DNA of 64,000 nucleotides from Cafeteria roenbergensis. Lineage: Eukaryota; Sar; Bigyra; Bicosoecida; Cafeteriaceae. The notes beneath the pieces are model-generated. The model saw nothing but the letters and a program-made list of their open reading frames with translations. It did no database searches and was not told the DNA's origin. Below, piece by piece: positions 1-64,000 of the stretch. How positions within the stretch are numbered: the stretch's first letter is position 1; every line of letters begins with the position of its first letter. The position numbers and the translations under genes are program-made. Location of the stretch: contig VLTN01000043.1 of NCBI GenBank assembly GCA_008330645.1, forward strand, positions 62,001 to 126,000. The letters run 5' to 3'.

Positions 1-2750
1 CCTGGCCCATCCAAGGCAGCCCCCTTCGAGGCCTGGCCGCGGTGCGCGGACGCCGACCTGCCGGCAGAGGCTGCCACCCGCGCCAAATCCGAAAGGCCGC
101 CAATTGCGCTTCGCGGGCTACGCCCAGCCGCAGCAGGCTCGCCCCGCGCAGCACCCCCCGGCCCGGAGCGGCCCCGGTGCCAAGCGGCCTCCCCGCGGGG
201 CGCCGCGCCAAACATGGCCGGGCCGCCGGCTGCCCAAGCCCTCGCGAGCGCAAAGGCGGCCACCTGGGAGCTGTGCCCGGCGCTGGACAGGCTCTGCTCG
301 ATGGGGCCGATGGGAGCCCACCCCGCGGGCCCCCCTGCCAGGGCCAGGAGAACTGCCGCCAGCGATGCGATGAGCGGCGGCGGCAGTTCCGGCTGCGGGG
401 TCTGGCCTTGGTCAGCCTGGGAGGCGGCGCTGCTGGGCAGCAGCTGCGCGCCTCGCGCTGGCGCGGCAGAGGCGCTGGTGCTCGCGTGGCCGTGGGAGTC
501 GCTTCGCAGCCGGACTGCGCCGACCGCAGGCGAAGCAGTCCCCATCGTGCCGTCGCCGAAGAGGGAGTCGATGATCGATCGCCTGGCCAACACGTCCGCG
601 ACCGAGCCGCTCGGCTTGGAGCTGCCAGCAGGACCGCGCATCGTCGTCTCGCCGTCCCCGACGGGGCACCAAGGCCCGCCCCAGTCAGTCAGCGTCGTGG
701 CCGGGGCCCGCAGGCGCCTGAGCTCCTTGCGGAAGCAGGTCAGCGCCAGCAGGCGCGGCGCGGTCGACGGGTGCCCGACGTCGCGAGGGTGGGACGCGGG
801 CGCGCCGTGGGAGGGGGCGCCGAAGACTGCCCTGCGCTCCGCCGCGTCGGCCGGGGCGTCCATCGCGAACGCGTGGCAGAGGGACCACGCGAGCGACGGC
901 CCCTGCACCAGGAGCGGATTCGACCGCGGGTCGAGCAGGCCTGGCGAGCCGCTGAGGCCGGGCAGCCGCGACGCCGCGTCGTCCACGAAGAGCTGCAGCA
1001 CGCCAGCCGCAGCCACGTTGGCAGCAGCTGGGCTCTCCGCGCGCAGCTCCTTCGCTCGCTGGGCCAGGGCGGCGGCTCGAGAAGAGAGGCTGGGCGGCGC
1101 CGCTGCGGCCTTGGCCGCCGGCAGCTGCGGCGGGCCGGTGCTCGGCGGCAGCTGGGGGGCGGCGGCGCGGCCGTGAGCCACCGCGTGAGGTCCAGGGGAG
1201 AAGGGCACCGGCTGGGGCAGCATCGCGTCCGTGGGAGCCGGGAAAGGCTGCCTGGGATTGCCCGGCCACGGGCCAGTCGCGTCGCTGCCCCCGCCCACGG
1301 ACTGCGCGGTGCCGATGGGCAGGCCGAACCCGTGCTCCGAGTCGAGGCTGGTGATGCCCACTACGAAGCTGAGGTCCCTCCCGTCCTCGCCCAAGCTCTG
1401 CCTGAAGCGTGGGGCGACCTGCGAGGCGCCGTGCGTCGCGCTGCCGATCGAGAGGGGGCCCCGGGCAGCGACGCGCTCCGTGCCGCCGAGGTGCCGCTGC
1501 GCTGGAAACGAGACCCGCTGCTGCGCAGCAGGGGGCCGCGCGCCTCCGCCCTGCGCCCTGCCGCGGTTGCCCCCCCAGGGCCGAGCGCCTGGGCGAGGGC
1601 CGGAGTCGCTCGGGGCCTGGCCGGCGCGCTGAGCGTGCGGCGGAGCCTGCGGGCTGAAGGAGCGGGGCGCCGCCGCGCTGCGTCCTGCTTGCGGCCGCTG
1701 CCACGGCGCTCGATAGTACGACGCCAGGCCTGCACCACCTCCGCCTCCGCCTCCGCCTCCGCCTCCGCCATCCACACCGCCGCCCGCTCCTCCGCTGGCG
1801 GCACCATTGCCGCGGCGAGCGTCGCTCCGGCCGTGGCCGGTCGCATCGCTAGCTCCATCATCCATGGGCTCTGCCGTGTGGTGCGACTGCTGGCGGACGG
1901 CTTCGAGCGACTCGGCGGCGAGCAAGAGCGACGTCAGAGACCTGGCAGAGCCTCCCCCCGCAGCTGAGCCCAGGCCCAGGCGACCGCCTGCGACGCTACC
2001 GGGCCGCCCCTGCCCCTTCCCTGCGGCCGAAGAGGCCAGGGACTCCGGTCGGCCAGGCGCTGCCCCCGAGCGAGCCAGCATGCCTCCGTCCATTGTTCCG
2101 CCGTCGGCGTCTGGGGGCCCAAGTCCCGGCCCGTGTCCGTGATGAGACGCGGGACCACCGAACGACGCAAACCCATCACCTTGCAACGCCGTGCGGCGGG
2201 CGGCAATCTGGAGCGGCGCTTGGGGCGCCGCGAGCCGCCTGCTGCCGACTCCCCCCAGCATGATCCCGGCCACGGCCACGGCGTTCTCGCCGTCTCCCGG
2301 CAAGGAGGCAGGGCCGCCTGTGCCGAGGGCGTGCGAGAAAGCGGCGCTGGCGCCAGCAGCGTGGCCGGCGCTGTGCAACTGCGCTTCTGGAAGCCGCGGT
2401 GGCCGGGCTTCCACGGGCGACGAGTCCACACCGAAGCGGCCGGCGGCCGACTCCATCGCATCTCCGAGGCTGCTGTTCCGCCCTGCACTGCTTGCGTCGT
2501 TAACGCTGGCCACGACGTGCGCCGTCACTGCAAAGCGCGGGGACGCAGCAAGATACCCCGACGGGCCTCGCTGCGCATCCTGCGCCGAGCCGTGCCCGGC
2601 AGGCGCCTGCGCACTTGCCGCGCGGAGAAAGCCCTCCCCCTCGCGCAAGGCAGGCGGCTGCAGCGAGTGAGCGGGCGGAGTTGCACTCATCGCGGCCAGC
2701 ATGCCCGCCGCTGACAGGGTCGCCCCGGAGGCGTCCCCCGCGCGGTGCAT
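1..2750 (-). CDS. Large disordered protein of unknown function, partial (3' end off the left edge)
   Basis: I do not recognise this protein. The minus strand is open from a stop codon near 2832 to the left edge without any stop, more than 900 codons. The first in-frame ATG is at 2748-2750; other candidates lie at 2700-2702 and 2688-2690, the last giving a start MSATPPAHS. The protein is rich in Ala, Gly, Pro and Ser with a poly-Gly run encoded by a hexamer repeat at 1738-1770. Less biased stretches look folded, for example GPSLAWSLCHAFAMDAPADA and TCFRKELRRLRAPATTLTDW near 680-930, and ADVLARRSIIDSLFGDGTMG near 540-600. Long plus-strand frames over the same bases are shadows. The gene diverges from the plus-strand gene at 3272. 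A short upstream exon cannot be excluded, since several genes here have one. The existence of the gene is fairly secure; its function is unknown. Confidence 0.6.
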   Translation of the reverse strand, partial: MHRAGDASGATLSAAGMLAAMSATPPAHSLQPPALREGEGFLRAASAQAPAGHGSAQDAQRGPSGYLAASPRFAVTAHVVASVNDASSAGRNSSLGDAMESAAGRFGVDSSPVEARPPRLPEAQLHSAGHAAGASAAFSHALGTGGPASLPGDGENAVAVAGIMLGGVGSRRLAAPQAPLQIAARRTALQGDGFASFGGPASHHGHGPGLGPPDADGGTMDGGMLARSGAAPGRPESLASSAAGKGQGRPGSVAGGRLGLGSAAGGGSARSLTSLLLAAESLEAVRQQSHHTAEPMDDGASDATGHGRSDARRGNGAASGGAGGGVDGGGGGGGGGGGGAGLASYYRAPWQRPQAGRSAAAPRSFSPQAPPHAQRAGQAPSDSGPRPGARPWGGNRGRAQGGGARPPAAQQRVSFPAQRHLGGTERVAARGPLSIGSATHGASQVAPRFRQSLGEDGRDLSFVVGITSLDSEHGFGLPIGTAQSVGGGSDATGPWPGNPRQPFPAPTDAMLPQPVPFSPGPHAVAHGRAAAPQLPPSTGPPQLPAAKAAAAPPSLSSRAAALAQRAKELRAESPAAANVAAAGVLQLFVDDAASRLPGLSGSPGLLDPRSNPLLVQGPSLAWSLCHAFAMDAPADAAERRAVFGAPSHGAPASHPRDVGHPSTAPRLLALTCFRKELRRLRAPATTLTDWGGPWCPVGDGETTMRGPAGSSKPSGSVADVLARRSIIDSLFGDGTMGTASPAVGAVRLRSDSHGHASTSASAAPARGAQLLPSSAASQADQGQTPQPELPPPLIASLAAVLLALAGGPAGWAPIGPIEQSLSSAGHSSQVAAFALARAWAAGGPAMFGAAPRGEAAWHRGRSGPGGAARGEPAAAGRSPRSAIGGLSDLARVAASAGRSASAHRGQASKGAALDGP
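1738..1770. repeat. (CCGCCT)n hexamer run inside a coding region
   Basis: About five and a half copies of CCGCCT/CTCCGC. On the minus strand they encode a poly-glycine linker in the partial left-edge gene. Confidence 0.8.
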
Positions 2751-3271
2751 GGCTTCGGCGGCCCGGCAGGCGGCCGCGCGTCGGCCCTCCCCAGTCGGGG
2801 CCGCGCACCCGCTGCGCGGCTGGCTGAGCAGTCACTGGGCTGGGCGCGGGCGCCTCGCTGGCAAGGGCTGCGTTTGCCGCTCGGTCGCACCGCGCGGCTC
2901 TCGGCGACGCGAGGCGCTGCTTTGCCGACGCGCTGGCGCCGGTCAGCTCGCAGTCCCCCTGTGCAGAACCGGCCCCTGTGCTGTCGGGGCCGTCGCCGCG
3001 GCCGCAGCGCCCGAGGACACGGGCCGCGGGCGGCGTCGAAGCATTGGCCTTGATCGGCGCTGCCGGCCAGCAGCCGGCCAGCGCAAATCCCAGCTGCCAG
3101 AGCAAAGTGGCGGAGCGAGCAGCGCCGGCCGGTCAGCAAGATGAGCAGCGGGCCGAGCTTGCGCCGCGGCTCGCCCCAGTCTCGCGCCCCCTGCCGCCCC
3201 GCACTCGGCTCTCCCTGTCCAGGGAAGGCAGCCCGCCCTCCTCCGGTCCGGCCTCGCCGCTGCTTTCCGGC
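2751..3271. promoter_or_regulatory. Divergent intergenic region, 521 bp
   Basis: This lies between the start of the left-edge minus gene and the start of the mitochondrial-targeted plus gene, so it should hold both promoters. It is GC-rich. I see no TATA box, RNA gene or convincing small ORF; plus-strand frames that run through it into 3272 lack protein-like composition. Confidence 0.5.
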
Positions 3272-4888
3272 ATGCTGCCGTTCGCCCGCGGCCGCGCTGC
3301 AGCAGCGCGCGCTGCTGTGATGGCGCCCCGCGCTCGCGGCATGGCCGCGCCCGCAGCGGGGGCCGGGGCCGATGCGCCCCCCAGCAAGTTCACAATCCTT
3401 GACGCCGCCACCGAGGCCACGCACGCCGGCGTCAGGGCGCACAACGCGCTCCGGAAGAGCCTGCCGTCCTACGTGCCCGAGGTCGAGGTCACGCCGCGCT
3501 TCCACCACATCCGGTTCAACGACTACGAGCGGTACGAGCCCTGGAACAAGGCAAAGGCTGAGGCCTCGGCGTTCTCGGTGCAGGAGCTGCTCGCCTCGGT
3601 CTTCGAGGACCTCGGCGTCAGCCCGGCCTACGACAACATGGACGAGTTTGCCTCCGACATCCTCGCCCACGTCCAGGTCATCCGCCGCCTCCGCGAGATC
3701 CGCGGTTTGCCCGTCCCAGCCAGCCTCTCGGAGGGCGAGGCGCTCCTCCAGAAGACCAAGGAGGCGTGGGCCGAGGCCAACGACGGCTTCGAGCTTGCGC
3801 ACGGCGAGCCGCTGCGCGAGTCCGTCAACCTCGCGCTCAAGGCGCAGGAGGTTGTCCGGGGCGCCCTGTTTGACATGTGCCCGTCGCTCCAGGGTGACGC
3901 CGTTGCTGGCGTGGGCCCGGACCTGCAGTGGTCGCGCGCCTCGCTTGCGGACCTCGACCGCCCCGAGCCGCTGCCCGAAGACGCGTCCGAGGACCCCATC
4001 CTCTCCACCTATGGCGTGGACGTCAGCAGCGTGGCCAACTGGCGCCTGTCCTTGTCCAACGCCTACGCGGGCCTCGAGCAGGGCTGCGCGGCGGCGGTGG
4101 TGCTGCGCGAGCGCCCCCGCACCAGCTCCGCGGCCCGCGACTTCGACGAGCACATCGCAGGCGTGGCAGGCCACCGCTCCCGCGCCGCTGCTGGCATGGG
4201 GGCGATCAACGCCGGAGACGTTGCCTCCTACGGCGAGGCCGACGGCTTGGTTGCCGGCCCCGCCGCTGGCTCGACCCTGCTGGCTCAGGACGGCGACCTC
4301 TACGCCGACTACGACCAGGGCGTGCGCGGCGATGCCTGGTCCCGGAAGCAGCAGATGGAGATCGCCAACGAGCTCAGCCTCGCGGCGCAGCCATGGCAGA
4401 CGCGCAAGGTCGCCGGCCGCCTCAGCGACGGCGCGCCCAGCCACCTCCGCCGCGCGGCAGAGGGGCTGGAGAAGAGCGGCGCTCTCACTGCCGGCCAGCG
4501 CGCCCGCATCCTGCAGGAGACTGCCAACCGCCTGGACGAGGCGCAGGAGCTCACCCAGCGCGAGCTCGCGCCCGGGGACCTCGCTCGCATGTCCGATGAG
4601 TGGGCCAAGCCCTCCCGCAAGGTCATCGAGAAGCCGTGGGAGATGCGCTTCCCCGTCAACACCAAGTCCCCGGACACCGGCCGCGCCGCTTCCGACGACA
4701 TGTTCCGCGACGGAGAGCGCCCGCTGGAGCGCGACGAGAAGCTGCCCGACGGCGCCGAGTACGACGCGGTGCACGGCGCAGCCAACCCGAGCTCTGCCGA
4801 CGTGGCCGCGCAGGGCCGAGCGGGCAGCACGGCCGCGGCCATGACTGCCTACCACGCCTTTGTGAGCAAGATTTCAAAGCGCGCGTGA
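3272..4888 (+). CDS. Mitochondrion-targeted protein of unknown function, 538 aa
   Basis: I do not recognise the family. I chose the ATG at 3272 because the N-terminus from there (MLPFARGRAAAARAAVMAPR) is Arg/Ala-rich and lacks acidic residues, as in a mitochondrial presequence. The frame stays open further upstream, but that part reads like untranslated sequence. The mature part begins around residue 50 and is soluble, acidic and helical, with ordinary composition and no membrane span. Landmarks are FHHIRFNDYERYEPWNKAK near residue 75, a mixed helical middle, and a C-terminal third with WEMRFPVNTKSPDTGRAASD before the end ISKRA. Codon use fits an expressed gene, with C or G in third positions throughout. 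It could be a lineage-specific respiratory or ATP-synthase-associated subunit, but that is only a guess from targeting. It converges on the EF-hand gene at 5365. Confidence 0.7.
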   Translation: MLPFARGRAAAARAAVMAPRARGMAAPAAGAGADAPPSKFTILDAATEATHAGVRAHNALRKSLPSYVPEVEVTPRFHHIRFNDYERYEPWNKAKAEASAFSVQELLASVFEDLGVSPAYDNMDEFASDILAHVQVIRRLREIRGLPVPASLSEGEALLQKTKEAWAEANDGFELAHGEPLRESVNLALKAQEVVRGALFDMCPSLQGDAVAGVGPDLQWSRASLADLDRPEPLPEDASEDPILSTYGVDVSSVANWRLSLSNAYAGLEQGCAAAVVLRERPRTSSAARDFDEHIAGVAGHRSRAAAGMGAINAGDVASYGEADGLVAGPAAGSTLLAQDGDLYADYDQGVRGDAWSRKQQMEIANELSLAAQPWQTRKVAGRLSDGAPSHLRRAAEGLEKSGALTAGQRARILQETANRLDEAQELTQRELAPGDLARMSDEWAKPSRKVIEKPWEMRFPVNTKSPDTGRAASDDMFRDGERPLERDEKLPDGAEYDAVHGAANPSSADVAAQGRAGSTAAAMTAYHAFVSKISKRA

Positions 4889-5364
4889 GCAACGCCTGCG
4901 TGGCGCCGATGTGTGTGGAGTCGCGTCTCGCCTCGTGGCGGGCGGGCCGGCCTGTCTGCCCTCGCCCCCCCCCTCTCTCCATTGCCCTTGAACCAACAAG
5001 GGGGCCAGGGCTTGCATGCCTCAGGGGTCCCGCCGTCGTTGAGAGAGTGGTTCTGTTCTGCTCGGTCGCGCACACACGCACGGAGGCACGCACGCACGCA
5101 CCATTTTCAGCCCGTAATTGCCGGTTCGTTCTGTCACCTCTGGCATGGCAGCACACGCAGACAGGCACATCAGAGAGAGCGAGCACGAGAGAGAGAGAGC
5201 GAGCATCAGAGAGAGAGCATCCGAGAGAGAGAGCATCCGAGAGAGAGAGCATCCGAGAGAGCGAGCACGAGCGAGAGAGCATCCGAGAGAGCAGCAGCAT
5301 TCGATCGCAACAGCGCAGAGGGGCAAGTGACGGTGCCGGGGCTTGGCCTCCAAGCAGAGTGACG
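4889..5364. other. Convergent intergenic region
   Basis: The tails of two converging genes meet here. It holds a purine-rich repeat at 5166-5300 and an alternating CACACACGCACG stretch near 5070-5100. I see no gene in it. Confidence 0.6.
5166..5300. repeat. GA-rich tandem repeat with CATCC/CACGA spacers
   Basis: An imperfect tandem repeat of GAGAGAGAGCATCC-like units of 14 to 16 bases, with some copies carrying CACGA in place of CATCC. All purines are on the plus strand. It lies in the shared 3' region of two converging genes. Confidence 0.85.
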
Positions 5365-8300
5365 TCACTTGCCGTCGGCCAGGACGCGCGACTCGGTGCG
5401 GGCGCGCGCCACCGTGGCCGAGAGGGAGGAGGTGCGCCTCCGCTCCCCCTGGGCAACGGGGGCCTGTCCCCCCCACAGCAGCGGCTGGTGCGCCACGCCG
5501 CTCACGAATCGCTGAGACTCCTGCCCGGGCGAGCTGCGGCGCTCGACTCCGCCGTCGCCGCCGGAGCCGAAGGCTTGCTGGGCAGCGGGGGAGGCCTCCG
5601 CGCCGCCGCTGCGCGAATGAGGCCGCCTTGGGGGAGTCGCAAAGGCGCCCCCGCTGCCGCCGCCGCCCGGTGTGCTCGATCTCGACATGACTCCCAGCTG
5701 GCCCCGCGTCGGCGAGAACCCCGCGGAGGCGGCGCCCGCCGCGATGGCCGGGAGAGAGTACGTCGCGGCCTCTGCCAGGAGCCGGTTGAGCGACTCTGTG
5801 CCCTCCCTCCTAGTGTCGGCGCCGCCGGTGCTGGCCGCCCGGTCGGGAGACGCCGATCCGCGCAGCGACACCCGGCCGCGGGCCCGCGCAGCGCCGATGG
5901 GGGTCGATACCGCAGAGTCGTCCAGCCGTGCGAGGCCCGCCAGCCCTGCGAGCCCACCCGCGGACGCCGACGGCGTCATGCCGCGGCCCAGCGGGCTGAG
6001 GCGGAGCGGGGAGGGCGACTGGCGAAGCGACGACAGCCGCGCGCCGGGCGGCAGCCTGGAGGACGCGTCGCGGACGAAACCGCCACCCACGGAGTTGACC
6101 CGCTGCCTCGGCCCCAGGCCGGACATGGTCGAGGACACGACGGAGCCCGGCGTCCCGGGGGAGGGGGCGCCGGCTCGTCCGGTGTCTGAGGGTCCCGGCG
6201 AGGCGCCCCGGCCCGGCGTTGCCACGCCGAGCGGAGTGGAGCCGACCGAGTAGGCGGGCGGCCGCTGAAGCGACGCTGCGCCTCGGATGGGCAGCGGGAG
6301 GGGCGACTCCGCCCCATGCGCCGCCGCCGGCCCGATCAGCGGCGACGTCACCGACGCGGGGGCCCGGATGCTGAGGCCGCCCGCAACGCCGGGGGTGCCC
6401 CCCGGCACGGCAGCGACTGCGGCGGCGGGCTGGGCCGGCGGGGAGGGTGGCCTGGACGACGCCGTGGAGAGCGAGTCGTCGTCCCCGACCCGGATGACGT
6501 CAGCGTCCAGGGGGCCCTCCTTGCCCTCCGCGGCCGCCGCCCCCGCGGCAGGCGGCGACCTGCCCGCCTCGGGGGCCGCCGCGAGCCCCGGCGTGCGGCC
6601 GAGCAGCCCGGCCGGCGACGCCTTGTGCGGCAGCGGCGGCCTGGGCCCCGCCCTGCCATCGGGGCCCCTCGCCCCGGCCGGGGAGGGCGCAGCGGCGGGC
6701 GGCTCGTCGTCGTGGAACAGGGACCCGATGAACTGGTCCGCGTGGAAGCCAGCGCCCTCTGGCCCGTGCACAACGCCGTGGGTCATGGCTGGCTCTGCGG
6801 GCGGCCGGCCGCTGTCGAAGCGCCGGCTGTCGGCCCTGAAGGAGTTGGCGGTCGCGAGGCGCTGCTGCTTGGTGGTGGGCGGCGCCTGCTGCTGCGCCGC
6901 TGGGCTCCCCGACACGCTGCTCCGCCTGGAGCGGGCGGGCCCCAGCTGGGGCGACGCGCCGGCGCCGAGAGCGAACGCCACGCCGGGGGTGGACCTTCCG
7001 GCCAGAGGCGATGCTCCGACGGCGGGCGAGCCGTCGCCGCTCACGGGTGTGCCCCCTCGGATCGCGGCGGCGGTGGCCGCGGCCATGGCGCGCGCCCGCT
7101 CCGCCGCCGGCCCCGCCGCCAGTTTCCGGTCCGCCTTGGCCAGGAGCCGGCTTAGGTAGTCCTGGATGGCCTGCTCCGTCGGGACGGCCTCCGCTCCCTG
7201 GCCTACACGAAGTGTGCTGGCGGCTCTGGCAAGCTCTGCCGCCGCCTCCGCGCCGCCCAGGGCCTCCAAGTCAAGCTCCAGCCCGCCGGCGAGCGAGACG
7301 GACCAGCGGCGCTGGCGCCGCGACGCCGCCGGCTTGCCCCCCTCTGCCGCCGCGGCGCCGCTCGCGTCCCCCGCCCCCTCCTTGGCGGCGAGAGCGCGAG
7401 CCGCCTCGGCCTCGCCGGCCACCGGCTCCTCGCCGTCGCGCCCCTCGCCGCTGCGCTCCTCCTCGGCGGCCACCTCGGCCATGCTCTTGACAAGGCTCTT
7501 GGTGGTGCCCGCGGCCTGCGCCCACACAAAAAACTCCTCCCAGTCAACCCGGCCGTCGCCGTTGGTGTCGGCCGTCTTGAGGACCGCGGCCGCGAGCTTG
7601 CGCACGCCCCGCTTGCTCGGCCGGCGCGCGACCTGCCCCATGCGGTACAGGGCGCGGCTGGCGGTGTGCATGAACTCGCACAGCTCGTCGGCGTCGAGGT
7701 CGCCTCCGCCGTCGAGGTCGAACATGCGGAACAGCATGGCCGCTTTGGCCCTCGGGTCTCCGCGGGCGAACATGCAAAGCACCTGCGGACGGGCGCGAAC
7801 AGCCGCGCAGCCACGCACCTGGCAAGCTCGTCGCGTGCTGCCCAGCCCCCACGCGCGCAGGCTTGCCTGCGAGCATGGCTTCCGTGGCCTTGGGCCAGCT
7901 GCAGCTGTCGTGCGCCGGCAGCCCGAACCGACATCTCACCATGAACATCTCGTACAGGTTCGCCCGCAGCAGCGCCTCGTCCGGGGCTCCTGCATGGGCC
8001 ACTGCTGACCGCAGCGCTCGCGAGGGCGCCTCGGCGAAGACTTTAAACAGGAAAAGCGGCAGCGTCACGAACTGTCCGCCCTCGGCAGGCAACCCGGTCG
8101 CCTCGTCCACAGCCCGAGAGTAGCCGAAGATGTTGAAGAACTCGAACCGGTTCACGGACACCGAGGTCGACGGGGTGGCCTCAAGCAGCACGAACGCGCG
8201 CTCGAACGCGGACCACACGGAGGCGAGCTGCCACTTGCTGAACGCATCTCTGACGGTTTGCGCGAGCGCTTGCCTGCAAGGTAGGGAGACCACAGCCGGG

Positions 8301-8547
8301 GCGATTTCCACGAGCAGAGGAGAGGGGCGGCCTGGTTGCAGCCATTACCACCGCAGCGCGCGCGGCAAACGTCCCCGGGAGCGCGCACTGGGCCCGCGTC
8401 CGATGCGCGAGTGCGGTGCCAGGAGCGACGCCGGTGCCCGCGGGCCGCCCAGCCAGCGAGCCCCGCCAGACCGGGCCGGCCTCACCGTCTCGTCTGCGCG
8501 TCCGACCCTGGAGTGCCTCCCTGCTGGACCGAAGCGGCGCTCCCCAT
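5365..8547 (-). CDS. EF-hand protein with predicted N-myristoylation and a long disordered tail, 937 aa, three exons
   Basis: Probable calcium sensor. Exons on the minus strand are 8547-8486, 8273-7940 and 7782-5365. Both introns begin GTGAG and end CAG, the exon phases agree, and the total is a multiple of three. Exon 1 gives MGSAASVQQGGTPGS, which fits the MGxxxS pattern for N-myristoylation; the longer minus frame that starts with GTG at 8311 runs through intron sequence. A helical N-terminal region is followed by two EF-hand loops, DLDGGGDLDADEL and DTNGDGRVDWEEF, around residues 150-215, with acidic residues at the expected ligand positions. The remaining 700 or so residues are Pro/Ser/Gly/Ala-rich and disordered, with many S-P and T-P sites. 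This resembles membrane-tethered neuronal-sensor-like or calcineurin-B-like proteins only in the N-terminal part. I know no family with this whole architecture. It diverges from CFAP74. Confidence 0.85.
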
Positions 8548-9047
8548 GCAGTCAGCGCCTGGCCTCGGGGGGGGTTGCACCAGTGCCGGCCCGCCGCTGC
8601 CAGAGATGCGGCAGAGTCGCGAGCCTGCCTCCGCAAGGCGATTGCGTCGCTCCGGGCCGGCGTCTGCTTGTGGGTCCATTCCCCGAGGGCCAGTCCCCAT
8701 TGTGCTGCCTGCGCGTCTCGTTGGCCCCGGCTGCATCGCCGGGGCTGCCGGGGCCTTCGCTTGGCGCGTCTCGGGGCGGCCGCAGATACCGCCAACTGAG
8801 GCCGGCAAATTGGGTAGTCGTCGGTTCCAGAGTTGTGCGGCCGCCGGGGCTCTGCCCTCTGCAGTGAACTGCAGCTGCAAGCGCGAGCAGCGTCTGCACG
8901 CCGAGAGAGCGCAATCGCGGGGACGCGCAGGCTGCCGCCGGCACAGAAGCTGCAGCGGGATCCGCGAGGCAGGCCTCGAGCAGGAGACGCGAGCGGTTGG
9001 CAGCGGCGTCCCTGAGCGCCCGCGAGCAGAGCGGCCAAACGGCCACA
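8548..9047. promoter_or_regulatory. Divergent promoter region between the EF-hand gene and CFAP74
   Basis: 500 bp, GC-rich, with no TATA box or ORF I would support. It must contain the start sites of both flanking genes. Confidence 0.5.
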
Positions 9048-12000
9048 ATGGCGTCTCGGGCCGCTGTGACCCGCAACCGCAGCGTGACCGAGTCGAGGGC
9101 TGCGCGGGAGCGCCGGCAGCTCTTGCAGCGGCAGTCCGAGCAGCGGCGCGAGGGGCTCCGCGCGGCGTCTGATGCGGCCGTTGCGCAGCGAGCGGTGCAG
9201 GATGCCGAAGCAGAATTGCAGCGCGCCGGTCGCGAGAGCGCAGCCCTCAAGGCAGACCTGGCTCGCGTGGAGGCGGACCGGGGCATGCTTGAGGCCGAGC
9301 GCACGCGGGCGGCGGATGCGGTCCGCAGGAAGCTGCGGGCGGCCGACGAGGCGCGCGCAGCCGCAGCCACTGCGCTGCACGAGCGGGAGGAGGAGGCCTT
9401 CGAGGCGCAGCAGCGCGTGGACAGCGTGGACCGCGCTCTGACGCGCGACCGCCACGCTGCGCGCGAGGCCGCGAAGGAGGAGGCGGCGGAGGAGGAGCGC
9501 ACGGCGATCGTGGCGCTGGCTCGGAGCAAGCGGGAGGCAGCGCTCGTGCGCGCCGCCGAGCGCAGGCAGGCGGAGGCCGCAGCTGCCATCGCCGAGGCGC
9601 AGCAGGCCGCTGCGATGGAGGTATCGCAGCGGATGGCCACCGCAGCGGCCGCGAGCCGCCGCGCCGCGAGCCGAATGGCGGAGGCCCAGGCGAGCGTGGC
9701 GCCAGCGGAGCGTGCTGCCGCGGCCATGGAGGCAGAGACCCGCCAGGCGCGCACCGCCTCCCTGCTGCAGCTTCGCCGGTCGCTCATGGCCGTTGAGCGC
9801 GACGTCCGCACCTCCGCCGCCGGCGTCCGGGCCGCGCGGGAGGCAAAGCTGGCTGCCCAGCAGGCGGAGGCGGCCTCGCTGTTGGAGGCCGGGAAGAACC
9901 CCTACTCGGAGTTCAGGCGGCGGGAGCGGGACGCCGCGGCGCAGCGTGCCAAGGAGGACGCGGCGGCGGCCATTGAGCGACACGGAATCGCTCTCACGGA
10001 CGCGATGGTCGCAGAGGCCGCGGCCGAGCGACGCAGGCAGCAGCGGGAGCAGCAGCGGGCCCGAGAGGCCGCGGCCATCGTCGGCCCGACCGCCCCAGGC
10101 GCGGCCGCCAAGGCCTACCTGGCCTCCCGAACGAGAGGAGGCACCGACCTGCTCGACCCCACCGGCAGAGCCGCCAGGATCGACCCCTCCGCCGTGACTG
10201 CGATGCGTACGCACGCCTTCGGCACCGGCCGCGTGGCCAAGGAGCGGCCGGACATCCTGCGGGCGGAGCGGCGCCGGCCGGAGATGCAGGGCGTCCAGCC
10301 GGACGAGCGCTGGCTCCCGCGGCGCGTCCACCACCCAGACGACCCCTCCGACGACGAAGACGACGACGGCCACGACGGCAACGGCGACGGCCACGGCGTC
10401 GGTGCCGAGGGGGCGAGGCTCGGAGCCGGCTCGGCCGGCGGCAAGCCGGGGGCGGCCTCTGCCGCCGGGGAGGGCAGCGCCGCCGCCGGGGCCATGGCGG
10501 CAACGCGGGGGACGTCGCTGGGCGGGGCGCGAGGCCTGGCGGACATGACGCCGCTCGAGCAGCAGCTGATGGCGCAAGCGCGCGAGCGCATCCGTCAGGG
10601 CCGCACAGGGGCGCAGGTGGTGCTGGGCCGGGAGTTCAAGGGCGCCTCCATGGTCCCCCACCCTCGGACGATCAACTTCCGAGACTTTGACCCGGGCCAG
10701 GAGCACCGCATCCGCCTCACGCTGACCAACGGCTCGCTCTCGTTCGTGTCGCTGCGCCTGCTGCCGCTGCCCGACGACATTACGGATATGTTCGAGGTCA
10801 AGTTCAAGCCGCCCGGCCGCATGTCCGCGGGCACGTCGGTGCCAGTCACCGTCATCTTCCGCCCCCCCGTGTCGCTCAACTCGGACGTGACGTCGGAGCT
10901 GGTCGTGGACACCTCCACCGGCCCCTGCCCCGTCCCGCTCACCTGCTCCCCCAAGCGGGCTCTGCCGGTCGCGGAGAGCCCCGTGGTGTCGCTCGGGCCG
11001 GTAGTCCGCGGCGAGGTCGTGTCCGGCACGGCCACGCTGCGCAACGAGGGCGCGCTGCCAGTGCGCTGGCAGCTCCTGGACGCCGGCCCGGCGGACGGCG
11101 GCGCAGCCCATGACGCAGGCGGTGGCGGTGGCGGTGGCGGTGGCGGTGGCAATGGTGAGGGCGAGGGCGCGGGCGACGCCGGCGGCAATGCCAGGGCTGG
11201 CGGCCCCAGCGGCTCTGCCGGGCGTCTGGCGGCTGAGGCGCCGCTGCCTGGGCCCGACGGCGGCCAGCTGGGCCCGCCCGAGGCGGACGGGCTGAGCGCG
11301 GCTGGCCCCTGGCGGGTGCGAGCAAGCGGCCGGCTCGCCGGCTACGCCAGCTGCCGCGTCCGGGCTGAGTGTCGCCCGCTCCGTGGCTCGGCGCTGGGCC
11401 GCATCGCGCGCCGGTTTCGCGTCGTCTTCCGGATCGACGTCGGTGCGGAGGGCGAGGAAGACGACGCCGGCGGGGCTGAGGCCCGCGCCATGCTGGGAAC
11501 GCTGGGCCGCACCACGGCCCGCGAAGCAGCTCGCGCCGCCGCTCCGCGCGCCGACCTGACGGAGGCGGAGGAGATCGCCGCGGCAAGAGCCGAGGCCAAG
11601 GTGACCGTCGCGAGGCGGCGCCAGGCAGCGCACGTGCCGCCCCTCGACCTGCTCTTCACGGCCGAGGTGAAGCCGCTCGCGCTGTTCGTGGCCCCGGACT
11701 CGGCTGACCTGCGCATCTGTGAGGTCCCGCTGCCCGCCGCCGTGGCGGGCCGGGCCACCCCTGCCGACGCCCCGGAGACCGCCTACCGCGCGACGGTGTT
11801 CCTGCGAAACCGCGGCACGACGGCCATGCGCGTGTCCCTGTCCGTGCCCGAGGAGCTGCGCCCCTGGCTGGAGGCTCGGCCCTCGTCCTGCTACGTGCAG
11901 GCCGCCGCCGCGGGCGGCGCGGTCTCCTCTGACTCGACGGGCCACGGCGCCGGGGGCGGCTCTGCCGGCGCGGAGGCCGCGGGCGTGTTCCGTGTCACTC

Positions 12001-14504
12001 TGCAGCTGCGGCCGACGGCAGAGCTGCTCACGAGCGCCGCCTGCAGGCGCTTCTTCCCCGACGACCCGGCTGACCTGCCCAGCTCCCGCGCCGCCTGCCG
12101 GGCGCGCCTCGCCCCCCCCGGGGTGGTGGGGTCGATGCGCAAGGCGGGGTCCTTCTGCGAGCTGCGGGCTCCTCTCACCGTGCGGGCGGCGGGCCAGACG
12201 CTGGCCGTGCGGTTTCGCCTCGCAGCCGCGCTCTGCATGCGTGGCCTGCTGCTGCAGCCCCCCCGCCTTGACATGGGAAACGTGCCCGTCGGCAGAGCCC
12301 AGAACGCCTCCGTCGCCCTGACGAACCTCTCGGCTCTGCCGGTTCGCTTCGGGCCAGGGGCGCGGCTTCCCAGGGACGTTCGCTTCGCCGCCGGGTCCGG
12401 AATGGGCCTGCTCCTCGCCGGCGAGACCCTTCCCTCTCACCTGGTCTTCGCGCCCTCCGCGGCCGAGGCGGTCTCCGGATCGGTACAGCTCCGCACGTCG
12501 GCGGGTGAGTGGCACTCCATCGCGGTGTCCGGCCAGGGCGTGAGGCCTCTGGTCAAGCTGTCGGCGGCGCGGCTCTGCCTCCCGGCCACCAGCCCGGGCG
12601 AAACGGTGGAGGCGGCTGTGGCGGTGACGTCCTGCTCTGGCGTCAGCATTGACGTGCAGGTGGTTGGGGCTGGCAGCGGGGCTGGCGGCAGAGCCGCGGC
12701 CCTTGCCGGCCTCCCGGACGGCCTGACGCTGTCGCCTGCCGTGTTCCGCCTGGCCCCCGGCGAGAGGCGTCTGGTGCGGGCGGTGTTCGCCCCGACGGCT
12801 CTGCCGGACGAGGATGAGCGGTCGGGAGCCGCCTCGCCCACCTCCGCTCCCAATACCGACCGCAGCCGAGGCGGCGACGAGCCTGGCGACGTTCCCCGCG
12901 CGGACGAGGAGGCAAAGGACGTCGACGCGGAGGACGCGCCCCGCAGCGGGGGCGACAGCGACGCGGGCGTGCCCCGCTCGGAGCTGGCGGCGCCCGGGCC
13001 GCATCGCGACGGCCGCAGGCCAGACGGGCTGGAGCCGCTGTCGCTGGCGGCCAGCGCTCGCCCGGACGCGCGCACGGCGCCGCTAGTGCGCGAGCGGATC
13101 GACCCCGGGGTGCGGGAGTCTCGCGTGTGGCTGGCAGTGCGGCCTGCGGCGGAGGCCAAGGCGGCGGGGGCGCCAGCCGAGTCGGTGGAGGCGGCGCTCG
13201 GCCCCAGGGGCCAGCTGCTTGTCGTGGACCTGCAGACGGCAGTGGTGCCGGCGCGGCTGCTCGTGAGCTCGCGGCTGGTCAAGTTCGGCCGCGTGCCGGC
13301 GGGGCGCAGCTGCGCCGTGGAGGTGGCCGTCGAATGCGCCGGGGCGCTGCCTGTGACGCTGGAGGCGGCTGGGCTCAACCCCGGAGGGGCGTTCCGCGTG
13401 GTCAACGCGCCGAGACGACTGCAGCCGGGGCGCTCAGCGTCGCTCACGGTGGAGTTCAAGCCGACAGCCCAGCGCGCTTACGCAGACGTTTTGCGCCTGC
13501 GGGCGGCAGAGGGGGGCGGCACGGTCCTCGTGCGGCTGGCCGGCACCGGCGCCACCCCAGACGTGGGGCTGCGAGGGCCGGCGAGCGAGCCCCCCGCAGA
13601 GGGAGGCGCCGAGGGCGGGCGGGCGCTTGTGCCGCACGTGGACCTCCAGCTCGGGGACATTATGGCCGGGGACGAGGCAGTTGCCTCGGCAGAGCTGGTC
13701 AACAACTCAGACTTTGCCATGCAGTTTCTGGCCACTCCGGGCGAGGCTGCGGAGGCGGCGCACGGTTTCTCCGCCCTCACCAACCGCGGCGGTTTCGCCA
13801 TCACGCCGTCGGCGGGCACTGCCCGGCCGGCGACAGCCATTCCGCTGGTGGCCGCCGTGCGGGCCGACACGCCGTCTCTCGGCCGCTGGCTCGGGTGGAC
13901 TTGGGCCGTCGCTGTGCCCAACTACGACGGGCCTCCCTTGAGCATATCGGCCCGCGCGCGCGTCTGGGCGCGACAGGGCTTCGTGGCGGCTGGGGAGGGG
14001 GCGCAGGAGGCACGCGCGCACCTCGAGCGCCTCAGCCCGACGCTTCGCGGGGCAGGGCGAGCGGGCGATGACGCCACCGCCGAGGCCGACGCCGCGGCGC
14101 CGGGCGCTGTCTCGCTGATGCTCGACGCCTGCCGCGCCGGCCCGGACTCCCCGGCGACGGCCACGCTCTCCGTGGGGTGTTGCAAGCGCCCGGCAGAGGC
14201 CGAGTCGTCGCCCGTGTCGTTTCGCGTGGAGCTCCCAGCAGGGGCGGAGGCCAGCAGCCTCGTGGTGGAGCCGGACTCCGGCACCGTCGCGGCCGGCGAG
14301 GTCGCGACAGTTCGGCTGACGCTTCGGCCGCCGGAGCCGGAGGGCGAGGCCAAGGACTGCACGGAGGCTCTGGCGGCGCTGGTGCCTGCCAGCAGGCCGG
14401 CGAGGGCGGTTGAGCTGCCGCTTCTGGTTCACCTGCAGGGCGGCGCCGGGGCGCCCGAGGGCGGCGTGGCAGTGCGAGTGCTTGTGCACGCTCGCATGTT
14501 CTGA
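9048..14504 (+). CDS. CFAP74: CFAP74-like axonemal central-apparatus protein, 1818 aa
   Basis: CFAP74 (Chlamydomonas FAP74) belongs to the C1d projection of the ciliary central pair and helps control beating. The ATG at 9048 is the first in frame; the frame upstream starts only from TTG. Residues 1 to about 370 form a long Glu/Arg/Ala coiled coil containing EAGKNPYSEFRRRERDAAAQ around residue 280, a motif I associate with this family. An acidic linker follows. From about residue 530 to the end there are serial beta-rich ASH/MSP-type immunoglobulin-like domains: PHPRTINFRDFDPGQEHRIR, then GTSVPVTVIFRPP, LEAAGLNPGGAFRVVNAPRR and SASLTVEFKPTAQRAYADVL. A poly-Gly linker (11119-11152) and an acidic insert interrupt them. 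It is intronless. The order coiled coil then ASH array fits CFAP74; another ASH protein such as a hydin relative is the alternative. It converges on the PRMT3-like gene. Confidence 0.75.
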   Translation: MASRAAVTRNRSVTESRAARERRQLLQRQSEQRREGLRAASDAAVAQRAVQDAEAELQRAGRESAALKADLARVEADRGMLEAERTRAADAVRRKLRAADEARAAAATALHEREEEAFEAQQRVDSVDRALTRDRHAAREAAKEEAAEEERTAIVALARSKREAALVRAAERRQAEAAAAIAEAQQAAAMEVSQRMATAAAASRRAASRMAEAQASVAPAERAAAAMEAETRQARTASLLQLRRSLMAVERDVRTSAAGVRAAREAKLAAQQAEAASLLEAGKNPYSEFRRRERDAAAQRAKEDAAAAIERHGIALTDAMVAEAAAERRRQQREQQRAREAAAIVGPTAPGAAAKAYLASRTRGGTDLLDPTGRAARIDPSAVTAMRTHAFGTGRVAKERPDILRAERRRPEMQGVQPDERWLPRRVHHPDDPSDDEDDDGHDGNGDGHGVGAEGARLGAGSAGGKPGAASAAGEGSAAAGAMAATRGTSLGGARGLADMTPLEQQLMAQARERIRQGRTGAQVVLGREFKGASMVPHPRTINFRDFDPGQEHRIRLTLTNGSLSFVSLRLLPLPDDITDMFEVKFKPPGRMSAGTSVPVTVIFRPPVSLNSDVTSELVVDTSTGPCPVPLTCSPKRALPVAESPVVSLGPVVRGEVVSGTATLRNEGALPVRWQLLDAGPADGGAAHDAGGGGGGGGGGGNGEGEGAGDAGGNARAGGPSGSAGRLAAEAPLPGPDGGQLGPPEADGLSAAGPWRVRASGRLAGYASCRVRAECRPLRGSALGRIARRFRVVFRIDVGAEGEEDDAGGAEARAMLGTLGRTTAREAARAAAPRADLTEAEEIAAARAEAKVTVARRRQAAHVPPLDLLFTAEVKPLALFVAPDSADLRICEVPLPAAVAGRATPADAPETAYRATVFLRNRGTTAMRVSLSVPEELRPWLEARPSSCYVQAAAAGGAVSSDSTGHGAGGGSAGAEAAGVFRVTLQLRPTAELLTSAACRRFFPDDPADLPSSRAACRARLAPPGVVGSMRKAGSFCELRAPLTVRAAGQTLAVRFRLAAALCMRGLLLQPPRLDMGNVPVGRAQNASVALTNLSALPVRFGPGARLPRDVRFAAGSGMGLLLAGETLPSHLVFAPSAAEAVSGSVQLRTSAGEWHSIAVSGQGVRPLVKLSAARLCLPATSPGETVEAAVAVTSCSGVSIDVQVVGAGSGAGGRAAALAGLPDGLTLSPAVFRLAPGERRLVRAVFAPTALPDEDERSGAASPTSAPNTDRSRGGDEPGDVPRADEEAKDVDAEDAPRSGGDSDAGVPRSELAAPGPHRDGRRPDGLEPLSLAASARPDARTAPLVRERIDPGVRESRVWLAVRPAAEAKAAGAPAESVEAALGPRGQLLVVDLQTAVVPARLLVSSRLVKFGRVPAGRSCAVEVAVECAGALPVTLEAAGLNPGGAFRVVNAPRRLQPGRSASLTVEFKPTAQRAYADVLRLRAAEGGGTVLVRLAGTGATPDVGLRGPASEPPAEGGAEGGRALVPHVDLQLGDIMAGDEAVASAELVNNSDFAMQFLATPGEAAEAAHGFSALTNRGGFAITPSAGTARPATAIPLVAAVRADTPSLGRWLGWTWAVAVPNYDGPPLSISARARVWARQGFVAAGEGAQEARAHLERLSPTLRGAGRAGDDATAEADAAAPGAVSLMLDACRAGPDSPATATLSVGCCKRPAEAESSPVSFRVELPAGAEASSLVVEPDSGTVAAGEVATVRLTLRPPEPEGEAKDCTEALAALVPASRPARAVELPLLVHLQGGAGAPEGGVAVRVLVHARMF

Positions 14505-14664
14505 GTCGGGCTGCCGCGCCGGAGGGCGGTGGGCGTCGGCGGGAGCCGCGCCCAAGCGGCAGCAGCACCCACTGCTGGGATGGCGCGCGCGCAGCGCAAA
14601 GGCGGAGTGGCAGTGGCGTCGAGGCACTGAACAGACTGGCTCTTGATGCCCGGAGCAGCTCACA

Positions 14665-14745
14665 CCTCACATAGCACCGCTCACAGCACGCGCAGCACCG
14701 CTCACAGCACGCGCAGCGCCGCTCATCGCACGCATAGCACCGCTG
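14665..14745. repeat. About 21-bp tandem repeat, 3.5 copies
   Basis: Units of the form CAGCACCGCTCACAGCACGC repeat in tandem, the last copies diverged. It lies in the 270-bp gap where CFAP74 and the PRMT3-like gene converge. Confidence 0.8.
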
Positions 14746-14774
14746 GCTTCGCACGCGGCGGCCCTCCGCGCCGC

Positions 14775-16619
14775 TCACTGCACCTTCCACACGGCGTCCA
14801 CAAGCGCGGGCGCGCCCGCCTCGGCCGCCTCAACCACGATGTGGGCGGTGTAGCAGCGGTTGGCGGCCTCGTCGCGCGCCAGGCGGATGCGGCAGCAGAT
14901 CGTGCCGTCGGCCGCCGTCGCGTCGGCCAGGGTCAGCGGCTCGTCGAGCCAGAACACCGCCTGCTGCCAGTGGGTGGGGGTGACGTGCGGGGCCGTGTCG
15001 AGCACCACCACCTCGGGCAGGGGGGAGGTCCCCAGTGGCGCGCCCTCGCCAAGGCGCCGGCCCTCGAAGCCCACGGAGAACCAGAGGGCGATGCCGTGCA
15101 GCTTGCCGGCCTCGCTTGTGGGCGCCGGCTCCGTTTCGCCCGCGGCGGCGACGGGGGCCAGCTGCGCCGCCCGCTGCGCCTCGGTGCCGGGCAGCACGGT
15201 CAGCCTGACGGTGGCTGCGGGCTCCAGGTCGGCCCCCGCGTTGCAGGTGAGGAGGTCAAGGTCGCTCATGACGGCCGGCTCGGTGCAGAGCGATGCCGGG
15301 CTGATGACCTGCACGGAGGCGGAGCGCTCCTTCGTGTCGAGGTGGGACATCTTGAAGCCCCACGCGTCGCGCCAGAATCCCGCAGTGCGGCGCCACGCGC
15401 GGCGGTCGCTGACGGCGGCCACGCTGATGGTGGCCCGGTCTGGGAGCAGGCACCCTCCGGGGCGCAGGAGCTCGTCCCTGGCGCGGAGCACTGCCGGCAG
15501 CATGTCCTCGAACAGCAGCGCGTACCCCATCCACTCGGAGACGATGGCGTCGCAGCGCGCGGCGCCCGGGAGGTCCGCGGGGGCCACCTCTTCCGCCCGC
15601 CTGCGCAGCACGCGCACCCAGCCCCCCGCGCCCGCTCCCTCCTTCTCCTCCAGCCCGTTCCGGACGGCGGTGGCCATCGCCTGGTGCGCCAGCGGGGAGG
15701 CCTCGATGGCGGAGGCGCGCGCCCCTGCCCTGGCCGCGAAGAGCGAGAGGATGCCCGTGCCGGCGCCGACGTCAACCACCGAGCAGCCCGCTCCCAGAGA
15801 CTCTACAGTCAGCTGCAGGGCCCGCTGGTAGGCGCGCGTGCGCGGTGCATCCTGGAGCATCTCCACGTGGATCTCCGTCTCGGCGTAGCCCCCGAAATAG
15901 CCGCCCTCCGACACGCCGCCGGGCCGCTGACCCGTCGTCAGCACGCCTGGTGCAGCGCCAGCAGAGGCAGCGGGGGGAGCGGTACCGGCGCCGGCCGCGC
16001 CCGCGGCGATGCTGCCAGCCTTCCCAGGCTCTTCCTCCCCCGCCTCCTCGAGCAGCCGACGGTTCAGGGCCGCTGCCCGTTGCAGGGCGGCGAGGAGCGA
16101 CGCTGGCACGCTCACCATGCCCTCGCCGGAGCCGGCAGCAGCGCCGCCCGCGCTTGCGGCCGAAGCGGCTCCCGCCCCTGCCGCGCCACTCCCCTCCGCT
16201 GCAGCGGCGGGCTGGGCGGCCTCGTCCTCGTCGTCGCTCCAGTCATCGTCCTCCTCCTGCAGCCTCCGCAGCACCGCGTCGTCGCGCAGCACGGGGGCGA
16301 GGAGGGCCTCGGACGACCACGTGGCCTCGTCTTCCAGGGCGGCTGTGGCTGCCGCGAGGGCGGCAGGGTCCCCGCCAGTCGCTGCGGGCGCGAGCGTTGC
16401 GCGGCAAAAGTTCACGAGCCTGACCTTGTCGTGAAAGCCCATCGACCGCGCGGCCATCAGGCCTCGGAGGTCGGTGCCGCACTTTTCTTCCAGCTCGCCC
16501 CACCACTCGGCGACGGTGTCGTGCGTGGCCGGCCCGAACGCGGAAATGAGCGCGTCGGAGTTGTCGGCTTCCTCCCAGTCGCAAAAGCTGCCATCCTCGC
16601 TCGCTGCGTCGCAGGCCAT
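14775..16619 (-). CDS. PRMT3: Protein arginine methyltransferase, PRMT3-like, 614 aa
   Basis: A type I protein arginine N-methyltransferase that uses S-adenosylmethionine. PRMT3 acts in the cytosol, mainly on ribosomal protein uS5. The SAM-binding motif I VVDVGAGTG is at residues 281-289, followed by LSLFAARAGA. The double-E loop SEWMGYALLFE is at 361-371 with both catalytic glutamates. The THW loop HVTPTHWQQAVFW is at about 545-557. The C-terminal beta barrel is complete. The N-terminus has the PRMT3-type acidic segment and a helix similar to the one after the PRMT3 zinc finger, but only isolated Cys and His residues of the finger itself (C3, C13, H33), so it looks degenerate. An Ala/Gly-rich low-complexity insert occupies about 135-225. 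The ATG at 16619 is the first in frame. It shares a 245-bp divergent promoter with the HAD phosphatase gene. Confidence 0.85.
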   Translation of the reverse strand: MACDAASEDGSFCDWEEADNSDALISAFGPATHDTVAEWWGELEEKCGTDLRGLMAARSMGFHDKVRLVNFCRATLAPAATGGDPAALAAATAALEDEATWSSEALLAPVLRDDAVLRRLQEEDDDWSDDEDEAAQPAAAAEGSGAAGAGAASAASAGGAAAGSGEGMVSVPASLLAALQRAAALNRRLLEEAGEEEPGKAGSIAAGAAGAGTAPPAASAGAAPGVLTTGQRPGGVSEGGYFGGYAETEIHVEMLQDAPRTRAYQRALQLTVESLGAGCSVVDVGAGTGILSLFAARAGARASAIEASPLAHQAMATAVRNGLEEKEGAGAGGWVRVLRRRAEEVAPADLPGAARCDAIVSEWMGYALLFEDMLPAVLRARDELLRPGGCLLPDRATISVAAVSDRRAWRRTAGFWRDAWGFKMSHLDTKERSASVQVISPASLCTEPAVMSDLDLLTCNAGADLEPAATVRLTVLPGTEAQRAAQLAPVAAAGETEPAPTSEAGKLHGIALWFSVGFEGRRLGEGAPLGTSPLPEVVVLDTAPHVTPTHWQQAVFWLDEPLTLADATAADGTICCRIRLARDEAANRCYTAHIVVEAAEAGAPALVDAVWKVQ

Positions 16620-16864
16620 GACTCCCTTTCCGACGAGTCAGGAGTTTTCACGACGAGGGCCTCTCTCGTGCGCCTCGCTGTGGCAGTCCGGCGCCCGATT
16701 GCACTCTCCTTCGCGATGCGGCTCTACCTCCTCGCGCATCGCAAGGCAACTGCCCAGCGCGGCGCCAGCGAATGCCGGCGACGAAGCAGTGCGAGCAGCG
16801 CCACTGCCGAGGCGCGCGTACGTCCTGAGGACGGGGTGGGCCGGCCTCGTGGCGCCAAGCAGCC
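16620..16864. promoter_or_regulatory. Short bidirectional promoter (PRMT3-like / HAD phosphatase)
   Basis: 245 bp separate the two divergent start codons. It is slightly less GC-rich than its surroundings, with ACTCCCTTTCCGACGAG next to the minus gene. No TATA box was seen. Confidence 0.5.
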
Positions 16865-17533
16865 ATGTCGGCGAGGAGGGCCGCTGGGGCCATCGTTTTC
16901 GACATGGACGAGACAATTCTGCGCCGCTCTCGGCTGGGGCGGCTGGCAGTGTACGTCCCCGGGGTGGCATCGAGCAAGGCAGGGCTTGACCTGATCGGGC
17001 AGCCCCTTCCCGGTGCAGTGGAGGCGCTGCGTCGCTTCGCGGAGGCGGGCCATCCGATTCATGCTGTGACCGCTCGGTGGGAGCCCCTGGCGCGCAGCAA
17101 CACCGAAAAGTGGCTGGCTGCGCACAAGCTTGAGGTGGCATCGCTGTCCATGCCATCGTACCCGCTGCACAACGGCGACGCGATGGCAGAGTGGAAGACC
17201 AAGACGATTCGCGGCATTCAGTGCGACCAGCTGCTGGCGGGGGTCGGGGACCGCGAGTCGGACGTGCGGGCCTACGGGGCAGCAGGCGCCAAGCTCGTGG
17301 TAGGCATGGTCCACGAGTCTGCCTTCCCGGGCCGGAGCGCCGAGCGGCTGAGCACCCTGGCTGAGGCGGCCAACGGCATTCGCGCGGGCGCGCTGCTCAT
17401 CAGCGACGGCGAGGTGGCTCCGGGCACGCGGAAGGAGGGAGCCGGCTGGACGCTTGCGCACGACCGGGCGCCGGGCAGCGTGTGGCGCACGGCTGAGGCC
17501 GCCATCGCCGAGGCCGCGGCGGAGCGCTCGTGA
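16865..17533 (+). CDS. HAD-superfamily hydrolase/phosphatase, 222 aa
   Basis: A small haloacid-dehalogenase-type phosphatase. Motif I is FDMDET with the nucleophile Asp13 and the general acid Asp15. Motif II is the threonine in VTAR near residue 70. A lysine follows (residue 97 or 102), and the metal-binding motif GVGDRESDVRAY lies near residues 121-132. DMDET rather than DxDGT, together with the compact size, suggests a metal-dependent phosphatase of a small molecule or a protein. The substrate cannot be told from the sequence. There is no signal or targeting peptide. The C-terminal 60 residues are Ala-rich and may be partly disordered. Single exon. It converges on CCDC146. Confidence 0.8.
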   Translation: MSARRAAGAIVFDMDETILRRSRLGRLAVYVPGVASSKAGLDLIGQPLPGAVEALRRFAEAGHPIHAVTARWEPLARSNTEKWLAAHKLEVASLSMPSYPLHNGDAMAEWKTKTIRGIQCDQLLAGVGDRESDVRAYGAAGAKLVVGMVHESAFPGRSAERLSTLAEAANGIRAGALLISDGEVAPGTRKEGAGWTLAHDRAPGSVWRTAEAAIAEAAAERS

Positions 17534-17667
17534 CGCCGAGGCGACGGCGGCGTGGCCGGCGAGCGATGGTGGTCCTGCTTGGGTCAACGTGGGGCGGAGC
17601 GGTCTGGGCAGCGCGCAGGCGTGCTCGGACCCCAGCTTGACGGAGTCATGAACAGAGACGAAGGGAC

Positions 17668-17762
17668 GGACGGACAGACAGACGGACGTACACTCGCACG
17701 CACGCACGCATGCACACGCGTGCACGCAGACACACAAGCGCAGAAACACACACACACACACA
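17668..17762. repeat. Alternating CA/CG microsatellite
   Basis: ACAGACGGACG units run into CACGCACGCACG and then a (CA)n stretch. It lies in the 270-bp convergent gap between the HAD gene and CCDC146. Confidence 0.85.
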
Positions 17763-17803
17763 GGGGCCGTGGCTGCCGGCCCGCCGGCACGAGGCGCGGG
17801 CGT

Positions 17804-20756
17804 CTAAATCTCGATTTCGCGCGCCTGGGGCGGCCTGAAGTGCCGCATCTGCGCGCCCGGCTTGGGCGGGCGCATGGGCGCGAACCGCCCGTAGGGCCGC
17901 GGGATGGGAAGCCCCTCGGGGATGTACGCGTTGGGCCTGGCCTCCGCAGTGCTCCGGGGCCCGTCCTCCGCCAGGCGCTCTTCCTTGCGCCTCGCGTCGG
18001 CCTCGGCCTTGCGAGTGGCTCGCAGGTCCGCCTGCACAAGCAGCCGCTCGGCCTGCTCGGTGGGCGCCTGCCCAGCGCGCGCGCGCTCCTCTGCGTCCCC
18101 GAGCGACTCCTCGAGCTGCTGGCGCTCCTCGCCCAGCCTCACGCTGAGCGACTGCCACATTGACATCTCCGACACCACCGCGACGATCTTGCGCGACACC
18201 GAGCGGATCTTCCCGCGGAGCGTGGAGGCGGACTGCGCCTTGTCCGCGGCGCCCTCCCGCCCAGAGGCGGCCTGCTCGCGCAGCTTGTCGCCCAGCGAGG
18301 CCACCTCCTCTAGGATGAGCTCACGCCCCAGCAGCTCCTCCCGCTTCTGCCCCAGGCGGGCCTCCAGCGTCTCCACCTTCTTCCGCAGCGCCGCCTCGTC
18401 CAGGTCCGCCCCCTCCAGGGGCACCCACCGCTCCGTCACGGCCGGATCCTCCAGCTCCGCGCTGAGCCGCGCCGCGGTTTCGGCCTCCCGCTGCAGCTCG
18501 CGCTGCAGCTCCAGCACCGCCTGCGCCACCTTGGGCAGCTCCGGGAACCGCGCCCTCGCTACCCGCAGGTCCCGCTCCAGCTCCTCCTGCCGCAGCCTGA
18601 GAGCTCTGCCGGCCGCCTCGCAGTCGCGAAGGCTCTCCTCGCCCTTCTTCAGCGCCTCCTCGTTCACGGCCGCCTTCTCGTACAGAATGCAGAGCTCGTC
18701 GTTGCGATCGATGAGCTGCACGCCGGCGTAGTTCCGCGCCTCCACGGCCGCCTCGTACTCGTCCTTGAGCGCCAGCATCTCCCGCTCCATCGTGTTGATG
18801 AGCCCGTTGAGCCGGTCGATGGTGACGATCTGCGTCTCGACGGCCCCCTGCTTGCCCTTGTAGGCGCCCTGCTCCTTGTTGGCCTCGATGCGCAGCGCGT
18901 CGCGCTTCTCCGCCGCTCGCTGCAGCGCCGTCTGCTCCTTCTGCAGCGCCGCGTCCTTGGCGGCGCTCTCGTTCCGAAGGATGGACAGCTCGTGGGCCAG
19001 GATCTTTACCCGCTCGCGCCGCTCTGCCAGGGCCTGGGACGCCGACTGGATGGCGTTGACCAGCGCGTTGCGCTCCTGCTTGCCTGCGTCGTACAGCGCC
19101 GTCACCTTGCGGTGCTTGGCCGACGCCTCGGCGACCTGCTTCTGGAGGTCGGCGAGCGCCATCGCCTTGACGCGCGCCTCCTCCTGAGCCGTGGCCTCCT
19201 CCGCCTCGATCTTGGCGAGCTCCCGCTTCTTCAAGTCCCTCGAGGCCTCGATCTTGGCGATCTGCGCGCGTGCGCGGGCCTCCTCCGCCCGCCACCCGTC
19301 CCGCTCCTCCGCCAGTTCGCGCTCCGCCTCCCGGGCCTCCTCCAGCTCCGCGCGCTTGCTCCGCTTGATGTCCGCTCTGGAGCTCAGCCGCAGCGTGAGC
19401 ACGTCCAGCTCCCGCATCGCGTCCGCGAGGGCCTTCTTCTCCTCCGCCTGCTCCCGCTTGCCCGCCTTCACCTGCAGCTCCGCCTCGCGCACCTGGCCCT
19501 CGCCGAGGGGGAGCAGCCCCTTGGCCGCGTTCACGAGGTCGATGCGCCGCTTCAGCTCCCGCGTCGCCCTCTCGTACTGCGACTTGGCCGCCGTGTTCGA
19601 GCTCTTGGTCGATCGCAAGCGCGCGTCGGCCTCCTTGAGCAGAGCCTGCATCTCGCGCTTGCGGCGCGTGAGGTCCTCCTGCTCCTCCTTGACCTCCCGG
19701 ATGTTCCGCCGCAGCTCCTCGGCGTCGCGTTTGCGGTCCTCGATGCGCAGACGGTGGGCCTCGAGCTTGGCGTGGGCCTTGTCCGCCACGGCGCGAGCCT
19801 CGTCCCGCTTGCTGACGTGGTCTGCCGTCTCCGCCTCGGCGCTCGCGATCTTCGTCGCCAGCCGCGTGATCTCCTGCTCGACCTGCGTCATCGCCCTGGC
19901 AACGCTCTCCTTCTGCTTGCCGAGCCGCTCCGGCTCAGCCGCCACGCGCATGCGCTCCTGCTCCAGCGTCAGCGTCTGCGCCTCTCCAGTGGCCAGGTCG
20001 GCCTCGAGTTTGGCCGACCGGGCGCGCAGCTTCTCGCGCGTGGCCTCCATCGCGTCCTTGGACTTGAGCACGGCCGCCGCCTCGTCCTGCAGGAGGGAGA
20101 CGCGCTTCCGCAGCGCCTCCAGCTGGGGCAGCACGGTCGCCTCGTTGCGGCGGCGCAGCGTCTCGACCTCGCTCTCCTTCTCCACTGCGCGCATCGAGAG
20201 CTCGTTCAGCTCCATTCGGAGCGCGCCCTCAGCCGTCTCCTCCTCAGCCTGCATGCGGAGCAGGTCCTCCTTTTTGGCGACCAGCGTGCGCACCTCGCGG
20301 GCCAGCTTGAACGTGGTGGTGTCCGCCCGCTCCTTGGTGATGACGGCCTCGCGCGCCTCGCTTGCGAGCTTGTTCGCCGTCGCAATCAGCTCCGACTCTC
20401 GGTCCCGGATCGACGTGATGGCGGCATGGAGGGACTCGAACTGTTCCCGGAAGCGGTCGGCCCTGCGAGCCGCGCAGGCGGTTGCAAGCGGCAAGCGGCC
20501 AGAGCGGTTGAGCAGCAGGCGCAGCGCTTGCGGCCAACGCGGCGCCGGTGCACCGTTGCACAGCAAACGCGACGCCACCGCGCCCCCTGCCCTTGCCGGG
20601 CGCGGCGTTGGGGCCAGCGGCGAGCGCGGGAAGGCAAGCCTCGCATGGCGCAGCCGTCGGGCACTCTCACTGGTCGGGCGTCAGCTCTCCGGACGAGACA
20701 TGGAGCTCGAGCTGCCTTGCCGCCTCCCCCGGGTCGGGCAGCCTCCCCGATGCCAT
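17804..20756 (-). CDS. CCDC146: CCDC146/MBO2-like ciliary coiled-coil protein, 914 aa, two exons
   Basis: CCDC146 (Chlamydomonas MBO2) is a coiled-coil protein of axonemal and centriolar microtubules needed for normal ciliary waveform. Exon 1 is 20756-20671 and encodes MASGRLPDPGEAARQLELHV. The intron at 20670-20463 has a GTGAGA donor and CAG acceptor. Exon 2 is 20462-17804. Phases match and the total is 915 codons. The protein is coiled coil almost end to end, from about residue 35 to 850. The family-typical C-terminal tail reads RPNAYIPEGLPIPRPYGRFA then PMRPPKPGAQMRHFRPP and ends REIEI; this tail is the main reason for the assignment. The plus-strand frames opposite are shadows. It diverges from the gene at 21185 across 428 bp. 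The main doubt is confusion with another ciliary coiled-coil family that shares the tail. Confidence 0.8.
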
Positions 20757-21184
20757 CCCAGGCACTCAGCTGCTCAGCACTTCCCAGGGCCCGAGGCCAG
20801 CCGGGGTGCCTGGGGCTCTCGGCACGCCGGGTGGCGCAGGCTGCGATTGCTTGCGGGCTGCAAAACATTCTGCGCCTCTGCCCGTTCCCGCTCGTTGGCC
20901 TGCCGTGCCCGACCGCAAACGGCGGCCAACCAGCCACAGCCAACCCTGGCCAGCCGAGACCGCCATGTCGTCGAGCGCGCAAGCAGCTGCAGAATCGTGA
21001 GACATGCACGCGGGCGCGACGTGGGGGGCGCGCGCCATGGCCGGGCCGCCTGCTGCATGCCGCGAATTGCGGGGCTGCTCGTCCAGGCGGCGTTTGCGCC
21101 GCGCGTGCGCACGGGCCGGTGGAACAGCAAGCTTGCGCACGACCGCGTGGGCCGCGCCCGAATCGCTGGACTCCTCGCAGGGCG
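20757..21184. promoter_or_regulatory. Divergent promoter region between CCDC146 and the gene at 21185
   Basis: 428 bp with both start sites. Moderately GC-rich, including the 10-base stretch GCAAAACATT near 20860. No further gene seen. Confidence 0.45.
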
Positions 21185-22258
21185 ATGGCCGCGGCCGAGG
21201 AGACAGCCCGGGCTCTCGAGGCCGAGACGAACCGCGAGGGTGCAACCGAGGCCACACTCCTTCGTGCCAAGGAGGAGTACGTCCTTGCCAAGCGGCACTA
21301 CATGGACCAGTACACCGCCGTGTTCTTCGCGGAGAACCTGGCTCCGAAGCCGACCCCGACGGGGGCCAAGCGCGCGCCGCTCGCAGCGCTGGCCGACGGC
21401 GGCAACATTGAGGGCATGCGCGCAGCCAAGCAGGCTGCGCTGGACGACGGCCGCTCGTTCAAGGCCAGAGCAGCAGCCACCCGCCGCGCCATCGTGTCCA
21501 CCGCACGGCGAACGGACGCCAGCGCCAAGGAGGTTTCCACGCTCAAGGCAGAGCTTGCGGAGGCCTTGGCGGAGCTGAGCCGCGAGCAGGCCCTGCTGGA
21601 GGCGGTTCCGGAGCGCACCCCGCCCACACCGTCAGCCGGGCGCATGGTGTCGACGTCGGCGGAGGCGGAGGCGACCCTGGCGTCCGTCGGCGAGTCGCTT
21701 CGCAAGGCCCAGGCGGAACACGCCCGCGCGTCGGCTGACTGCGAGGCTATGGAGGCCATGGAGGCGGCAGAGGTGGCGCGGCTGGCGGCGCTCCGGTCCG
21801 CCGCGGAGGAGCGGCGGCGCGACGCCACCAGCGGCGCGCAGCAGGTCGCCAAAATGAGCGACTTTTACGACGGCGCCCTGGCGCTCGGCCAGGTCGTGGG
21901 CGGAATCAAGGTGCTAGAGGCCACCGCGTCGCTCCTGCGCTTCGAGCTGGCAACCTCTCCCGCGCCCCACACGCTCTCCATCGTCCTGGCGCCGCGGGCC
22001 GCCGCGGAGCTGTCCACGACTGCGCCGCCCTCAGAGGAGAGCGCAGAGCTCGTCTCTCCGGAGCTGGCCCTCTCAAGGGCGGTGTGGGCGCAGTCCGCCG
22101 CCGTGTCCGCCGACCTCACTCCCGCAACCATTGCCGTGGCGCCCCTTGTCGACGCCGTGCTGGACCGGCTGAGCGGCCCCGCCGCGGTCTCAGCCATCGT
22201 TCACGGCGTTGCCGCTCGCCTCAGCGCCCGCGCGCGCACGCCCGATTCGTTCTGTTGA
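21185..22258 (+). CDS. Coiled-coil protein with small C-terminal domain, possibly kinetochore, 357 aa
   Basis: No firm family assignment. The ATG at 21185 begins MAAAEETARALEAETNREGA; upstream sequence in the frame is promoter. Residues 1 to about 220 are helical with heptads, interrupted by a Pro-rich kink (PERTPPTPSAGR) near residue 145. The coil ends in a segment FYDGALALGQVVGGIKVLE, then a compact alpha/beta region with LLRFELATSPAPHTLSIVLA and a final helix rich in Ala and Val. A long coil ending in an aromatic/Gly-Ile motif followed by a small RWD-like domain is typical of Spc24/Spc25/KNL1-type outer kinetochore proteins, so that is my best guess. It is based on layout, not on a recognised signature. 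It converges on the PH/CH gene. Confidence 0.65.
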   Translation: MAAAEETARALEAETNREGATEATLLRAKEEYVLAKRHYMDQYTAVFFAENLAPKPTPTGAKRAPLAALADGGNIEGMRAAKQAALDDGRSFKARAAATRRAIVSTARRTDASAKEVSTLKAELAEALAELSREQALLEAVPERTPPTPSAGRMVSTSAEAEATLASVGESLRKAQAEHARASADCEAMEAMEAAEVARLAALRSAAEERRRDATSGAQQVAKMSDFYDGALALGQVVGGIKVLEATASLLRFELATSPAPHTLSIVLAPRAAAELSTTAPPSEESAELVSPELALSRAVWAQSAAVSADLTPATIAVAPLVDAVLDRLSGPAAVSAIVHGVAARLSARARTPDSFC

Positions 22259-22627
22259 TAGTCCAGCCCGGTGCGGGCTGCGCCCGTGCTCTCTTGCGTG
22301 AGGCAGCTCCCCGCTCGAGCCGGGCGAGTTGGCTGCTGCTTGTGCGTGCTAGCCCGTGTGCGTTTGTGGCTTGCTGTCCCAATGCGTGCGATTGACCAAG
22401 CTCCACCCCACCTCGTCCCGCTGCGCTGCGCTGCGCCGCGCCATGCAGCCCTCTCGCTGACACACGGGAAGCCTCTCGCCGCGTGTGTTTGAGCGTGCAA
22501 TGCCCGCGGCCTTGGCTCGGGGCGGCGAAGCACAATTCGGGCCGCTCTCACAACAGTGCTGGCCAGCGACGGACGATCCACTCACGCTAGCATGCAGAAC
22601 GGGCGGGGCGGGGCAGGTGCGCGGCGC
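22259..22627. other. Convergent intergenic region
   Basis: 369 bp between two gene ends. Short GTGTGCGTTTGTGG-type stretches are present but no clear repeat, RNA or ORF. Confidence 0.5.
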
Positions 22628-25600
22628 TCAGCTGACGCCAGCGCTTCGCATGGCGCTGGCGAGAGACGCTGCCCACTGAGCGACTCCCGCGCCCTCCACG
22701 GGCACGCGGGGCGCGCCGCCCATTGCACGAGCGCCGGACAGATGCCTGGGCGCAAGACGGAGCTCGAACGCGCCAGGCCCGGTCGCGACTGGCAGGAGGT
22801 GGGCGACGCACGCGTGGCCGTGCACGGGCGCCCCAACGGCCGCCCTTCCGGCGGGGTCCTCACGCTCGCCCGGCAGGCGCAGCGGCGGCATCCCCGCAGA
22901 GCCCACGCGCCAGCACACGCTGAGGGAGCGGACGGCGTCAGCGGCGGCTGGGTCCCCGGCCTCCGCGGCTCGGAGGGCGGCGCTCACCTCGGCGGCTGCG
23001 GCTGCGATGAGCGGGCGAGATCCGGACGCATCCACCGCCGCAACGCGGACCTCGGCGTCGCGCCAGCCGCCGGGGAGGCGCAGACGGAGGGAAATGGGCC
23101 GCGAGAGGGCGTGGAGCCCGGCGCGGCGGCCGGGTGACGCGCGCTGCGCGGAGCTGGGCGAGCCGGCAGCGGGGGCGCCAGCCCTGCGCTCGAATGGCCC
23201 TGCAGGGGAGGCGGGCGGCGTGGGCGGGGCCGCGTGCTGGGCAGGGCGCGGCATGGCTGCCATCACGTGCGCTGCGCCAGACCGGTGCCCTGATGCTCCG
23301 GGTGCGGGCGCAGGCGCGGGGGCCGGGCTTAAGGGGAGGGTTTGCGCCGTGGCTTGGGGGGCGCGGCGGGGAGCGGGTTCTGGGGCTGCTGGCGCGGCCG
23401 CATGCGTGGCGGCCCGGAGGGAGGGAGCGGCCGCCTCGCGGTCGTGGTGGGCGTGGTCGGCGGGCTCGTCAAACGCGCTGACGCTGTCGCCGACGTCGTC
23501 TCCACCCGCTGCGCCCCACCCCTCCTGCTCGGCAGCGAGCGCCGCAGTGGCGCCTAGCGCCGCGGCTTCGGCCGCAGCAGCCTTGCTCTCGTGCGCCCTG
23601 CCCGCCGCGACCGCCGCAGCGGCAGAGGTCGCGCACAGGGGACCCGTCGGCACAGAGAAGCCAGTCTGGCCGGTGAGGACGGCGCGCAGGCGGGCAACGG
23701 ACCACGAGCGAGCCTCCTCCTTGGCCAGGGCCTCTGCCTCCGCGGCTGCACCCGGGGCCTGGAAGCTGAAATCGGCGCTGAACGCGGGCGCAGCGGGTTG
23801 CGCAGTCGCCCCGGCCCCGGAAGCGCGAGCGGCGCCGCCGCCAGCGTGAGAGGGCGATACGGCCGGCGATCCGGCCCCTCTGCCGCTCCGCACCGTGGTG
23901 GGCGTGCCGGGGGGCGAGGGGTTGTCCGTCTGCTCGAGCACGGCCGCCAGCCCAGCGGCGCCCCCCAACACGGCCTCCACGGAGGGCGCAGTGTCGAGCG
24001 GCAGCGAGCCTTCGTACCCCTCCTTGTCCGCCCAGCGGCGGAGCTTGGACCGGGCCCAGTCCAGGGCTGCGCCTCGGATGGCCGGGTTGCCCACGTCGCG
24101 CTTGCGGTCCCTCAAGGCCCTGAGTGCGTACGCCACCAGGCGCACCCCCTCCTGCTCTGCAGCGGAGGGGGCAGGAGCAGCCGCCTTGTCTTCGGCTTCG
24201 CCTGCTGCTGGTGCTGGTGCTGGTGCTGGTGCTGGTGCTGGTGCTGGTGCTGGTGCTGGTGCTGGTGCTGGTGCTGGTGCTGGGCTGGTGCTGGTGCTGG
24301 TGCTGGTGCTGGTGCTGGCGCCGGCGCTGGCGCTGGTGCTGGTGCTGGTGCTGGTGCTGGTGCTGGTGCTGGTGCTGGTGCTGGTGCTGCTGGTGCTGCT
24401 GTAGTTGAAGGGGCCGCCTCGGGCTCGGCCGCGTCAGGGTACATGTCCACTGGCCCTTCCTGGTTGCTGCCTGCAGCGCTGCTGGCCGTGGCGTCGGGCC
24501 CAGCAGCAGCTTCCCCCCTCTCCTCCTGCTCCTGATCCTGCTCCTCCTCATGCTCTTGGTCCTCCTCCTGCTCCTGGTCCTCCTCCTCCTCATGCTCCAA
24601 CTCCTGCTCCTGATCCTGCTCCTCCTCATGCTCCAACTCTTGCTCCTGCTCCTGCTCCTGCTTCTCGCCCGCGTCCTCATCCTCTTGATCCTGCCCAGCG
24701 TCGGCATCGTCCTGCACGCCCGTGAAGGCGGCGTCTTCGCTTTCGCCGCCAGCCGCCGCAACCGACCCGGCCGCGCTGGCTCTGCTGCGCCCGCCCTCCG
24801 GCTGGGCAAACTGCGAGTCCAGGCCCGACCTATCCAGCGCCACACTTCCGAAGGAGGAGGCGGACATGCCGGTGACCATGGAGAACCGGGACGACGCCAT
24901 GGACCGCCCTTCGGCGGCGTCGTCGTAGTCCTCGGCATCGTCCTCGTCCGCGGCGGCCGCGTCGTCCTCGTCGTCGTCGGAGAGCAGGGGCCCGTCAGCG
25001 AAGGCCACGCCACAGATGACGACCACGGGGTCACCGCCACCCCGTGCCGGGCTGACCACCGTGGTGATGGCGGGGCCGGCGGCAGTGTGGCCCTCCTCCA
25101 CCGCCCAGTCCTCCACCGTGTCGGCAGAGGGGAGCGGGCCGGTCGGGGGCGGGAGGCGGGGCAGCGGGCACTCGTGGCCCTTGAGGGCGCGCCTGAGGGC
25201 GTGCAGCTGAGCCAGCGCCAGGTCGTCGTCCAGGAGCGCCGCGCTGACGTCCTTGCTTGCCATGGCGGCGCCGGGGCCCTCGAGGAGCACCGGGGCTCCA
25301 GCGGCTTGGATGGCCGCAGCGCACAGCGCGAGGTTGGAGCGGCGCTGGAAGGCGGTGATGGGGGCGCCGTATGCGCAGCCCAGCGGCAGTCCGCGCTCCC
25401 GGATGGAGGCAGGGACCGCCGCCGTGGGGTCGTCCGCCGCGGCGGGGTCCACGTTGACGCCGAAGAACCAGGCAAGGAGAAGCAGGAGGGGGACGCCGTC
25501 GGCCAGCTGCTCTGCCAGCCCGTGCCAGCGGGGCCAGGCGCCCCCGCCGGCCTCGGGCGGGAGTGGGTGGGCACGGGGCGGGTGCCTGGGCCGGCGGCGC

Positions 25601-28600
25601 CACCACGGGCCCCTGGCGTAGTCCGACGCGGAGCGCAGGCGGAGGCGGAACCTGGAGAGGATTCCGTCCGCCCAAAGCAGCGTGCGCTGAGCGTGGCTGC
25701 GCGCGCGCCGGACGCACCACGCCTCCAGCGTGCAGGCGGCCAGCTGGCCTGCTGCGGCGGCCGAGGCGGCCGGGTCCTTCGCAGTCAGCTCGGCGGGGCG
25801 CGGCGGGAGCGGGGCCATGTCGCTCTGCGCAGCGCCGCGAGCAGCCGGCGAGGCCGCCGCGCCGCGGCGAAGCACCTCCACGACGAGGGCGGCGTTGGCT
25901 TCGGCCTCCGCGGCAGTGGCCGGCTCGTTGAAGGCCCCTCGGAGGCGCATCCGAGGGTGCATGACAACGGCCGCCGCGGTGAGAAGCACCCCGGAGCGGA
26001 GCCCCGCGGGGCCGTCCACGGGCGCGCCGATGGCCAGCGAGTTGATCCAGCGCACGGCGGCGGCGGCACGGCCTGGACCGGCCAGGCGGGAGCTGGCTTC
26101 CGCCGGCTGCACGTCCGAGGCCGACTCCCCGGGCCGAAGCGGCGCGTGGGGCGGGGGCGGGGCGCGCTGCCGGGATGCGACCGGGCGAGGCGCACCGGCT
26201 GCAGCAGCGGCGCCAGCGCCAGGGACCGCTGCCCCTGCTGGGCGAGCACGGCGCGGCGGGGTGCCTCCGCCGCCAGCCCTGGAAGGAGCGCGCGAGGACG
26301 AGGCGGCGCCTCCGCCGCCGCCAGCGCCGCCAGCGCCGCCAGCGCCGCCAGCGCCGCCGCCCCCCAGCACCTCGGCCCACGCGGCGTTGGCAGGCACCGC
26401 CGAATCCGAGGCGTTGGACACAGCCCGGCGGCGCGAAGCGGGCGCCTGGGAGCCAGACGGCGGGCGCCGGCCCCTGCCGTCAACGGAAGCAGCGCCCACA
26501 GCCACGATGGGCGCGGCTTCGCCGCCGGCGGGCGCCCCGACGGCGCCGCCGCCGCCGTCCCGCGGAGCGGCGCCGTCCGCGCGGGAGTCCCGTGAGGCCG
26601 GCGCGCGGCGGAAGCGAGGCACAGCGGGCTTTCTGGCCGGCAGCGCGCCCCCCTCCTGGCCCTCGTCGTCGAAGGTGTGACTGGAGGAGTTGCCGCTGCG
26701 CGTGGGCGATGGGAGGCTTGCGCGGCGGCTGCCGGCGCGGCGGCGACGGGTGGCGGTTCCGGCGCCAGGCCTGAGGGGGGGCGGAGCTGCGCCGGTGCCG
26801 GGCCGGTGGGAGCCAGCCGACGGGTCCACGGGCATGTCGGCCCCGGCAGCGGGGCGGGTGCGGCGGCTGGACCGCACGCGCTGTCCTCGCGATCCGGCGT
26901 CGCTGGCAGCGGACGACGGGCGGCCCTGCCTCGGCTGGTGGCCGGCGGAGTGGCCGGACCCTGCCGCCGCGCCGCCGTCCCGCTGGCCCGACGGTGGCTC
27001 CAGGCTGTGCCTGGCAGGGTCGTACTCCTCGGGCTGTCCGCCGGCCACGGCTGCGCCCGCGCCCGCGCCCGCGCCGGATCCGCCCCCGGCCCTGCCCCCG
27101 GGCCCGCCGGTGGGCCCCACGTCGTGGCCTGTGGGGTGTGCCGAGCGGCGGCCGCCGCGGGCGGGCGACGGGGATGCGCTGGGCGGATCGCGGAGACCGC
27201 GCCTCGGCAGGCGCGACGGCGGGGGCATGCCGCCGCCGGAAGCCGCCCCCGCCGAGCCAGGGGCGGCGGCAGTCGCCCGCTTGTTCGGGGACGGTGTGGC
27301 GGAGGTCGGGGAGGACGCCGGCGATGCGTCCGCGTGCACCGCGATGCGCTGGGAGAGCCTCTCGTGGAGGGCGCGGGCCCCAGTTCGGAGCTCCGCGTCG
27401 GTGAGGCGGCCGAGGAGCGCCTCCACCTGCGTTCGCTCCGCGTGGGGGAGGCGGGCTGCCACCTCCAGAAGGCGCTTGCGAAGCGCCCGCGAGACGTCGT
27501 CGGGGGTGCTGGGGCCCTGGCGCACCGCCGCCTCGGCCTCTGCAGGGGGCTCGCGCCCGCGCCTGGTGGAGGCCGAGGTGCCATTGACGGCGGGGGAGCC
27601 ACCGTTGGGGCTGGCGGGTCCGGGAGCGCGCTGGGCGCCAGCAGGGGCGGGGCGTGCCTTGGGTGGTGTCGCCGGAGCAGCGACAGGCGGCGCCGCACCC
27701 GCCGCGGCGCTGGAAGTCGCCGCCTTGGTCGTCGTCGGCTGCGCCTCGCCGCCTGCCCGCCGGGCGCGCTGCCCAGTGGCGGAGTCAGCAGCAGCACCAG
27801 CAGCACCAGCAGCGGCGGCAGTGGGGGAGGCGGCGGTAGCGTCAACAGCGGGGCTCGACGCCCCGGCAGCACGCGATGCCACCACTCCGTTGGAGTCAGC
27901 GGGCGGGGACCGAGCTGCGCGGGCCGCCGCGTGCATGGAGTCGGTGGTCTCCATAGTGGCCTCCATGATCGTCTCAAGCTCTGCCGGCCCGCTCACGCTG
28001 TCGCCGTCGTCCACAGGGCCTCCCTGCCCCGCGTGCGGGTTCGAGCCGCTGGCCTCGGGGCCGCCTGCCGCCGGCGCCGGCACCGCCCCGTTCCCCGACG
28101 CTGTCCCGCCCGCCGGGGCAGTCGCGGCAGCCGCCGGCGCGGCGCCCGCCGGGCCGCCTGCCGGGCTCTCTGTCGCTCCGGCGGGCAAGGGGGGCGGCGA
28201 CGGGGTCGTCGGCGAATCGATAAGCCGCTTCTCCGTCTCCGCCTGCAGCCGGCGCCTGGCCTCCGCCCGCCTCACCGCCTCGGCCTGCGCGCGCCTGAGG
28301 GACTCCCGCTCCCTGCTGGCAGCCGCCGCCGCGGCCTCTTCCATGTCCTTGCGCTTCCGCGCCAATGCGGCCGCCTCGGCCTCCTTGGCGCCGGCCTCGA
28401 AGGACGATACGTCGCCCCCCCGGAGGAACCGGGCAACGGCGGCGATGGCGTGCAGCCAGTGGCGCAGGGCGTCGGCGGACGGCGCCTGCAGCGTGAAACG
28501 GCGGCCCGGCCCCTGCCTCGACGATCCGACCTTGCCACTACCGAGCGTGTGCAGGTGAAAGGCGAAAGGCGGCGAGTCCTCCTCCTTGGCCAGCGAGAGC

Positions 28601-29517
28601 CCCACGACAGACCCCGTGTCGATGACTCCCTGGGGCTTCTCGCTGTCGCGCTGCTTGAAGTAGGTGAGGCCGCCGCGACGGAGCACGCACCACCGGCGCT
28701 TCCAGCTGCCGCCCGTCTTGCCAGCCTTGCGCAGGAACCCCTGCAGCACAGCCGCGTCGGCGGGCGTCCCGGCCAGGCCTGCGGCCACCTGCCTGGTCGC
28801 CGGCGCCCCCAGCAGCCCCTCCGGGTCCTCGAACGGAAGGCCCCTGGCAGAGCCGGGTTTTCCCGCCGACTCCGGGTTCGACGCCGCGGACGACGCAGTG
28901 TAGGGGGTGCCGGTGGAGCGCGACGCGGCGGAGCTGGCAGGGTGCGCGGGGCTGCCGGGCGCAGAGCCGGCGGCCGCCGGGCCGCCCACACCGAGGAGGG
29001 CTGGCGGGGCAACGCCGTGCTGGGCGGGGTAGCCATGCATGGCGAGAGGCTGGGCTCCGGGCGGGAGGGGCGGCGGGGACACGTTGGGGGAGCCTGCTGG
29101 GGATGCAGCCGAGGCCGCGCTGCCGCCCCTCCGGCGCTGCGGGGTGTGGTGGGCCCTGGGCGGAGTCATCATGAACAGGGCGCCGGGGGAGGAGGGCGCG
29201 CCGGGCACTGGCGGAGGGGAGGGGCCGGGGCTCGCGACGACGCCGCCGCCGCCGCCGCCGCCGCCGCCTGGGGAGAAGTCAACGGGGGGCATGGGCGCCA
29301 GGCCTGCGGCGGGGTGGAGCGGCAGAGCCATCGGGCTGCCAGCCCCGCCGGGCGTGGTGGGGTAAGGGACGCTGGCCGGCGGCTCTGCCGGTGGTGTTGC
29401 TGATGGCGCGCGGGAGGGCTTGCCGTCGCGGCGGCTGCGTCTGCTCCGGAGGGGGGGCGAGGCGCCGAGGCCTGCCGAGCCGGGGGTCGCGCCGTCCTCG
29501 GCCACCTCGCGCCGCAT
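22628..29517 (-). CDS. Giant PH-domain and calponin-homology-like protein, about 2296 aa, one frame break in a microsatellite
   Basis: Probably a membrane- and actin-linked scaffold. I chose the ATG at 29517 (MRREVAEDGATPG); the longer frame starts only from GTG. A Pro/Gly-rich N-terminus leads to a PH domain at about residues 250-370: LQGFLRKAGKTGGSWKRRWC, then VLRRGGLTYFK, GRRFTLQAPSADALRHWLHA. A short charged coil and about 750 disordered residues follow. At about 1150-1450 is a region like paired CH domains: RWINSLAIGAPVDGPAGLRS, LADGVPLLLLLAWFFGVNVD and FQRRSNLALCAAAIQAAGAP. Then comes a Glu/Gln repeat and a Pro-Ala hexamer tract. One T is missing between 24283 and 24284, so the frame shifts; the C-terminal 550 residues continue in another frame to the stop at 22628. 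Restoring one base makes the length a multiple of three, so I treat both frames as one gene. The PH call is good, the CH call moderate. Confidence 0.7.
24203..24401. repeat. (GGTGCT)n hexanucleotide tract with an internal one-base loss
   Basis: About 33 copies of GGTGCT, with a few GGCGCC/GGCGCT variants near 24320-24335. The minus strand reads Pro-Ala repeats on both sides. At 24283/24284 one T is missing (CTGGGCTGG instead of CTGGTGCTGG), which changes the reading frame there and makes one frame run into Gln-His repeats. Confidence 0.9.
24525..24672. repeat. Degenerate CTCCTG/CTCCTC repeat encoding a Glu/Gln-rich tract
   Basis: Imperfect repeats of CTCCTG, CTCCTC and CATGCTC units. On the minus strand they encode alternating EQEQ, ELEHEEE and DQEQE segments just before the Pro-Ala tract of the PH/CH protein. 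Confidence 0.8.
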
Positions 29518-30318
29518 GGGAGGCGCGGGGCCCAGAGTCGGGGCTGCGGGAGGCGTTGGGGGCAAGAGCGCGCGGGAGGGGAGGTGGCGGGAAGCGGGCG
29601 CGGCACGGGCGGCGCGCGCTGGCGGGCGGCCGCGGCGCCGATTGCACACGCGGCGCAGGGCAAGACTGGCTGCGGAGCGCTGCCGCGCGGGGGCTGGGGG
29701 CGCCCGACAGCCCGCTTGTCGGACTGGCTAGCAGCAGTCGCGCCACCCGTGAGTGAGGGCGCAGCTGCCAGCCGGGGCGATACCACGCGCTTGGCCCGCC
29801 ACGCGCGCACGCTTGCCGGACGCAGGCCTCGCTGCAGCAGCCAGTCGCCACGCGCCCGGGCCCGGGCTCGGCCCGGGGGCAATGGCCCGGCAACGCCTCC
29901 GCCGCTTCGCGTGCGGTGCCCCATCGCGCCCACGGAGCGACGGCAGGCGCGCTGCCGGGAAGGCCTGTCGCGAGGGGCCATAGTTGCTGGAGAGCCGGGC
30001 GCTGCCGTGCGCTCGGCCCTGCGCAGCGGATTGCGGCCGCGTTGCCTCACCGTGCGACATGGCTCCGGCCTGCAATGTGCGTGCGCTTGCGCTGCTGCTG
30101 CCCTGTACCGGCGGGGGGCGCGCAATGGCAGGCGTGCGCGCCGGCCTGGCGGGCATTGCTGTTCGCGCAAACTGGACAGCTCTGTCAACCGGCGCGAGAT
30201 GAGCGACGGGCGACGTCTCGAGGAGCCGAGTCCGGGGCAGCGCAGGGCAACAGCGGCGGACCCGGGCAACACCGCGCCCCGCCCCCAAGGAGCCGAGCGC
30301 GTGCAAGCCCGCTGGAAA
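29518..30318. promoter_or_regulatory. Divergent intergenic region between the PH/CH gene and NDUFS4
   Basis: 801 bp, the second longest divergent gap. The plus frames across it are long but Arg/Ala-rich and not protein-like. It may hold 5' untranslated exons. No RNA gene seen. Confidence 0.45.
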
Positions 30319-31333
30319 ATGCTGGCCCGTGCTGCACGCAGCGCAGCCTTGGTGGCACAGGCCCGCGCCCCCGCGGCCGCGGCCGTCGGCGTGCGCGGGC
30401 TCGCCGGCCCCGCCGGCGACAAGGACGAGTTCCACATCGACCTGCCGAAGAACCGCGCCATGACCGTGACGGACGAGACCCGCTTCACGGGCGTGCGGGC
30501 GCAGAAGGCCAACGCCGTGTTCTCGCGCCGCATCCGCACTCGCTTCCGCGATCGTGAGCCCAGCGCCATTCCGCCAGCTGCCGCCCCCGGACGGGCGGCG
30601 AGAGGCCCGCTTCCGCGCTCTCGTCGCGGACGGCCGGCCTCTGAGTCAGAGCCGCGCGGTGCAATGCTCGGGCGGCCTGGGCCAGGCTGGAGTGGCGCGG
30701 GGTCGGGCGCATCTCGTCGTCGTACGTCGCGGCCGCTCAAACTCTCGCGCTCCGGCCCTTTCCCAATGCTCCCCCCCGCCCCTCCCCGCAGCGATGCCGT
30801 TCCACGAGCAGTACCGCATCCAGAAGGCGCGCCCCCTCAGCGTGAACTCTCTTCGCGAGTCGGCAGTGCTGTCCGGGAACCTGGAGCACTCCACCAAGCA
30901 CCAGGTCACCATCTACAAGATGGGGCCGATCACCTCCCTGACCGAGCCGCGCATGGCCGGCCGGCACTGGTCAATCAAGTTCGACCACACGACCACGTGG
31001 GGCTCCGAGCTCATGGGCTGGGCGGCCTCCGCCAACCCGCTGCGCGGCCTCGGCCGGCACCTCATGTTCACCAGCCTTCCCGCGGCCATGGCCTTTTGCG
31101 AGCGCGCCGGCTGGACCAACTACGTGGTGGAGAAGCCTCGCCGGGCGTGGACCGACCAGTCTTACAACCTGATCGACCACAAGACCCTCCCGCGCCGCGT
31201 GGAGAGCGAGATGGACGAGCGCGGGGCTCGCAAGTCGCGCACCCGCTGGGCGCACGCCGGCGCAGGCCAGTCCAACTGGCAGAACCGCAGGCGCTCCACC
31301 TATGGCTCCGAGGAGTGGAAGGGCGTCTACTGA
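30319..31333 (+). CDS. NDUFS4: NADH:ubiquinone oxidoreductase (complex I) subunit NDUFS4, 258 aa, two exons
   Basis: NDUFS4 is an accessory subunit on the matrix arm of mitochondrial complex I, needed for its assembly and stability. Exon 1 is 30319-30553 and exon 2 is 30792-31333; the intron has a GTGAGC donor and CAG acceptor and the joined length is 259 codons. The N-terminus MLARAARSAALVAQARAPAA is a mitochondrial presequence. Family landmarks in order: RFTGVRAQKANAVFSRRIRT, then VTIYKMGPITSLTE just after the intron, HWSIKFDHTTTWGSELMGWA, and FCERAGWTNYVVEKP. The human counterparts (VTIYKP, a W-F-D strand, ENPLMGW, an A-x-x-F-x-E-x-x-G helix) align well. The C-terminus is about 45 residues longer than in animals and ends WKGVY. 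It converges on the repeat-motif gene at 31789. Confidence 0.9.
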
Positions 31334-31788
31334 GTGTGTGCGCGCCCCTGGCCTGGGCGCAGGCGGCATTTTGGCGAGGTCACCGGCGAGGTTGCGTCAG
31401 GATCTCGCCCCCCCCCCCCTCCCCGCTCCCCATCCGCCCCCCGCCGCTGCCCGGCCTGCTCGCCGGGCTGGCCGAGAATCGTTCGCTTTGTTCACACCGC
31501 CCCCGCCGCTCCGCCTCTACAAGCCACACGCGATCGACGAAACGAGCAAGCGAGGCACAGCCGTGAGCCCGGTGCAGCTCGCCGCGGGACGTCGCGGCGC
31601 CTCCACGCAACGCTTCCCAGCACAGGCACTGCAGCGTGGAGCGGGTGTCGAGTGCGCTCTTGGACGGGAGGCCTGGGGCCCAGTTTTGAGGCGCGCGCTG
31701 CCCGGTGATGGCTCTCGCCAATTCAGCGCCCGCACGCACTCAAAGCCTCGCCCAGCGCTCCAGCACGCGTGCCCCCCGGGCGCCCGTC
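31334..31788. other. Convergent intergenic region
   Basis: 455 bp between NDUFS4 and the repeat-motif gene. There is a C-rich run at 31408-31445 but no ORF or RNA I would support. Confidence 0.5.
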
Positions 31789-33626
31789 TCACCTGCGCCG
31801 CACGCGTGTGGAGGGCGGCGCCTTGTCCTTCACCGCCCGCCACGCATCGCCGGTGGCCTTGACTCTTCTCGCGCCGTGAGCGGCCCGCACCGCGGCCGGC
31901 TCCTGCATAGGGTCCCGCACGCGCTGCGGCTCGGGCGCCGCCCCGATTGCCCTCGCCTGCGCCGCCGTCGTCAGCAGCCCGGTTGCGGTCGTCCGCTGGA
32001 AGCCGCGCCCCGCGCCCCCGCCCCCCCCTGCTTCTGCGCCCCGTGCGTACGACGCAGCAAGGCCTCCCACGGTACCGAACCCTTCCGCGCCCCCTGTGGC
32101 GCCCAGCGTCGCAGCAAGGGTCCCCGCCCCCGCCACCGCGCCCCGCCCGCCCCGGGCGCTCGCCCGCGCCACAGCGTCCGCCCCGGCCATGCGGATCGCG
32201 CCCACGCCGCCGCCAGCCCCAGAGCGCATTGCCCACACCGCGCTTCCGGCTTCGCCACCGGCGCCCGTCGGCAGGGGCGCTGCATGCGGCGCCGTGGCTC
32301 TGCCCGCGCGGCCCGCCTCCGCCTCCAGGGCCGCGACCGACTTGAACAGCGATCGAGTCTCCTCCGCGTGGGCCTCCGCGGCGTCCACGCCCCTCAGCGG
32401 GGCCCCCGTGAGCATGTCGAAGGGCCGCCTGTCCGGCAGGTCCCGGGCGTTCTTCAGCGCCGCGCGGCGCACCGACCGACCCGCCGCCCGCTCTGCCGCA
32501 ACGACCCCCTCCTTGGTCAATCGCGCCTCTGTCTCCTGGCGCAGCGGGCGCACCAGCGGGCGGTGGATTCGCGCGTCAATGACTCGCATCCGCTCCTCGT
32601 CGATCACGCGGTGCCCCACGACGTCGTACCCGGCGGTTTCACGAAGGCGCTCTGCGGGGGGCAGGGCCGCTGCCTTGGCCGCGCCCCTCCGCTGCTGGGC
32701 GGCGGCCTCGGCGGCGGCCGCCTTGGCGTCCTTCTCAGCGTCGTAGAACCTCTGGCGGACCGGGTCGAAGTCTCGCGTCTGCCACCAGCGGTCGGCCGCC
32801 CTGCGGCGGGCGATGTCCTCGTCCCTCGCCGCCTTGGCCTCGTGGTCGGCTAGGTATCGCCCCGTGACGACGTCGAAGTCGCGATCCATGCTCGCGTGAG
32901 CGACGTGGGCACGGGCCCCGCCGCCCCCCACGCCGCTGTCCCCGCCGCGGGGCCGCCGGTCTGGCCGGTCGAAGTGGTGGTTCGTCAGCGGCTCGTTGGA
33001 TATGATGTTGAAGCCGACACGCGACCGGTACGTCTGCGAGGGCGGGCGGGCAGTTGCCACGGGCTCGTCGTCCACCAGCGCCTTGTGCGTCACGATGTCG
33101 TACCGCTGCGACACGCGCAACTGCTTGTCCCGCCCGCGGTTGGAAGCCGCCACGGCGGCCTCGCGCTCCCGCTGGGCGGTGGCCCGCTCGACGGCGCCGT
33201 CGCGAAAGCGGCCCAGCACCGGGTCGAATGCCCGGTCGCGCGCCATGACGCTCCCATGCGTGACCTTGGGCTCGCGCCTCTTTGCGGCCTCGTAGAGGTC
33301 AGGCCGCAGTTGCGCTTGCTGCGAACGGGCCAAGCGGAGGGCAAGTCAGGCGGTGCAACAGCTCGCCTTCGCGCGACGCAGGAGGCGCCCGCTCCCCAGG
33401 GGCTGCAAGGGCTGGCTGCCCCAAAAGCGCAGTGCGGTGTGGCCAGAGAACGCAGGCGCAGCGACACGGGCGCCACCGCCGCGCGGAACCAGCTGGGCGC
33501 CGCGCGCCTGGCGGCAACTCAGCAACGGCACTCTCCAGCCCCCGGGGCGCTCACCCTGTACTCCTGGAGGTGCTGCACCCACTTGTCCGGGGGCCCGCCC
33601 TGGCTGTCCGCCACGGATTCCGCCAT
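31789..33626 (-). CDS. Protein with at least seven copies of an aromatic-Asp-x-Val motif, unknown function, 533 aa, two exons
   Basis: Unrecognised. Exon 1 is 33626-33555 (24 codons, MAESVADSQGGPPDKWVQHL and four more), the intron 33554-33319 has a GTGAGC donor and a CAG acceptor, and exon 2 runs 33318-31789. Phase 0 matches on both sides. The longer minus frame starts with TTG at 33333, inside the intron. The first 340 residues carry a recurring short motif, aromatic-Asp/Asn-x-Val/Ile, followed by T/S/G-rich turns: FDPVLGRFRD, YDIVTHKALVD, FNIISNEPLTN, FDVVTGRYLAD, FDPVRQRFYD, YDVVGHRVID and FDMLTGAPL. They are separated by charged helices of about 30-50 residues. The last 180 residues are Ala/Gly-rich and disordered. 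Repeated short motifs between helices recall microtubule-associated ciliary proteins, and ciliary genes lie nearby, but this is inference. It diverges from PRCC over only 130 bp. Confidence 0.75.
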
Positions 33627-33756
33627 GCCGCCGCGCGACGGGGCCACGGTGGTGCGGCCGCCGGGGCTGTTGCGCTCGAGGGACCAGCGGCCGGCAGAGC
33701 TGGAAGCGCGTTCTGCGGCCAGCAGCAAGCCGCGCCGCACAGCCCCCCCTGGGGCG
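33627..33756. promoter_or_regulatory. Very short bidirectional promoter (repeat-motif gene / PRCC)
   Basis: Only 130 bp separate the two divergent ATG codons. It contains CGGCAGAG at 33692-33699, the octamer that recurs through the window. Confidence 0.55.
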
Positions 33757-34857
33757 ATGGCTGCGATTGCCGCCTTTGCTGGCTACGGCTCTGACTCCGA
33801 GTCGGACTCTGACGGGCCCCGTGCGGCTCCCAAGGCCCCAGAAGCGCAGCCGCAGCCCAAACCGAGAGGCGGCCCCCTCCAGGGCGGCGCTGCGCAGCCG
33901 GCAAGCGCTCGCCCGCGGCTTGCGCGGCTGCCACGGCGCGCGAGCGGTCTCTCCAGGACTGGCGGGCGTGCTGCCGAGCTGGAGAGCGGCAGCGGCAGCG
34001 GCAGCGATGACGACGAGGCGGACGGCTTGGCTGCGCTTCAGCGCATTCGGCAGCAGCAGCTCGCTCGGCAGTCAATGGACGAAGCAGTGGCGGACGCGCA
34101 AGGCGCGCCTGCGGGTGCTCCCGCCCTAGCCGCCCGCCGGGAACATGCACGGGGTGCGCCAGTGGCCCCTCCCGCCCGCCCGGTGGGGCAGTTGCCCGCA
34201 CCGCCCCGACCAGCGGCCGCCCCCAGCAACGCAGGGCCTGCTCTGCCCGTCGCCGTGTCCACCATGGTTGCCCCTGACACCGGAAACTCGCGGTACGCCG
34301 GCCGGCAGGGCGTTTCTCGGCGGTTCACGCCGCTGGCCTGGACGGCAGGCAGAGCTGGCAAGCGACCCCGGGACGAAGGCGGGGACGTCGGCGCCGGCGC
34401 CAGCGGCGGCGCCAGCGGGGGCGAGGGGGCAGCGAGGCGGCACCGGTTCGACGCGGACGCCGCCCCGCCCCCCGGCAGCGCGCTCGCAAGCATGGACCCC
34501 GCCGTCGTTCGCAGCCTCGACCCCCGGGCCCGGAGGGAGCTGGCACGGGCCTCGGCCTCCGCCGCAGCGGCTCTGCCGGTCATGCGCGCCAGCGCGCGGC
34601 AGGCGGCGTGGGAGGCCAAGCCGTCCTCCGCGGTGCCGGTGGCCGCGGCGCAGTCGAGCGTGGTGACCACCAAGCGCTGGGACGCCGAAACTGGCGAAAC
34701 CGTCACAACCCAGGCGCCCTCGGACGTCGACAGGGGACGAAACCACATTTCCAAGGTGGCCCAGCGGGCCGTATCCATGCAGCTCCAGATGGCACACACG
34801 GCAGGCCGCGGCGGCGGCGGGCAGCGCGTGATGCCGAAGCAGAAGTACGGATGGTGA
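33757..34857 (+). CDS. PRCC: PRCC-family protein (mitotic checkpoint / splicing-associated), 366 aa
   Basis: PRCC-family proteins are nuclear and associate with spliceosomal factors and, in animals, with MAD2B. I chose the ATG at 33757: it is followed by MAAIAAFAGYGSDSESDSD, matching the acidic Ser-rich start of PRCC. An earlier in-frame ATG at 33625 would overlap the neighbouring gene's first exon. The middle is disordered, Pro/Ala-rich and includes an acidic Ser-Gly segment (SGSGSGSDDDEADG). The conserved C-terminus is the diagnostic part: GRNHISKVAQRAVSMQLQMA, then an Arg/Gly stretch and the end KQKYGW, equivalent to the KYGF-type end of the family. The length is shorter than the human protein (491 aa). 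Single exon. It shares a 130-bp promoter with its minus-strand neighbour and converges on the ATG27-like gene. Confidence 0.8.
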   Translation: MAAIAAFAGYGSDSESDSDGPRAAPKAPEAQPQPKPRGGPLQGGAAQPASARPRLARLPRRASGLSRTGGRAAELESGSGSGSDDDEADGLAALQRIRQQQLARQSMDEAVADAQGAPAGAPALAARREHARGAPVAPPARPVGQLPAPPRPAAAPSNAGPALPVAVSTMVAPDTGNSRYAGRQGVSRRFTPLAWTAGRAGKRPRDEGGDVGAGASGGASGGEGAARRHRFDADAAPPPGSALASMDPAVVRSLDPRARRELARASASAAAALPVMRASARQAAWEAKPSSAVPVAAAQSSVVTTKRWDAETGETVTTQAPSDVDRGRNHISKVAQRAVSMQLQMAHTAGRGGGGQRVMPKQKYGW

Positions 34858-35314
34858 CGGCGCGGCGGCGGGCCGGTGCGCGTTGCTGCCGCGAGAGACG
34901 GCCTGCGCTGGCGTGTGAGCGGGCGCCGAGTCGTGCTAGTGGATTCGTTCGAGGGACCTGGCAGAGCAGCGCTCCCGAGCAAAGCACTTCGTGCGTGCTT
35001 GGGCCAGCCAGGGGTTGCGTGCAGAGCTGTGTGCGCCACCAGGTGAATGCAGAGCCATTTGAAAAGTGGCAGAGTCGCCCGCCGCACACAGCCGCGCGTG
35101 GTGCGGACACACGTGGGCAGCGGTGCGGCCGCGGGCACGGCCAGCGACAGCGGCTGCCGGCTGAGGCGGGGTGCCCGGGCCGGGGCGGCGCGCCGTCAGT
35201 GTGCCGCGCCGGGCACACGCTGCTGGGAGGGCGACAGACGTTGGGAGGGGGGGGGAGCTGGGCCAGAGTGCAGGTACCCTCGGCCCTGCCCAAGCCCGCG
35301 ACGGCGGAGCACGG
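34858..35314. other. Convergent intergenic region
   Basis: 457 bp between PRCC and the ATG27-like gene, with a G-run near 35248-35258. No ORF or RNA seen. Confidence 0.5.
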
Positions 35315-36365
35315 TCACGGCGCGTCGGTGAAGTGTTCGTCCGGTACGGCCACCGCAGTCGCCGGGCGGCCTCCACCGGACTCGTCGTCGTCCATGTCTG
35401 CGTAGAAGCCAGCGCTGGGGGCCGAGGAGGGGCTGCGGCAGCAGCAGCATGCCGCCACCCGTCCGCAGACGCCGCGCCAGAAGTCGATGTGAGGCAGCGC
35501 CTCCATGCCCGAGGCCCCCCTAGCGCACACGTTGTAGGTCCACCCGCAGCCGAGGTAGAGCACAGTGGCCACGGCCACCGTGACGAGGGCGATGGCGAGC
35601 GGCGACATGACCTCCCCGGCGTCCACCTTGATCGGGCAGCCGGCGCTGGACTTGAACTGGACGTGGAAGCCGCAGTCCTCGGAGCCGGAGAGGACGACGA
35701 CGTTGTGAGGCTCCACCGCGCCGTCCTTGTCGCACTGCACGTCCAGCGTGGTGCTGGAGACCACCGAGGGGCTGGACGCGCAGTTGTTCCCGCCCTTGTA
35801 CTGGACCTGGATCCCGGCCGAGGCCTCGCCGAGCAAGGACACGGACGTGGCCGCGTTGCTGCCGTAGGCAGTGAGGCACTTGGTCGGGTTCACCTTGGAC
35901 GCCATGGCGGCCATGAGGTTGGTGGCGCTGTCGCCGCAGGTCATTTCCAGCGGCGTGCAAGCGGCGAAAAAGTACCGCAGCACACCGACGTCCTGCGAAA
36001 ACGGGCCCGCCTCTCCGAGCTTCGTCCTGCGGGGCGCGAGCCGGCTTCAGTCGTGGCGGCATGGCGTCGCAGCTGGCGCCCTGGCACGCGTTGCGCGGCC
36101 CAGGTCGCGGACGGCGCCGCTGACCCATCGCCGGCGGGCCCTCCGCGCATCCCCCTGGGGCCGCCCCCGGCCCGCAATCTGGGCCGACCGTGACGACGGG
36201 GCCAAGCTTCGGGCCCGCGACCTGGGCCGCGGACGGGCAGCCGGCCTGCGCAGGGCCTCGAGCTCACAAGTCGAACTTGACGTTCTCAGATTCCAAGTCG
36301 AACACGCAGTCAGCCGCCGCGGCGGACAGCAGCGTGGCTGCAAGGACCGCGACGAGCTGTCGCAT
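35315..36365 (-). CDS. ATG27 / mannose-6-phosphate-receptor-type membrane protein, 269 aa, two exons
   Basis: A type I membrane protein of the Golgi-endosome system. Exon 1 is 36365-36268 and exon 2 is 36026-35315; the intron has a GTGAGC donor and a CAG acceptor, and 98 plus 712 bases give 270 codons. Exon 1 encodes the signal peptide MRQLVAVLAATLLSAAAADC. The lumenal MRH-like domain (about 20-170) contains an FFAACTPL strand and Cys residues spaced for disulfides (FFAACTPLEMTC, TKCLTAY, DVQCDKDG, EDCGFHVQF, AGCPIKV). One membrane span (LAIALVTVAVATVLYLGCGW) lies near 176-195. The cytosolic stretch GMEALPHIDFWR matches the conserved ELIPN-x-DFW motif after the span in ATG27 and cation-dependent M6P receptors. 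The tail holds a tyrosine sorting signal, YADM, followed by acidic residues. ATG27 and M6P receptors cannot be separated here. A Cys-rich patch ACCCCRS may be palmitoylated. Confidence 0.85.
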
Positions 36366-36595
36366 GGCGCGCAGGTGCCGTGGCGGAGAGAGTGGCGCCG
36401 CGCGGCAACTGCCGCCGGCTCAGGCGCGCTCCGCGCGGCGCCCCGCCGTTGTTGATCCTGATGCCCCCCGACAACTCTGCCGGGCGGCTCTGCCCCGGTT
36501 GGGGCTCAAATGCGGGCGGCCTCAAATAGGAACGGCGGCCCGCGGCCGCCCTCCTTGCCCCCCCCACTTTCGCCGGCGGTTGGGATCGCGACACC
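36366..36595. promoter_or_regulatory. Short bidirectional promoter (ATG27-like / CCT2)
   Basis: 230 bp. Contains CTCTGCCG at 36475-36482 followed closely by GCTCTGCC, and a repeated CTCAAAT (near 36507 and 36522). The repeat is a candidate element, unverified. Confidence 0.5.
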
Positions 36596-38934
36596 ATGGC
36601 AGACTCTGTGAGCGCTGGATACCGCCCCCGCAGCCGTGGCCAACAGCGCGCGGCGGCCGCTGCCCGGGAGGCGGCGCAAGGCCAGCACGGCCGCGCAGGT
36701 GCCAACCGCCTGCTCTGCGCCTGTCATCCGCGTGCAGCCCGGCGGGCCGGCCCCGCCCGGGGCCAAGGGGCGCGCCAGCGGGCGAGGATCGGGCCGGGGT
36801 CCATTGCTACCTGCGCGTGCGCCGTGCCGGGCCGGCCTGGGCGCCGCCCTGGCGCGCGCGATTGGCTGGCCGTTCCCACCCTCCCGCGAGCGCTCTCTTT
36901 GCCAAATCGCAGGCCGTGTTCGCGAGCAATGCTGAGGTCAACAAGGTGAGTTCGCTGCGCAGACTTGTTGCAGATGCCGCCTGGCGCGTTGCCGCGCGCG
37001 AGCCTGCCCTCGTGGGTCGGCATGCGCGTCGCGGGAGCCTGTTGAAAGCGGCGGCCCAGCTCGAATTGCCTCGTTTTCGAACCGCAGGGCGAGCACGCCC
37101 GCATGTCCTCCTTCATCGGCGCCATCGCCATCGCCGACCTGGTCAAGACCACCCTTGGGCCCAAGGGCATGGACAAGATTTTGCAGTCGGTGAGTCCGCG
37201 CGGCCCTGGCGCCCCACCGATCCGGGCGGCCGGCGCGAGGCCGCACGGCGGCTCCACGCCGTTGCAGAGGCCCTTTTCGCCCGCTTTTCGCGCCGCCGCG
37301 CCCCTCTGTGCAAGGCCGCAAGGGCCGCGTGACGCACATGCATGCATTGTGTCTGGCGCGTGAGGCGCCCGCGGCGGACCCGCCTCGTGGCGCGAGGCCA
37401 GGGTCGCTGCGTGCGCGATGCCGGCAGCGCAGCCCAATGTTCCCGTGACCCCCCGCCCCCGCGCTTTGCCCCCCTCCCGCTCGAGGCGCAGGTGAACGAC
37501 GGCAGCATCACTGTGACCAACGACGGCGCCACGATCCTCAAGTCCGTGGTGGTCGACAACCCCGCCGCCAAGGTGCTCATCGACATCGCCAAGACGCAGG
37601 ACGACGAGGTCGGCGACGGCACCACCTCCGTGACCGTGCTCTGCGGCGAGTTGCTGCGCGAGGCCGAGAAGCTCCTCGCCCAGAAGATCCACCCCATGAC
37701 CGTGGTGGACGGCTGGCGCCTGGCATCGTCCGAGGCCCGCAAGGCCCTCGAGGCCTCTGCCCTGGACCACTCCGCCGACGAGGCCGCTTTCCGCGAGGAC
37801 CTCCTCTCCATCGCCCGCACCACCCTGTCCTCCAAGCTCCTCACTCACGAGAAGGACTACTTTGCCAAGCTCGCCGTGGACGCCGTGATGCGCGTGCGCG
37901 ATGGCGGCAGCCTTGACGCCATCCAGGTCCTCAAGATGGCCGGCGGCTCCCTCAAGGACAGCTACCTGGAGTCCGGCTTCATCCTCAACAAGAAGATCGG
38001 CGTCGGGCAGCCGCACCGCGTCGAGGGCGCCAAGATTATGGTGGCCAACACCGCCATGGATACCGACAAGATCAAGATCTTCGGCTCCAAGGTGCGCGTC
38101 GACTCCCTCGACAAGGTGGCCGCCATCGAGCACGCCGAGCGCGAGAAGATGCGCGCCAAGGTGCAGTCCATCGTGGACCACGGCATCACCGTGTTCATCA
38201 ACCGCCAGCTCATCTACAACTTCGCGGAGGAGCTCTTCGCCGACGCCGGCGTGATGGCTATCGAGCACGCCGACTTCGAGGGCGTGGAGCGCCTCGCCTC
38301 CGTCACCGGCGCCGAGATCGTCTCCACCTTTGACCACCCCGAGGGCACCACCCTCGGCACCGCGGACCTCGTGGAGGAGATTATCATCGGCGAGCAGCGC
38401 ATGCTCCGGTTCAGCGGCGTCAAGGTCGGCCACGCCTGCACCATCGTGCTCCGCGGCGCCTCCTCCCACGTGCTCGAGGAGGCAGAGCGCTCCCTCCACG
38501 ACGCCCTCGCGGTCCTCCTCGAGACTGTCAAGACCGGCCCCATCGTCTTCGGCGGCGGCGCCTCCGAGGTCCTCATGGCCGCGGCCGTCGACGAGGCCGC
38601 CAAGACCGTGGCGGGCAAGAAGCAGCTCGCCATGGAGGCCTTCGCCCGCGCTCTCCGCACCCTCCCCGGCATTGTCGCCGACAACGCCGGGTTCGACAGC
38701 GCCGACCTCGTCGCTCAGGTCCGTGCGGCCCAGGCCGCTGGCAACATCCGCGCCGGCATCGACGTGCTCACCGGCGCGGCCGGCGACATGAAGGAGCTCG
38801 GCATCGTCGAGGCTCTCAAGCTCAAGCGCGCAGTGCTCCTCTCAGCCTCGGAGGCCGCGGAGATGGTCATCCGCTGCGACGACATCGTCAAGGCCGCCCC
38901 CCGCGCCCCCGAGAACCCGCACCCGCACATGTGA
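36596..38934 (+). CDS. CCT2: T-complex protein 1 subunit beta (CCT2), 529 aa, four exons
   Basis: The beta subunit of the cytosolic TRiC/CCT chaperonin, which folds actin and tubulin using ATP. Exons are 36596-36607, 36913-36945, 37088-37189 and 37492-38934, joined MADS + [11 protein letters not shown] + GEHARM... + VNDGSI.... Each junction is in phase 0 with GTGAG donors and CAG acceptors. Subunit beta is identified by [42 protein letters not shown], the nucleotide-binding GDGTTSVTV, and [20 protein letters not shown]. The ATPase Asp of DDEVGDGTT and the later [11 protein letters not shown] are present. The C-terminus ends HPHM, where animals have a longer KR-rich tail. The length is close to the human 535. 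The first exon is only 12 bases. It shares a promoter with the ATG27-like gene. Confidence 0.97.
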
Positions 38935-39627
38935 GCGCAACGACAGCTCTGCCGGAACAGCAGCTCTGCTGTGCTCCCGGGGCCCAGGCCCCGAGCCCGA
39001 GGGCCGCCGGCCCCCGTCGCCGCGTGCCTGGGCTGTGCAAGTGCGTGTCTGTGTCATCGGGAGGGCGGCCAGGCAACGACGGCCTCGCTCCCCGCCCCCG
39101 TTCCCTCTCTCGGCCCTGCCTCTGGCCGGTTTTGCGCGCCCGCCCGTGTGCCCGACCCGCGTGCCGTGCGCGTGTCGAGTGCGCGTCCGTGGCGCCGCCT
39201 CCGTGTACCGTCAAACCCCTTCGCCACCCGCGCCCGCTGTGCCCGCGCGACCCCCGCGCACGCACCACGCGCCGCGAACGCTCCGCCATGGCCTCCCGCC
39301 GCCGGGCGCCGCCGCCGCCGCCGTCGCCGCCACCACCTCGAAGGAGCAAGCTGGCCGGTCGCGCCGCGAGCTTCGGACCCAGCTGGGAAACAGCACAACC
39401 GAGAGGGGCTCGTGCGAGAGACGCGCTTCGGGGCAATAGTGGAAGCTGCAGTTGGGGCGCGGGGCGGATGCAGAGCGCGGCAATCGCGCTCACAGTCACA
39501 CTCAAACGCACACGCAAATGCAGACGCATGCTCATGCGCGCACCGAGGCCCAGAGCATAGGCACTCTGCGCCAGGGGGCAAGGTCGGGGAGGCGGGGCGT
39601 GTCGCGCAGCGACGACCCTGGCCCACA
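38935..39627. other. Convergent intergenic region with a CA/CG repeat
   Basis: 693 bp, the longest convergent gap. A CTCACAGTCACACTCAAACG-type stretch at 39481-39545 is rich in CA and CG steps. CTCTGCCG is at 38947-38954, just after the CCT2 stop. No gene seen. Confidence 0.5.
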
Positions 39628-40110
39628 TCAGAGGGGGCGGGGGCACTGCTGGAGCTGCGCCGGCCGGCGCAGCACCGCCTTGCCGCTGGCCTGCTCGCGG
39701 AAGCGAGCCGCGCCCCCGGAAAGCCAGCCCGCGATGCTCTCCGCGGTGGAGTAGTCGCCAGTGTACTCAATGGGCCCGTTGGCCTGGCCGGAAGGGAGCA
39801 GCCACAGAGTGGGGTAGCCGGACCACTTGCCGAGGCGGTCGGCGGCGGCCGCGTTGGCCTGGACCGTCGCATCCATCTTTGCGAAGGCGACCGTGGACGC
39901 AAGCGCCGGCAGGCGCTCAAACTCGGGAGCCAGGCGCTTGCAGTGCCCGCACCACGGGGCGTACAGGTCCAGGAACACCGGTTGCCCCTTGTGCGCGGCC
40001 AGGAACTTGGGCAGCGTCTCGGCCGTGACCGTCTCCACTGCCACAGCGCTCGCGGAGCCCGCAAAGCAGACCGCCGCGCCAACCAGGAGCGCCACCAAGC
40101 GGGGGAGCAT
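39628..40110 (-). CDS. Secreted or ER single-domain thioredoxin / PDI-like protein, 160 aa
   Basis: A thiol-disulfide oxidoreductase of the protein disulfide isomerase type. The start at 40110 gives a signal peptide, MLPRLVALLVGAAVCFAGSA, with likely cleavage near residue 22-24. The active site is APWCGHCKRL (Cys54 and Cys57), the CGHC form used by PDI oxidases. The cis-proline loop GYPTLWLL lies near residue 98. Conserved partners include FLDLYAPWC before and FAKMDATV after the helix. There is only one thioredoxin fold and no KDEL-type ending (last residues QQCPRPL), so ER retention is uncertain; it may act in the ER with a partner or be secreted. Single exon. It shares a 162-bp divergent promoter with the gene at 40273. 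Confidence 0.88.
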   Translation of the reverse strand: MLPRLVALLVGAAVCFAGSASAVAVETVTAETLPKFLAAHKGQPVFLDLYAPWCGHCKRLAPEFERLPALASTVAFAKMDATVQANAAAADRLGKWSGYPTLWLLPSGQANGPIEYTGDYSTAESIAGWLSGGAARFREQASGKAVLRRPAQLQQCPRPL

Positions 40111-40272
40111 GCCTGACCGCCGCGGCCGAGCCGGAGTGGCCCCGGGCAGCTATTGCGGCTTCTGGCAGAGCCGGCGGGCAGCGACCATTCGAGCGTCGGC
40201 AACGGGAATCGCCGTCCCGCAGGCCGGCGCACTCGGGAGCGAGAACCGCGATCGGCGGGCGCCTGGGCGGCC
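40111..40272. promoter_or_regulatory. Short bidirectional promoter (thioredoxin / Ala-rich gene)
   Basis: 162 bp between divergent ATGs. It contains TGGCAGAGCCGG near 40163, a near-match of the window's recurring octamer. Confidence 0.5.
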
Positions 40273-41046
40273 ATGTCGACGTCCTCTGCGGTCTACTCGG
40301 GCGAGCGCGGCGCTTGGGGCGACGCGTTGCGAGAGCTCAAGGCTCAGCTGGCCGAGAGCGCCCCGAGGGCGGTGCGCGCCAAGGGCCTCGTCTCGCTGAG
40401 GTCCAGCCTCGACGCCGTGGAGCGGGGCGATCTGGACTCGGAGCTGAGCGGCGTGCTGGCAGGGGCAGTGCGGCTGAGCAAGGCCTCGACATCCAACACC
40501 GACGACAACAAGATCATTCGCGCGGCGTTCGCGGCCGCCACGACAGCCGCGCGCGTAGCACCTCCTTCGCTCCCAGCGCAAGAGCACAAAGGCGTGTCCG
40601 AGACCATCGAGGGCGCAGCTGTGGCGCTGGTGTCGAGCAAGGGCTGGGGGGGCGCCCCGCTATGGCACCGATGCGAAGCGGCGCGGGCCGCCCTGGCGGT
40701 GGCCGCCTCGCGGTTCGACGCGGTCCGCGCGAGCACGCCGGTGGACGGGCTAGTTGCCGCCGCAAGAGCCGCCTCCCGCCCGCCCCAGGAGGCCGTGGAC
40801 GCCGTTCGCGATCTGGCCGCCGCTGCGTCCAGCGCCGGCTCTGCCGCCTGCGCCTCCGCTGACAAAGCCGTCGCTGCCGGCAGGGCCAACCGGTCGCTCC
40901 GGCTGGCCAGTGGCGCTGGCGCGTCTCTGTACTCGCTGCCCGGGCTGTGCGCGGCCGCGGCGGACATGGCGCGGTGTGGGGCCGCCTGCGCCGCTGAGAT
41001 CGCGCTGTCGTCGCCTGAGTCGTCTGGCGCTCCAGCTCCCGCCGCC

Positions 41047-41083
<37 letters not shown>

Positions 41084-43107
41084 CAGCAGCGTCCTCTGCC
41101 GCCGCCTCATACAAGAGGTCCTGCTCCCTGGGAGCCAACGCGGCCTCAATCCTCGCGGCGGCACTAGTGGGCGGCGTCGGCGGCGCGCAGGCCCCGGCTG
41201 CGAGGTCGGCGGCCGCCATCGCCCTTCGCGCCACGCGCCACGCCTCGCTCGCCCGCCAGCCCGGCGCTGCTGCCTGCGTGCGGCTCTGCCACGCGGCAGC
41301 CGCGTGCTCGCTCGCCGTCACGCTGAGCGATGCCGTTGGAGCGGCGCTCAGGGCGACGTCTGTCGGGGACAGGTGGGCTCTGCCGCTCGCGGCAGAGCGC
41401 TCCACCGCCGCGGCGCTGGTGCAGGCGGCGGCCGGACTCGACGCCGCGACGGCGTCCGCGTCTGCAGCGGCCGCTGCAGCGCGCAAGGCTGGGGACGTCG
41501 CCAGCGGCTCTGCTGCGCTGGAGGCCCCGCCCGGATCAGGGGGCATCGCCTCACGCACGGCTTCCGAGGTGGCGGCCGCAGATGCGGCGGCAGTGGCTGC
41601 GGCCTCCGGCGTCCCGCTCAACGCTCGAACCGCTGGTGGCAGTGGCGAAGCGGCAGCCCCCGTGACGCAGGCAGAGCTGCTCCTGCCGGCCGCGGCGCTC
41701 GCCAGCTCCCGCGACGCCGCCCCTGCGGCGGCAGAGCTGCTCGGGGCCGGCGGGGCATGGGGCGCCGGCTCTGCCAGGGCCGCCGCCGCTGCGGTCGGCG
41801 CGGTGCCGGCGGAGCTTGCCGCGGAGTCGCTGCGTGCATCCGGCGTGGTGGACCCGCTGCTGCTGCGCGCTGCCACCGCGGCCGTGGGGCGGGCGCTCGC
41901 GTCCCGGGCCTCGGCGGAGGCGCCGGCGACAGCGTCGCTCCTGCCCCATCGAACGGAGGCACTCTGCGCGTGCGTGGCCGCCGCGGACGAGCGCAAGGGC
42001 CTGCGGCAGTGCGCGGAGGCGCTGCGCGGCTGCGGCGTTGCCGAGCTTCGCCGACTGGGGGCAGACGCCGCAGCGGCAGTGTCCTCGCTGCAGCAGGCGG
42101 GCGCCGCGTTCGCAAAGGCTGCGCTCGTGGCCGCCCTGTCGACTGACAAGGACGCCCTCGCCGCAGAGAAGGACGCTGCCGCCGGCACGGACGGCTCGGT
42201 GCGCGGTGCCGCGCGTCTCGAGGCTGCTCGAGCCGCCGCCGCTGCTGCCGCGCCGCTGCTCCAGGACCGCCTGCCCCCCACGGCGGTGCTTCGCGTGGTG
42301 GCCGCGGCCGCCTCGGCCCTTGCCTCTGTGCGCCCGTCGGCCATCGCGGCCCAGTCTGACGCGCGTCGCGGCAAGCGCACCTCGTTGGTCGCGCTGTCCA
42401 CGTGGGCCGGCGCCGCGATTCGCGAGCGATCCCCTCGCTCCCTCGCCCTGGCCGTGACGCTGCTCCGGTGTGTGGCGGACGTTGCTGCGGGCATCGCAAC
42501 GGGCGATTCCGGCGGGGCCTCGGCGAGAGACGAAGCACGGGGTCCCTCGGGGGATGGGGACGACAGCGGCAGCGAGACGGACCCGACGGCTGAGGGGCAG
42601 GGCGCTGACGCCGGCGATGCCGACGCGGACAGCGCAGCCCAGGCACGCGTTCAGGGCCTGCTGGTGCGCGAGGGTATCGCTGCGGCCCCTGGCGCAGCCA
42701 CCATCGACTCGGACCCGCGCCCTGCCGAGATCCTCCTGCCGCTGCTCCAAGCCCTCGCCGAGGGGCTGCGGCCCTGCGACGACACGTCCTCGGGGCTGCC
42801 CATCGCGCCGGTGAGGGGGTCCCCGGAGGCGACGGCCACTGCCTTGCGCGGGGGAGGGGCGCCCTTGGCCGTGGAGACCGTGCTCGTGGCACCTCTGGCC
42901 GTGGCCGCCTCCGCGGTCACGCCGCTGCCGTCCTTGGGCGCGCCTCACGCCGCGTGGCTGGTCGACTCGCTGCAAGGGGCGTGCGCCTTGCCTGGCGTGC
43001 CTGCGCGGCGGTTGCTGGAGCAGGCGTGCGAGGCGCTGCGACGGCGAGGCGGACCACCGGCTGCCCTCGCTGTCGGGCTGCTCGACGCGACCGAGGGGGT
43101 GCTCTGA
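40273..43107 (+). CDS. Alanine-rich all-helical protein of unknown function, 944 aa
   Basis: Not recognised. The ATG at 40273 gives MSTSSAVYSGERGAWGDALR; upstream sequence in the frame is promoter. The N-terminal 110 residues have normal composition (LRELKAQLAESAPRAVRAKG, TSNTDDNKIIRAAFAAATTA). The rest is more than one third alanine, with amphipathic helices of about 15-20 residues separated by short turns, as in HEAT or ARM-like solenoids, but I see no clean repeat signature. A poly-Ala/Thr tract from GCA and ACA codons is at 41045-41090. An acidic insert lies near 42540-42640. The C-terminus is helical again. The minus frame 40344-42494 also lacks stops but is the shadow: its composition follows from the third-position GC of the plus frame. 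It converges on SNU114. Confidence 0.7.
41045..41092. repeat. CAG/CAA triplet run coding for alanine/threonine
   Basis: GCAGCAGCAGCAACAACAGC-type triplets. Read in the plus-strand frame they give poly-Ala with some Thr in the Ala-rich protein. Confidence 0.8.
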
Positions 43108-43399
43108 CCTGGCAGCGTGCGCTGGCTGCAGGCTGCGGCGGCGCCAGCTTGCCGTTGAAGTGCAGCGGCGCTGAGAGTGGCTCAGACGCGCGGGTGGCGT
43201 GTGCGCGCTGCACAGCGCCGCTGGCCGTGTTCTGTGTGCTTCGTCTCGGCGCGTGCAAACTCGCGGGGGTGGCTGTGGCCGCAACTGAACGTGTGAGTGT
43301 GGTTCCTGCGACACGTGCATCCGTTGTGCCGCAGCCCACACGCGCCAAGCGAGGCTCTGCGCTTCCGCGGGGTGGTCATGCCACGCGAGGCTCCAGGAA

Positions 43400-46300
43400 T
43401 CAGCGCTCGCGACTGTACCCGCCACCGCTGTACCTGTCGCCGCGCGCCGGCGCCCTGTCGTCCGAGTAGCGTCCCTCACCGCGCTGCTGGGAGCCGCTGC
43501 GACGGTCGTAGCCGCCACCGTACCCGCCGCCATACCCGTCGTCGCGCCGGCCGCCGCCCCTTTCGCGTTCGCCACCGCCGTCTCCGCGAGCCCTCCCGTA
43601 GCCCCCGCCGTAGCCGCCGCCGTAGCCGCCGCCGTAGCCCCCGCCGTCGCGCGGCGCGTCGCCCGGCGCGTCGCGGCTGTACGCGTCTCTCGCGGCGTAT
43701 CCACCGCCGTAGCCATCATCGCCGCCGCCCCGCTGCGCGGACCGCCCTCCGTCCCGCGCGCGGTCGCCGTCCATGTCGGCGTCTTCGTCCTCCGCCGCGT
43801 CTTCCGCCGCCTCGGCTTCCGCGTGGTGCCTCGCCAGCTCCACCAGCATGTCCTCATCGAAGAAGCGCTGGATGGTCACGTCCTCCGCCAGGCCCTTGCG
43901 GCGGCGCGTCTTCACGGTGAACTCTCTGGCGAGCGCGTGAGTGGGCTGCGCCTCGAGGGGCCGCAGCTCGATGCTGCTGTCGAGCGGGTCCCCGGGGACG
44001 ACGTCCCAGCGGCTGAACACCTGCAGGAGCATGGCCTGGCCGGCGGTGTGGGTGCGAAGGTCCGTCTCGAGGCCGAATGAGTCCATGACCGGCACGAAAC
44101 CGCGCAGCACGAAAAAGGGGGTGCCCGGCTTGGGAGCCTCCGCCACCACGTGGCCGCGGCGGCGGCGGAGGACCTTGTGGACGGCAGGAGCGACGTCAAC
44201 GGGGGCCAGCACCTCGACCTCCATGGTGGGCTCCATGAGGCGGGGCTCTGCCATGAGGAACGCGGAGTAGGCCGCTCGGCGGGCCGCGGGGATGATCTGT
44301 CCGGGGGCTCTGTCCAGGGGAGTGTCCGCGAACGCCACGTCGAGCAGGCGGAAGGACACGCCGCGCATGGGCTCCTCGCAGAGGGGCCCCTCCCTCACCG
44401 CCCAGTTGAAGCCCTGAACGACGGAGGAGCGCGCGCCCCGCAGCATGGCCGCCGAGTTCGCCTCCTCGCCGCTCACGCCGCCGGCGCCGGCGAGCAGCAG
44501 GGTGTCGTCAACGAGGGCGTTGCCGCTGCTTGCGCCGGGCCCGAACGCCCACAGGCCCCGCGCCGCAAGCGCGTCCCACCCGTGCGCCTCCTGCAGGTGG
44601 GCCTGTGTCCGCTCCGGCTCCCACCCCGCCTGCGGTCCGGCTCTGCCCGACTCCACTTCGTCCGCAATGGCCGCTGACAACGGGTCCGCAAGCATTGTGA
44701 GCTTGTTCTTGGTGTTGGGCGAGCGGGCGAAGCAGGGGAGGCGGGAGGTCTCCGAGACTGTCTCCCTGAACGTGGAGACGGGGTCGGACACGCGAATCTC
44801 CAGCCCGCTTCCGAAGACCTCTCTGAGGTCGTGCAGAGCGCAGTCCATCATGAGCTCGCCGGTTCCCAGCAGCACGTGCTCGCCGCTCTCCTCCGTGTGG
44901 GTGTGGGCCTGCAGGTAGCTGCGAGAGACGCTGCGCATGGCGGCGCTGAGCTTGGGCAGCTCTGCCGGCACGATGGGCTCGATGGACACGCGCACCACCG
45001 CCGCGGCCTCCAGGCGGAGGAGGCGCAGCGGGTGGACGGGTGCCGAGTCGGCAAAGGCGTCGGCGAATCGGTTGGCCGCCTCGCCGTCGCCGGCCGGAGG
45101 GGGCGGCGCAACGATGGTGGCCGTCTTCGCGATGGTGGCCTCCACCCCCTCAAGGAGGACGATGCCTCCCGCGGGCACCTGCGAAAAGCCGATACGGTAC
45201 CGCGCCTGGCCTAGGCTCACGCCGGCCACCACGGCCACCGCCTCGTCCTCGTCCTCGTCGACGGTGTACGCCTCGCCAAGGACGCGGACCTGCTGTCCTG
45301 CACGGACCGTGCCCGAGAAGACCCTTCCCAGCGCGACGAATCCCTTTCCGTCGGGCTCGGCGTGCAGCCTGACCACGTTGACGATGAGCGGGCCGGAGGC
45401 GTCGCAAGCCGCGACGGCGCGCGCGGTCGGGCCGTCTGCTGGCCCCGACGCCACGAGGCCCGACTTGGAGGCAGCGGCGGCGAGCGGCGAGGGCACCCGG
45501 GCCACGAGCATGTCGGCCACGCCGAGCGCGCCGCCGAGCCACTGGCGCAGGGCGGTGCGCAGCAGCGGCGCCGGGTCAAGCCGGAGCTCCTCCTTGCTCA
45601 GGCGCACGCTTACAGAGGCCAGCATGCGCTGCAGGTCCGCCGGCTCGCGGCCCAGCGCGTGGGCGTACACTTTATACAGGGGCTCCAGGACGAAGTGGAC
45701 GAAGGTCCGGGGCCATGTGGCGGCGTGGCGGCCGGGGGGCGCGCGGCGCTGCAGGATGCACGAGCGCTCATCGTCCCACCAGTTGTCGCCCCAGAGCCGG
45801 TCGGCGAGCGTCGACGGGTCGATGGGGGCAGGGGCGGGCGCAGCAGCCGCGCTCGCGGCAGAGGCTGCGCTGGCAGCCATGGAGGCGGCCACCCTCCGGG
45901 CGATGGACTGCACAGTGAAGCACCAGCGGTGCGTGGCCGAGGCAAAGGCCACGTTGCCCCTGGCTGGCGAGAGGCGGCGGATGCGATAGCCGGTGGGGGC
46001 GGTGTGCGCTGCGGCCGCGACGCAGGCGTTGGCCTCGTCGATGACGCGCTGGAGCTTCCAGTAGGTGTCCTTCGGCGGCAGGCGGAGCTCAAGGATGAGC
46101 CTGTCCACCTTGGTGATGACGAGCGTGATTGCCAGGCCCTCCCGCACGCACCGGCTGATCGCGCGCTCCGTGCCCATCATCACGCCTTCGACCGCGTCCA
46201 CGACGACCAGGGCGCCGTCGCAAACGCGCGCCGCGGCAGCCGTCTCGGCCTCGAAGCACGGGTGGCCCGGGCAGTCGAGCAGCGTGACGAGGCTGTGCTT

Positions 46301-47079
46301 GCCCGAGGCTGACGGCAGCACGAGCGACACGGGCGTGGCTTGGATGCTCACGCCGCGCGCCTGCTCGTCCTGGCGGGCATCGGTGTAGCGCCTGTCGCCG
46401 TCCAGAGACCAGGGCTTCTCGTGCGTCTGCTCGATGAGCATGTCCAGGAAGCAGGTCTTGCCGTGGTGCAAGTGCCCGACGACGGCCACGTTGCGCTGCA
46501 GGTCGGGCGACGCCAGCAGCATCCCCATGAACTCGGAGCTGTACTTGGTCTCGGGCACAGCCTTCTCCAGCACGGAAAAGACGTGAGACCGCACAGGCGC
46601 GATGATCGGCTCGTCAATGCGCATGGCGTCTTCCTCCTCCACCAGCGTCTCCACGCCCGGGAACGTCTCCGCCGCCGACGGATACAGCTGCATGTCCTCC
46701 GCCAGCACGATTGCGTTGTCGTAAGACCCCTCTGGCACCCCCGTTGCGCCCGCGGCGGCGCCTATGCCGCCGGCAGCCGCGAACTGACCCTCACCCATGT
46801 CGTCCACGTCGGGGAAGCCGCCTGCCTCCTCCTCCCCCTCCTCCTCCTCATAGTCGTCCTGCGCAGCGCGTATTGGCACAATTCACGAGCCGGGGGTGGG
46901 GGGTAGAGGCACCAAGTCGCGCGCGCTGCGCTCGGAGGGCGCCGCGCAGGCCCTTGGCTGGCGGTCGGACTTTGCACTCTCGGGCTGCTCCCCGCGCGCG
47001 AGCTCACGAGATCCTCGTCGCCGGCGTCCGGCCCCATGTAGTTGCCGAACTCGTCGTAGAGGTCCTCCTCGCCGTCCAT
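43400..47079 (-). CDS. EFTUD2: U5 snRNP GTPase Snu114/EFTUD2 with an extra C-terminal Gly-Tyr/RGG tail, 1176 aa, two exons
   Basis: Snu114 is the EF-G-like GTPase of the U5 snRNP and acts in spliceosome activation and disassembly. Exon 1 is 47079-47008 (MDGEEDLYDEFGNYMGPDAG plus DEDL) and exon 2 is 46858-43400; the intron has a GTGAGC donor and CAG acceptor, phase 0. LYDEFGNY matches the family N-terminus. GTPase motifs are GHLHHGKT at about 152-159, DCPGH at 219-223 and TKVD at 273-276. Domains II-V follow, with FNWAVREGPLCEEPMRGVSF and VTIQRFFDEDMLVELARHH, which corresponds to the usual end of the protein. Here about 135 more residues follow: an acidic stretch, then many GYGGGY, RGG and SGGGYSRER units (43400-43820). 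Such a tail is not part of Snu114 in yeast or human. An Ala-rich insert lies near residue 350. It shares a 188-bp promoter with TTC29. Confidence 0.95.
43590..43700. repeat. CCGTAGCCGCCG repeats encoding Gly-Tyr-Gly-Gly
   Basis: Four to five 12-base units in tandem. On the minus strand they encode GYGGGYGGGYGGGY in the extra tail of SNU114. Confidence 0.8.
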
Positions 47080-47267
47080 GGCGGCTCGGGGAGGCGGCGC
47101 AGGCGCCGGGCGGGTGGGACCGGCGGGCAGGGCCGAATCAAAAGGGTTGATTGCCCTCGTGGGTTGGCTGTTGCTCTGGGCCGACTCTGCCGTTGTGGCC
47201 ACCCGCTTGGCGCCCCGGATCGAGGCCCCGCGTCGGCACCCGCATCGCCCCGTGACGGGCGCGGGCC
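47080..47267. promoter_or_regulatory. Short bidirectional promoter (SNU114 / TTC29)
   Basis: 188 bp. Contains CTCTGCCG at 47185-47192 and an A-rich patch, AATCAAAAGGGTTGATT, near 47133-47150, one of the few AT-rich stretches in the window. The patch is partly palindromic (AATCAA...TTGATT) and could be a protein-binding site. Confidence 0.55.
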
Positions 47268-48746
47268 ATGCGGACGTCTGGAAACGCGTCTCTGACCGCC
47301 TCGATGGGGCCGCAGCGCAGCCGCAGGCAGCGGGCGCGCGCGAACAAGGCCGACGCCGCAGATGCAACGTTCCCGAGCGCTCTGCCGCCATCCCCAGCCA
47401 CCCCCACGCACGACAGGCGGTCCGTGGCCGTTGGGCTGCTCCGCGATGGCTTCGTGCAGTCGTTTGTTGACATATTCTACCTCTTCCACGACGAGTCCCC
47501 GTCGTCTGGCAAGGCCGAGGGCGCACCGCTGGCTGCCGACACGCTGCGGCCGCCCACCGCCGCAGCCGCGGGCGCGGAAGCCAGTGACGAGGGCGAGTAC
47601 AAGAACGGCGAGGCGCAATCGGCAGCTGCAGCAGCAGTGGCGTCCTCTCGGGGCGCCCCCGCCTCCGCGTCGGACTTGATCTACGTTCGCACCTGCCTCG
47701 CAGAGGCGGAGGCCGCCACGCGCGCCCAGCGCAAGCACGCAGTCATGGAGAACTACACCCGCCTTGCAGACCACTTTGGCGCGCGGCGACAGGCCAAAAC
47801 CGCGCTCTATTTCCGGACCAAGGCCGCCGAAGTGGCGCGCCTGACCGACGACGTTTTGGAGGAGCCCAAGGCGCTCCTGTCGCTGGGCATCACAGAGCTC
47901 GCAGAGGGCGAGGCCCACCGCGCCGTGCGCACACTCGAAGGGTGCCTGGACCTGGTCGGGGAGCACATGCGCGCGACGGACGTCAAGCCCGGCGTGGCGG
48001 ACCAGCTGACGGCGATGCGCTCCAAGGCTCACTCGCTGCTTCTCGAAGCGTATGCTGCTTCCTCCGGCGCCCTTTCGGCAGGCGGCGACCTCGCGGAGGC
48101 GCTCGCGGCAGAGCTCAGGGCGCTGCAGGTGGCCCAGGAGGCCGGCGACAAGGCCGCGGAAGCAGCGGCGCAGCTGCGGGCGGGGCGGCTGTGCCTCCGG
48201 CTGGAGCGGCCAGCCAAGGCCCTCACATACCTCCGCAACTACATGGCCCTCTTTGGCGAGGCCCAGCGTGATGGGAGGGAACTGACGGGCAGCGAGGCCG
48301 CTTTCTCGGCGCTGGCGGAGGCGTACGAGCTGGCAGGGCGTCCGGACGAGGCGCTGGCGACGCTGGGCCAGTTCGCGGAGGCCAGCGAGCGGATTGGAGA
48401 CTCCTTGTCGGTTGCTGAGGCGAGGCAGCGACTCGGCGTCGCGCAGCTGCGCCGCGGACGCACGGCCAAGGCGGTGTTGGAGCTCCAGCAGTCGTTTGAA
48501 GTGCGCCGAGCGCTGGTCGGGCAGGGCACTGGCCAGCGGAGCGACTTGGCAGCGGCGCGTGTGAGCCTGGGTCTCGCTCGGGCCAGCGCGTCGTCGCGGC
48601 ACTTGCTCAGGGTGGTAGCGACCGACCTGACCGCACTCCTGCGATGGAAAACGCTGCGTGTTGAGTCGGCCCTCGCTGTGCCTGAGGCCGCCCCGACCCG
48701 CACCGGTGATGCTGCTGCGGAGGAGGGCGAGGACGAGGACCCATGA
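47268..48746 (+). CDS. TTC29: TTC29-like tetratricopeptide repeat protein, ciliary, 492 aa
   Basis: TTC29 is an axonemal dynein-associated and IFT-linked TPR protein needed for sperm and ciliary motility. The ATG at 47268 is the first in frame. Order of landmarks follows the family: VAVGLLRDGFVQSFVDIFYL near residue 52, then a low-complexity insert (about 75-135), then LIYVRTCLAEAEAATRAQRK and VMENYTRLADHF, several TPR helix pairs (LLSLGITELAEGEAHRAVRT, GRLCLRLERPAKALTYLRNY, LGVAQLRRGRTAKAVLELQQ), and near the C-terminus TDLTALLRWKTLR, which matches the TTC29 ending ADLTSL...LLSWKESR. Length agrees with the human protein (475). An acidic tail ends EDEDP. Single exon. It converges on the repeat-array gene. 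Confidence 0.85.
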   Translation: MRTSGNASLTASMGPQRSRRQRARANKADAADATFPSALPPSPATPTHDRRSVAVGLLRDGFVQSFVDIFYLFHDESPSSGKAEGAPLAADTLRPPTAAAAGAEASDEGEYKNGEAQSAAAAAVASSRGAPASASDLIYVRTCLAEAEAATRAQRKHAVMENYTRLADHFGARRQAKTALYFRTKAAEVARLTDDVLEEPKALLSLGITELAEGEAHRAVRTLEGCLDLVGEHMRATDVKPGVADQLTAMRSKAHSLLLEAYAASSGALSAGGDLAEALAAELRALQVAQEAGDKAAEAAAQLRAGRLCLRLERPAKALTYLRNYMALFGEAQRDGRELTGSEAAFSALAEAYELAGRPDEALATLGQFAEASERIGDSLSVAEARQRLGVAQLRRGRTAKAVLELQQSFEVRRALVGQGTGQRSDLAAARVSLGLARASASSRHLLRVVATDLTALLRWKTLRVESALAVPEAAPTRTGDAAAEEGEDEDP

Positions 48747-49072
48747 CGGGGCGCACTCTCCCGTTTGCCGGAAAAGGGGGGGGGGCGCAGGGCGCGGGGC
48801 CGCCAGCCGCAACCAGCAACAATGCGAGCTCTGTTTTGCCTGCTCAGCGTGTGCGTGTTTGCGTGCTGGGCTTGGCGGCGAGTGCTTGAATCTCTTGGAC
48901 TGCATTGGCCTGCGAGCAGCTTAGGCTGCCGGCATGCAGCCCACACTCGGGCGCGCGCAAAGGACACGCAATCGACCACAGCACCTGCCTCGCTCATGCG
49001 GGCCTCCGAGCCACAGCGCACCGCTCACACGCGCCAGGCGCCGGAGCCAGGTGCCTGGTCTGGCCGAGCTTT
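48747..49072. other. Convergent intergenic region
   Basis: 326 bp with a short G-run at 48778-48786. No ORF, RNA or clear repeat. Confidence 0.5.
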
Positions 49073-52000
49073 CTAGCCCCGCCGCATCAGCATGGCCGAC
49101 AGCTGGCCGATCTGCTGCTTGCCGATCTCCACCTGGCCGAGCGCTTCCCGGAGCTGCGCCCGAAGGCTGGCGACCTCTGCCTGGACCCGCTGCCGGTTCG
49201 CCTCGGCCACCTCGCTCCGGCGCAGCGCCGCTTCGGCAGCAGCCTCGGCCTTGCGAATCGCAGCCTGGGCTCGCGCCGCCGCGCTGCGCTGCTCGTCGCG
49301 CAAACCCCTCACAACCAGCTTGTCTGCCTCCCGCTCTCGCCTGGCCGCGTCGTCGACCAGGGCAGGCGAGTCTGAGCGACGAGCGGTGTCCGCCCCAGCT
49401 GTGGATACGGTGCTGGCGTCGGCCGCCCCGTGCGTTGCTGCTGGCGACATGGTTGCGCTTTCTGTTGCGAGGGAGGCCGCGCTGGCTCGCTCGGCAGCCA
49501 GTGTCTCTCTCAGGGATTCGAGGCGCCTGTGGAGCGTGTCCCTCTCTGTTTCAGTGGCGCGCGCCGCTGCCAGCGCCTCCTCGAGACGGCGCGCGTTGAG
49601 GCCTTGCTGCACAGCCAGCAGCCGTTGGGCCTCCTGAGACTCTGCCTGTGCAGCCGCAAGTTTGTCCTCCAGACGGCGCTTCGTGTCTTCCACGGTCAGC
49701 TTGGCCTCTTCGAGGCGGGCCTGGGCATCAGCGAGCTGGCGGCGAAGCGTTCGCTCCTTCCCAAGAAGGCCGCTCTCTGCTTCATGCATATCGGAGGCGA
49801 GGCGTTGCAATCGCTCCTGCGACTCTTTGGCCGAAGCTTCCGCTTGCTCAGCACGCTGCACCGCTGCCACACGCTCTTGCTCGATGGCCTCCTGAACGGC
49901 CTCAAGCGTCGACCGCTCGTCACGCTCACGCTCCGCCTGGGCCTCCGCCTTGCGCAGCCTCTCCAAAATGTCACTTGTTGTGGCTTCGGATTCTGCAGTC
50001 TTCACGCTGAGCGCCTCCTGAGCCATGCGGACGCGACCCTCCAGCTCCTCACGCGCCTTGACCGCATCAGCCTGGCTCGCTTCCAGCGCCGACTCCGCCT
50101 CCCGCACACGGCCCTCCAGCTCCTCACGCGCCTTGGCCGCATCGGCCTGGCTCGCCTCCAGCGCCGACTCCGCCTCCCGCACACGGCCCTCCAGCTCCTC
50201 ACGCGCCTTGGCCGCATCGGCCTGGCTCGCCTCCAGCGCCGACTCCGCCTCCCGCACACGGCCCTCCAGCTCCTCACGCGCCTGGGCCGCCTCCGAATCG
50301 CTGGCGCCAGCTGCCGCCTGTGCCGCCTTCAGGGCCTCGCCCTGGGCCTTGAAGCGTCCCACAAGCTCACGCAGCTTCTCCACAGCCTGATCCTTGGCTG
50401 ACGCATGCTTGGCCGCCTCAGCCTGGCTCGCCTCCAGCTCCGACTCCGCCTCCCGCACACGGCCCTCCAGCTCCTCACGCGCCTGGGCCGCCTCCGAATC
50501 GCTGGCGCCAGCTGCCGCCTGTGCCGCCTTCAGGGCCTCGCCCTGGGCCTTGAAGCGTCCCACAAGCTCACGCAGCTTCTCCACAGCCTGATCCTTGGCT
50601 GACGCATGCTTGGCAGCCTCAGCTTGGCTCGCTTCCAGCGCCGACTCCGCCTCCCGCACACGGCCCTCCAGCTCCTCACGCGCCTTGGCCGCATCAGCCT
50701 GGCTCGCTTCCAGCGCCGACTCCGCCTCCCGCACACGGCCCTCCAGCTCCTCACGCGCCTTGGCCGCATCGGCTTGGCTCGCCTCCAGCGCCGACTCCGC
50801 CTCCCGCACACGGCCCTCCAGCTCCTCACGCGCCTTGGCCGCATCAGCCTGGCTCGCCTCCAGCGCCGACTCCGCCTCCCGCACACGGCCCCGCACACGG
50901 CCCTCCAGCTCCTCACGCGCCTTGACCGCATCGCTGGCGCCAGCTGCCGCCCTTGCCGCCTTCAGCGCCGACTCCGCTTCCCGCACACGTCCCACAAGCT
51001 CACCAGCTTCTCACGCGCCTTGGCCGCATGCAGCCGCCTCAGGCTCGCCTCCAGCGCCGACTCCGCATCTCGCACACGGCCCTCCAGCTCCTCACGCGCC
51101 TTGACCGCATCAGCCTGGCTCGCCTCCAGCGCCGACTCCGCCTCCCGCACACGGCCCTCCAGCTCCTCACGCGCCTTGGCCGCATCGGCCTGGCTCGCCT
51201 CCAGCGCCGACTCCGCCTCCCGCACACGGCCCTCCAGCTCCTCACGCGCCTTGGCCGCATCAGCCTGGCTCGCCTCCAGCGCCGACTCCGCCTCCCGCAC
51301 ACGGCCCTCCAGCTCCTCACGCGCCTGGGCAGCCTCCGAATCGCTGGCGCCAGCTGCCGCCTGTGCCGCCTTCAGGGCCTCGCCCTGGGCCTTGAAGCGT
51401 CCGACCAGCTCACGCAGCTTCTCCACAGCCTGATCCTTGGCTGACGCATGCTTGGCCGCCTCAGCCTGGCTCGCCTCCAGCGCCGACTCCGCCTCCCGCA
51501 CACGGCCCTCCAGCTCCTTACGCGCCTGGGCCGTCTCCTCCTCCCCGCGGGCTCGCAGAGACTCTGCCAACGCCACCGCAGCATCACGTGCCTTGGCCGC
51601 CTTCTCCAGGCTTGCTTCCAGCGCCGACTGCCGCCTGCCCGCACTGACTGGCGCTCAAGCTCCTCACGCGCCTTGGCCGCATCAGCCTGGCTCGCCTCCA
51701 GCGCCGACTCCGCCTCCCGCACACGGCCCTCCAGCTCCTCACGCGCCTTGGCCGCATCGGCCTGGCTCGCTTCCAGCGCCGACTCCGCATCTCGCACACG
51801 GCCCTCCAGCTCCTCACGCGCCTTGGCCGCATCAGCCTGGCTCGCCTCCAGCGCCGACTCCGCCTCCCGCACACGGCCCTCCAGCTCCTCACGCGCCTGG
51901 CAGCTGTCCCTCCTCGCGGGCTCGCAGAGACTCTGCAACGCCACCGCAGCATCACGTGCCTTGCCGCCTTCTCCAGGCTTGCTTCCAAGTCTTGCCGCCC

Positions 52001-55000
52001 TGCTTCATATTCTGACTGCTTGCGCTCAAGCTCCTCACGCGCCTTGGCCGCATCAGCCTGGCTCGCCTCCAGCGCCGACTCCGCCTCCCGCACACGGCCC
52101 TCCAGCTCCTCACGCGCCTTGGCCGCATCAGCCTGGCTCGCTTCCAGCGCTGACTCCGCCTCCCGCACACGGCCCTCCAGCTCCTTACGCGCCTGGGCTG
52201 TCTCCTCCTCCCCGCGGGCTCGCAGAGACTCTGCCAACGCCACCGCAGCATCACGTGCCTTGGCCGCCTTCTCCAGGCTTGCTTCCAAGTCTTGCCGCCC
52301 TGCTTCATATTCTGACTGCTTGCGCTCAAGCTCCTCACGCGCCTTGGCCGCATCAGCCTGGCTCGCCTCCAGCGCCGACTCCGCCTCCCGCACACGGCCC
52401 TCCAGCTCCTCACGCGCCTTGGCCGCATCAGCCTGGCTCGCCTCCAGCGCCGACTCCGCCTCCCGCACACGGCCCTCCAGCTCCTCACGCGCCTTGGCCG
52501 CATCAGCCTGGCTCGCCTCCAGCGCCGACTCCGCCTCCCGCACACGGCCCTCCAGCTCCTCACGCGCCTTGGCCGCATCGGCCTGGCTCGCCTCCAGCGC
52601 CGACTCCGCCTCCCGCACACGGCCCTCCAGCTCCTCACGCGCCTTGGCCGCATCAGCCTGGCTCGCTTCCAGCGCTGACTCCGCCTCCCGCACACGGCCC
52701 TCCAGCTCCTTACGCGCCTGGGCTGTCTCCTCCTCCCCGCGGGCTCGCAGAGACTCTGCCAACGCCACCGCAGCATCACGTGCCTTGGCCGCCTTCTCCA
52801 GGCTTGCTTCCAAGTCTTGCCGCCCTGCTTCATATTCTGACTGCTTGCGCTCAAGCTCCTCACGCGCCTTGGCCGCATCGGCCTGGCTCGCTTCCCTCCA
52901 GCTCCTCACGCGCCTTGGCCGCATCAGCCTGGCTCGCTTCCAGCGCTGACTCCGCCTCCCGCACACGGCCCTCCAGCTCCTTACGCGCCTGGGCTGTCTC
53001 CTCCTCCCCGCGGGCTCGCAGAGACTCTGCCAACGCCACCGCAGCATCACGTGCCTTGGCCGCCTTCTCCAGGCTTGCTTCCAAGTCTTGCCGCCCTGCT
53101 TCATATTCTGACTGCTTGCGCTCAAGCTCCTTACGCGCCTTGGCCGCATCGGCCTGGCTCGCCTCCAGCGCCGACTCCGCCTCCCGCACACGGCCCTCCA
53201 GCTCCTCACGCGCCTGGGCCGCCTCCGAATCGCTGGCGCCAGCTGCCGCCTGTGCCGCCTTCAGGGCCTCGCCCTGGGCCTTGAAGCGTCCGACCAGCTC
53301 ACGCAGCTTCTCTACAGCCTGATCCTTGGCTGACGCATGCTTGACAGCCTCAGCCTGGCTCGCCTCCAGCGCCGACTCCGCCTCTCGCACACGGCCCTCC
53401 AGCTCCTCACGCGCCTTGACCGCATCGGCCTGGCTCGCCTCCAGCGCCGACTCCGCCTCTCGCACACGGCCCTCCAGCTCCTCACGCGCCTTGACCGCAT
53501 CAGCCTGGCTCGCCTCCAGCGCCGACTCCGCCTCCCGCACACGGCCCTCCAGCTCCTCACGCGCCTGGGCCGCCTCCGAATCGCCGGCGCCAGCTGCCGC
53601 CTGTGCCGCCTTCAGGGCCTCGCCCTGGGCCTTGAAGCGTCCCACGAGCTCACGCAGCTTCTCTACAGCCTGATCCTTGGCTGACGCATGCTTGGCAGCC
53701 TCAGCCTGGCTCGCCTCCAGCGCCGACTCCGCCTCCCGCACACGGCCCTCCAAGCTCCTTACGCGCCTTGGCCGCATCGGCCTGGCTCGCCTCCAGCGCC
53801 GACTCCGCCTCTCGCACACGGCCCTCCAGCTCCTCACGCGCCTTGACCGCATCGGCCTGGCTCGCCTCCAGCGCCGACTCCGCCTCCCGCACACGGCCCT
53901 CCAGCTCCTCACGCGCCTGGGCCGCCTCCGAATCGCTGGCGCCAGCTGCCGCCTGTGCCGCCTTCAGGGCCTCGCCCTGGGCCTTGAAGCGTCCGACCAG
54001 CTCACGCAGCTTCTCCACAGCCTGATCCTTGGCTGACGCATGCTTGGCCGCATCAGCCTGGCTCGCCTCCAGGGCTGCCTCGGCACTCGAGCGTTGAGCC
54101 TGAATTTGCTCGGTCAGCTCCTGCCGCATTTCGTCAAACTGGGCTTTGAGGTCGTCTAGCTCGGCCTCTGCACGGCTCGCAGCCAGGGCCGATTCGGCAG
54201 CCCGGGCGCTACCCTCGACGCCCCGCTTCGAGTCGGCCTCCAGTTCCGCCATTCGCCTTTGCACCTGCTCGAGCTCGGCCGCGACCGCAGCCCGAGCGCT
54301 GGCCGCCTGGTCAGCCAGCCTCTCGCTGGCTTCGGCCCGCTGCTTCAAGGCAGAGCTGCGGCGTTCTGCCTCGCTGCGAGCAGTGCTGGCAGCCTCAAGT
54401 CGCGCCTGCATGTCCGCCCGGTCTGCTTCCGCAGCCCGGCGGGCAGCCTCTGCCTCCTCCAGCAGCGCTGTCGCCTTTGAGGTCGAGTCTGCGACCTCGG
54501 CCTGGCCGGCTCGCTCCGCAGCGAGAGCTGCTTGGGCCTCCTTCAGCTGCTGTGCTTGCGCCTTGAACTTGTCCACGAGCGTGCGAAGCTTGGCAATGGC
54601 TGTGGCCTTGTCGGTCTTGGCCCTCTCAAGCTCGGCTGCGTTGGTGGCTGCTTCCAGCTTTGAAGCCTCGAGCATGGCTCTGAGCGAATCTGCACTGGCC
54701 CGGACGCTGGAGGGGGCGCCGCCAGCTTCGGAGGCCGAGCCGTCCCTGAGGCCGAGCAAATCTAGCTCTTGCACCGGAACCCTTGACTCCTCCCCCCCGC
54801 TGTCAGCCCCGCCACCCGCGGGCTTGTCTGCGCCGGCTGCCTTAAGGAGCAGCTCCATCCGCTCACTGATGCTGCGCATGGTCAAGCGCTGCGGCTGGGC
54901 CCCTGGGTCCGCACCAGAAGACGTTGGGAGCTGTGGCAGCTTCTTGTCCAAGAAGAGGAGCAGCTTGCGCTGTTGCGTGGTGGTGTTGTGGTGCATGCGG

Positions 55001-55368
55001 CTGACGGCATCCAGCTGAGCGCGCAGCTCGTCCGCGTCGGCAACGCGCCGCCGCTCGGGCGCAGCATCTGGTGAGTCGCCCGCCCCGCTCGGGTGCTCCT
55101 CTTGGGCAGTTGCGGCCAGACCCTGCGGGAAAGGCAGGAAGAATGCCAGGACGGATTGACAAGCTCGCCGGCCCACTGCGCCTGCTGCCTCGGAGCTTCT
55201 CGTGCCAGACTTGGGAGCCACTACAATGCTACTCAAGCAGCAGTGCGCAGCGAAAGCAGGGGCGGGTCGCTTGGGGGCAGTGGGAGGGCGCTTCAAGGCC
55301 AGCCTCGCACAGCAACGGCGCACCTGCCGAAATCTGTCGATCAGTGCCGTGGGGAAGAGCCCCGACAT
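49073..55368 (-). CDS. Giant coiled-coil protein built on a 25-residue repeat; reading frame broken at several points in the array
   Basis: Not a family I recognise. Exon 1 is 55368-55324 (MSGLFPTALIDRFRQ); the intron 55323-55123 has a GTGCGC donor and a pyrimidine-rich CAG acceptor, phase 0. A unique N-terminal part follows (LRAQLDAVSRMHHNTTTQQR, KLLLFLDKKLPQLP), then a coiled coil. From about 54060 down to 50030 the protein consists of copies of a 25-residue unit, AREELEGRVREAESALEASQ then ADAAK, 75 bp each. Two longer inserts recur at intervals: one with HASAKDQAVEKLRELVGRFK, one with KQSEYEAGRQDLEASLEKAA. A unique C-terminal coil (50030-49073) ends QQIGQLSAMLMRRG. The frame breaks near 53752, 52893, 51965, 51925, 51640 and 51005. 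Within each segment the same frame is clean, so either the assembly is wrong in the array or the gene is decaying. Likely a cytoskeletal rod. Confidence 0.75.
50030..54060. repeat. 75-bp tandem repeat array with higher-order structure
   Basis: About four dozen near-identical 75-bp units, each including CTCCAGCTCCTCACGCGCCT and GCCGACTCCGCCTCCCGCAC on the plus strand. Single-base differences are few (GCCTGGCTCGCCTCC against GCTTCC, CATCGGCC against CATCAGCC). Blocks of about 180 bp and 150 bp with their own sequences are inserted at intervals. The homogeneity implies recent unequal crossing-over or gene conversion. The array has no stop codons in several frames on both strands, which creates false ORFs. 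Confidence 0.95.
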
Positions 55369-55758
55369 TGCCGGGCTGGCAACGATGCGCCTTCGCGCCC
55401 GGGAACCCGGCTCCGCAAGTTCGGGGAGCCCGTGAGGTCCGGCTTGCGGGGTGTTTGCTGCGCCTCGCCAGGAGACCGCCCTGCCGCTTGCTCTGCTTCG
55501 CGCCTGGCGCGCGCTCCTCCGCTGGTTTCACGCTTGCCGTGACATCGCGGCAGCCAGGCACAGCTTCGGCCGCACGCGGAAGGTGCACTTCAGATGCGAT
55601 GGCGAAAGCAGCCAGAGGCGGGGACTCTTGCGAGACGCGGTTTCCCATCGTTCGACAGACGAGCACGAGCACGCGATACAGTCGCACCGCAACACGAACA
55701 GCAACACACATGCGGAGAAAGCACGGTCTTCGCGGTCAGAGAGTGACAGAGGGTGGGC
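55369..55758. other. Intergenic region between two same-strand genes, with CA-rich repeat
   Basis: 390 bp between the start of the repeat-array gene and the stop of RPF2, the only head-to-tail junction in the window. GACGAGCACGAGCACGCG and CAACACGAACAGCAACACAC occur at 55655-55710, like repeats seen where genes converge. No convincing ORF. Confidence 0.5.
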
Positions 55759-56877
55759 TCATGCGTCCGCCCGCCTGCTGCGCTTGGCGCGCTCGCTTCC
55801 GGCCTCCGCCGTCTCCGCCGCAGCGTCCTCGTCCTCTTCGGCAGCTCCGCTGCGGCGCTCGCGCCTGTCGAACTTGGACGCCCTGTTGGCACGCAGCTTG
55901 AGCGTGCTAAAGTCCTGCCTCTCCATGTGCACACGGCCGTAGGTGTCGCCCACAGCGTCCTTGGACATGTTCTTCTTGCGCGAGGCGCGGGCCTGGGCCG
56001 GAATGGTGGTGGCTGCCTTCATCATGGCAGCATCTGCGGGCTGGTAGCGGCGAAGGGTTGCGTCCATGTGGAAGCCCATGTCCCGGAGCGCGACCTTGGG
56101 TGTCTTGGTGCCGGAGCGACGCAGGTCGATGGTGTAGGAGCGCAGATGGAACGTCTCGGCAGACGCCTGCGTGACACAGATGCACCAGCTGAAGGAAGTG
56201 AGCAGCATGCCATCTCCAGGGCGCACGGGCACGCCGCGGAACATGTCCAGGAAGATGTTGCGCAGGGTGGCGAACTGCGGCTCCGTCTCCCAGCCGGCGC
56301 CCACGAAGACCATGCAGGGCCGCATGCCGATCTGGGGCGTGGCCCCCCTGGACTCGGCCACGGCGGTGGAGCTGCTGCCCGCGGCAGCAGCGGCAGCGGC
56401 AGCGGCGGCAGGCGCCTCCTCGCTCTCCTCGTCCTCCTCGCCCTCCTCGCCTTCGACTTCCTCTGCGGGCGCGGACATGTCCGCGCCGGCTGTGGGAGCC
56501 TCCGACAGCGACCCCACCCCGGTCAGGCCAAGCTCGACCATGTCGAGAAGCCTGCCTCCGAAGCAGCGGCCGAACACCAGGTTGAACGGGCGCTTCTTCG
56601 AGTGGCTCGCCACAGCAAACAGCCCTGTCCCGTTCTTCTGGGACAGGAACTCCACCGGCTCTGCGTCCTCGAACGGCCGGATGAGGTTGCGGCGCATGAA
56701 GGTCTTGGAGTGCGGCTTGGTCAGGATGGAGAGGTCGCGCAGCACGCTGCGCAGCTCGTCCGTGGACTTGGTGCCGCGAATGCACATCAGGCCCTTGGCG
56801 CCCTCGAACACGGTCGACTCATCCCGGCTTTCCAAAATCCGCTTGGTTTTCCCGTGCGAGCGGCCGCGCTTGGGCAT
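55759..56877 (-). CDS. RPF2: Ribosome production factor 2 (RPF2), Brix-domain protein, 372 aa
   Basis: RPF2 works with RRS1 in the nucleolus to bring 5S RNP into pre-60S particles. The start at 56877 gives MPKRGRSHGKTKRILESRDE, the basic N-terminus typical of the family. The Brix domain spans about 25-300: VFEGAKGLMCIRGTKSTDEL, LSILTKPHSKTFMRRNLIRP, FEDAEPVEFLSQKNGTGLFA, ASHSKKRPFNLVFGRCF, and in its second half SYTIDLRRSGTKTPKVALRD and MGFHMDATLRRYQPA. All these match known RPF2 proteins. An acidic then poly-Ala insert (EEVEGEEGEEDEESEE and about ten Ala) at about 135-170 is not in yeast or human. The C-terminal tail is basic and acidic with GRVHMERQDFSTLKLRANRA and nuclear-localisation-like ends. 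Single exon. Confidence 0.95.
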   Translation of the reverse strand: MPKRGRSHGKTKRILESRDESTVFEGAKGLMCIRGTKSTDELRSVLRDLSILTKPHSKTFMRRNLIRPFEDAEPVEFLSQKNGTGLFAVASHSKKRPFNLVFGRCFGGRLLDMVELGLTGVGSLSEAPTAGADMSAPAEEVEGEEGEEDEESEEAPAAAAAAAAAAGSSSTAVAESRGATPQIGMRPCMVFVGAGWETEPQFATLRNIFLDMFRGVPVRPGDGMLLTSFSWCICVTQASAETFHLRSYTIDLRRSGTKTPKVALRDMGFHMDATLRRYQPADAAMMKAATTIPAQARASRKKNMSKDAVGDTYGRVHMERQDFSTLKLRANRASKFDRRERRSGAAEEDEDAAAETAEAGSERAKRSRRADA

Positions 56878-57862
56878 GGCGGTCCGTCCAGGCGCCGCGA
56901 GCGGGGCACCGGAAGAGTGGGGCGCTCGGGGCCTGAGGCGCTCTGCCAGGCGCCGGCTCTGCAGGAGGCCGAGGCCAGCAGGAGAGTCGATGTGTCACAG
57001 CGCGGCTGCGGCGGCGCGAGCTCGCGCGGAGGGCAGGAGACGTGGTCGCACTCCTCTTGACTGGCCCTCCATGCCGGTAGTCGGGCGGCGTGCCGCCAAA
57101 AGCCTGGGCTCCGTGTAGCCCAGTTTTCGGGCAACTGCTTACGTCACATCGACTGGCGTGCGGTCACACCTCCCGTGGCACCGGCAGCTGGGCCCGGCGC
57201 GGCAAACGCGCGCTGCGCGCGCCGCCTGGGGCTTCTGCGGTGGGGGGGGGGGGGGGGCTGTGCAGAATTCGTGCGCGGCCAAGACTCCGGCCTCTGTCGC
57301 CTGGTCGAAACAAAATGCCGCGCCTGCCGGTATTTGGCGGCGCAAAGATGACTGTGACTCGCGCGACTGGTCCTGATGGCCGCGCGCCCGGGCGCGCATC
57401 GCATGCCGGGCGCGGAAGCGTGGCCCCCAGGGCCCGAGCCAGCGCTTGCTGGGGTCGCCTGGAGGCCTGGCTGCGTGGGACCCGCGTCCAACCGATCTGA
57501 AAGCGAGTGCCGGCAAAGGAAGGGCCGGCTTCACCTGCTGCTCCCTCAAGTCGGCTCCTTGGCACTTGACGCCGCGCGTGCGAATGGGCGGCAACCGGGT
57601 CGCCCGGCCCGCAGTCTCGCCAAAACACGTGTTGTCGCCTCGCGCCCTCCCGCCTGGGCCCCGCGAGGGCGTGCGTCTGTCGCACGCCGTCCTTGACGGG
57701 CCCCCCGCTCGCGTCGAGCGAGACTGGGTGTTCCGGACGTCGACCGCGCTGCCAGCAATCGAGACTCCCCCGATCACTCCCTTTGCACCGGACGCCTGTG
57801 TCGCGGGCTGTGCGCTCCCCATCGCACGGGTTTGGAAAAGCTTGCTTCCCGCACCGCACGCC
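56878..57862. promoter_or_regulatory. Divergent intergenic region between RPF2 and the homeodomain gene
   Basis: 985 bp, the longest gap. It holds a 17-base G run at 57241-57257. The homeodomain frame is open back to about 57446 but reads like untranslated sequence, so a 5' exon and intron may lie here. No RNA gene seen. Confidence 0.45.
57241..57257. repeat. Poly-G run
   Basis: About 17 consecutive G after a T. It could be error-prone in sequencing or form a quadruplex. It lies in the RPF2/homeodomain divergent region. Confidence 0.9.
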
Positions 57863-60800
57863 ATGCAGGCCCCAGGCCAGGCCGGCGGGTGCTCGGTTCC
57901 CCAGCTGCTCGCCTTGCTCCGGGCGGGCGAGCCCGTTCCTCCCCATTTGCGCCAGAGCGTGGAAGAGCTCGGCGCGGCGCTGTCTCACGGCCACCCATCG
58001 CAACCCGCGGTCGGGAGCCCTTCGCGCGCAGGACTTGCTGCCCCTGGGGCCCTTGCCAGGGTGCCGGCGAGGACGTCGAGCTCGTCTGCGGCGCCAGCGG
58101 GCTCGCAATCGGCTGCGCCCGCGGCACCCACCGCCCAGGCCGGCTCCGAGCCCCGGAGCCCCGGCAGCAAGACCATTGTTTCTCTTGACAGCCGTGGCTG
58201 CGAAGTCAAAGAGGTGTGGGAGAGCAACGGCATGGTCACGCGGCAAGAAGTTGTGGACGTTTACATCTTCAAGCCCGACAAGCCGCCGTCGCGCCCTAAG
58301 CGAGGCTACGTCCCTGGCGACCCCACGGTCAAGGACGTGTCGATCATCGCGCCCAAGCCCGAGCGACGCGCCGATGTGCTGGCTGCATACCTCAACCGGA
58401 CGATTGCGTTCTCCTTTTCGTCGGACGACATCAAGAACCGCAAGCGAGTGCAGTCGAAGCGCGATGCAGAGGTCGTGAGGGTCAAGAAGCACCTGCTGCG
58501 GGGCTTCCTCGCCGAGCGAGCTGGCGCACGCAGGCGAAGCCTCGTGCGTGCGGCGGAGGCGCCCGCCGGCCCCTCAGCCAGCTTGCTGCCGGCGGCGACT
58601 GTCTCTGAGCTCGTCGGCGCTGCGGCGCCAATGCCTGGCGGCCAAGGCAATGGGCGCGCCAGCGAAGCAGAGGGCTTCCATGCTACCAGCGTCTCGACGG
58701 GGTGGATTGCCAGCGGCTTCGGCCCGGCTGCCCAAGGAGCCAAGGAGTGGGGCTTTCAGGCCCACACCATGGCTCCAGTGGACGCCGGCTCACGCAGCGA
58801 CGTCGCGCAGCTCTCGCGCCGCGGCCATCGGGACGCCTCCGCTGGGTCAGCCATGCGCGCGGCTTCGGGCTCTGCCGGAGAAAGTTCGACGTCGCAGGTC
58901 TGGTCGGGCGGTTTGGAGCGAACAGAGGGCAGCGGCAGCGACCCAGCCGCTGGCCGCAGCTCGGCCTCGCAAGTGTCTTTGGAGGCGGACAGGGCCGCCC
59001 AGACTCAGAGGATAGGCTACGAGGGCATGGCGCCCTCCAGCAGCGCGGCCGTGGCTGCTCAAGGGCGCGCTCAGGGCTCGCTCGTTGGCGGCGCGGGGCC
59101 CGGGCTGCTGTCTGCCAGGATACACCACCAGGCCTCTTCGGAGCGCGGCCACGGCTGGCAACCCAGTACGACGACCCAGGCCTCGGCAGTACCCCACGGC
59201 GGCGCTGTCGCGTCCTCGGTGGGCTCAGGCCAAGCCTTTCGCCCTCAGCCCGGCGTCGCACCTGGAGGCTTCATTCCCCCGTCGTCAGCGTGGCTGGGCC
59301 ACTCCGGTCCTCATCACCCCTATCAGCCGCAGCTCCAGCTCCAGCACCAGCACCAGCACCAGCGGCAGCATCTGCAGCTGGTCGGCCAAGGATACGCAGC
59401 GCCCCACCCTGGGCTCGACCATCCCTCAATGCAGTATGCCGGAACATGGCAAGCGTATGCCCCGCCTCAACCGCCTCCCTCCTACACCGCCGTCCCAACG
59501 GCGACTGCCTGGCTGCCCCACGTGCAGCCTGCCCTGCAACACCGCACCGGTGCGGCCGAGGCGACCTTCAGGGTCCCCGTTCCTCCGACCGGCCTCCGCC
59601 CCGGCCCCGGCCCCGGCCCCGGCCCCCGCGAGCAGTTCGCGGCCCACGAGCAGTGGCATCCGCGCCCTGCCGCCCCTGTCTCGGCAGGGGTGGGCCTTCC
59701 CCAGTGGGCCCCTGCGCCGCCTTCGATGTTCCTCGGAGCGAGCAGCGACCCTGCGGTGCCCGGGGCTAGCGACGGACCTGGAGACGGAGGCAGCGCCGTT
59801 TCCCCCCGCGCAGCAGCTCGGGCTGCGGCATTCGGCCCTGCTCCTGACGACGCGGGCATGAGCAGCAGCAACGAGGCTATGGGACTGGCCAGCCACCCCT
59901 TCTCCGTCGACGCGGGGGGCGGGAGCAGACAGCTTGCCTCGCAGCCAGCAGCCGCTGAGCCCGAATCCCGGCACCGCGTCCGCACCGCCCCCTGGGCGGC
60001 CATCAGCGCAGGCTCAGAGTCTGCACGCCAGCGCTCCGCCGCGGCATCGGAGTCGTCCATGTCTGGCATCGGCGCTCTGCACCCCGACCGTGCCGCCGCG
60101 ACAGGCTCGGCCTCTTCCTCCTCGGGCGTGCTCGCGTCGCATCTCGGACCGCCGCCCCCGCACAGCCTCGGCTCCGTGGCCTCGCGCCCGCTGCCTCCGG
60201 CCACAAGGGCCTCGGCCGCCACGGCATCGGGCCAGCCCTCCGAGCCTGCGGCTGGCGCCGCAGCTGGGCAGCACGCCGCGCTCGTCGCCGCGGCCACAGC
60301 CGCCAGGCCGGCCCGTTCGGCTGGCCTCGGTGGCGACGCCTCCCCGCATCTGACCGGCCTGCTGGAGACCTGGCAGCCGCCCGCCGGCGTGCCCTCCCTT
60401 GCCGACGGGGCCTTGAGACAGTGGCTGTTCGACCCCGCCCACATCGTTTGCCCCTACCCGACCATGTCGGAACTCAACGCCCTCGCCACGCACACAGGCT
60501 GCTCCACCAGGGCGCTGGAGCGCTGGTTCGCCAAGGCGCGCCCGCAGCTCTGGGCGCCTGTGGTTCGCACGGTGGTTGGCAAGCCTAGCTCGCCCTCGCT
60601 GGTCGACTCCGACGTCCACCCAAGCAGCACTGGCCACGCCGACGCTGCTGATGAGTCGCCCCCCCCGGCCGCTCAATCCAACCCGCCCGCCTCGGGCCTT
60701 GGGCCAAAGACGTCAGTGCCGTTCGACGAGGCCCGGGTGGCTGCTGCCACGGCCCGCCGCAGGAAGCGCCGCCTCGTGCGGGAGCGGGACTCGCGGGCCG

Positions 60801-62062
60801 CCGCCGCGGCGCGTGAGTCAGTTGAAACAGACAGCTCCCAGGACGAGGGTGAGCACGATGCGCCGCAGGCTCAGAAAGGGCGCACGGGCGATGCGCAGTG
60901 GAGCCGAGCCCAGGCCCGCGTCGCCGCGTGCAGCTCCTCGCCTGCCGACGGCGCGGAACGTGGCCCCATCTCTCCGGAAGCAGAGCATGCGCTGCGAGCG
61001 GTCAAGGAGCGACTGTGCGGTCAGTCGGCCCGAAAGGCGCTGATCGGCGCGGGGGCCGTTGCCACAACAACTCGAGCCGCGTTCCAGACCCGTCCCAGAG
61101 CCCTGCCCGCGGCCCAGTCAGGACCAGGCGCTGCTGCAAACAAGGCCGCTCGGGGGCCCGGTGGCCATGGCAGCGCCGCAGGCCGCGGCGAGGCGGGAAG
61201 CAACGGTGACAACAGCCTGGAAGGCAACGCTGGGTCCGAGGAGAACGGCAGCAACGGCTCGAGCAGCAATGGGTCCGGCAGCAACAGGTCATCCCACCGC
61301 GCAAGGGCTGCCGCGATGCGGGAGCCGGCACAGCCCCCCATGGCCCGGGCCTCGGGCAGCATGCAGCCTCGTTCAGACCAGTCAGAGTCAGAAGCCTCTT
61401 CGCAAGCCAAGCCTAGCAGCCCAAGCTCCAGCACTGGCATGGAAATGGCAGCGGTGGCCGAAGCTGCTCGGCCCGGCCCCGGTGAGGCGCTGGCAGCCAG
61501 CGCGGTGGAGCACGCAGCCAGTCCTGACGCCGCAGCGTCAGCAGGCCTGCCGCGCATGTCCGCCCTGACCCGGCGCCTGCTCGGCGCCCGCGCGGGAGCA
61601 TGCGTCTCGGCGCTGGTGGCGCCCCAGGCGACGTCTGGGGGTCCGGCCAAGGCCCCTCACCGCCCCACCATGCGGCACGGCCTCCAGCCCGCTGAGTACA
61701 ACCAGCTTGCCAAGCGCTACGCCGAGGCCGTGGCTGGGTCCATCGGCTCGTCCGACTTCAGCTGGTCGAACCACGACCAGTCCAAGGGGGGCTCTAGCCG
61801 CAGTCGGTCGACGCCTCACACCTCGAAAGCTGGCGTGGATAGGATGCCTCCATCGGCAACGGACGCCGCCCACCTGGGCATGGGGACGTCGGCTGCTGTG
61901 CTGAACGCGGCCACTTCAAGTTCTGACCCGGCAGCCCAAGAGCGCGCGGCTTGCGCTGCCCCAGCGCCTGTCTGTGCCGAAAAGCGCAGCCGGGACGATG
62001 GCGATCAGCCTGGCAGCGACGCCAGCAGCGCCGCTGAGCCAACCGCCAAGCGGCGAGCCTGA
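57863..62062 (+). CDS. Large disordered protein with a TALE/KN-type homeodomain, 1399 aa
   Basis: A putative nuclear DNA-binding regulator. I chose the ATG at 57863 (MQAPGQAGGCSVPQLLALLR); the frame further upstream has no support. Near residues 110-230 is an ordered domain that I cannot name: TIVSLDSRGCEVKEVWESNG, QEVVDVYIFKPDKPPSRPKR, then basic helices with NRKRVQSKRDAEVVRVKKHL. A long disordered part rich in Gln/His/Pro/Ala/Ser follows (QLQLQHQHQHQRQ near residue 490). The homeodomain, about 842-895, reads ALRQWLFDPAHIVCPYPTMS, then ELNALATHTGCSTRALERWF and AKARPQLW. The PYP loop between helices 1 and 2 and the WFxxxR of helix 3 are KN/TALE hallmarks; the usual N of WFxNxR is replaced by A/K (WFAKAR). 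A basic ARRRKRRLVRERD segment follows near 970. The rest is disordered. The homeodomain is certain to about 80 percent; DNA contacts may be altered. Confidence 0.75.
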   Translation: MQAPGQAGGCSVPQLLALLRAGEPVPPHLRQSVEELGAALSHGHPSQPAVGSPSRAGLAAPGALARVPARTSSSSAAPAGSQSAAPAAPTAQAGSEPRSPGSKTIVSLDSRGCEVKEVWESNGMVTRQEVVDVYIFKPDKPPSRPKRGYVPGDPTVKDVSIIAPKPERRADVLAAYLNRTIAFSFSSDDIKNRKRVQSKRDAEVVRVKKHLLRGFLAERAGARRRSLVRAAEAPAGPSASLLPAATVSELVGAAAPMPGGQGNGRASEAEGFHATSVSTGWIASGFGPAAQGAKEWGFQAHTMAPVDAGSRSDVAQLSRRGHRDASAGSAMRAASGSAGESSTSQVWSGGLERTEGSGSDPAAGRSSASQVSLEADRAAQTQRIGYEGMAPSSSAAVAAQGRAQGSLVGGAGPGLLSARIHHQASSERGHGWQPSTTTQASAVPHGGAVASSVGSGQAFRPQPGVAPGGFIPPSSAWLGHSGPHHPYQPQLQLQHQHQHQRQHLQLVGQGYAAPHPGLDHPSMQYAGTWQAYAPPQPPPSYTAVPTATAWLPHVQPALQHRTGAAEATFRVPVPPTGLRPGPGPGPGPREQFAAHEQWHPRPAAPVSAGVGLPQWAPAPPSMFLGASSDPAVPGASDGPGDGGSAVSPRAAARAAAFGPAPDDAGMSSSNEAMGLASHPFSVDAGGGSRQLASQPAAAEPESRHRVRTAPWAAISAGSESARQRSAAASESSMSGIGALHPDRAAATGSASSSSGVLASHLGPPPPHSLGSVASRPLPPATRASAATASGQPSEPAAGAAAGQHAALVAAATAARPARSAGLGGDASPHLTGLLETWQPPAGVPSLADGALRQWLFDPAHIVCPYPTMSELNALATHTGCSTRALERWFAKARPQLWAPVVRTVVGKPSSPSLVDSDVHPSSTGHADAADESPPPAAQSNPPASGLGPKTSVPFDEARVAAATARRRKRRLVRERDSRAAAAARESVETDSSQDEGEHDAPQAQKGRTGDAQWSRAQARVAACSSSPADGAERGPISPEAEHALRAVKERLCGQSARKALIGAGAVATTTRAAFQTRPRALPAAQSGPGAAANKAARGPGGHGSAAGRGEAGSNGDNSLEGNAGSEENGSNGSSSNGSGSNRSSHRARAAAMREPAQPPMARASGSMQPRSDQSESEASSQAKPSSPSSSTGMEMAAVAEAARPGPGEALAASAVEHAASPDAAASAGLPRMSALTRRLLGARAGACVSALVAPQATSGGPAKAPHRPTMRHGLQPAEYNQLAKRYAEAVAGSIGSSDFSWSNHDQSKGGSSRSRSTPHTSKAGVDRMPPSATDAAHLGMGTSAAVLNAATSSSDPAAQERAACAAPAPVCAEKRSRDDGDQPGSDASSAAEPTAKRRA

Positions 62063-62402
62063 GCAAGAAGCAAGTTACATTGGTGTAGCCCTGCATCGGC
62101 CCGGGCCTTGTTGTGTGTTTGCGTTCAAGTTGGCTGTCAGTTGCAGCCACAGGTTCGTCGATTGCGCTGGCGACCGTGGGGAATGCCACCTGCGGGTCGC
62201 AGCGCTGCAGCGAGTTTTGTGTAGCTCCCTTGCATCAGCTTGTTTATGGTCAATTCGCTGCGTTGTGCATTTCCCACTTGATGGCAGGCCAGGGCGCACC
62301 ACGCAAACGAAAACACTGCGCGAGTCGCAGCCGAACGCACCAGCGCCGTCCACGCAAGTCAACGACCCCTTCCCCCCCCGGGGGGGTGCTCGGCCCACGA
62401 GC
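62063..62402. other. Convergent intergenic region
   Basis: 340 bp between the homeodomain gene and the TAF1-like gene. Part of it (62080-62290) is noticeably less GC-rich than the coding DNA. No ORF or RNA recognised. Confidence 0.5.
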
Positions 62403-64000
62403 TTACGCCACGTCCTCCACGCGCTGCTGGGCGAGCAAGCTCTCCACCTGCTTGACAAGCCCCTTGCCGACCGTGCCTCGCCTGGAGGCCACGAGATCGT
62501 GCTGCACGCGCCTCACGTCGGCCTTGAAGCGCTCCTTCTTCTCGTACCGCATCGACGCCGCGTTGTAGCGCACGCCGAGGATGGAGAAGCCCTTCTCGTC
62601 GGGGTTGTAGGAGAACCCGGGCGCCTGCTCGGTCACCATGGTGGTCGAGTCCATCGTCACCCGCTCCAGCGCCATGTTGAGAGTGCGCTTCTCGGGACGC
62701 TGGCCCTGCCACCAGTTTCGCCACGAGGGAACAAGCAGCCCCGCCTTGCGCATCTGCTTCATCACCATCTGTCCCTGCTGCCGGCCCCGGCGCGTGTGCA
62801 CCCTGGCCAGGGCGTCGTCCCGGCGCTCGTCGTCGACGCCAAAGTCTTCCTCGTAGTCGTCGTCGTCGCCAGCGGCAATCGCAGCGGCGGCGGCGCGGGC
62901 GCCGCCACGGCGGGCATCGATGCCGGACACGGCTGACCGCCCCCCCGCCGACGCAGCGGAAGCCCCGCCGTCCCCGCGCCGGCCCGAACCCTTGACCTTG
63001 GCCCGGGGGCAGAGCTGCGCCACCTTGGAGTGGCCCCACATGCCGCACTGCTCGCAGATGGGGAACTCCTCCCCCAGAACCATGACGGTTCGGCTGCCGT
63101 CTTGCGCCGCCGCTTCTGCAAGGGCCCACGTCTTGAAGCCCCACTGAGCTAGCAAGCACTCCTTCCCGCCGCGCAGCAGGCGGCGCAGCCGGTCGCGCTC
63201 CAGCAGCCGCTCGGGGGCCTCCCGGTCCGTGCCGCCCCGCCGGGGCTGGCCGCGCTTGCGCCCGATGGAGCGGAGGTCCACGCCGAAGCGCTCTGTGAGC
63301 CAGGTTCGCTCCACGGCCAGCCGGTCGCGCGAGAAGACGACGCGGGCCACCTCCTTGCCCGACGGCTGGATTTCCCTGGTGACACGGCGAACGAGCGCGT
63401 TGGCTGGGGGGGCGCCTGCGGCAGAACGCACCTCCTCGTCCTTTGCATCGCGCAGCCACGCCGTCAGCTCGGGCGCGGTGAGGTGGGGCTTGACGCAGCC
63501 GCGGCGGAGCTGGAGAAGCGGCGTTGCAGGCTGGGCGCGGAGTTGCGGGGGCACGCCGCGCGCCGTGGCTTCGGCCTCCGGCAGCGCAATTGTGGCTCCC
63601 TGCCTCGCCTTGCGCACCGAATCCCTCGCGACGGAGATCGCCGCGCGGGCCATATCGCCCGCCATGCCGTTTTCGATGGCCGTGCGGTGGGCCAGCTCTG
63701 CGGCCTGGAGCTTGCGCTCCGCCAGCGCCAGCTCCTTGCGAGAGCCGCCGAGGAGCTTGACCGTGACGCCCCACCGGCGGGCCATGACCAGCCATGTCGG
63801 CTCGTCGCTGATGCTGCCTGTGAGGCCCTTGCTCGCCCTCATACGGTCCAGGTCCCTCGCCTCTGCGCGCTTCCGCATGATGGAGTCCATTCCCGGGGCG
63901 CCGGTGACCTGTGCGAGGGAGTGCTTCATCAGCGCGGCCTCCGTCTCGCGCGTGCTGTTCTCGGCGGAGGCTCCCATGCCGACTCGGGGCACCACCGGAG
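62403..64000 (-). CDS. TAF1-like protein with CCHC zinc knuckle, C-terminal part (5' end off the right edge)
   Basis: Likely the C-terminal part of the TFIID subunit TAF1 or a relative. The frame is open to the right edge; the only apparent start near the edge is a GTG, so the gene continues outside. The strongest clue is the knuckle CEQCGMWGHSKVAQLCPRA (C-x2-C-x4-H-x6-C), the same spacing as the TAF1 knuckle CGACGAIGHMRTNKFCP. Before it are TREIQPSGKEVARVVFSRD, comparable to the TAF1 strand before the knuckle, and charged helices such as KELALAERKLQAAELAHRTA. After it come an acidic linker and a C-terminal domain (SWRNWWQGQRPEKRTLNMAL, GFSYNPDEKGFSILGVRYNA) ending VEDVA, with no bromodomain. 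The alternative is an unrelated nuclear protein with the same knuckle. It converges on the homeodomain gene. Confidence 0.6.
   Translation of the reverse strand, partial: PVVPRVGMGASAENSTRETEAALMKHSLAQVTGAPGMDSIMRKRAEARDLDRMRASKGLTGSISDEPTWLVMARRWGVTVKLLGGSRKELALAERKLQAAELAHRTAIENGMAGDMARAAISVARDSVRKARQGATIALPEAEATARGVPPQLRAQPATPLLQLRRGCVKPHLTAPELTAWLRDAKDEEVRSAAGAPPANALVRRVTREIQPSGKEVARVVFSRDRLAVERTWLTERFGVDLRSIGRKRGQPRRGGTDREAPERLLERDRLRRLLRGGKECLLAQWGFKTWALAEAAAQDGSRTVMVLGEEFPICEQCGMWGHSKVAQLCPRAKVKGSGRRGDGGASAASAGGRSAVSGIDARRGGARAAAAAIAAGDDDDYEEDFGVDDERRDDALARVHTRRGRQQGQMVMKQMRKAGLLVPSWRNWWQGQRPEKRTLNMALERVTMDSTTMVTEQAPGFSYNPDEKGFSILGVRYNAASMRYEKKERFKADVRRVQHDLVASRRGTVGKGLVKQVESLLAQQRVEDVA

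Follow-up and report, generated by a model that had tools for sequence, protein, structure and literature searches.

The window analyzed here is a stretch of 64,000 nucleotides of the single-celled marine predator Cafeteria roenbergensis, located on the contig C43 of an assembly of 36,303,456 bp in 167 contigs that was searched as a whole. For the published Cafeteria BVI assembly, the available part of the genome paper gives 36,327,047 bp, 170 contigs and 70.1% GC (PMC6972860). Genes were predicted with a self-trained hidden Markov finder that combines an order-4 codon-position model with splice sites, gives equal priors to both strands and was trained on C43:1-250000, whose GC content is 69.7%. 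It found 22 genes in the window, listed below with the E-values (E) of their Pfam matches or their leave-one-out coding scores; searches of the window for tRNAs and Rfam families gave no matches.

1..1846 (-), extending beyond the left window edge to -4368; longest exon without Pfam match; several weak splice sites; score 200
1864..4888 (+), no Pfam match; score 181
5365..8700 (-), EF-hand protein; E 1.6e-9
9048..14504 (+), CFAP74-like flagellar protein, single exon; E 3.3e-28
14775..16619 (-), protein arginine methyltransferase; E 6.8e-20
16865..17533 (+), weak LNS2/HAD-like match, under the curated cut-off; E 2.5e-5
17804..20756 (-), CFAP58-like flagellar protein; E 3.8e-19
20965..22258 (+), very weak Mis12 match (E 0.0068) excluded from the homology tally; score 110
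22628..30060 (-), PH-domain protein of five exons with some weak splice sites; E 3.6e-17
30319..31333 (+), NDUS4 (complex I subunit); E 2.9e-13
31789..33626 (-), no Pfam match; score 108
33757..34857 (+), no Pfam match; score 44
35315..36365 (-), ATG27-like protein; E 2.7e-9
36596..38934 (+), TCP-1/cpn60 chaperonin; E 1.6e-141
39628..40110 (-), thioredoxin; E 3.1e-16
40273..43107 (+), no Pfam match; score 160
43400..47079 (-), EFTUD2 (U5 snRNP GTPase); GTP_EFTU E 9.4e-36, EFTUD2 E 1.2e-15
47268..48746 (+), TPR protein; E 6.6e-14
49073..55648 (-), repetitive, coiled-coil-like protein with doubtful internal introns; F_actin_bind match (E 1.8e-5) set aside
55759..56877 (-), Brix-domain protein; E 1.4e-28
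57863..62062 (+), KN homeobox protein with some weak splice sites; E 5.7e-7
62403..64000 (-), DUF3591 protein, presumably TAF1-like, extending right of the window to 69726; E 3.4e-16

Read in order, the strands of these genes are -+-+-+-+-+-+-+-+-+--+-: 20 of the 21 neighbours switch strand, and the genes starting at 49073 and 55759 are the only same-strand neighbours. This order is identical to the strand list of the initial annotation, whose estimate of the probability of such a regularity by chance (22/2^21, i.e. 1.05e-5) is correct; when the strands of the 22 genes were shuffled, one of 100,000 shuffles attained 20 switches. The count remained the same in eight finder settings and four further runs (two of them repeating earlier settings), and settings that allow gene splitting did not break up any gene of the window. 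The bias of the finder was controlled by flipping the C43 gene segments at random (12 flips): it reported a mean switch rate of 0.574 (highest value 0.704) versus a true mean of 0.526, and fused some same-strand neighbours. Tested against this biased rate of 0.574, the 20 switches among 21 neighbours still have a p value of 1.4e-4.

The called strands are also supported by coding scores and homology. All 22 genes have leave-one-out scores of at least 37 nats and exceed the best opposite-strand frames by at least 35 nats; a cut-off of 60 nats leaves 14 switches among 18 neighbours, with the loss of genuine short genes, for example that of the thioredoxin. Pfam scans, done on the called strand and covering one to a few exons of each gene, gave matches above the curated cut-off for 14 of the 22 genes, the LNS2 match of a 15th being below it. 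The opposite strand was scanned for one stretch only (2687-4855), with no match. All eight adjacent pairs in which both genes are supported by homology switch strand (10/10 if the LNS2 gene is included). The F_actin_bind match of the repetitive coiled-coil gene at 49073, slightly above threshold (25.2 bits for a cut-off of 23.6), was set aside; counting it would give 11/12, since this gene belongs to the only same-strand pair. Besides it, homology support is lacking for genes 1 and 2 of the list and for the genes at 20965, 31789, 33757 and 40273. The weakest models, with poor splice sites, are 1-1846, 22628-30060 and 57863-62062; if one same-strand merge were concealed in each of them, 20 of 24 neighbours would switch (p = 8e-4). 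Overall, these results confirm that the near-perfect strand alternation of the window is real.

Outside the window, 27 of 36 neighbours switch on C43, or 27-29 of 43-48 (56-66%) when gene splitting is allowed; for the whole contig, the counts are 47/57 and, with the splitting settings, 47-49 of 64-69. On a second contig, C1, 15 of 22 or 15 of 23 neighbours switch, a small sample that is not strong alone. For C1, a filtered retraining of the finder was used, as retraining on this contig only collapsed onto a GC-rich repeat; with this retraining, a boundary near C1:401 kb is misplaced, plus-strand RRM matches overlapping a called minus gene. A joint model of both contigs gave 47 switches among 60 genes for C43 and 14 among 23 for C1. 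Outside the window, homology supports 12 adjacent pairs, only five of which switch; splitting a merged gene makes this five of 13. Tandem runs are found on both contigs: consecutive minus genes encoding TPR, dynein, WD40 (weakly supported), PLP-decarboxylase and AAA proteins before 55 kb on C43, and kinase, Rpn13 and AP-mu genes on C1. The alternation "almost without exception" of the initial annotation is therefore restricted to the window.

A test that does not use any gene model was applied genome-wide to 441 loci of nine Pfam families, several matches in one gene being collapsed by eye to a single entry. For three of these families, only the best candidates entered the lists: 119 of 286 for PF00069, 20 of 109 for PF00004 and 19 of 106 for PF00005. 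Of 25 pairs of matches to different families at most 6 kb apart, distributed over 20 contigs, 20 lie on opposite strands (p = 0.002), compared to 6/7 at 6-8 kb, 9/17 at 8-10 kb and 47/97 at 10-30 kb. The limit of 6 kb is a bin edge of an initial run with seven families, which alone give 16/19 within this distance. Same-family pairs within 6 kb (6/15 on opposite strands) were excluded, being a mixture of tandem duplicates and multiple matches in one gene. The difference between 20/25 and 47/97 supports a genome-wide component of the alternation. Overall, the excess of strand switching seems to be genome-wide and weaker outside the window.

The gene order of the finder also bears out the chain of divergent and convergent gaps described in the initial annotation, which may link neighbours in transcription, chromatin and termination. 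Eight divergent gaps of the window, with the positions of a GCAGAG/CTCTGC element, are as follows.

8701..9047, 347 bp; element at 8850, 8857 and 9026
16620..16864, 245 bp; without element
20757..20964, 208 bp; element at 20876
30061..30318, 258 bp; without element
33627..33756, 130 bp; element at 33694
36366..36595, 230 bp; element at 36475 and 36488
40111..40272, 162 bp; element at 40165
47080..47267, 188 bp; element at 47185

Start codons are less than 1 kb apart in each of the window's 10 divergent gaps and in 20 of the 23 of C43. On this contig, the median length of divergent gaps is 230 bp (n = 23), below the 383.5 bp of convergent gaps (n = 24; p = 0.0024); the comparison of divergent with tandem gaps (median 421 bp) gives p = 0.066 with only 10 tandem gaps. 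The element is present in 12 of 18 C43 divergent gaps of 60-700 bp, compared to 4.4 expected from dinucleotide shuffles (none of 500 reaching this count). On C1, which was not used to discover the element, six of seven such gaps have it (2.5 expected, 3 of 500 shuffles reaching this count). It is not enriched in convergent gaps (7/22 versus 8.3 expected on C43, 1/5 versus 1.4 on C1) and slightly exceeds expectation in tandem gaps, which likewise hold a promoter (3/6 versus 1.7 and 3/5 versus 1.6, respectively). Furthermore, GGCAGAGCCGGCGG occurs 92 times in the genome, compared to 16 times for its reversed control, and 15 of 25 instances of the element fall within the central 40% of their gap (p = 0.04 for random placement). 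Six of the 18 C43 divergent gaps are devoid of element, and three of the six element-bearing gaps of C1 carry two separate instances, which fits poorly with a single shared element. When all divergent DNA, including long gaps, is considered, the density of the element per kb is about that of coding DNA, without clear enrichment. A 14-base form has two copies on C43, one of them inside a predicted coding region.

These data can be explained if most genes form head-to-head pairs with a common short promoter region, this pairing causing the alternation, an explanation that we consider probable. The start codons of a pair would be about 200 bp apart, with one short promoter region serving both genes. 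Such a pair would read "-+" in either orientation and, because pairs are thus inversion-symmetric, a chromosome tiled with them would alternate, each isolated unpaired gene contributing one same-strand neighbour. Alternation would then not need any chromosome-long rule. The non-palindromic element with its GCAGAG/CTCTGC core, often near the gap centre, probably marks the common nucleosome-free promoter, where it would serve as the binding site of a general factor; this candidate makes the pair model testable. We infer that the two genes share a single nucleosome-free region, that the element is functional and that pairing is the cause of the alternation rather than a product of selection. The promoter architecture proposed in the initial annotation is likely the cause.

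A model in which selection acts against tandem neighbours would make promoter sharing a by-product: across gaps of 100-500 bp, read-through would silence the downstream same-strand gene and tandems would be lost. The compactness of convergent gaps (median 383.5 bp) and the single tandem pair among the 21 of the window are in line with it. Since the numbers of divergent and convergent gaps can by geometry differ by one at most, they cannot by themselves distinguish this model from pairing. However, 6 of the 10 tandem gaps of C43 measure 110-484 bp, showing that short ones are tolerated, and both the element and the lesser length of divergent gaps favour the divergent side; selection against tandem neighbours is rather unlikely as the main cause. 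A genome-wide bias of about 65-80% switching, from which the window would be an extreme draw chosen for its regularity, is compatible with the pair model and probably part of the truth. The 56-75% switching of C43 outside the window and of C1 agrees with it and, with a true rate of 80%, at least 20 switches out of 21 are expected in about 6% of windows, but such a draw leaves the bias itself unexplained.

It is very improbable that the alternation is an artefact of gene calling, due to fused same-strand neighbours or to shadow genes called on the opposite strand. The finder does fuse some same-strand neighbours in the flip control, and its model at C43:50173-54844 joined the PLP-decarboxylase gene and the AAA gene. 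However, no gene of the window splits under the splitting settings, window strands are backed by coding scores and Pfam matches, and the family-pair test is free of gene models. Moreover, the gene density of 58 genes in C43:1-250000 is close to that of 8483 proteins in 36.3 Mb given in the available part of the genome paper (PMC6972860). Inverted duplication was also considered as a cause and rejected, since neighbours with Pfam matches belong to different families.

The initial annotation compared this region with compact algal genomes. However, the genome is not that of an alga: we found no match to the light-harvesting family PF00504, the only photosynthesis family searched, and the assembly agrees in size and contig number with that of the heterotrophic stramenopile Cafeteria BVI. 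A source in the Pavlovales (Diacronema lutheri), suggested by the GC content, was dropped in view of the missing light-harvesting matches. Opposite strands and starts less than 1 kb apart are also features of the bidirectional promoters of animals, plants and fungi, Cafeteria being alike when start codons are considered. Among the papers listed by literature searches, none reports on gene orientation in Cafeteria; "strand" is absent from the searched passages of the genome paper (PMC6972860), as are "opposite strand" and "bidirectional" from those of PMC8547959, and the Coccomyxa passages contain nothing on gene orientation. According to the available part of a comparison of 64 eukaryotes, co-directional neighbours represent about 50% in most of them; Monosiga, Cyanidioschyzon, Thalassiosira and Cryptococcus are named as less random, the direction being unstated, and 98% of the pairs are co-directional in Leishmania (PMC2871058). 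Going by these passages, kinetoplastid arrays such as those of Leishmania share with Cafeteria a strongly non-random orientation, but of opposite sign.

A known case is that of Ectocarpus, a brown alga and likewise a stramenopile. In the available part of its analysis, adjacent genes tend to be on opposite strands, divergent pairs account for 61.7% of the genes that flank TSS-adjacent gaps, the median gap is 409 bp for divergent versus 2293 bp for tandem genes, and close divergent pairs have common nucleosome-depleted regions and chromatin, yet uncorrelated expression (PMC7784034). As far as these passages go, neighbours on opposite strands are in excess in both organisms, and the gaps between divergent genes are short. 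The switch rate of Cafeteria looks higher in two tests (20/25 and 20/21), not clearly in the other samples, and its gaps, measured from start codon to start codon, are shorter. The genome of Cafeteria is several times smaller than that of Ectocarpus. Cock et al. 2010 and Denoeud et al. 2024 are reportedly brown algal genome papers. This work adds a heterotrophic bicosoecid stramenopile, whose genome is small and rich in GC, to the brown alga for which alternating orientation has been described. Much more tentatively, the basic transcription unit might be the head-to-head pair, with up to about four genes in five arranged around a common promoter with the element, where one general factor would open chromatin for two functionally unrelated genes. 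This organization might be ancestral in stramenopiles and weaker in brown algae and perhaps in diatoms; if so, it would bear on the evolution of gene order and promoters across stramenopiles.

Trained on the first 250,000 positions of C43 (the contig that carries the window, at 62001-126000) and preferring neither strand, an independent gene finder predicted 22 genes in the window. The strand order is the one described in the initial annotation, with 20 switches among 21 neighbouring pairs, so that the near-perfect alternation of these genes was recovered. This number of switches was reached by 1/100,000 shuffles of the window strands. The order was constant across all settings (gene starts from few to very many; introns from frequent to very rare) and leave-one-out coding scores back all 22 genes. 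For 14 genes the strand is supported by Pfam matches that exceed the curated cut-off, and for one more by a weaker match; six further genes are devoid of homology support. All eight supported adjacent pairs switch (10/10 including the weakly supported gene). The marginal Pfam match of a repetitive, coiled-coil-like gene (49073-55648, minus strand), one of the two same-strand neighbours, was left out of this count; including it gives 11/12. Inside this gene, 50037-54072 harbors dense tandem repeats (unit lengths include 33, 42 and 75 bp), and 50001-54000 shows a strong GC skew. Gaps in the window are divergent (start to start, n = 10), convergent (stop to stop, n = 10) or same-strand (n = 1). 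Scans of the window found no tRNA or Rfam family.

Outside the window, 27/36 neighbours switch on C43. Permissive splitting gives 47-49/64-69 switches over the whole of C43 and 27-29/43-48 outside the window. On a second contig, C1 (400001-500000), 15/23 neighbours switch with the C43 model and 15/22 after filtered retraining. Among homology-supported adjacent genes outside the window, only 5/12 pairs switch (5/13 with an AAA gene taken separately), a small sample that speaks against a strict alternation rule. The same-strand pairs are as follows.

Same-strand homology-supported neighbours outside the window
C43 (4 of 7): TPR-dynein; dynein-WD40; WD40-PLP-decarboxylase; AMP-binding-Lon
C1 (3 of 7): RCC1-ZIP; kinase-Rpn13; Rpn13-AP-mu

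On contigs C18 (81054-84005) and C22 (305729-309164), adjoining same-strand kinase matches have similar or equal scores; they are probably tandem duplicates, one origin of same-strand neighbours.

Finder bias was controlled by flipping C43 segments at random and calling genes anew (12 flips). The called switch rate (mean 0.574, highest 0.704) exceeded the true mean (0.526) because the finder merged some same-strand neighbours; unflipped C43 gives 47/57 (0.82). One such merge outside the window, C43:50173-54844, joins the PLP-decarboxylase and AAA genes and divides under permissive settings, under which no window model divides. Gene density (58 genes/250 kb) is close to the published 4.3 kb per gene. 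About a quarter of the splice donors predicted on these 250 kb of C43 have GC in place of GT (GCGAG as well as GTGAG), the trained finder carrying no penalty on GC donors, and predicted acceptors are mostly GCAG. Gene models are poorer in the C1 region than on C43. Codon bias differs strongly between genome regions, since third-position GC is mostly 0.64-0.80 in the C1 region vs mostly 0.8-0.94 in the window. A GC-rich block at about 430-446 kb of C1 derails gene calling. A match to the ABC-transporter domain at C15:250154-250672 falls within a reading frame whose stated open length is 21,783 codons; this is either a gene of giant size or an array of GC-rich repeats open by accident.

Strand relations were also measured independently of gene models, between nearby loci of nine Pfam families over all contigs (441 loci among the matches listed). 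Different-family loci at most 6 kb apart lie on opposite strands in 20/25 cases (p = 0.002); these pairs, spread over 20 contigs, are all outside the sequence examined before. The share is 6/7 at 6-8 kb, 9/17 at 8-10 kb and 47/97 at 10-30 kb. Therefore, the opposite-strand bias is genome-wide and short-range. Two domains within one gene shift this test only towards the same strand. Same-family pairs (6/15 opposite within 6 kb) were excluded because of duplicates and multi-hit genes. Taken together, the alternation initially described stands in the window and, as a bias, genome-wide, but it is not strict elsewhere.

The window itself is probably a favorable stretch: by calculation, a true switch rate of 80% yields about 6% of windows this regular. 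The likely explanation of the bias is that genes are built as head-to-head pairs around one promoter region. Such a pair reads '-+' either way round, and pairs set end to end would give perfect alternation; every isolated unpaired gene would add one same-strand neighbour. Having a single same-strand gap, the window would contain one such gene. The main rival is avoidance of read-through between tandem genes. Because the two opposite-strand gap types, divergent and convergent, take turns along every chromosome, their counts differ by at most one and cannot reveal on which of them selection acts. On C43, the median distance between start codons in divergent gaps (230 bp) is below that between stops in convergent gaps (383.5 bp; p = 0.0024); the median of tandem gaps, between same-strand genes, is 421 bp (n = 10). 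A 17-bp gap (window 1847-1863) probably reflects a start misplaced in one of two weak gene models.

A candidate promoter element, GCAGAG/CTCTGC, occurs in 12/18 divergent gaps of 60-700 bp on C43 (4.4 expected; 0/500 shuffles) and in 6/7 on C1 (2.5 expected; 3/500 shuffles). No excess was found in convergent gaps of either contig, and tandem gaps show a slight one. Short divergent gaps bearing this element fit the head-to-head pair model. Nine of the 12 C43 gaps contain a single instance, and three contain two close together that share an orientation; in one of these three, a third instance lies near a start codon. On C1, 3/6 element-bearing gaps contain two separate instances. Both orientations occur, and 15/25 instances lie inside the middle 40% of the gap (p = 0.04). 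The longer form GGCAGAGCCGGCGG has 92 genome copies vs 16 for the reversed control. Of the two on C43, one falls within a divergent gap, the other within predicted coding sequence. Over all divergent DNA, long gaps included, element density is similar to that of coding DNA; the enrichment therefore rests on gap-wise presence. The element was not found in the literature on gene orientation, in a search not aimed at it. Within 200 bp 3' of the predicted stops of 58 C43 genes, TTGCGT (16 vs 5.9 expected) and TTGAGTG (7 vs 1.4) are possible 3'-end signals.

Cafeteria roenbergensis (order Bicosoecida) is presently named C. burkhardae, under which strain BVI is presumably counted. The genome holding the window comprises 36.3 Mb in 167 contigs; the BVI assembly is described as 36,327,047 bp in 170 contigs, with 70.1% GC and 8483 proteins (PMC6972860). 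The source was initially taken for an alga, a view contradicted by the lack of any match to the light-harvesting family PF00504 in the genome, which contains flagellar genes (CFAP74, CFAP58, dynein heavy chain). In Ectocarpus, 61.7% of genes beside TSS-adjacent gaps are reported in divergent pairs, and close divergent pairs share a nucleosome-depleted region with uncorrelated expression (PMC7784034). A survey of 64 eukaryotes gives about half co-directional pairs in most, and names Thalassiosira, also a stramenopile, among the exceptions (PMC2871058). The Cafeteria genome is thus a further, perhaps stronger, case of an already known opposite-strand tendency, to which it adds the candidate element GCAGAG/CTCTGC.
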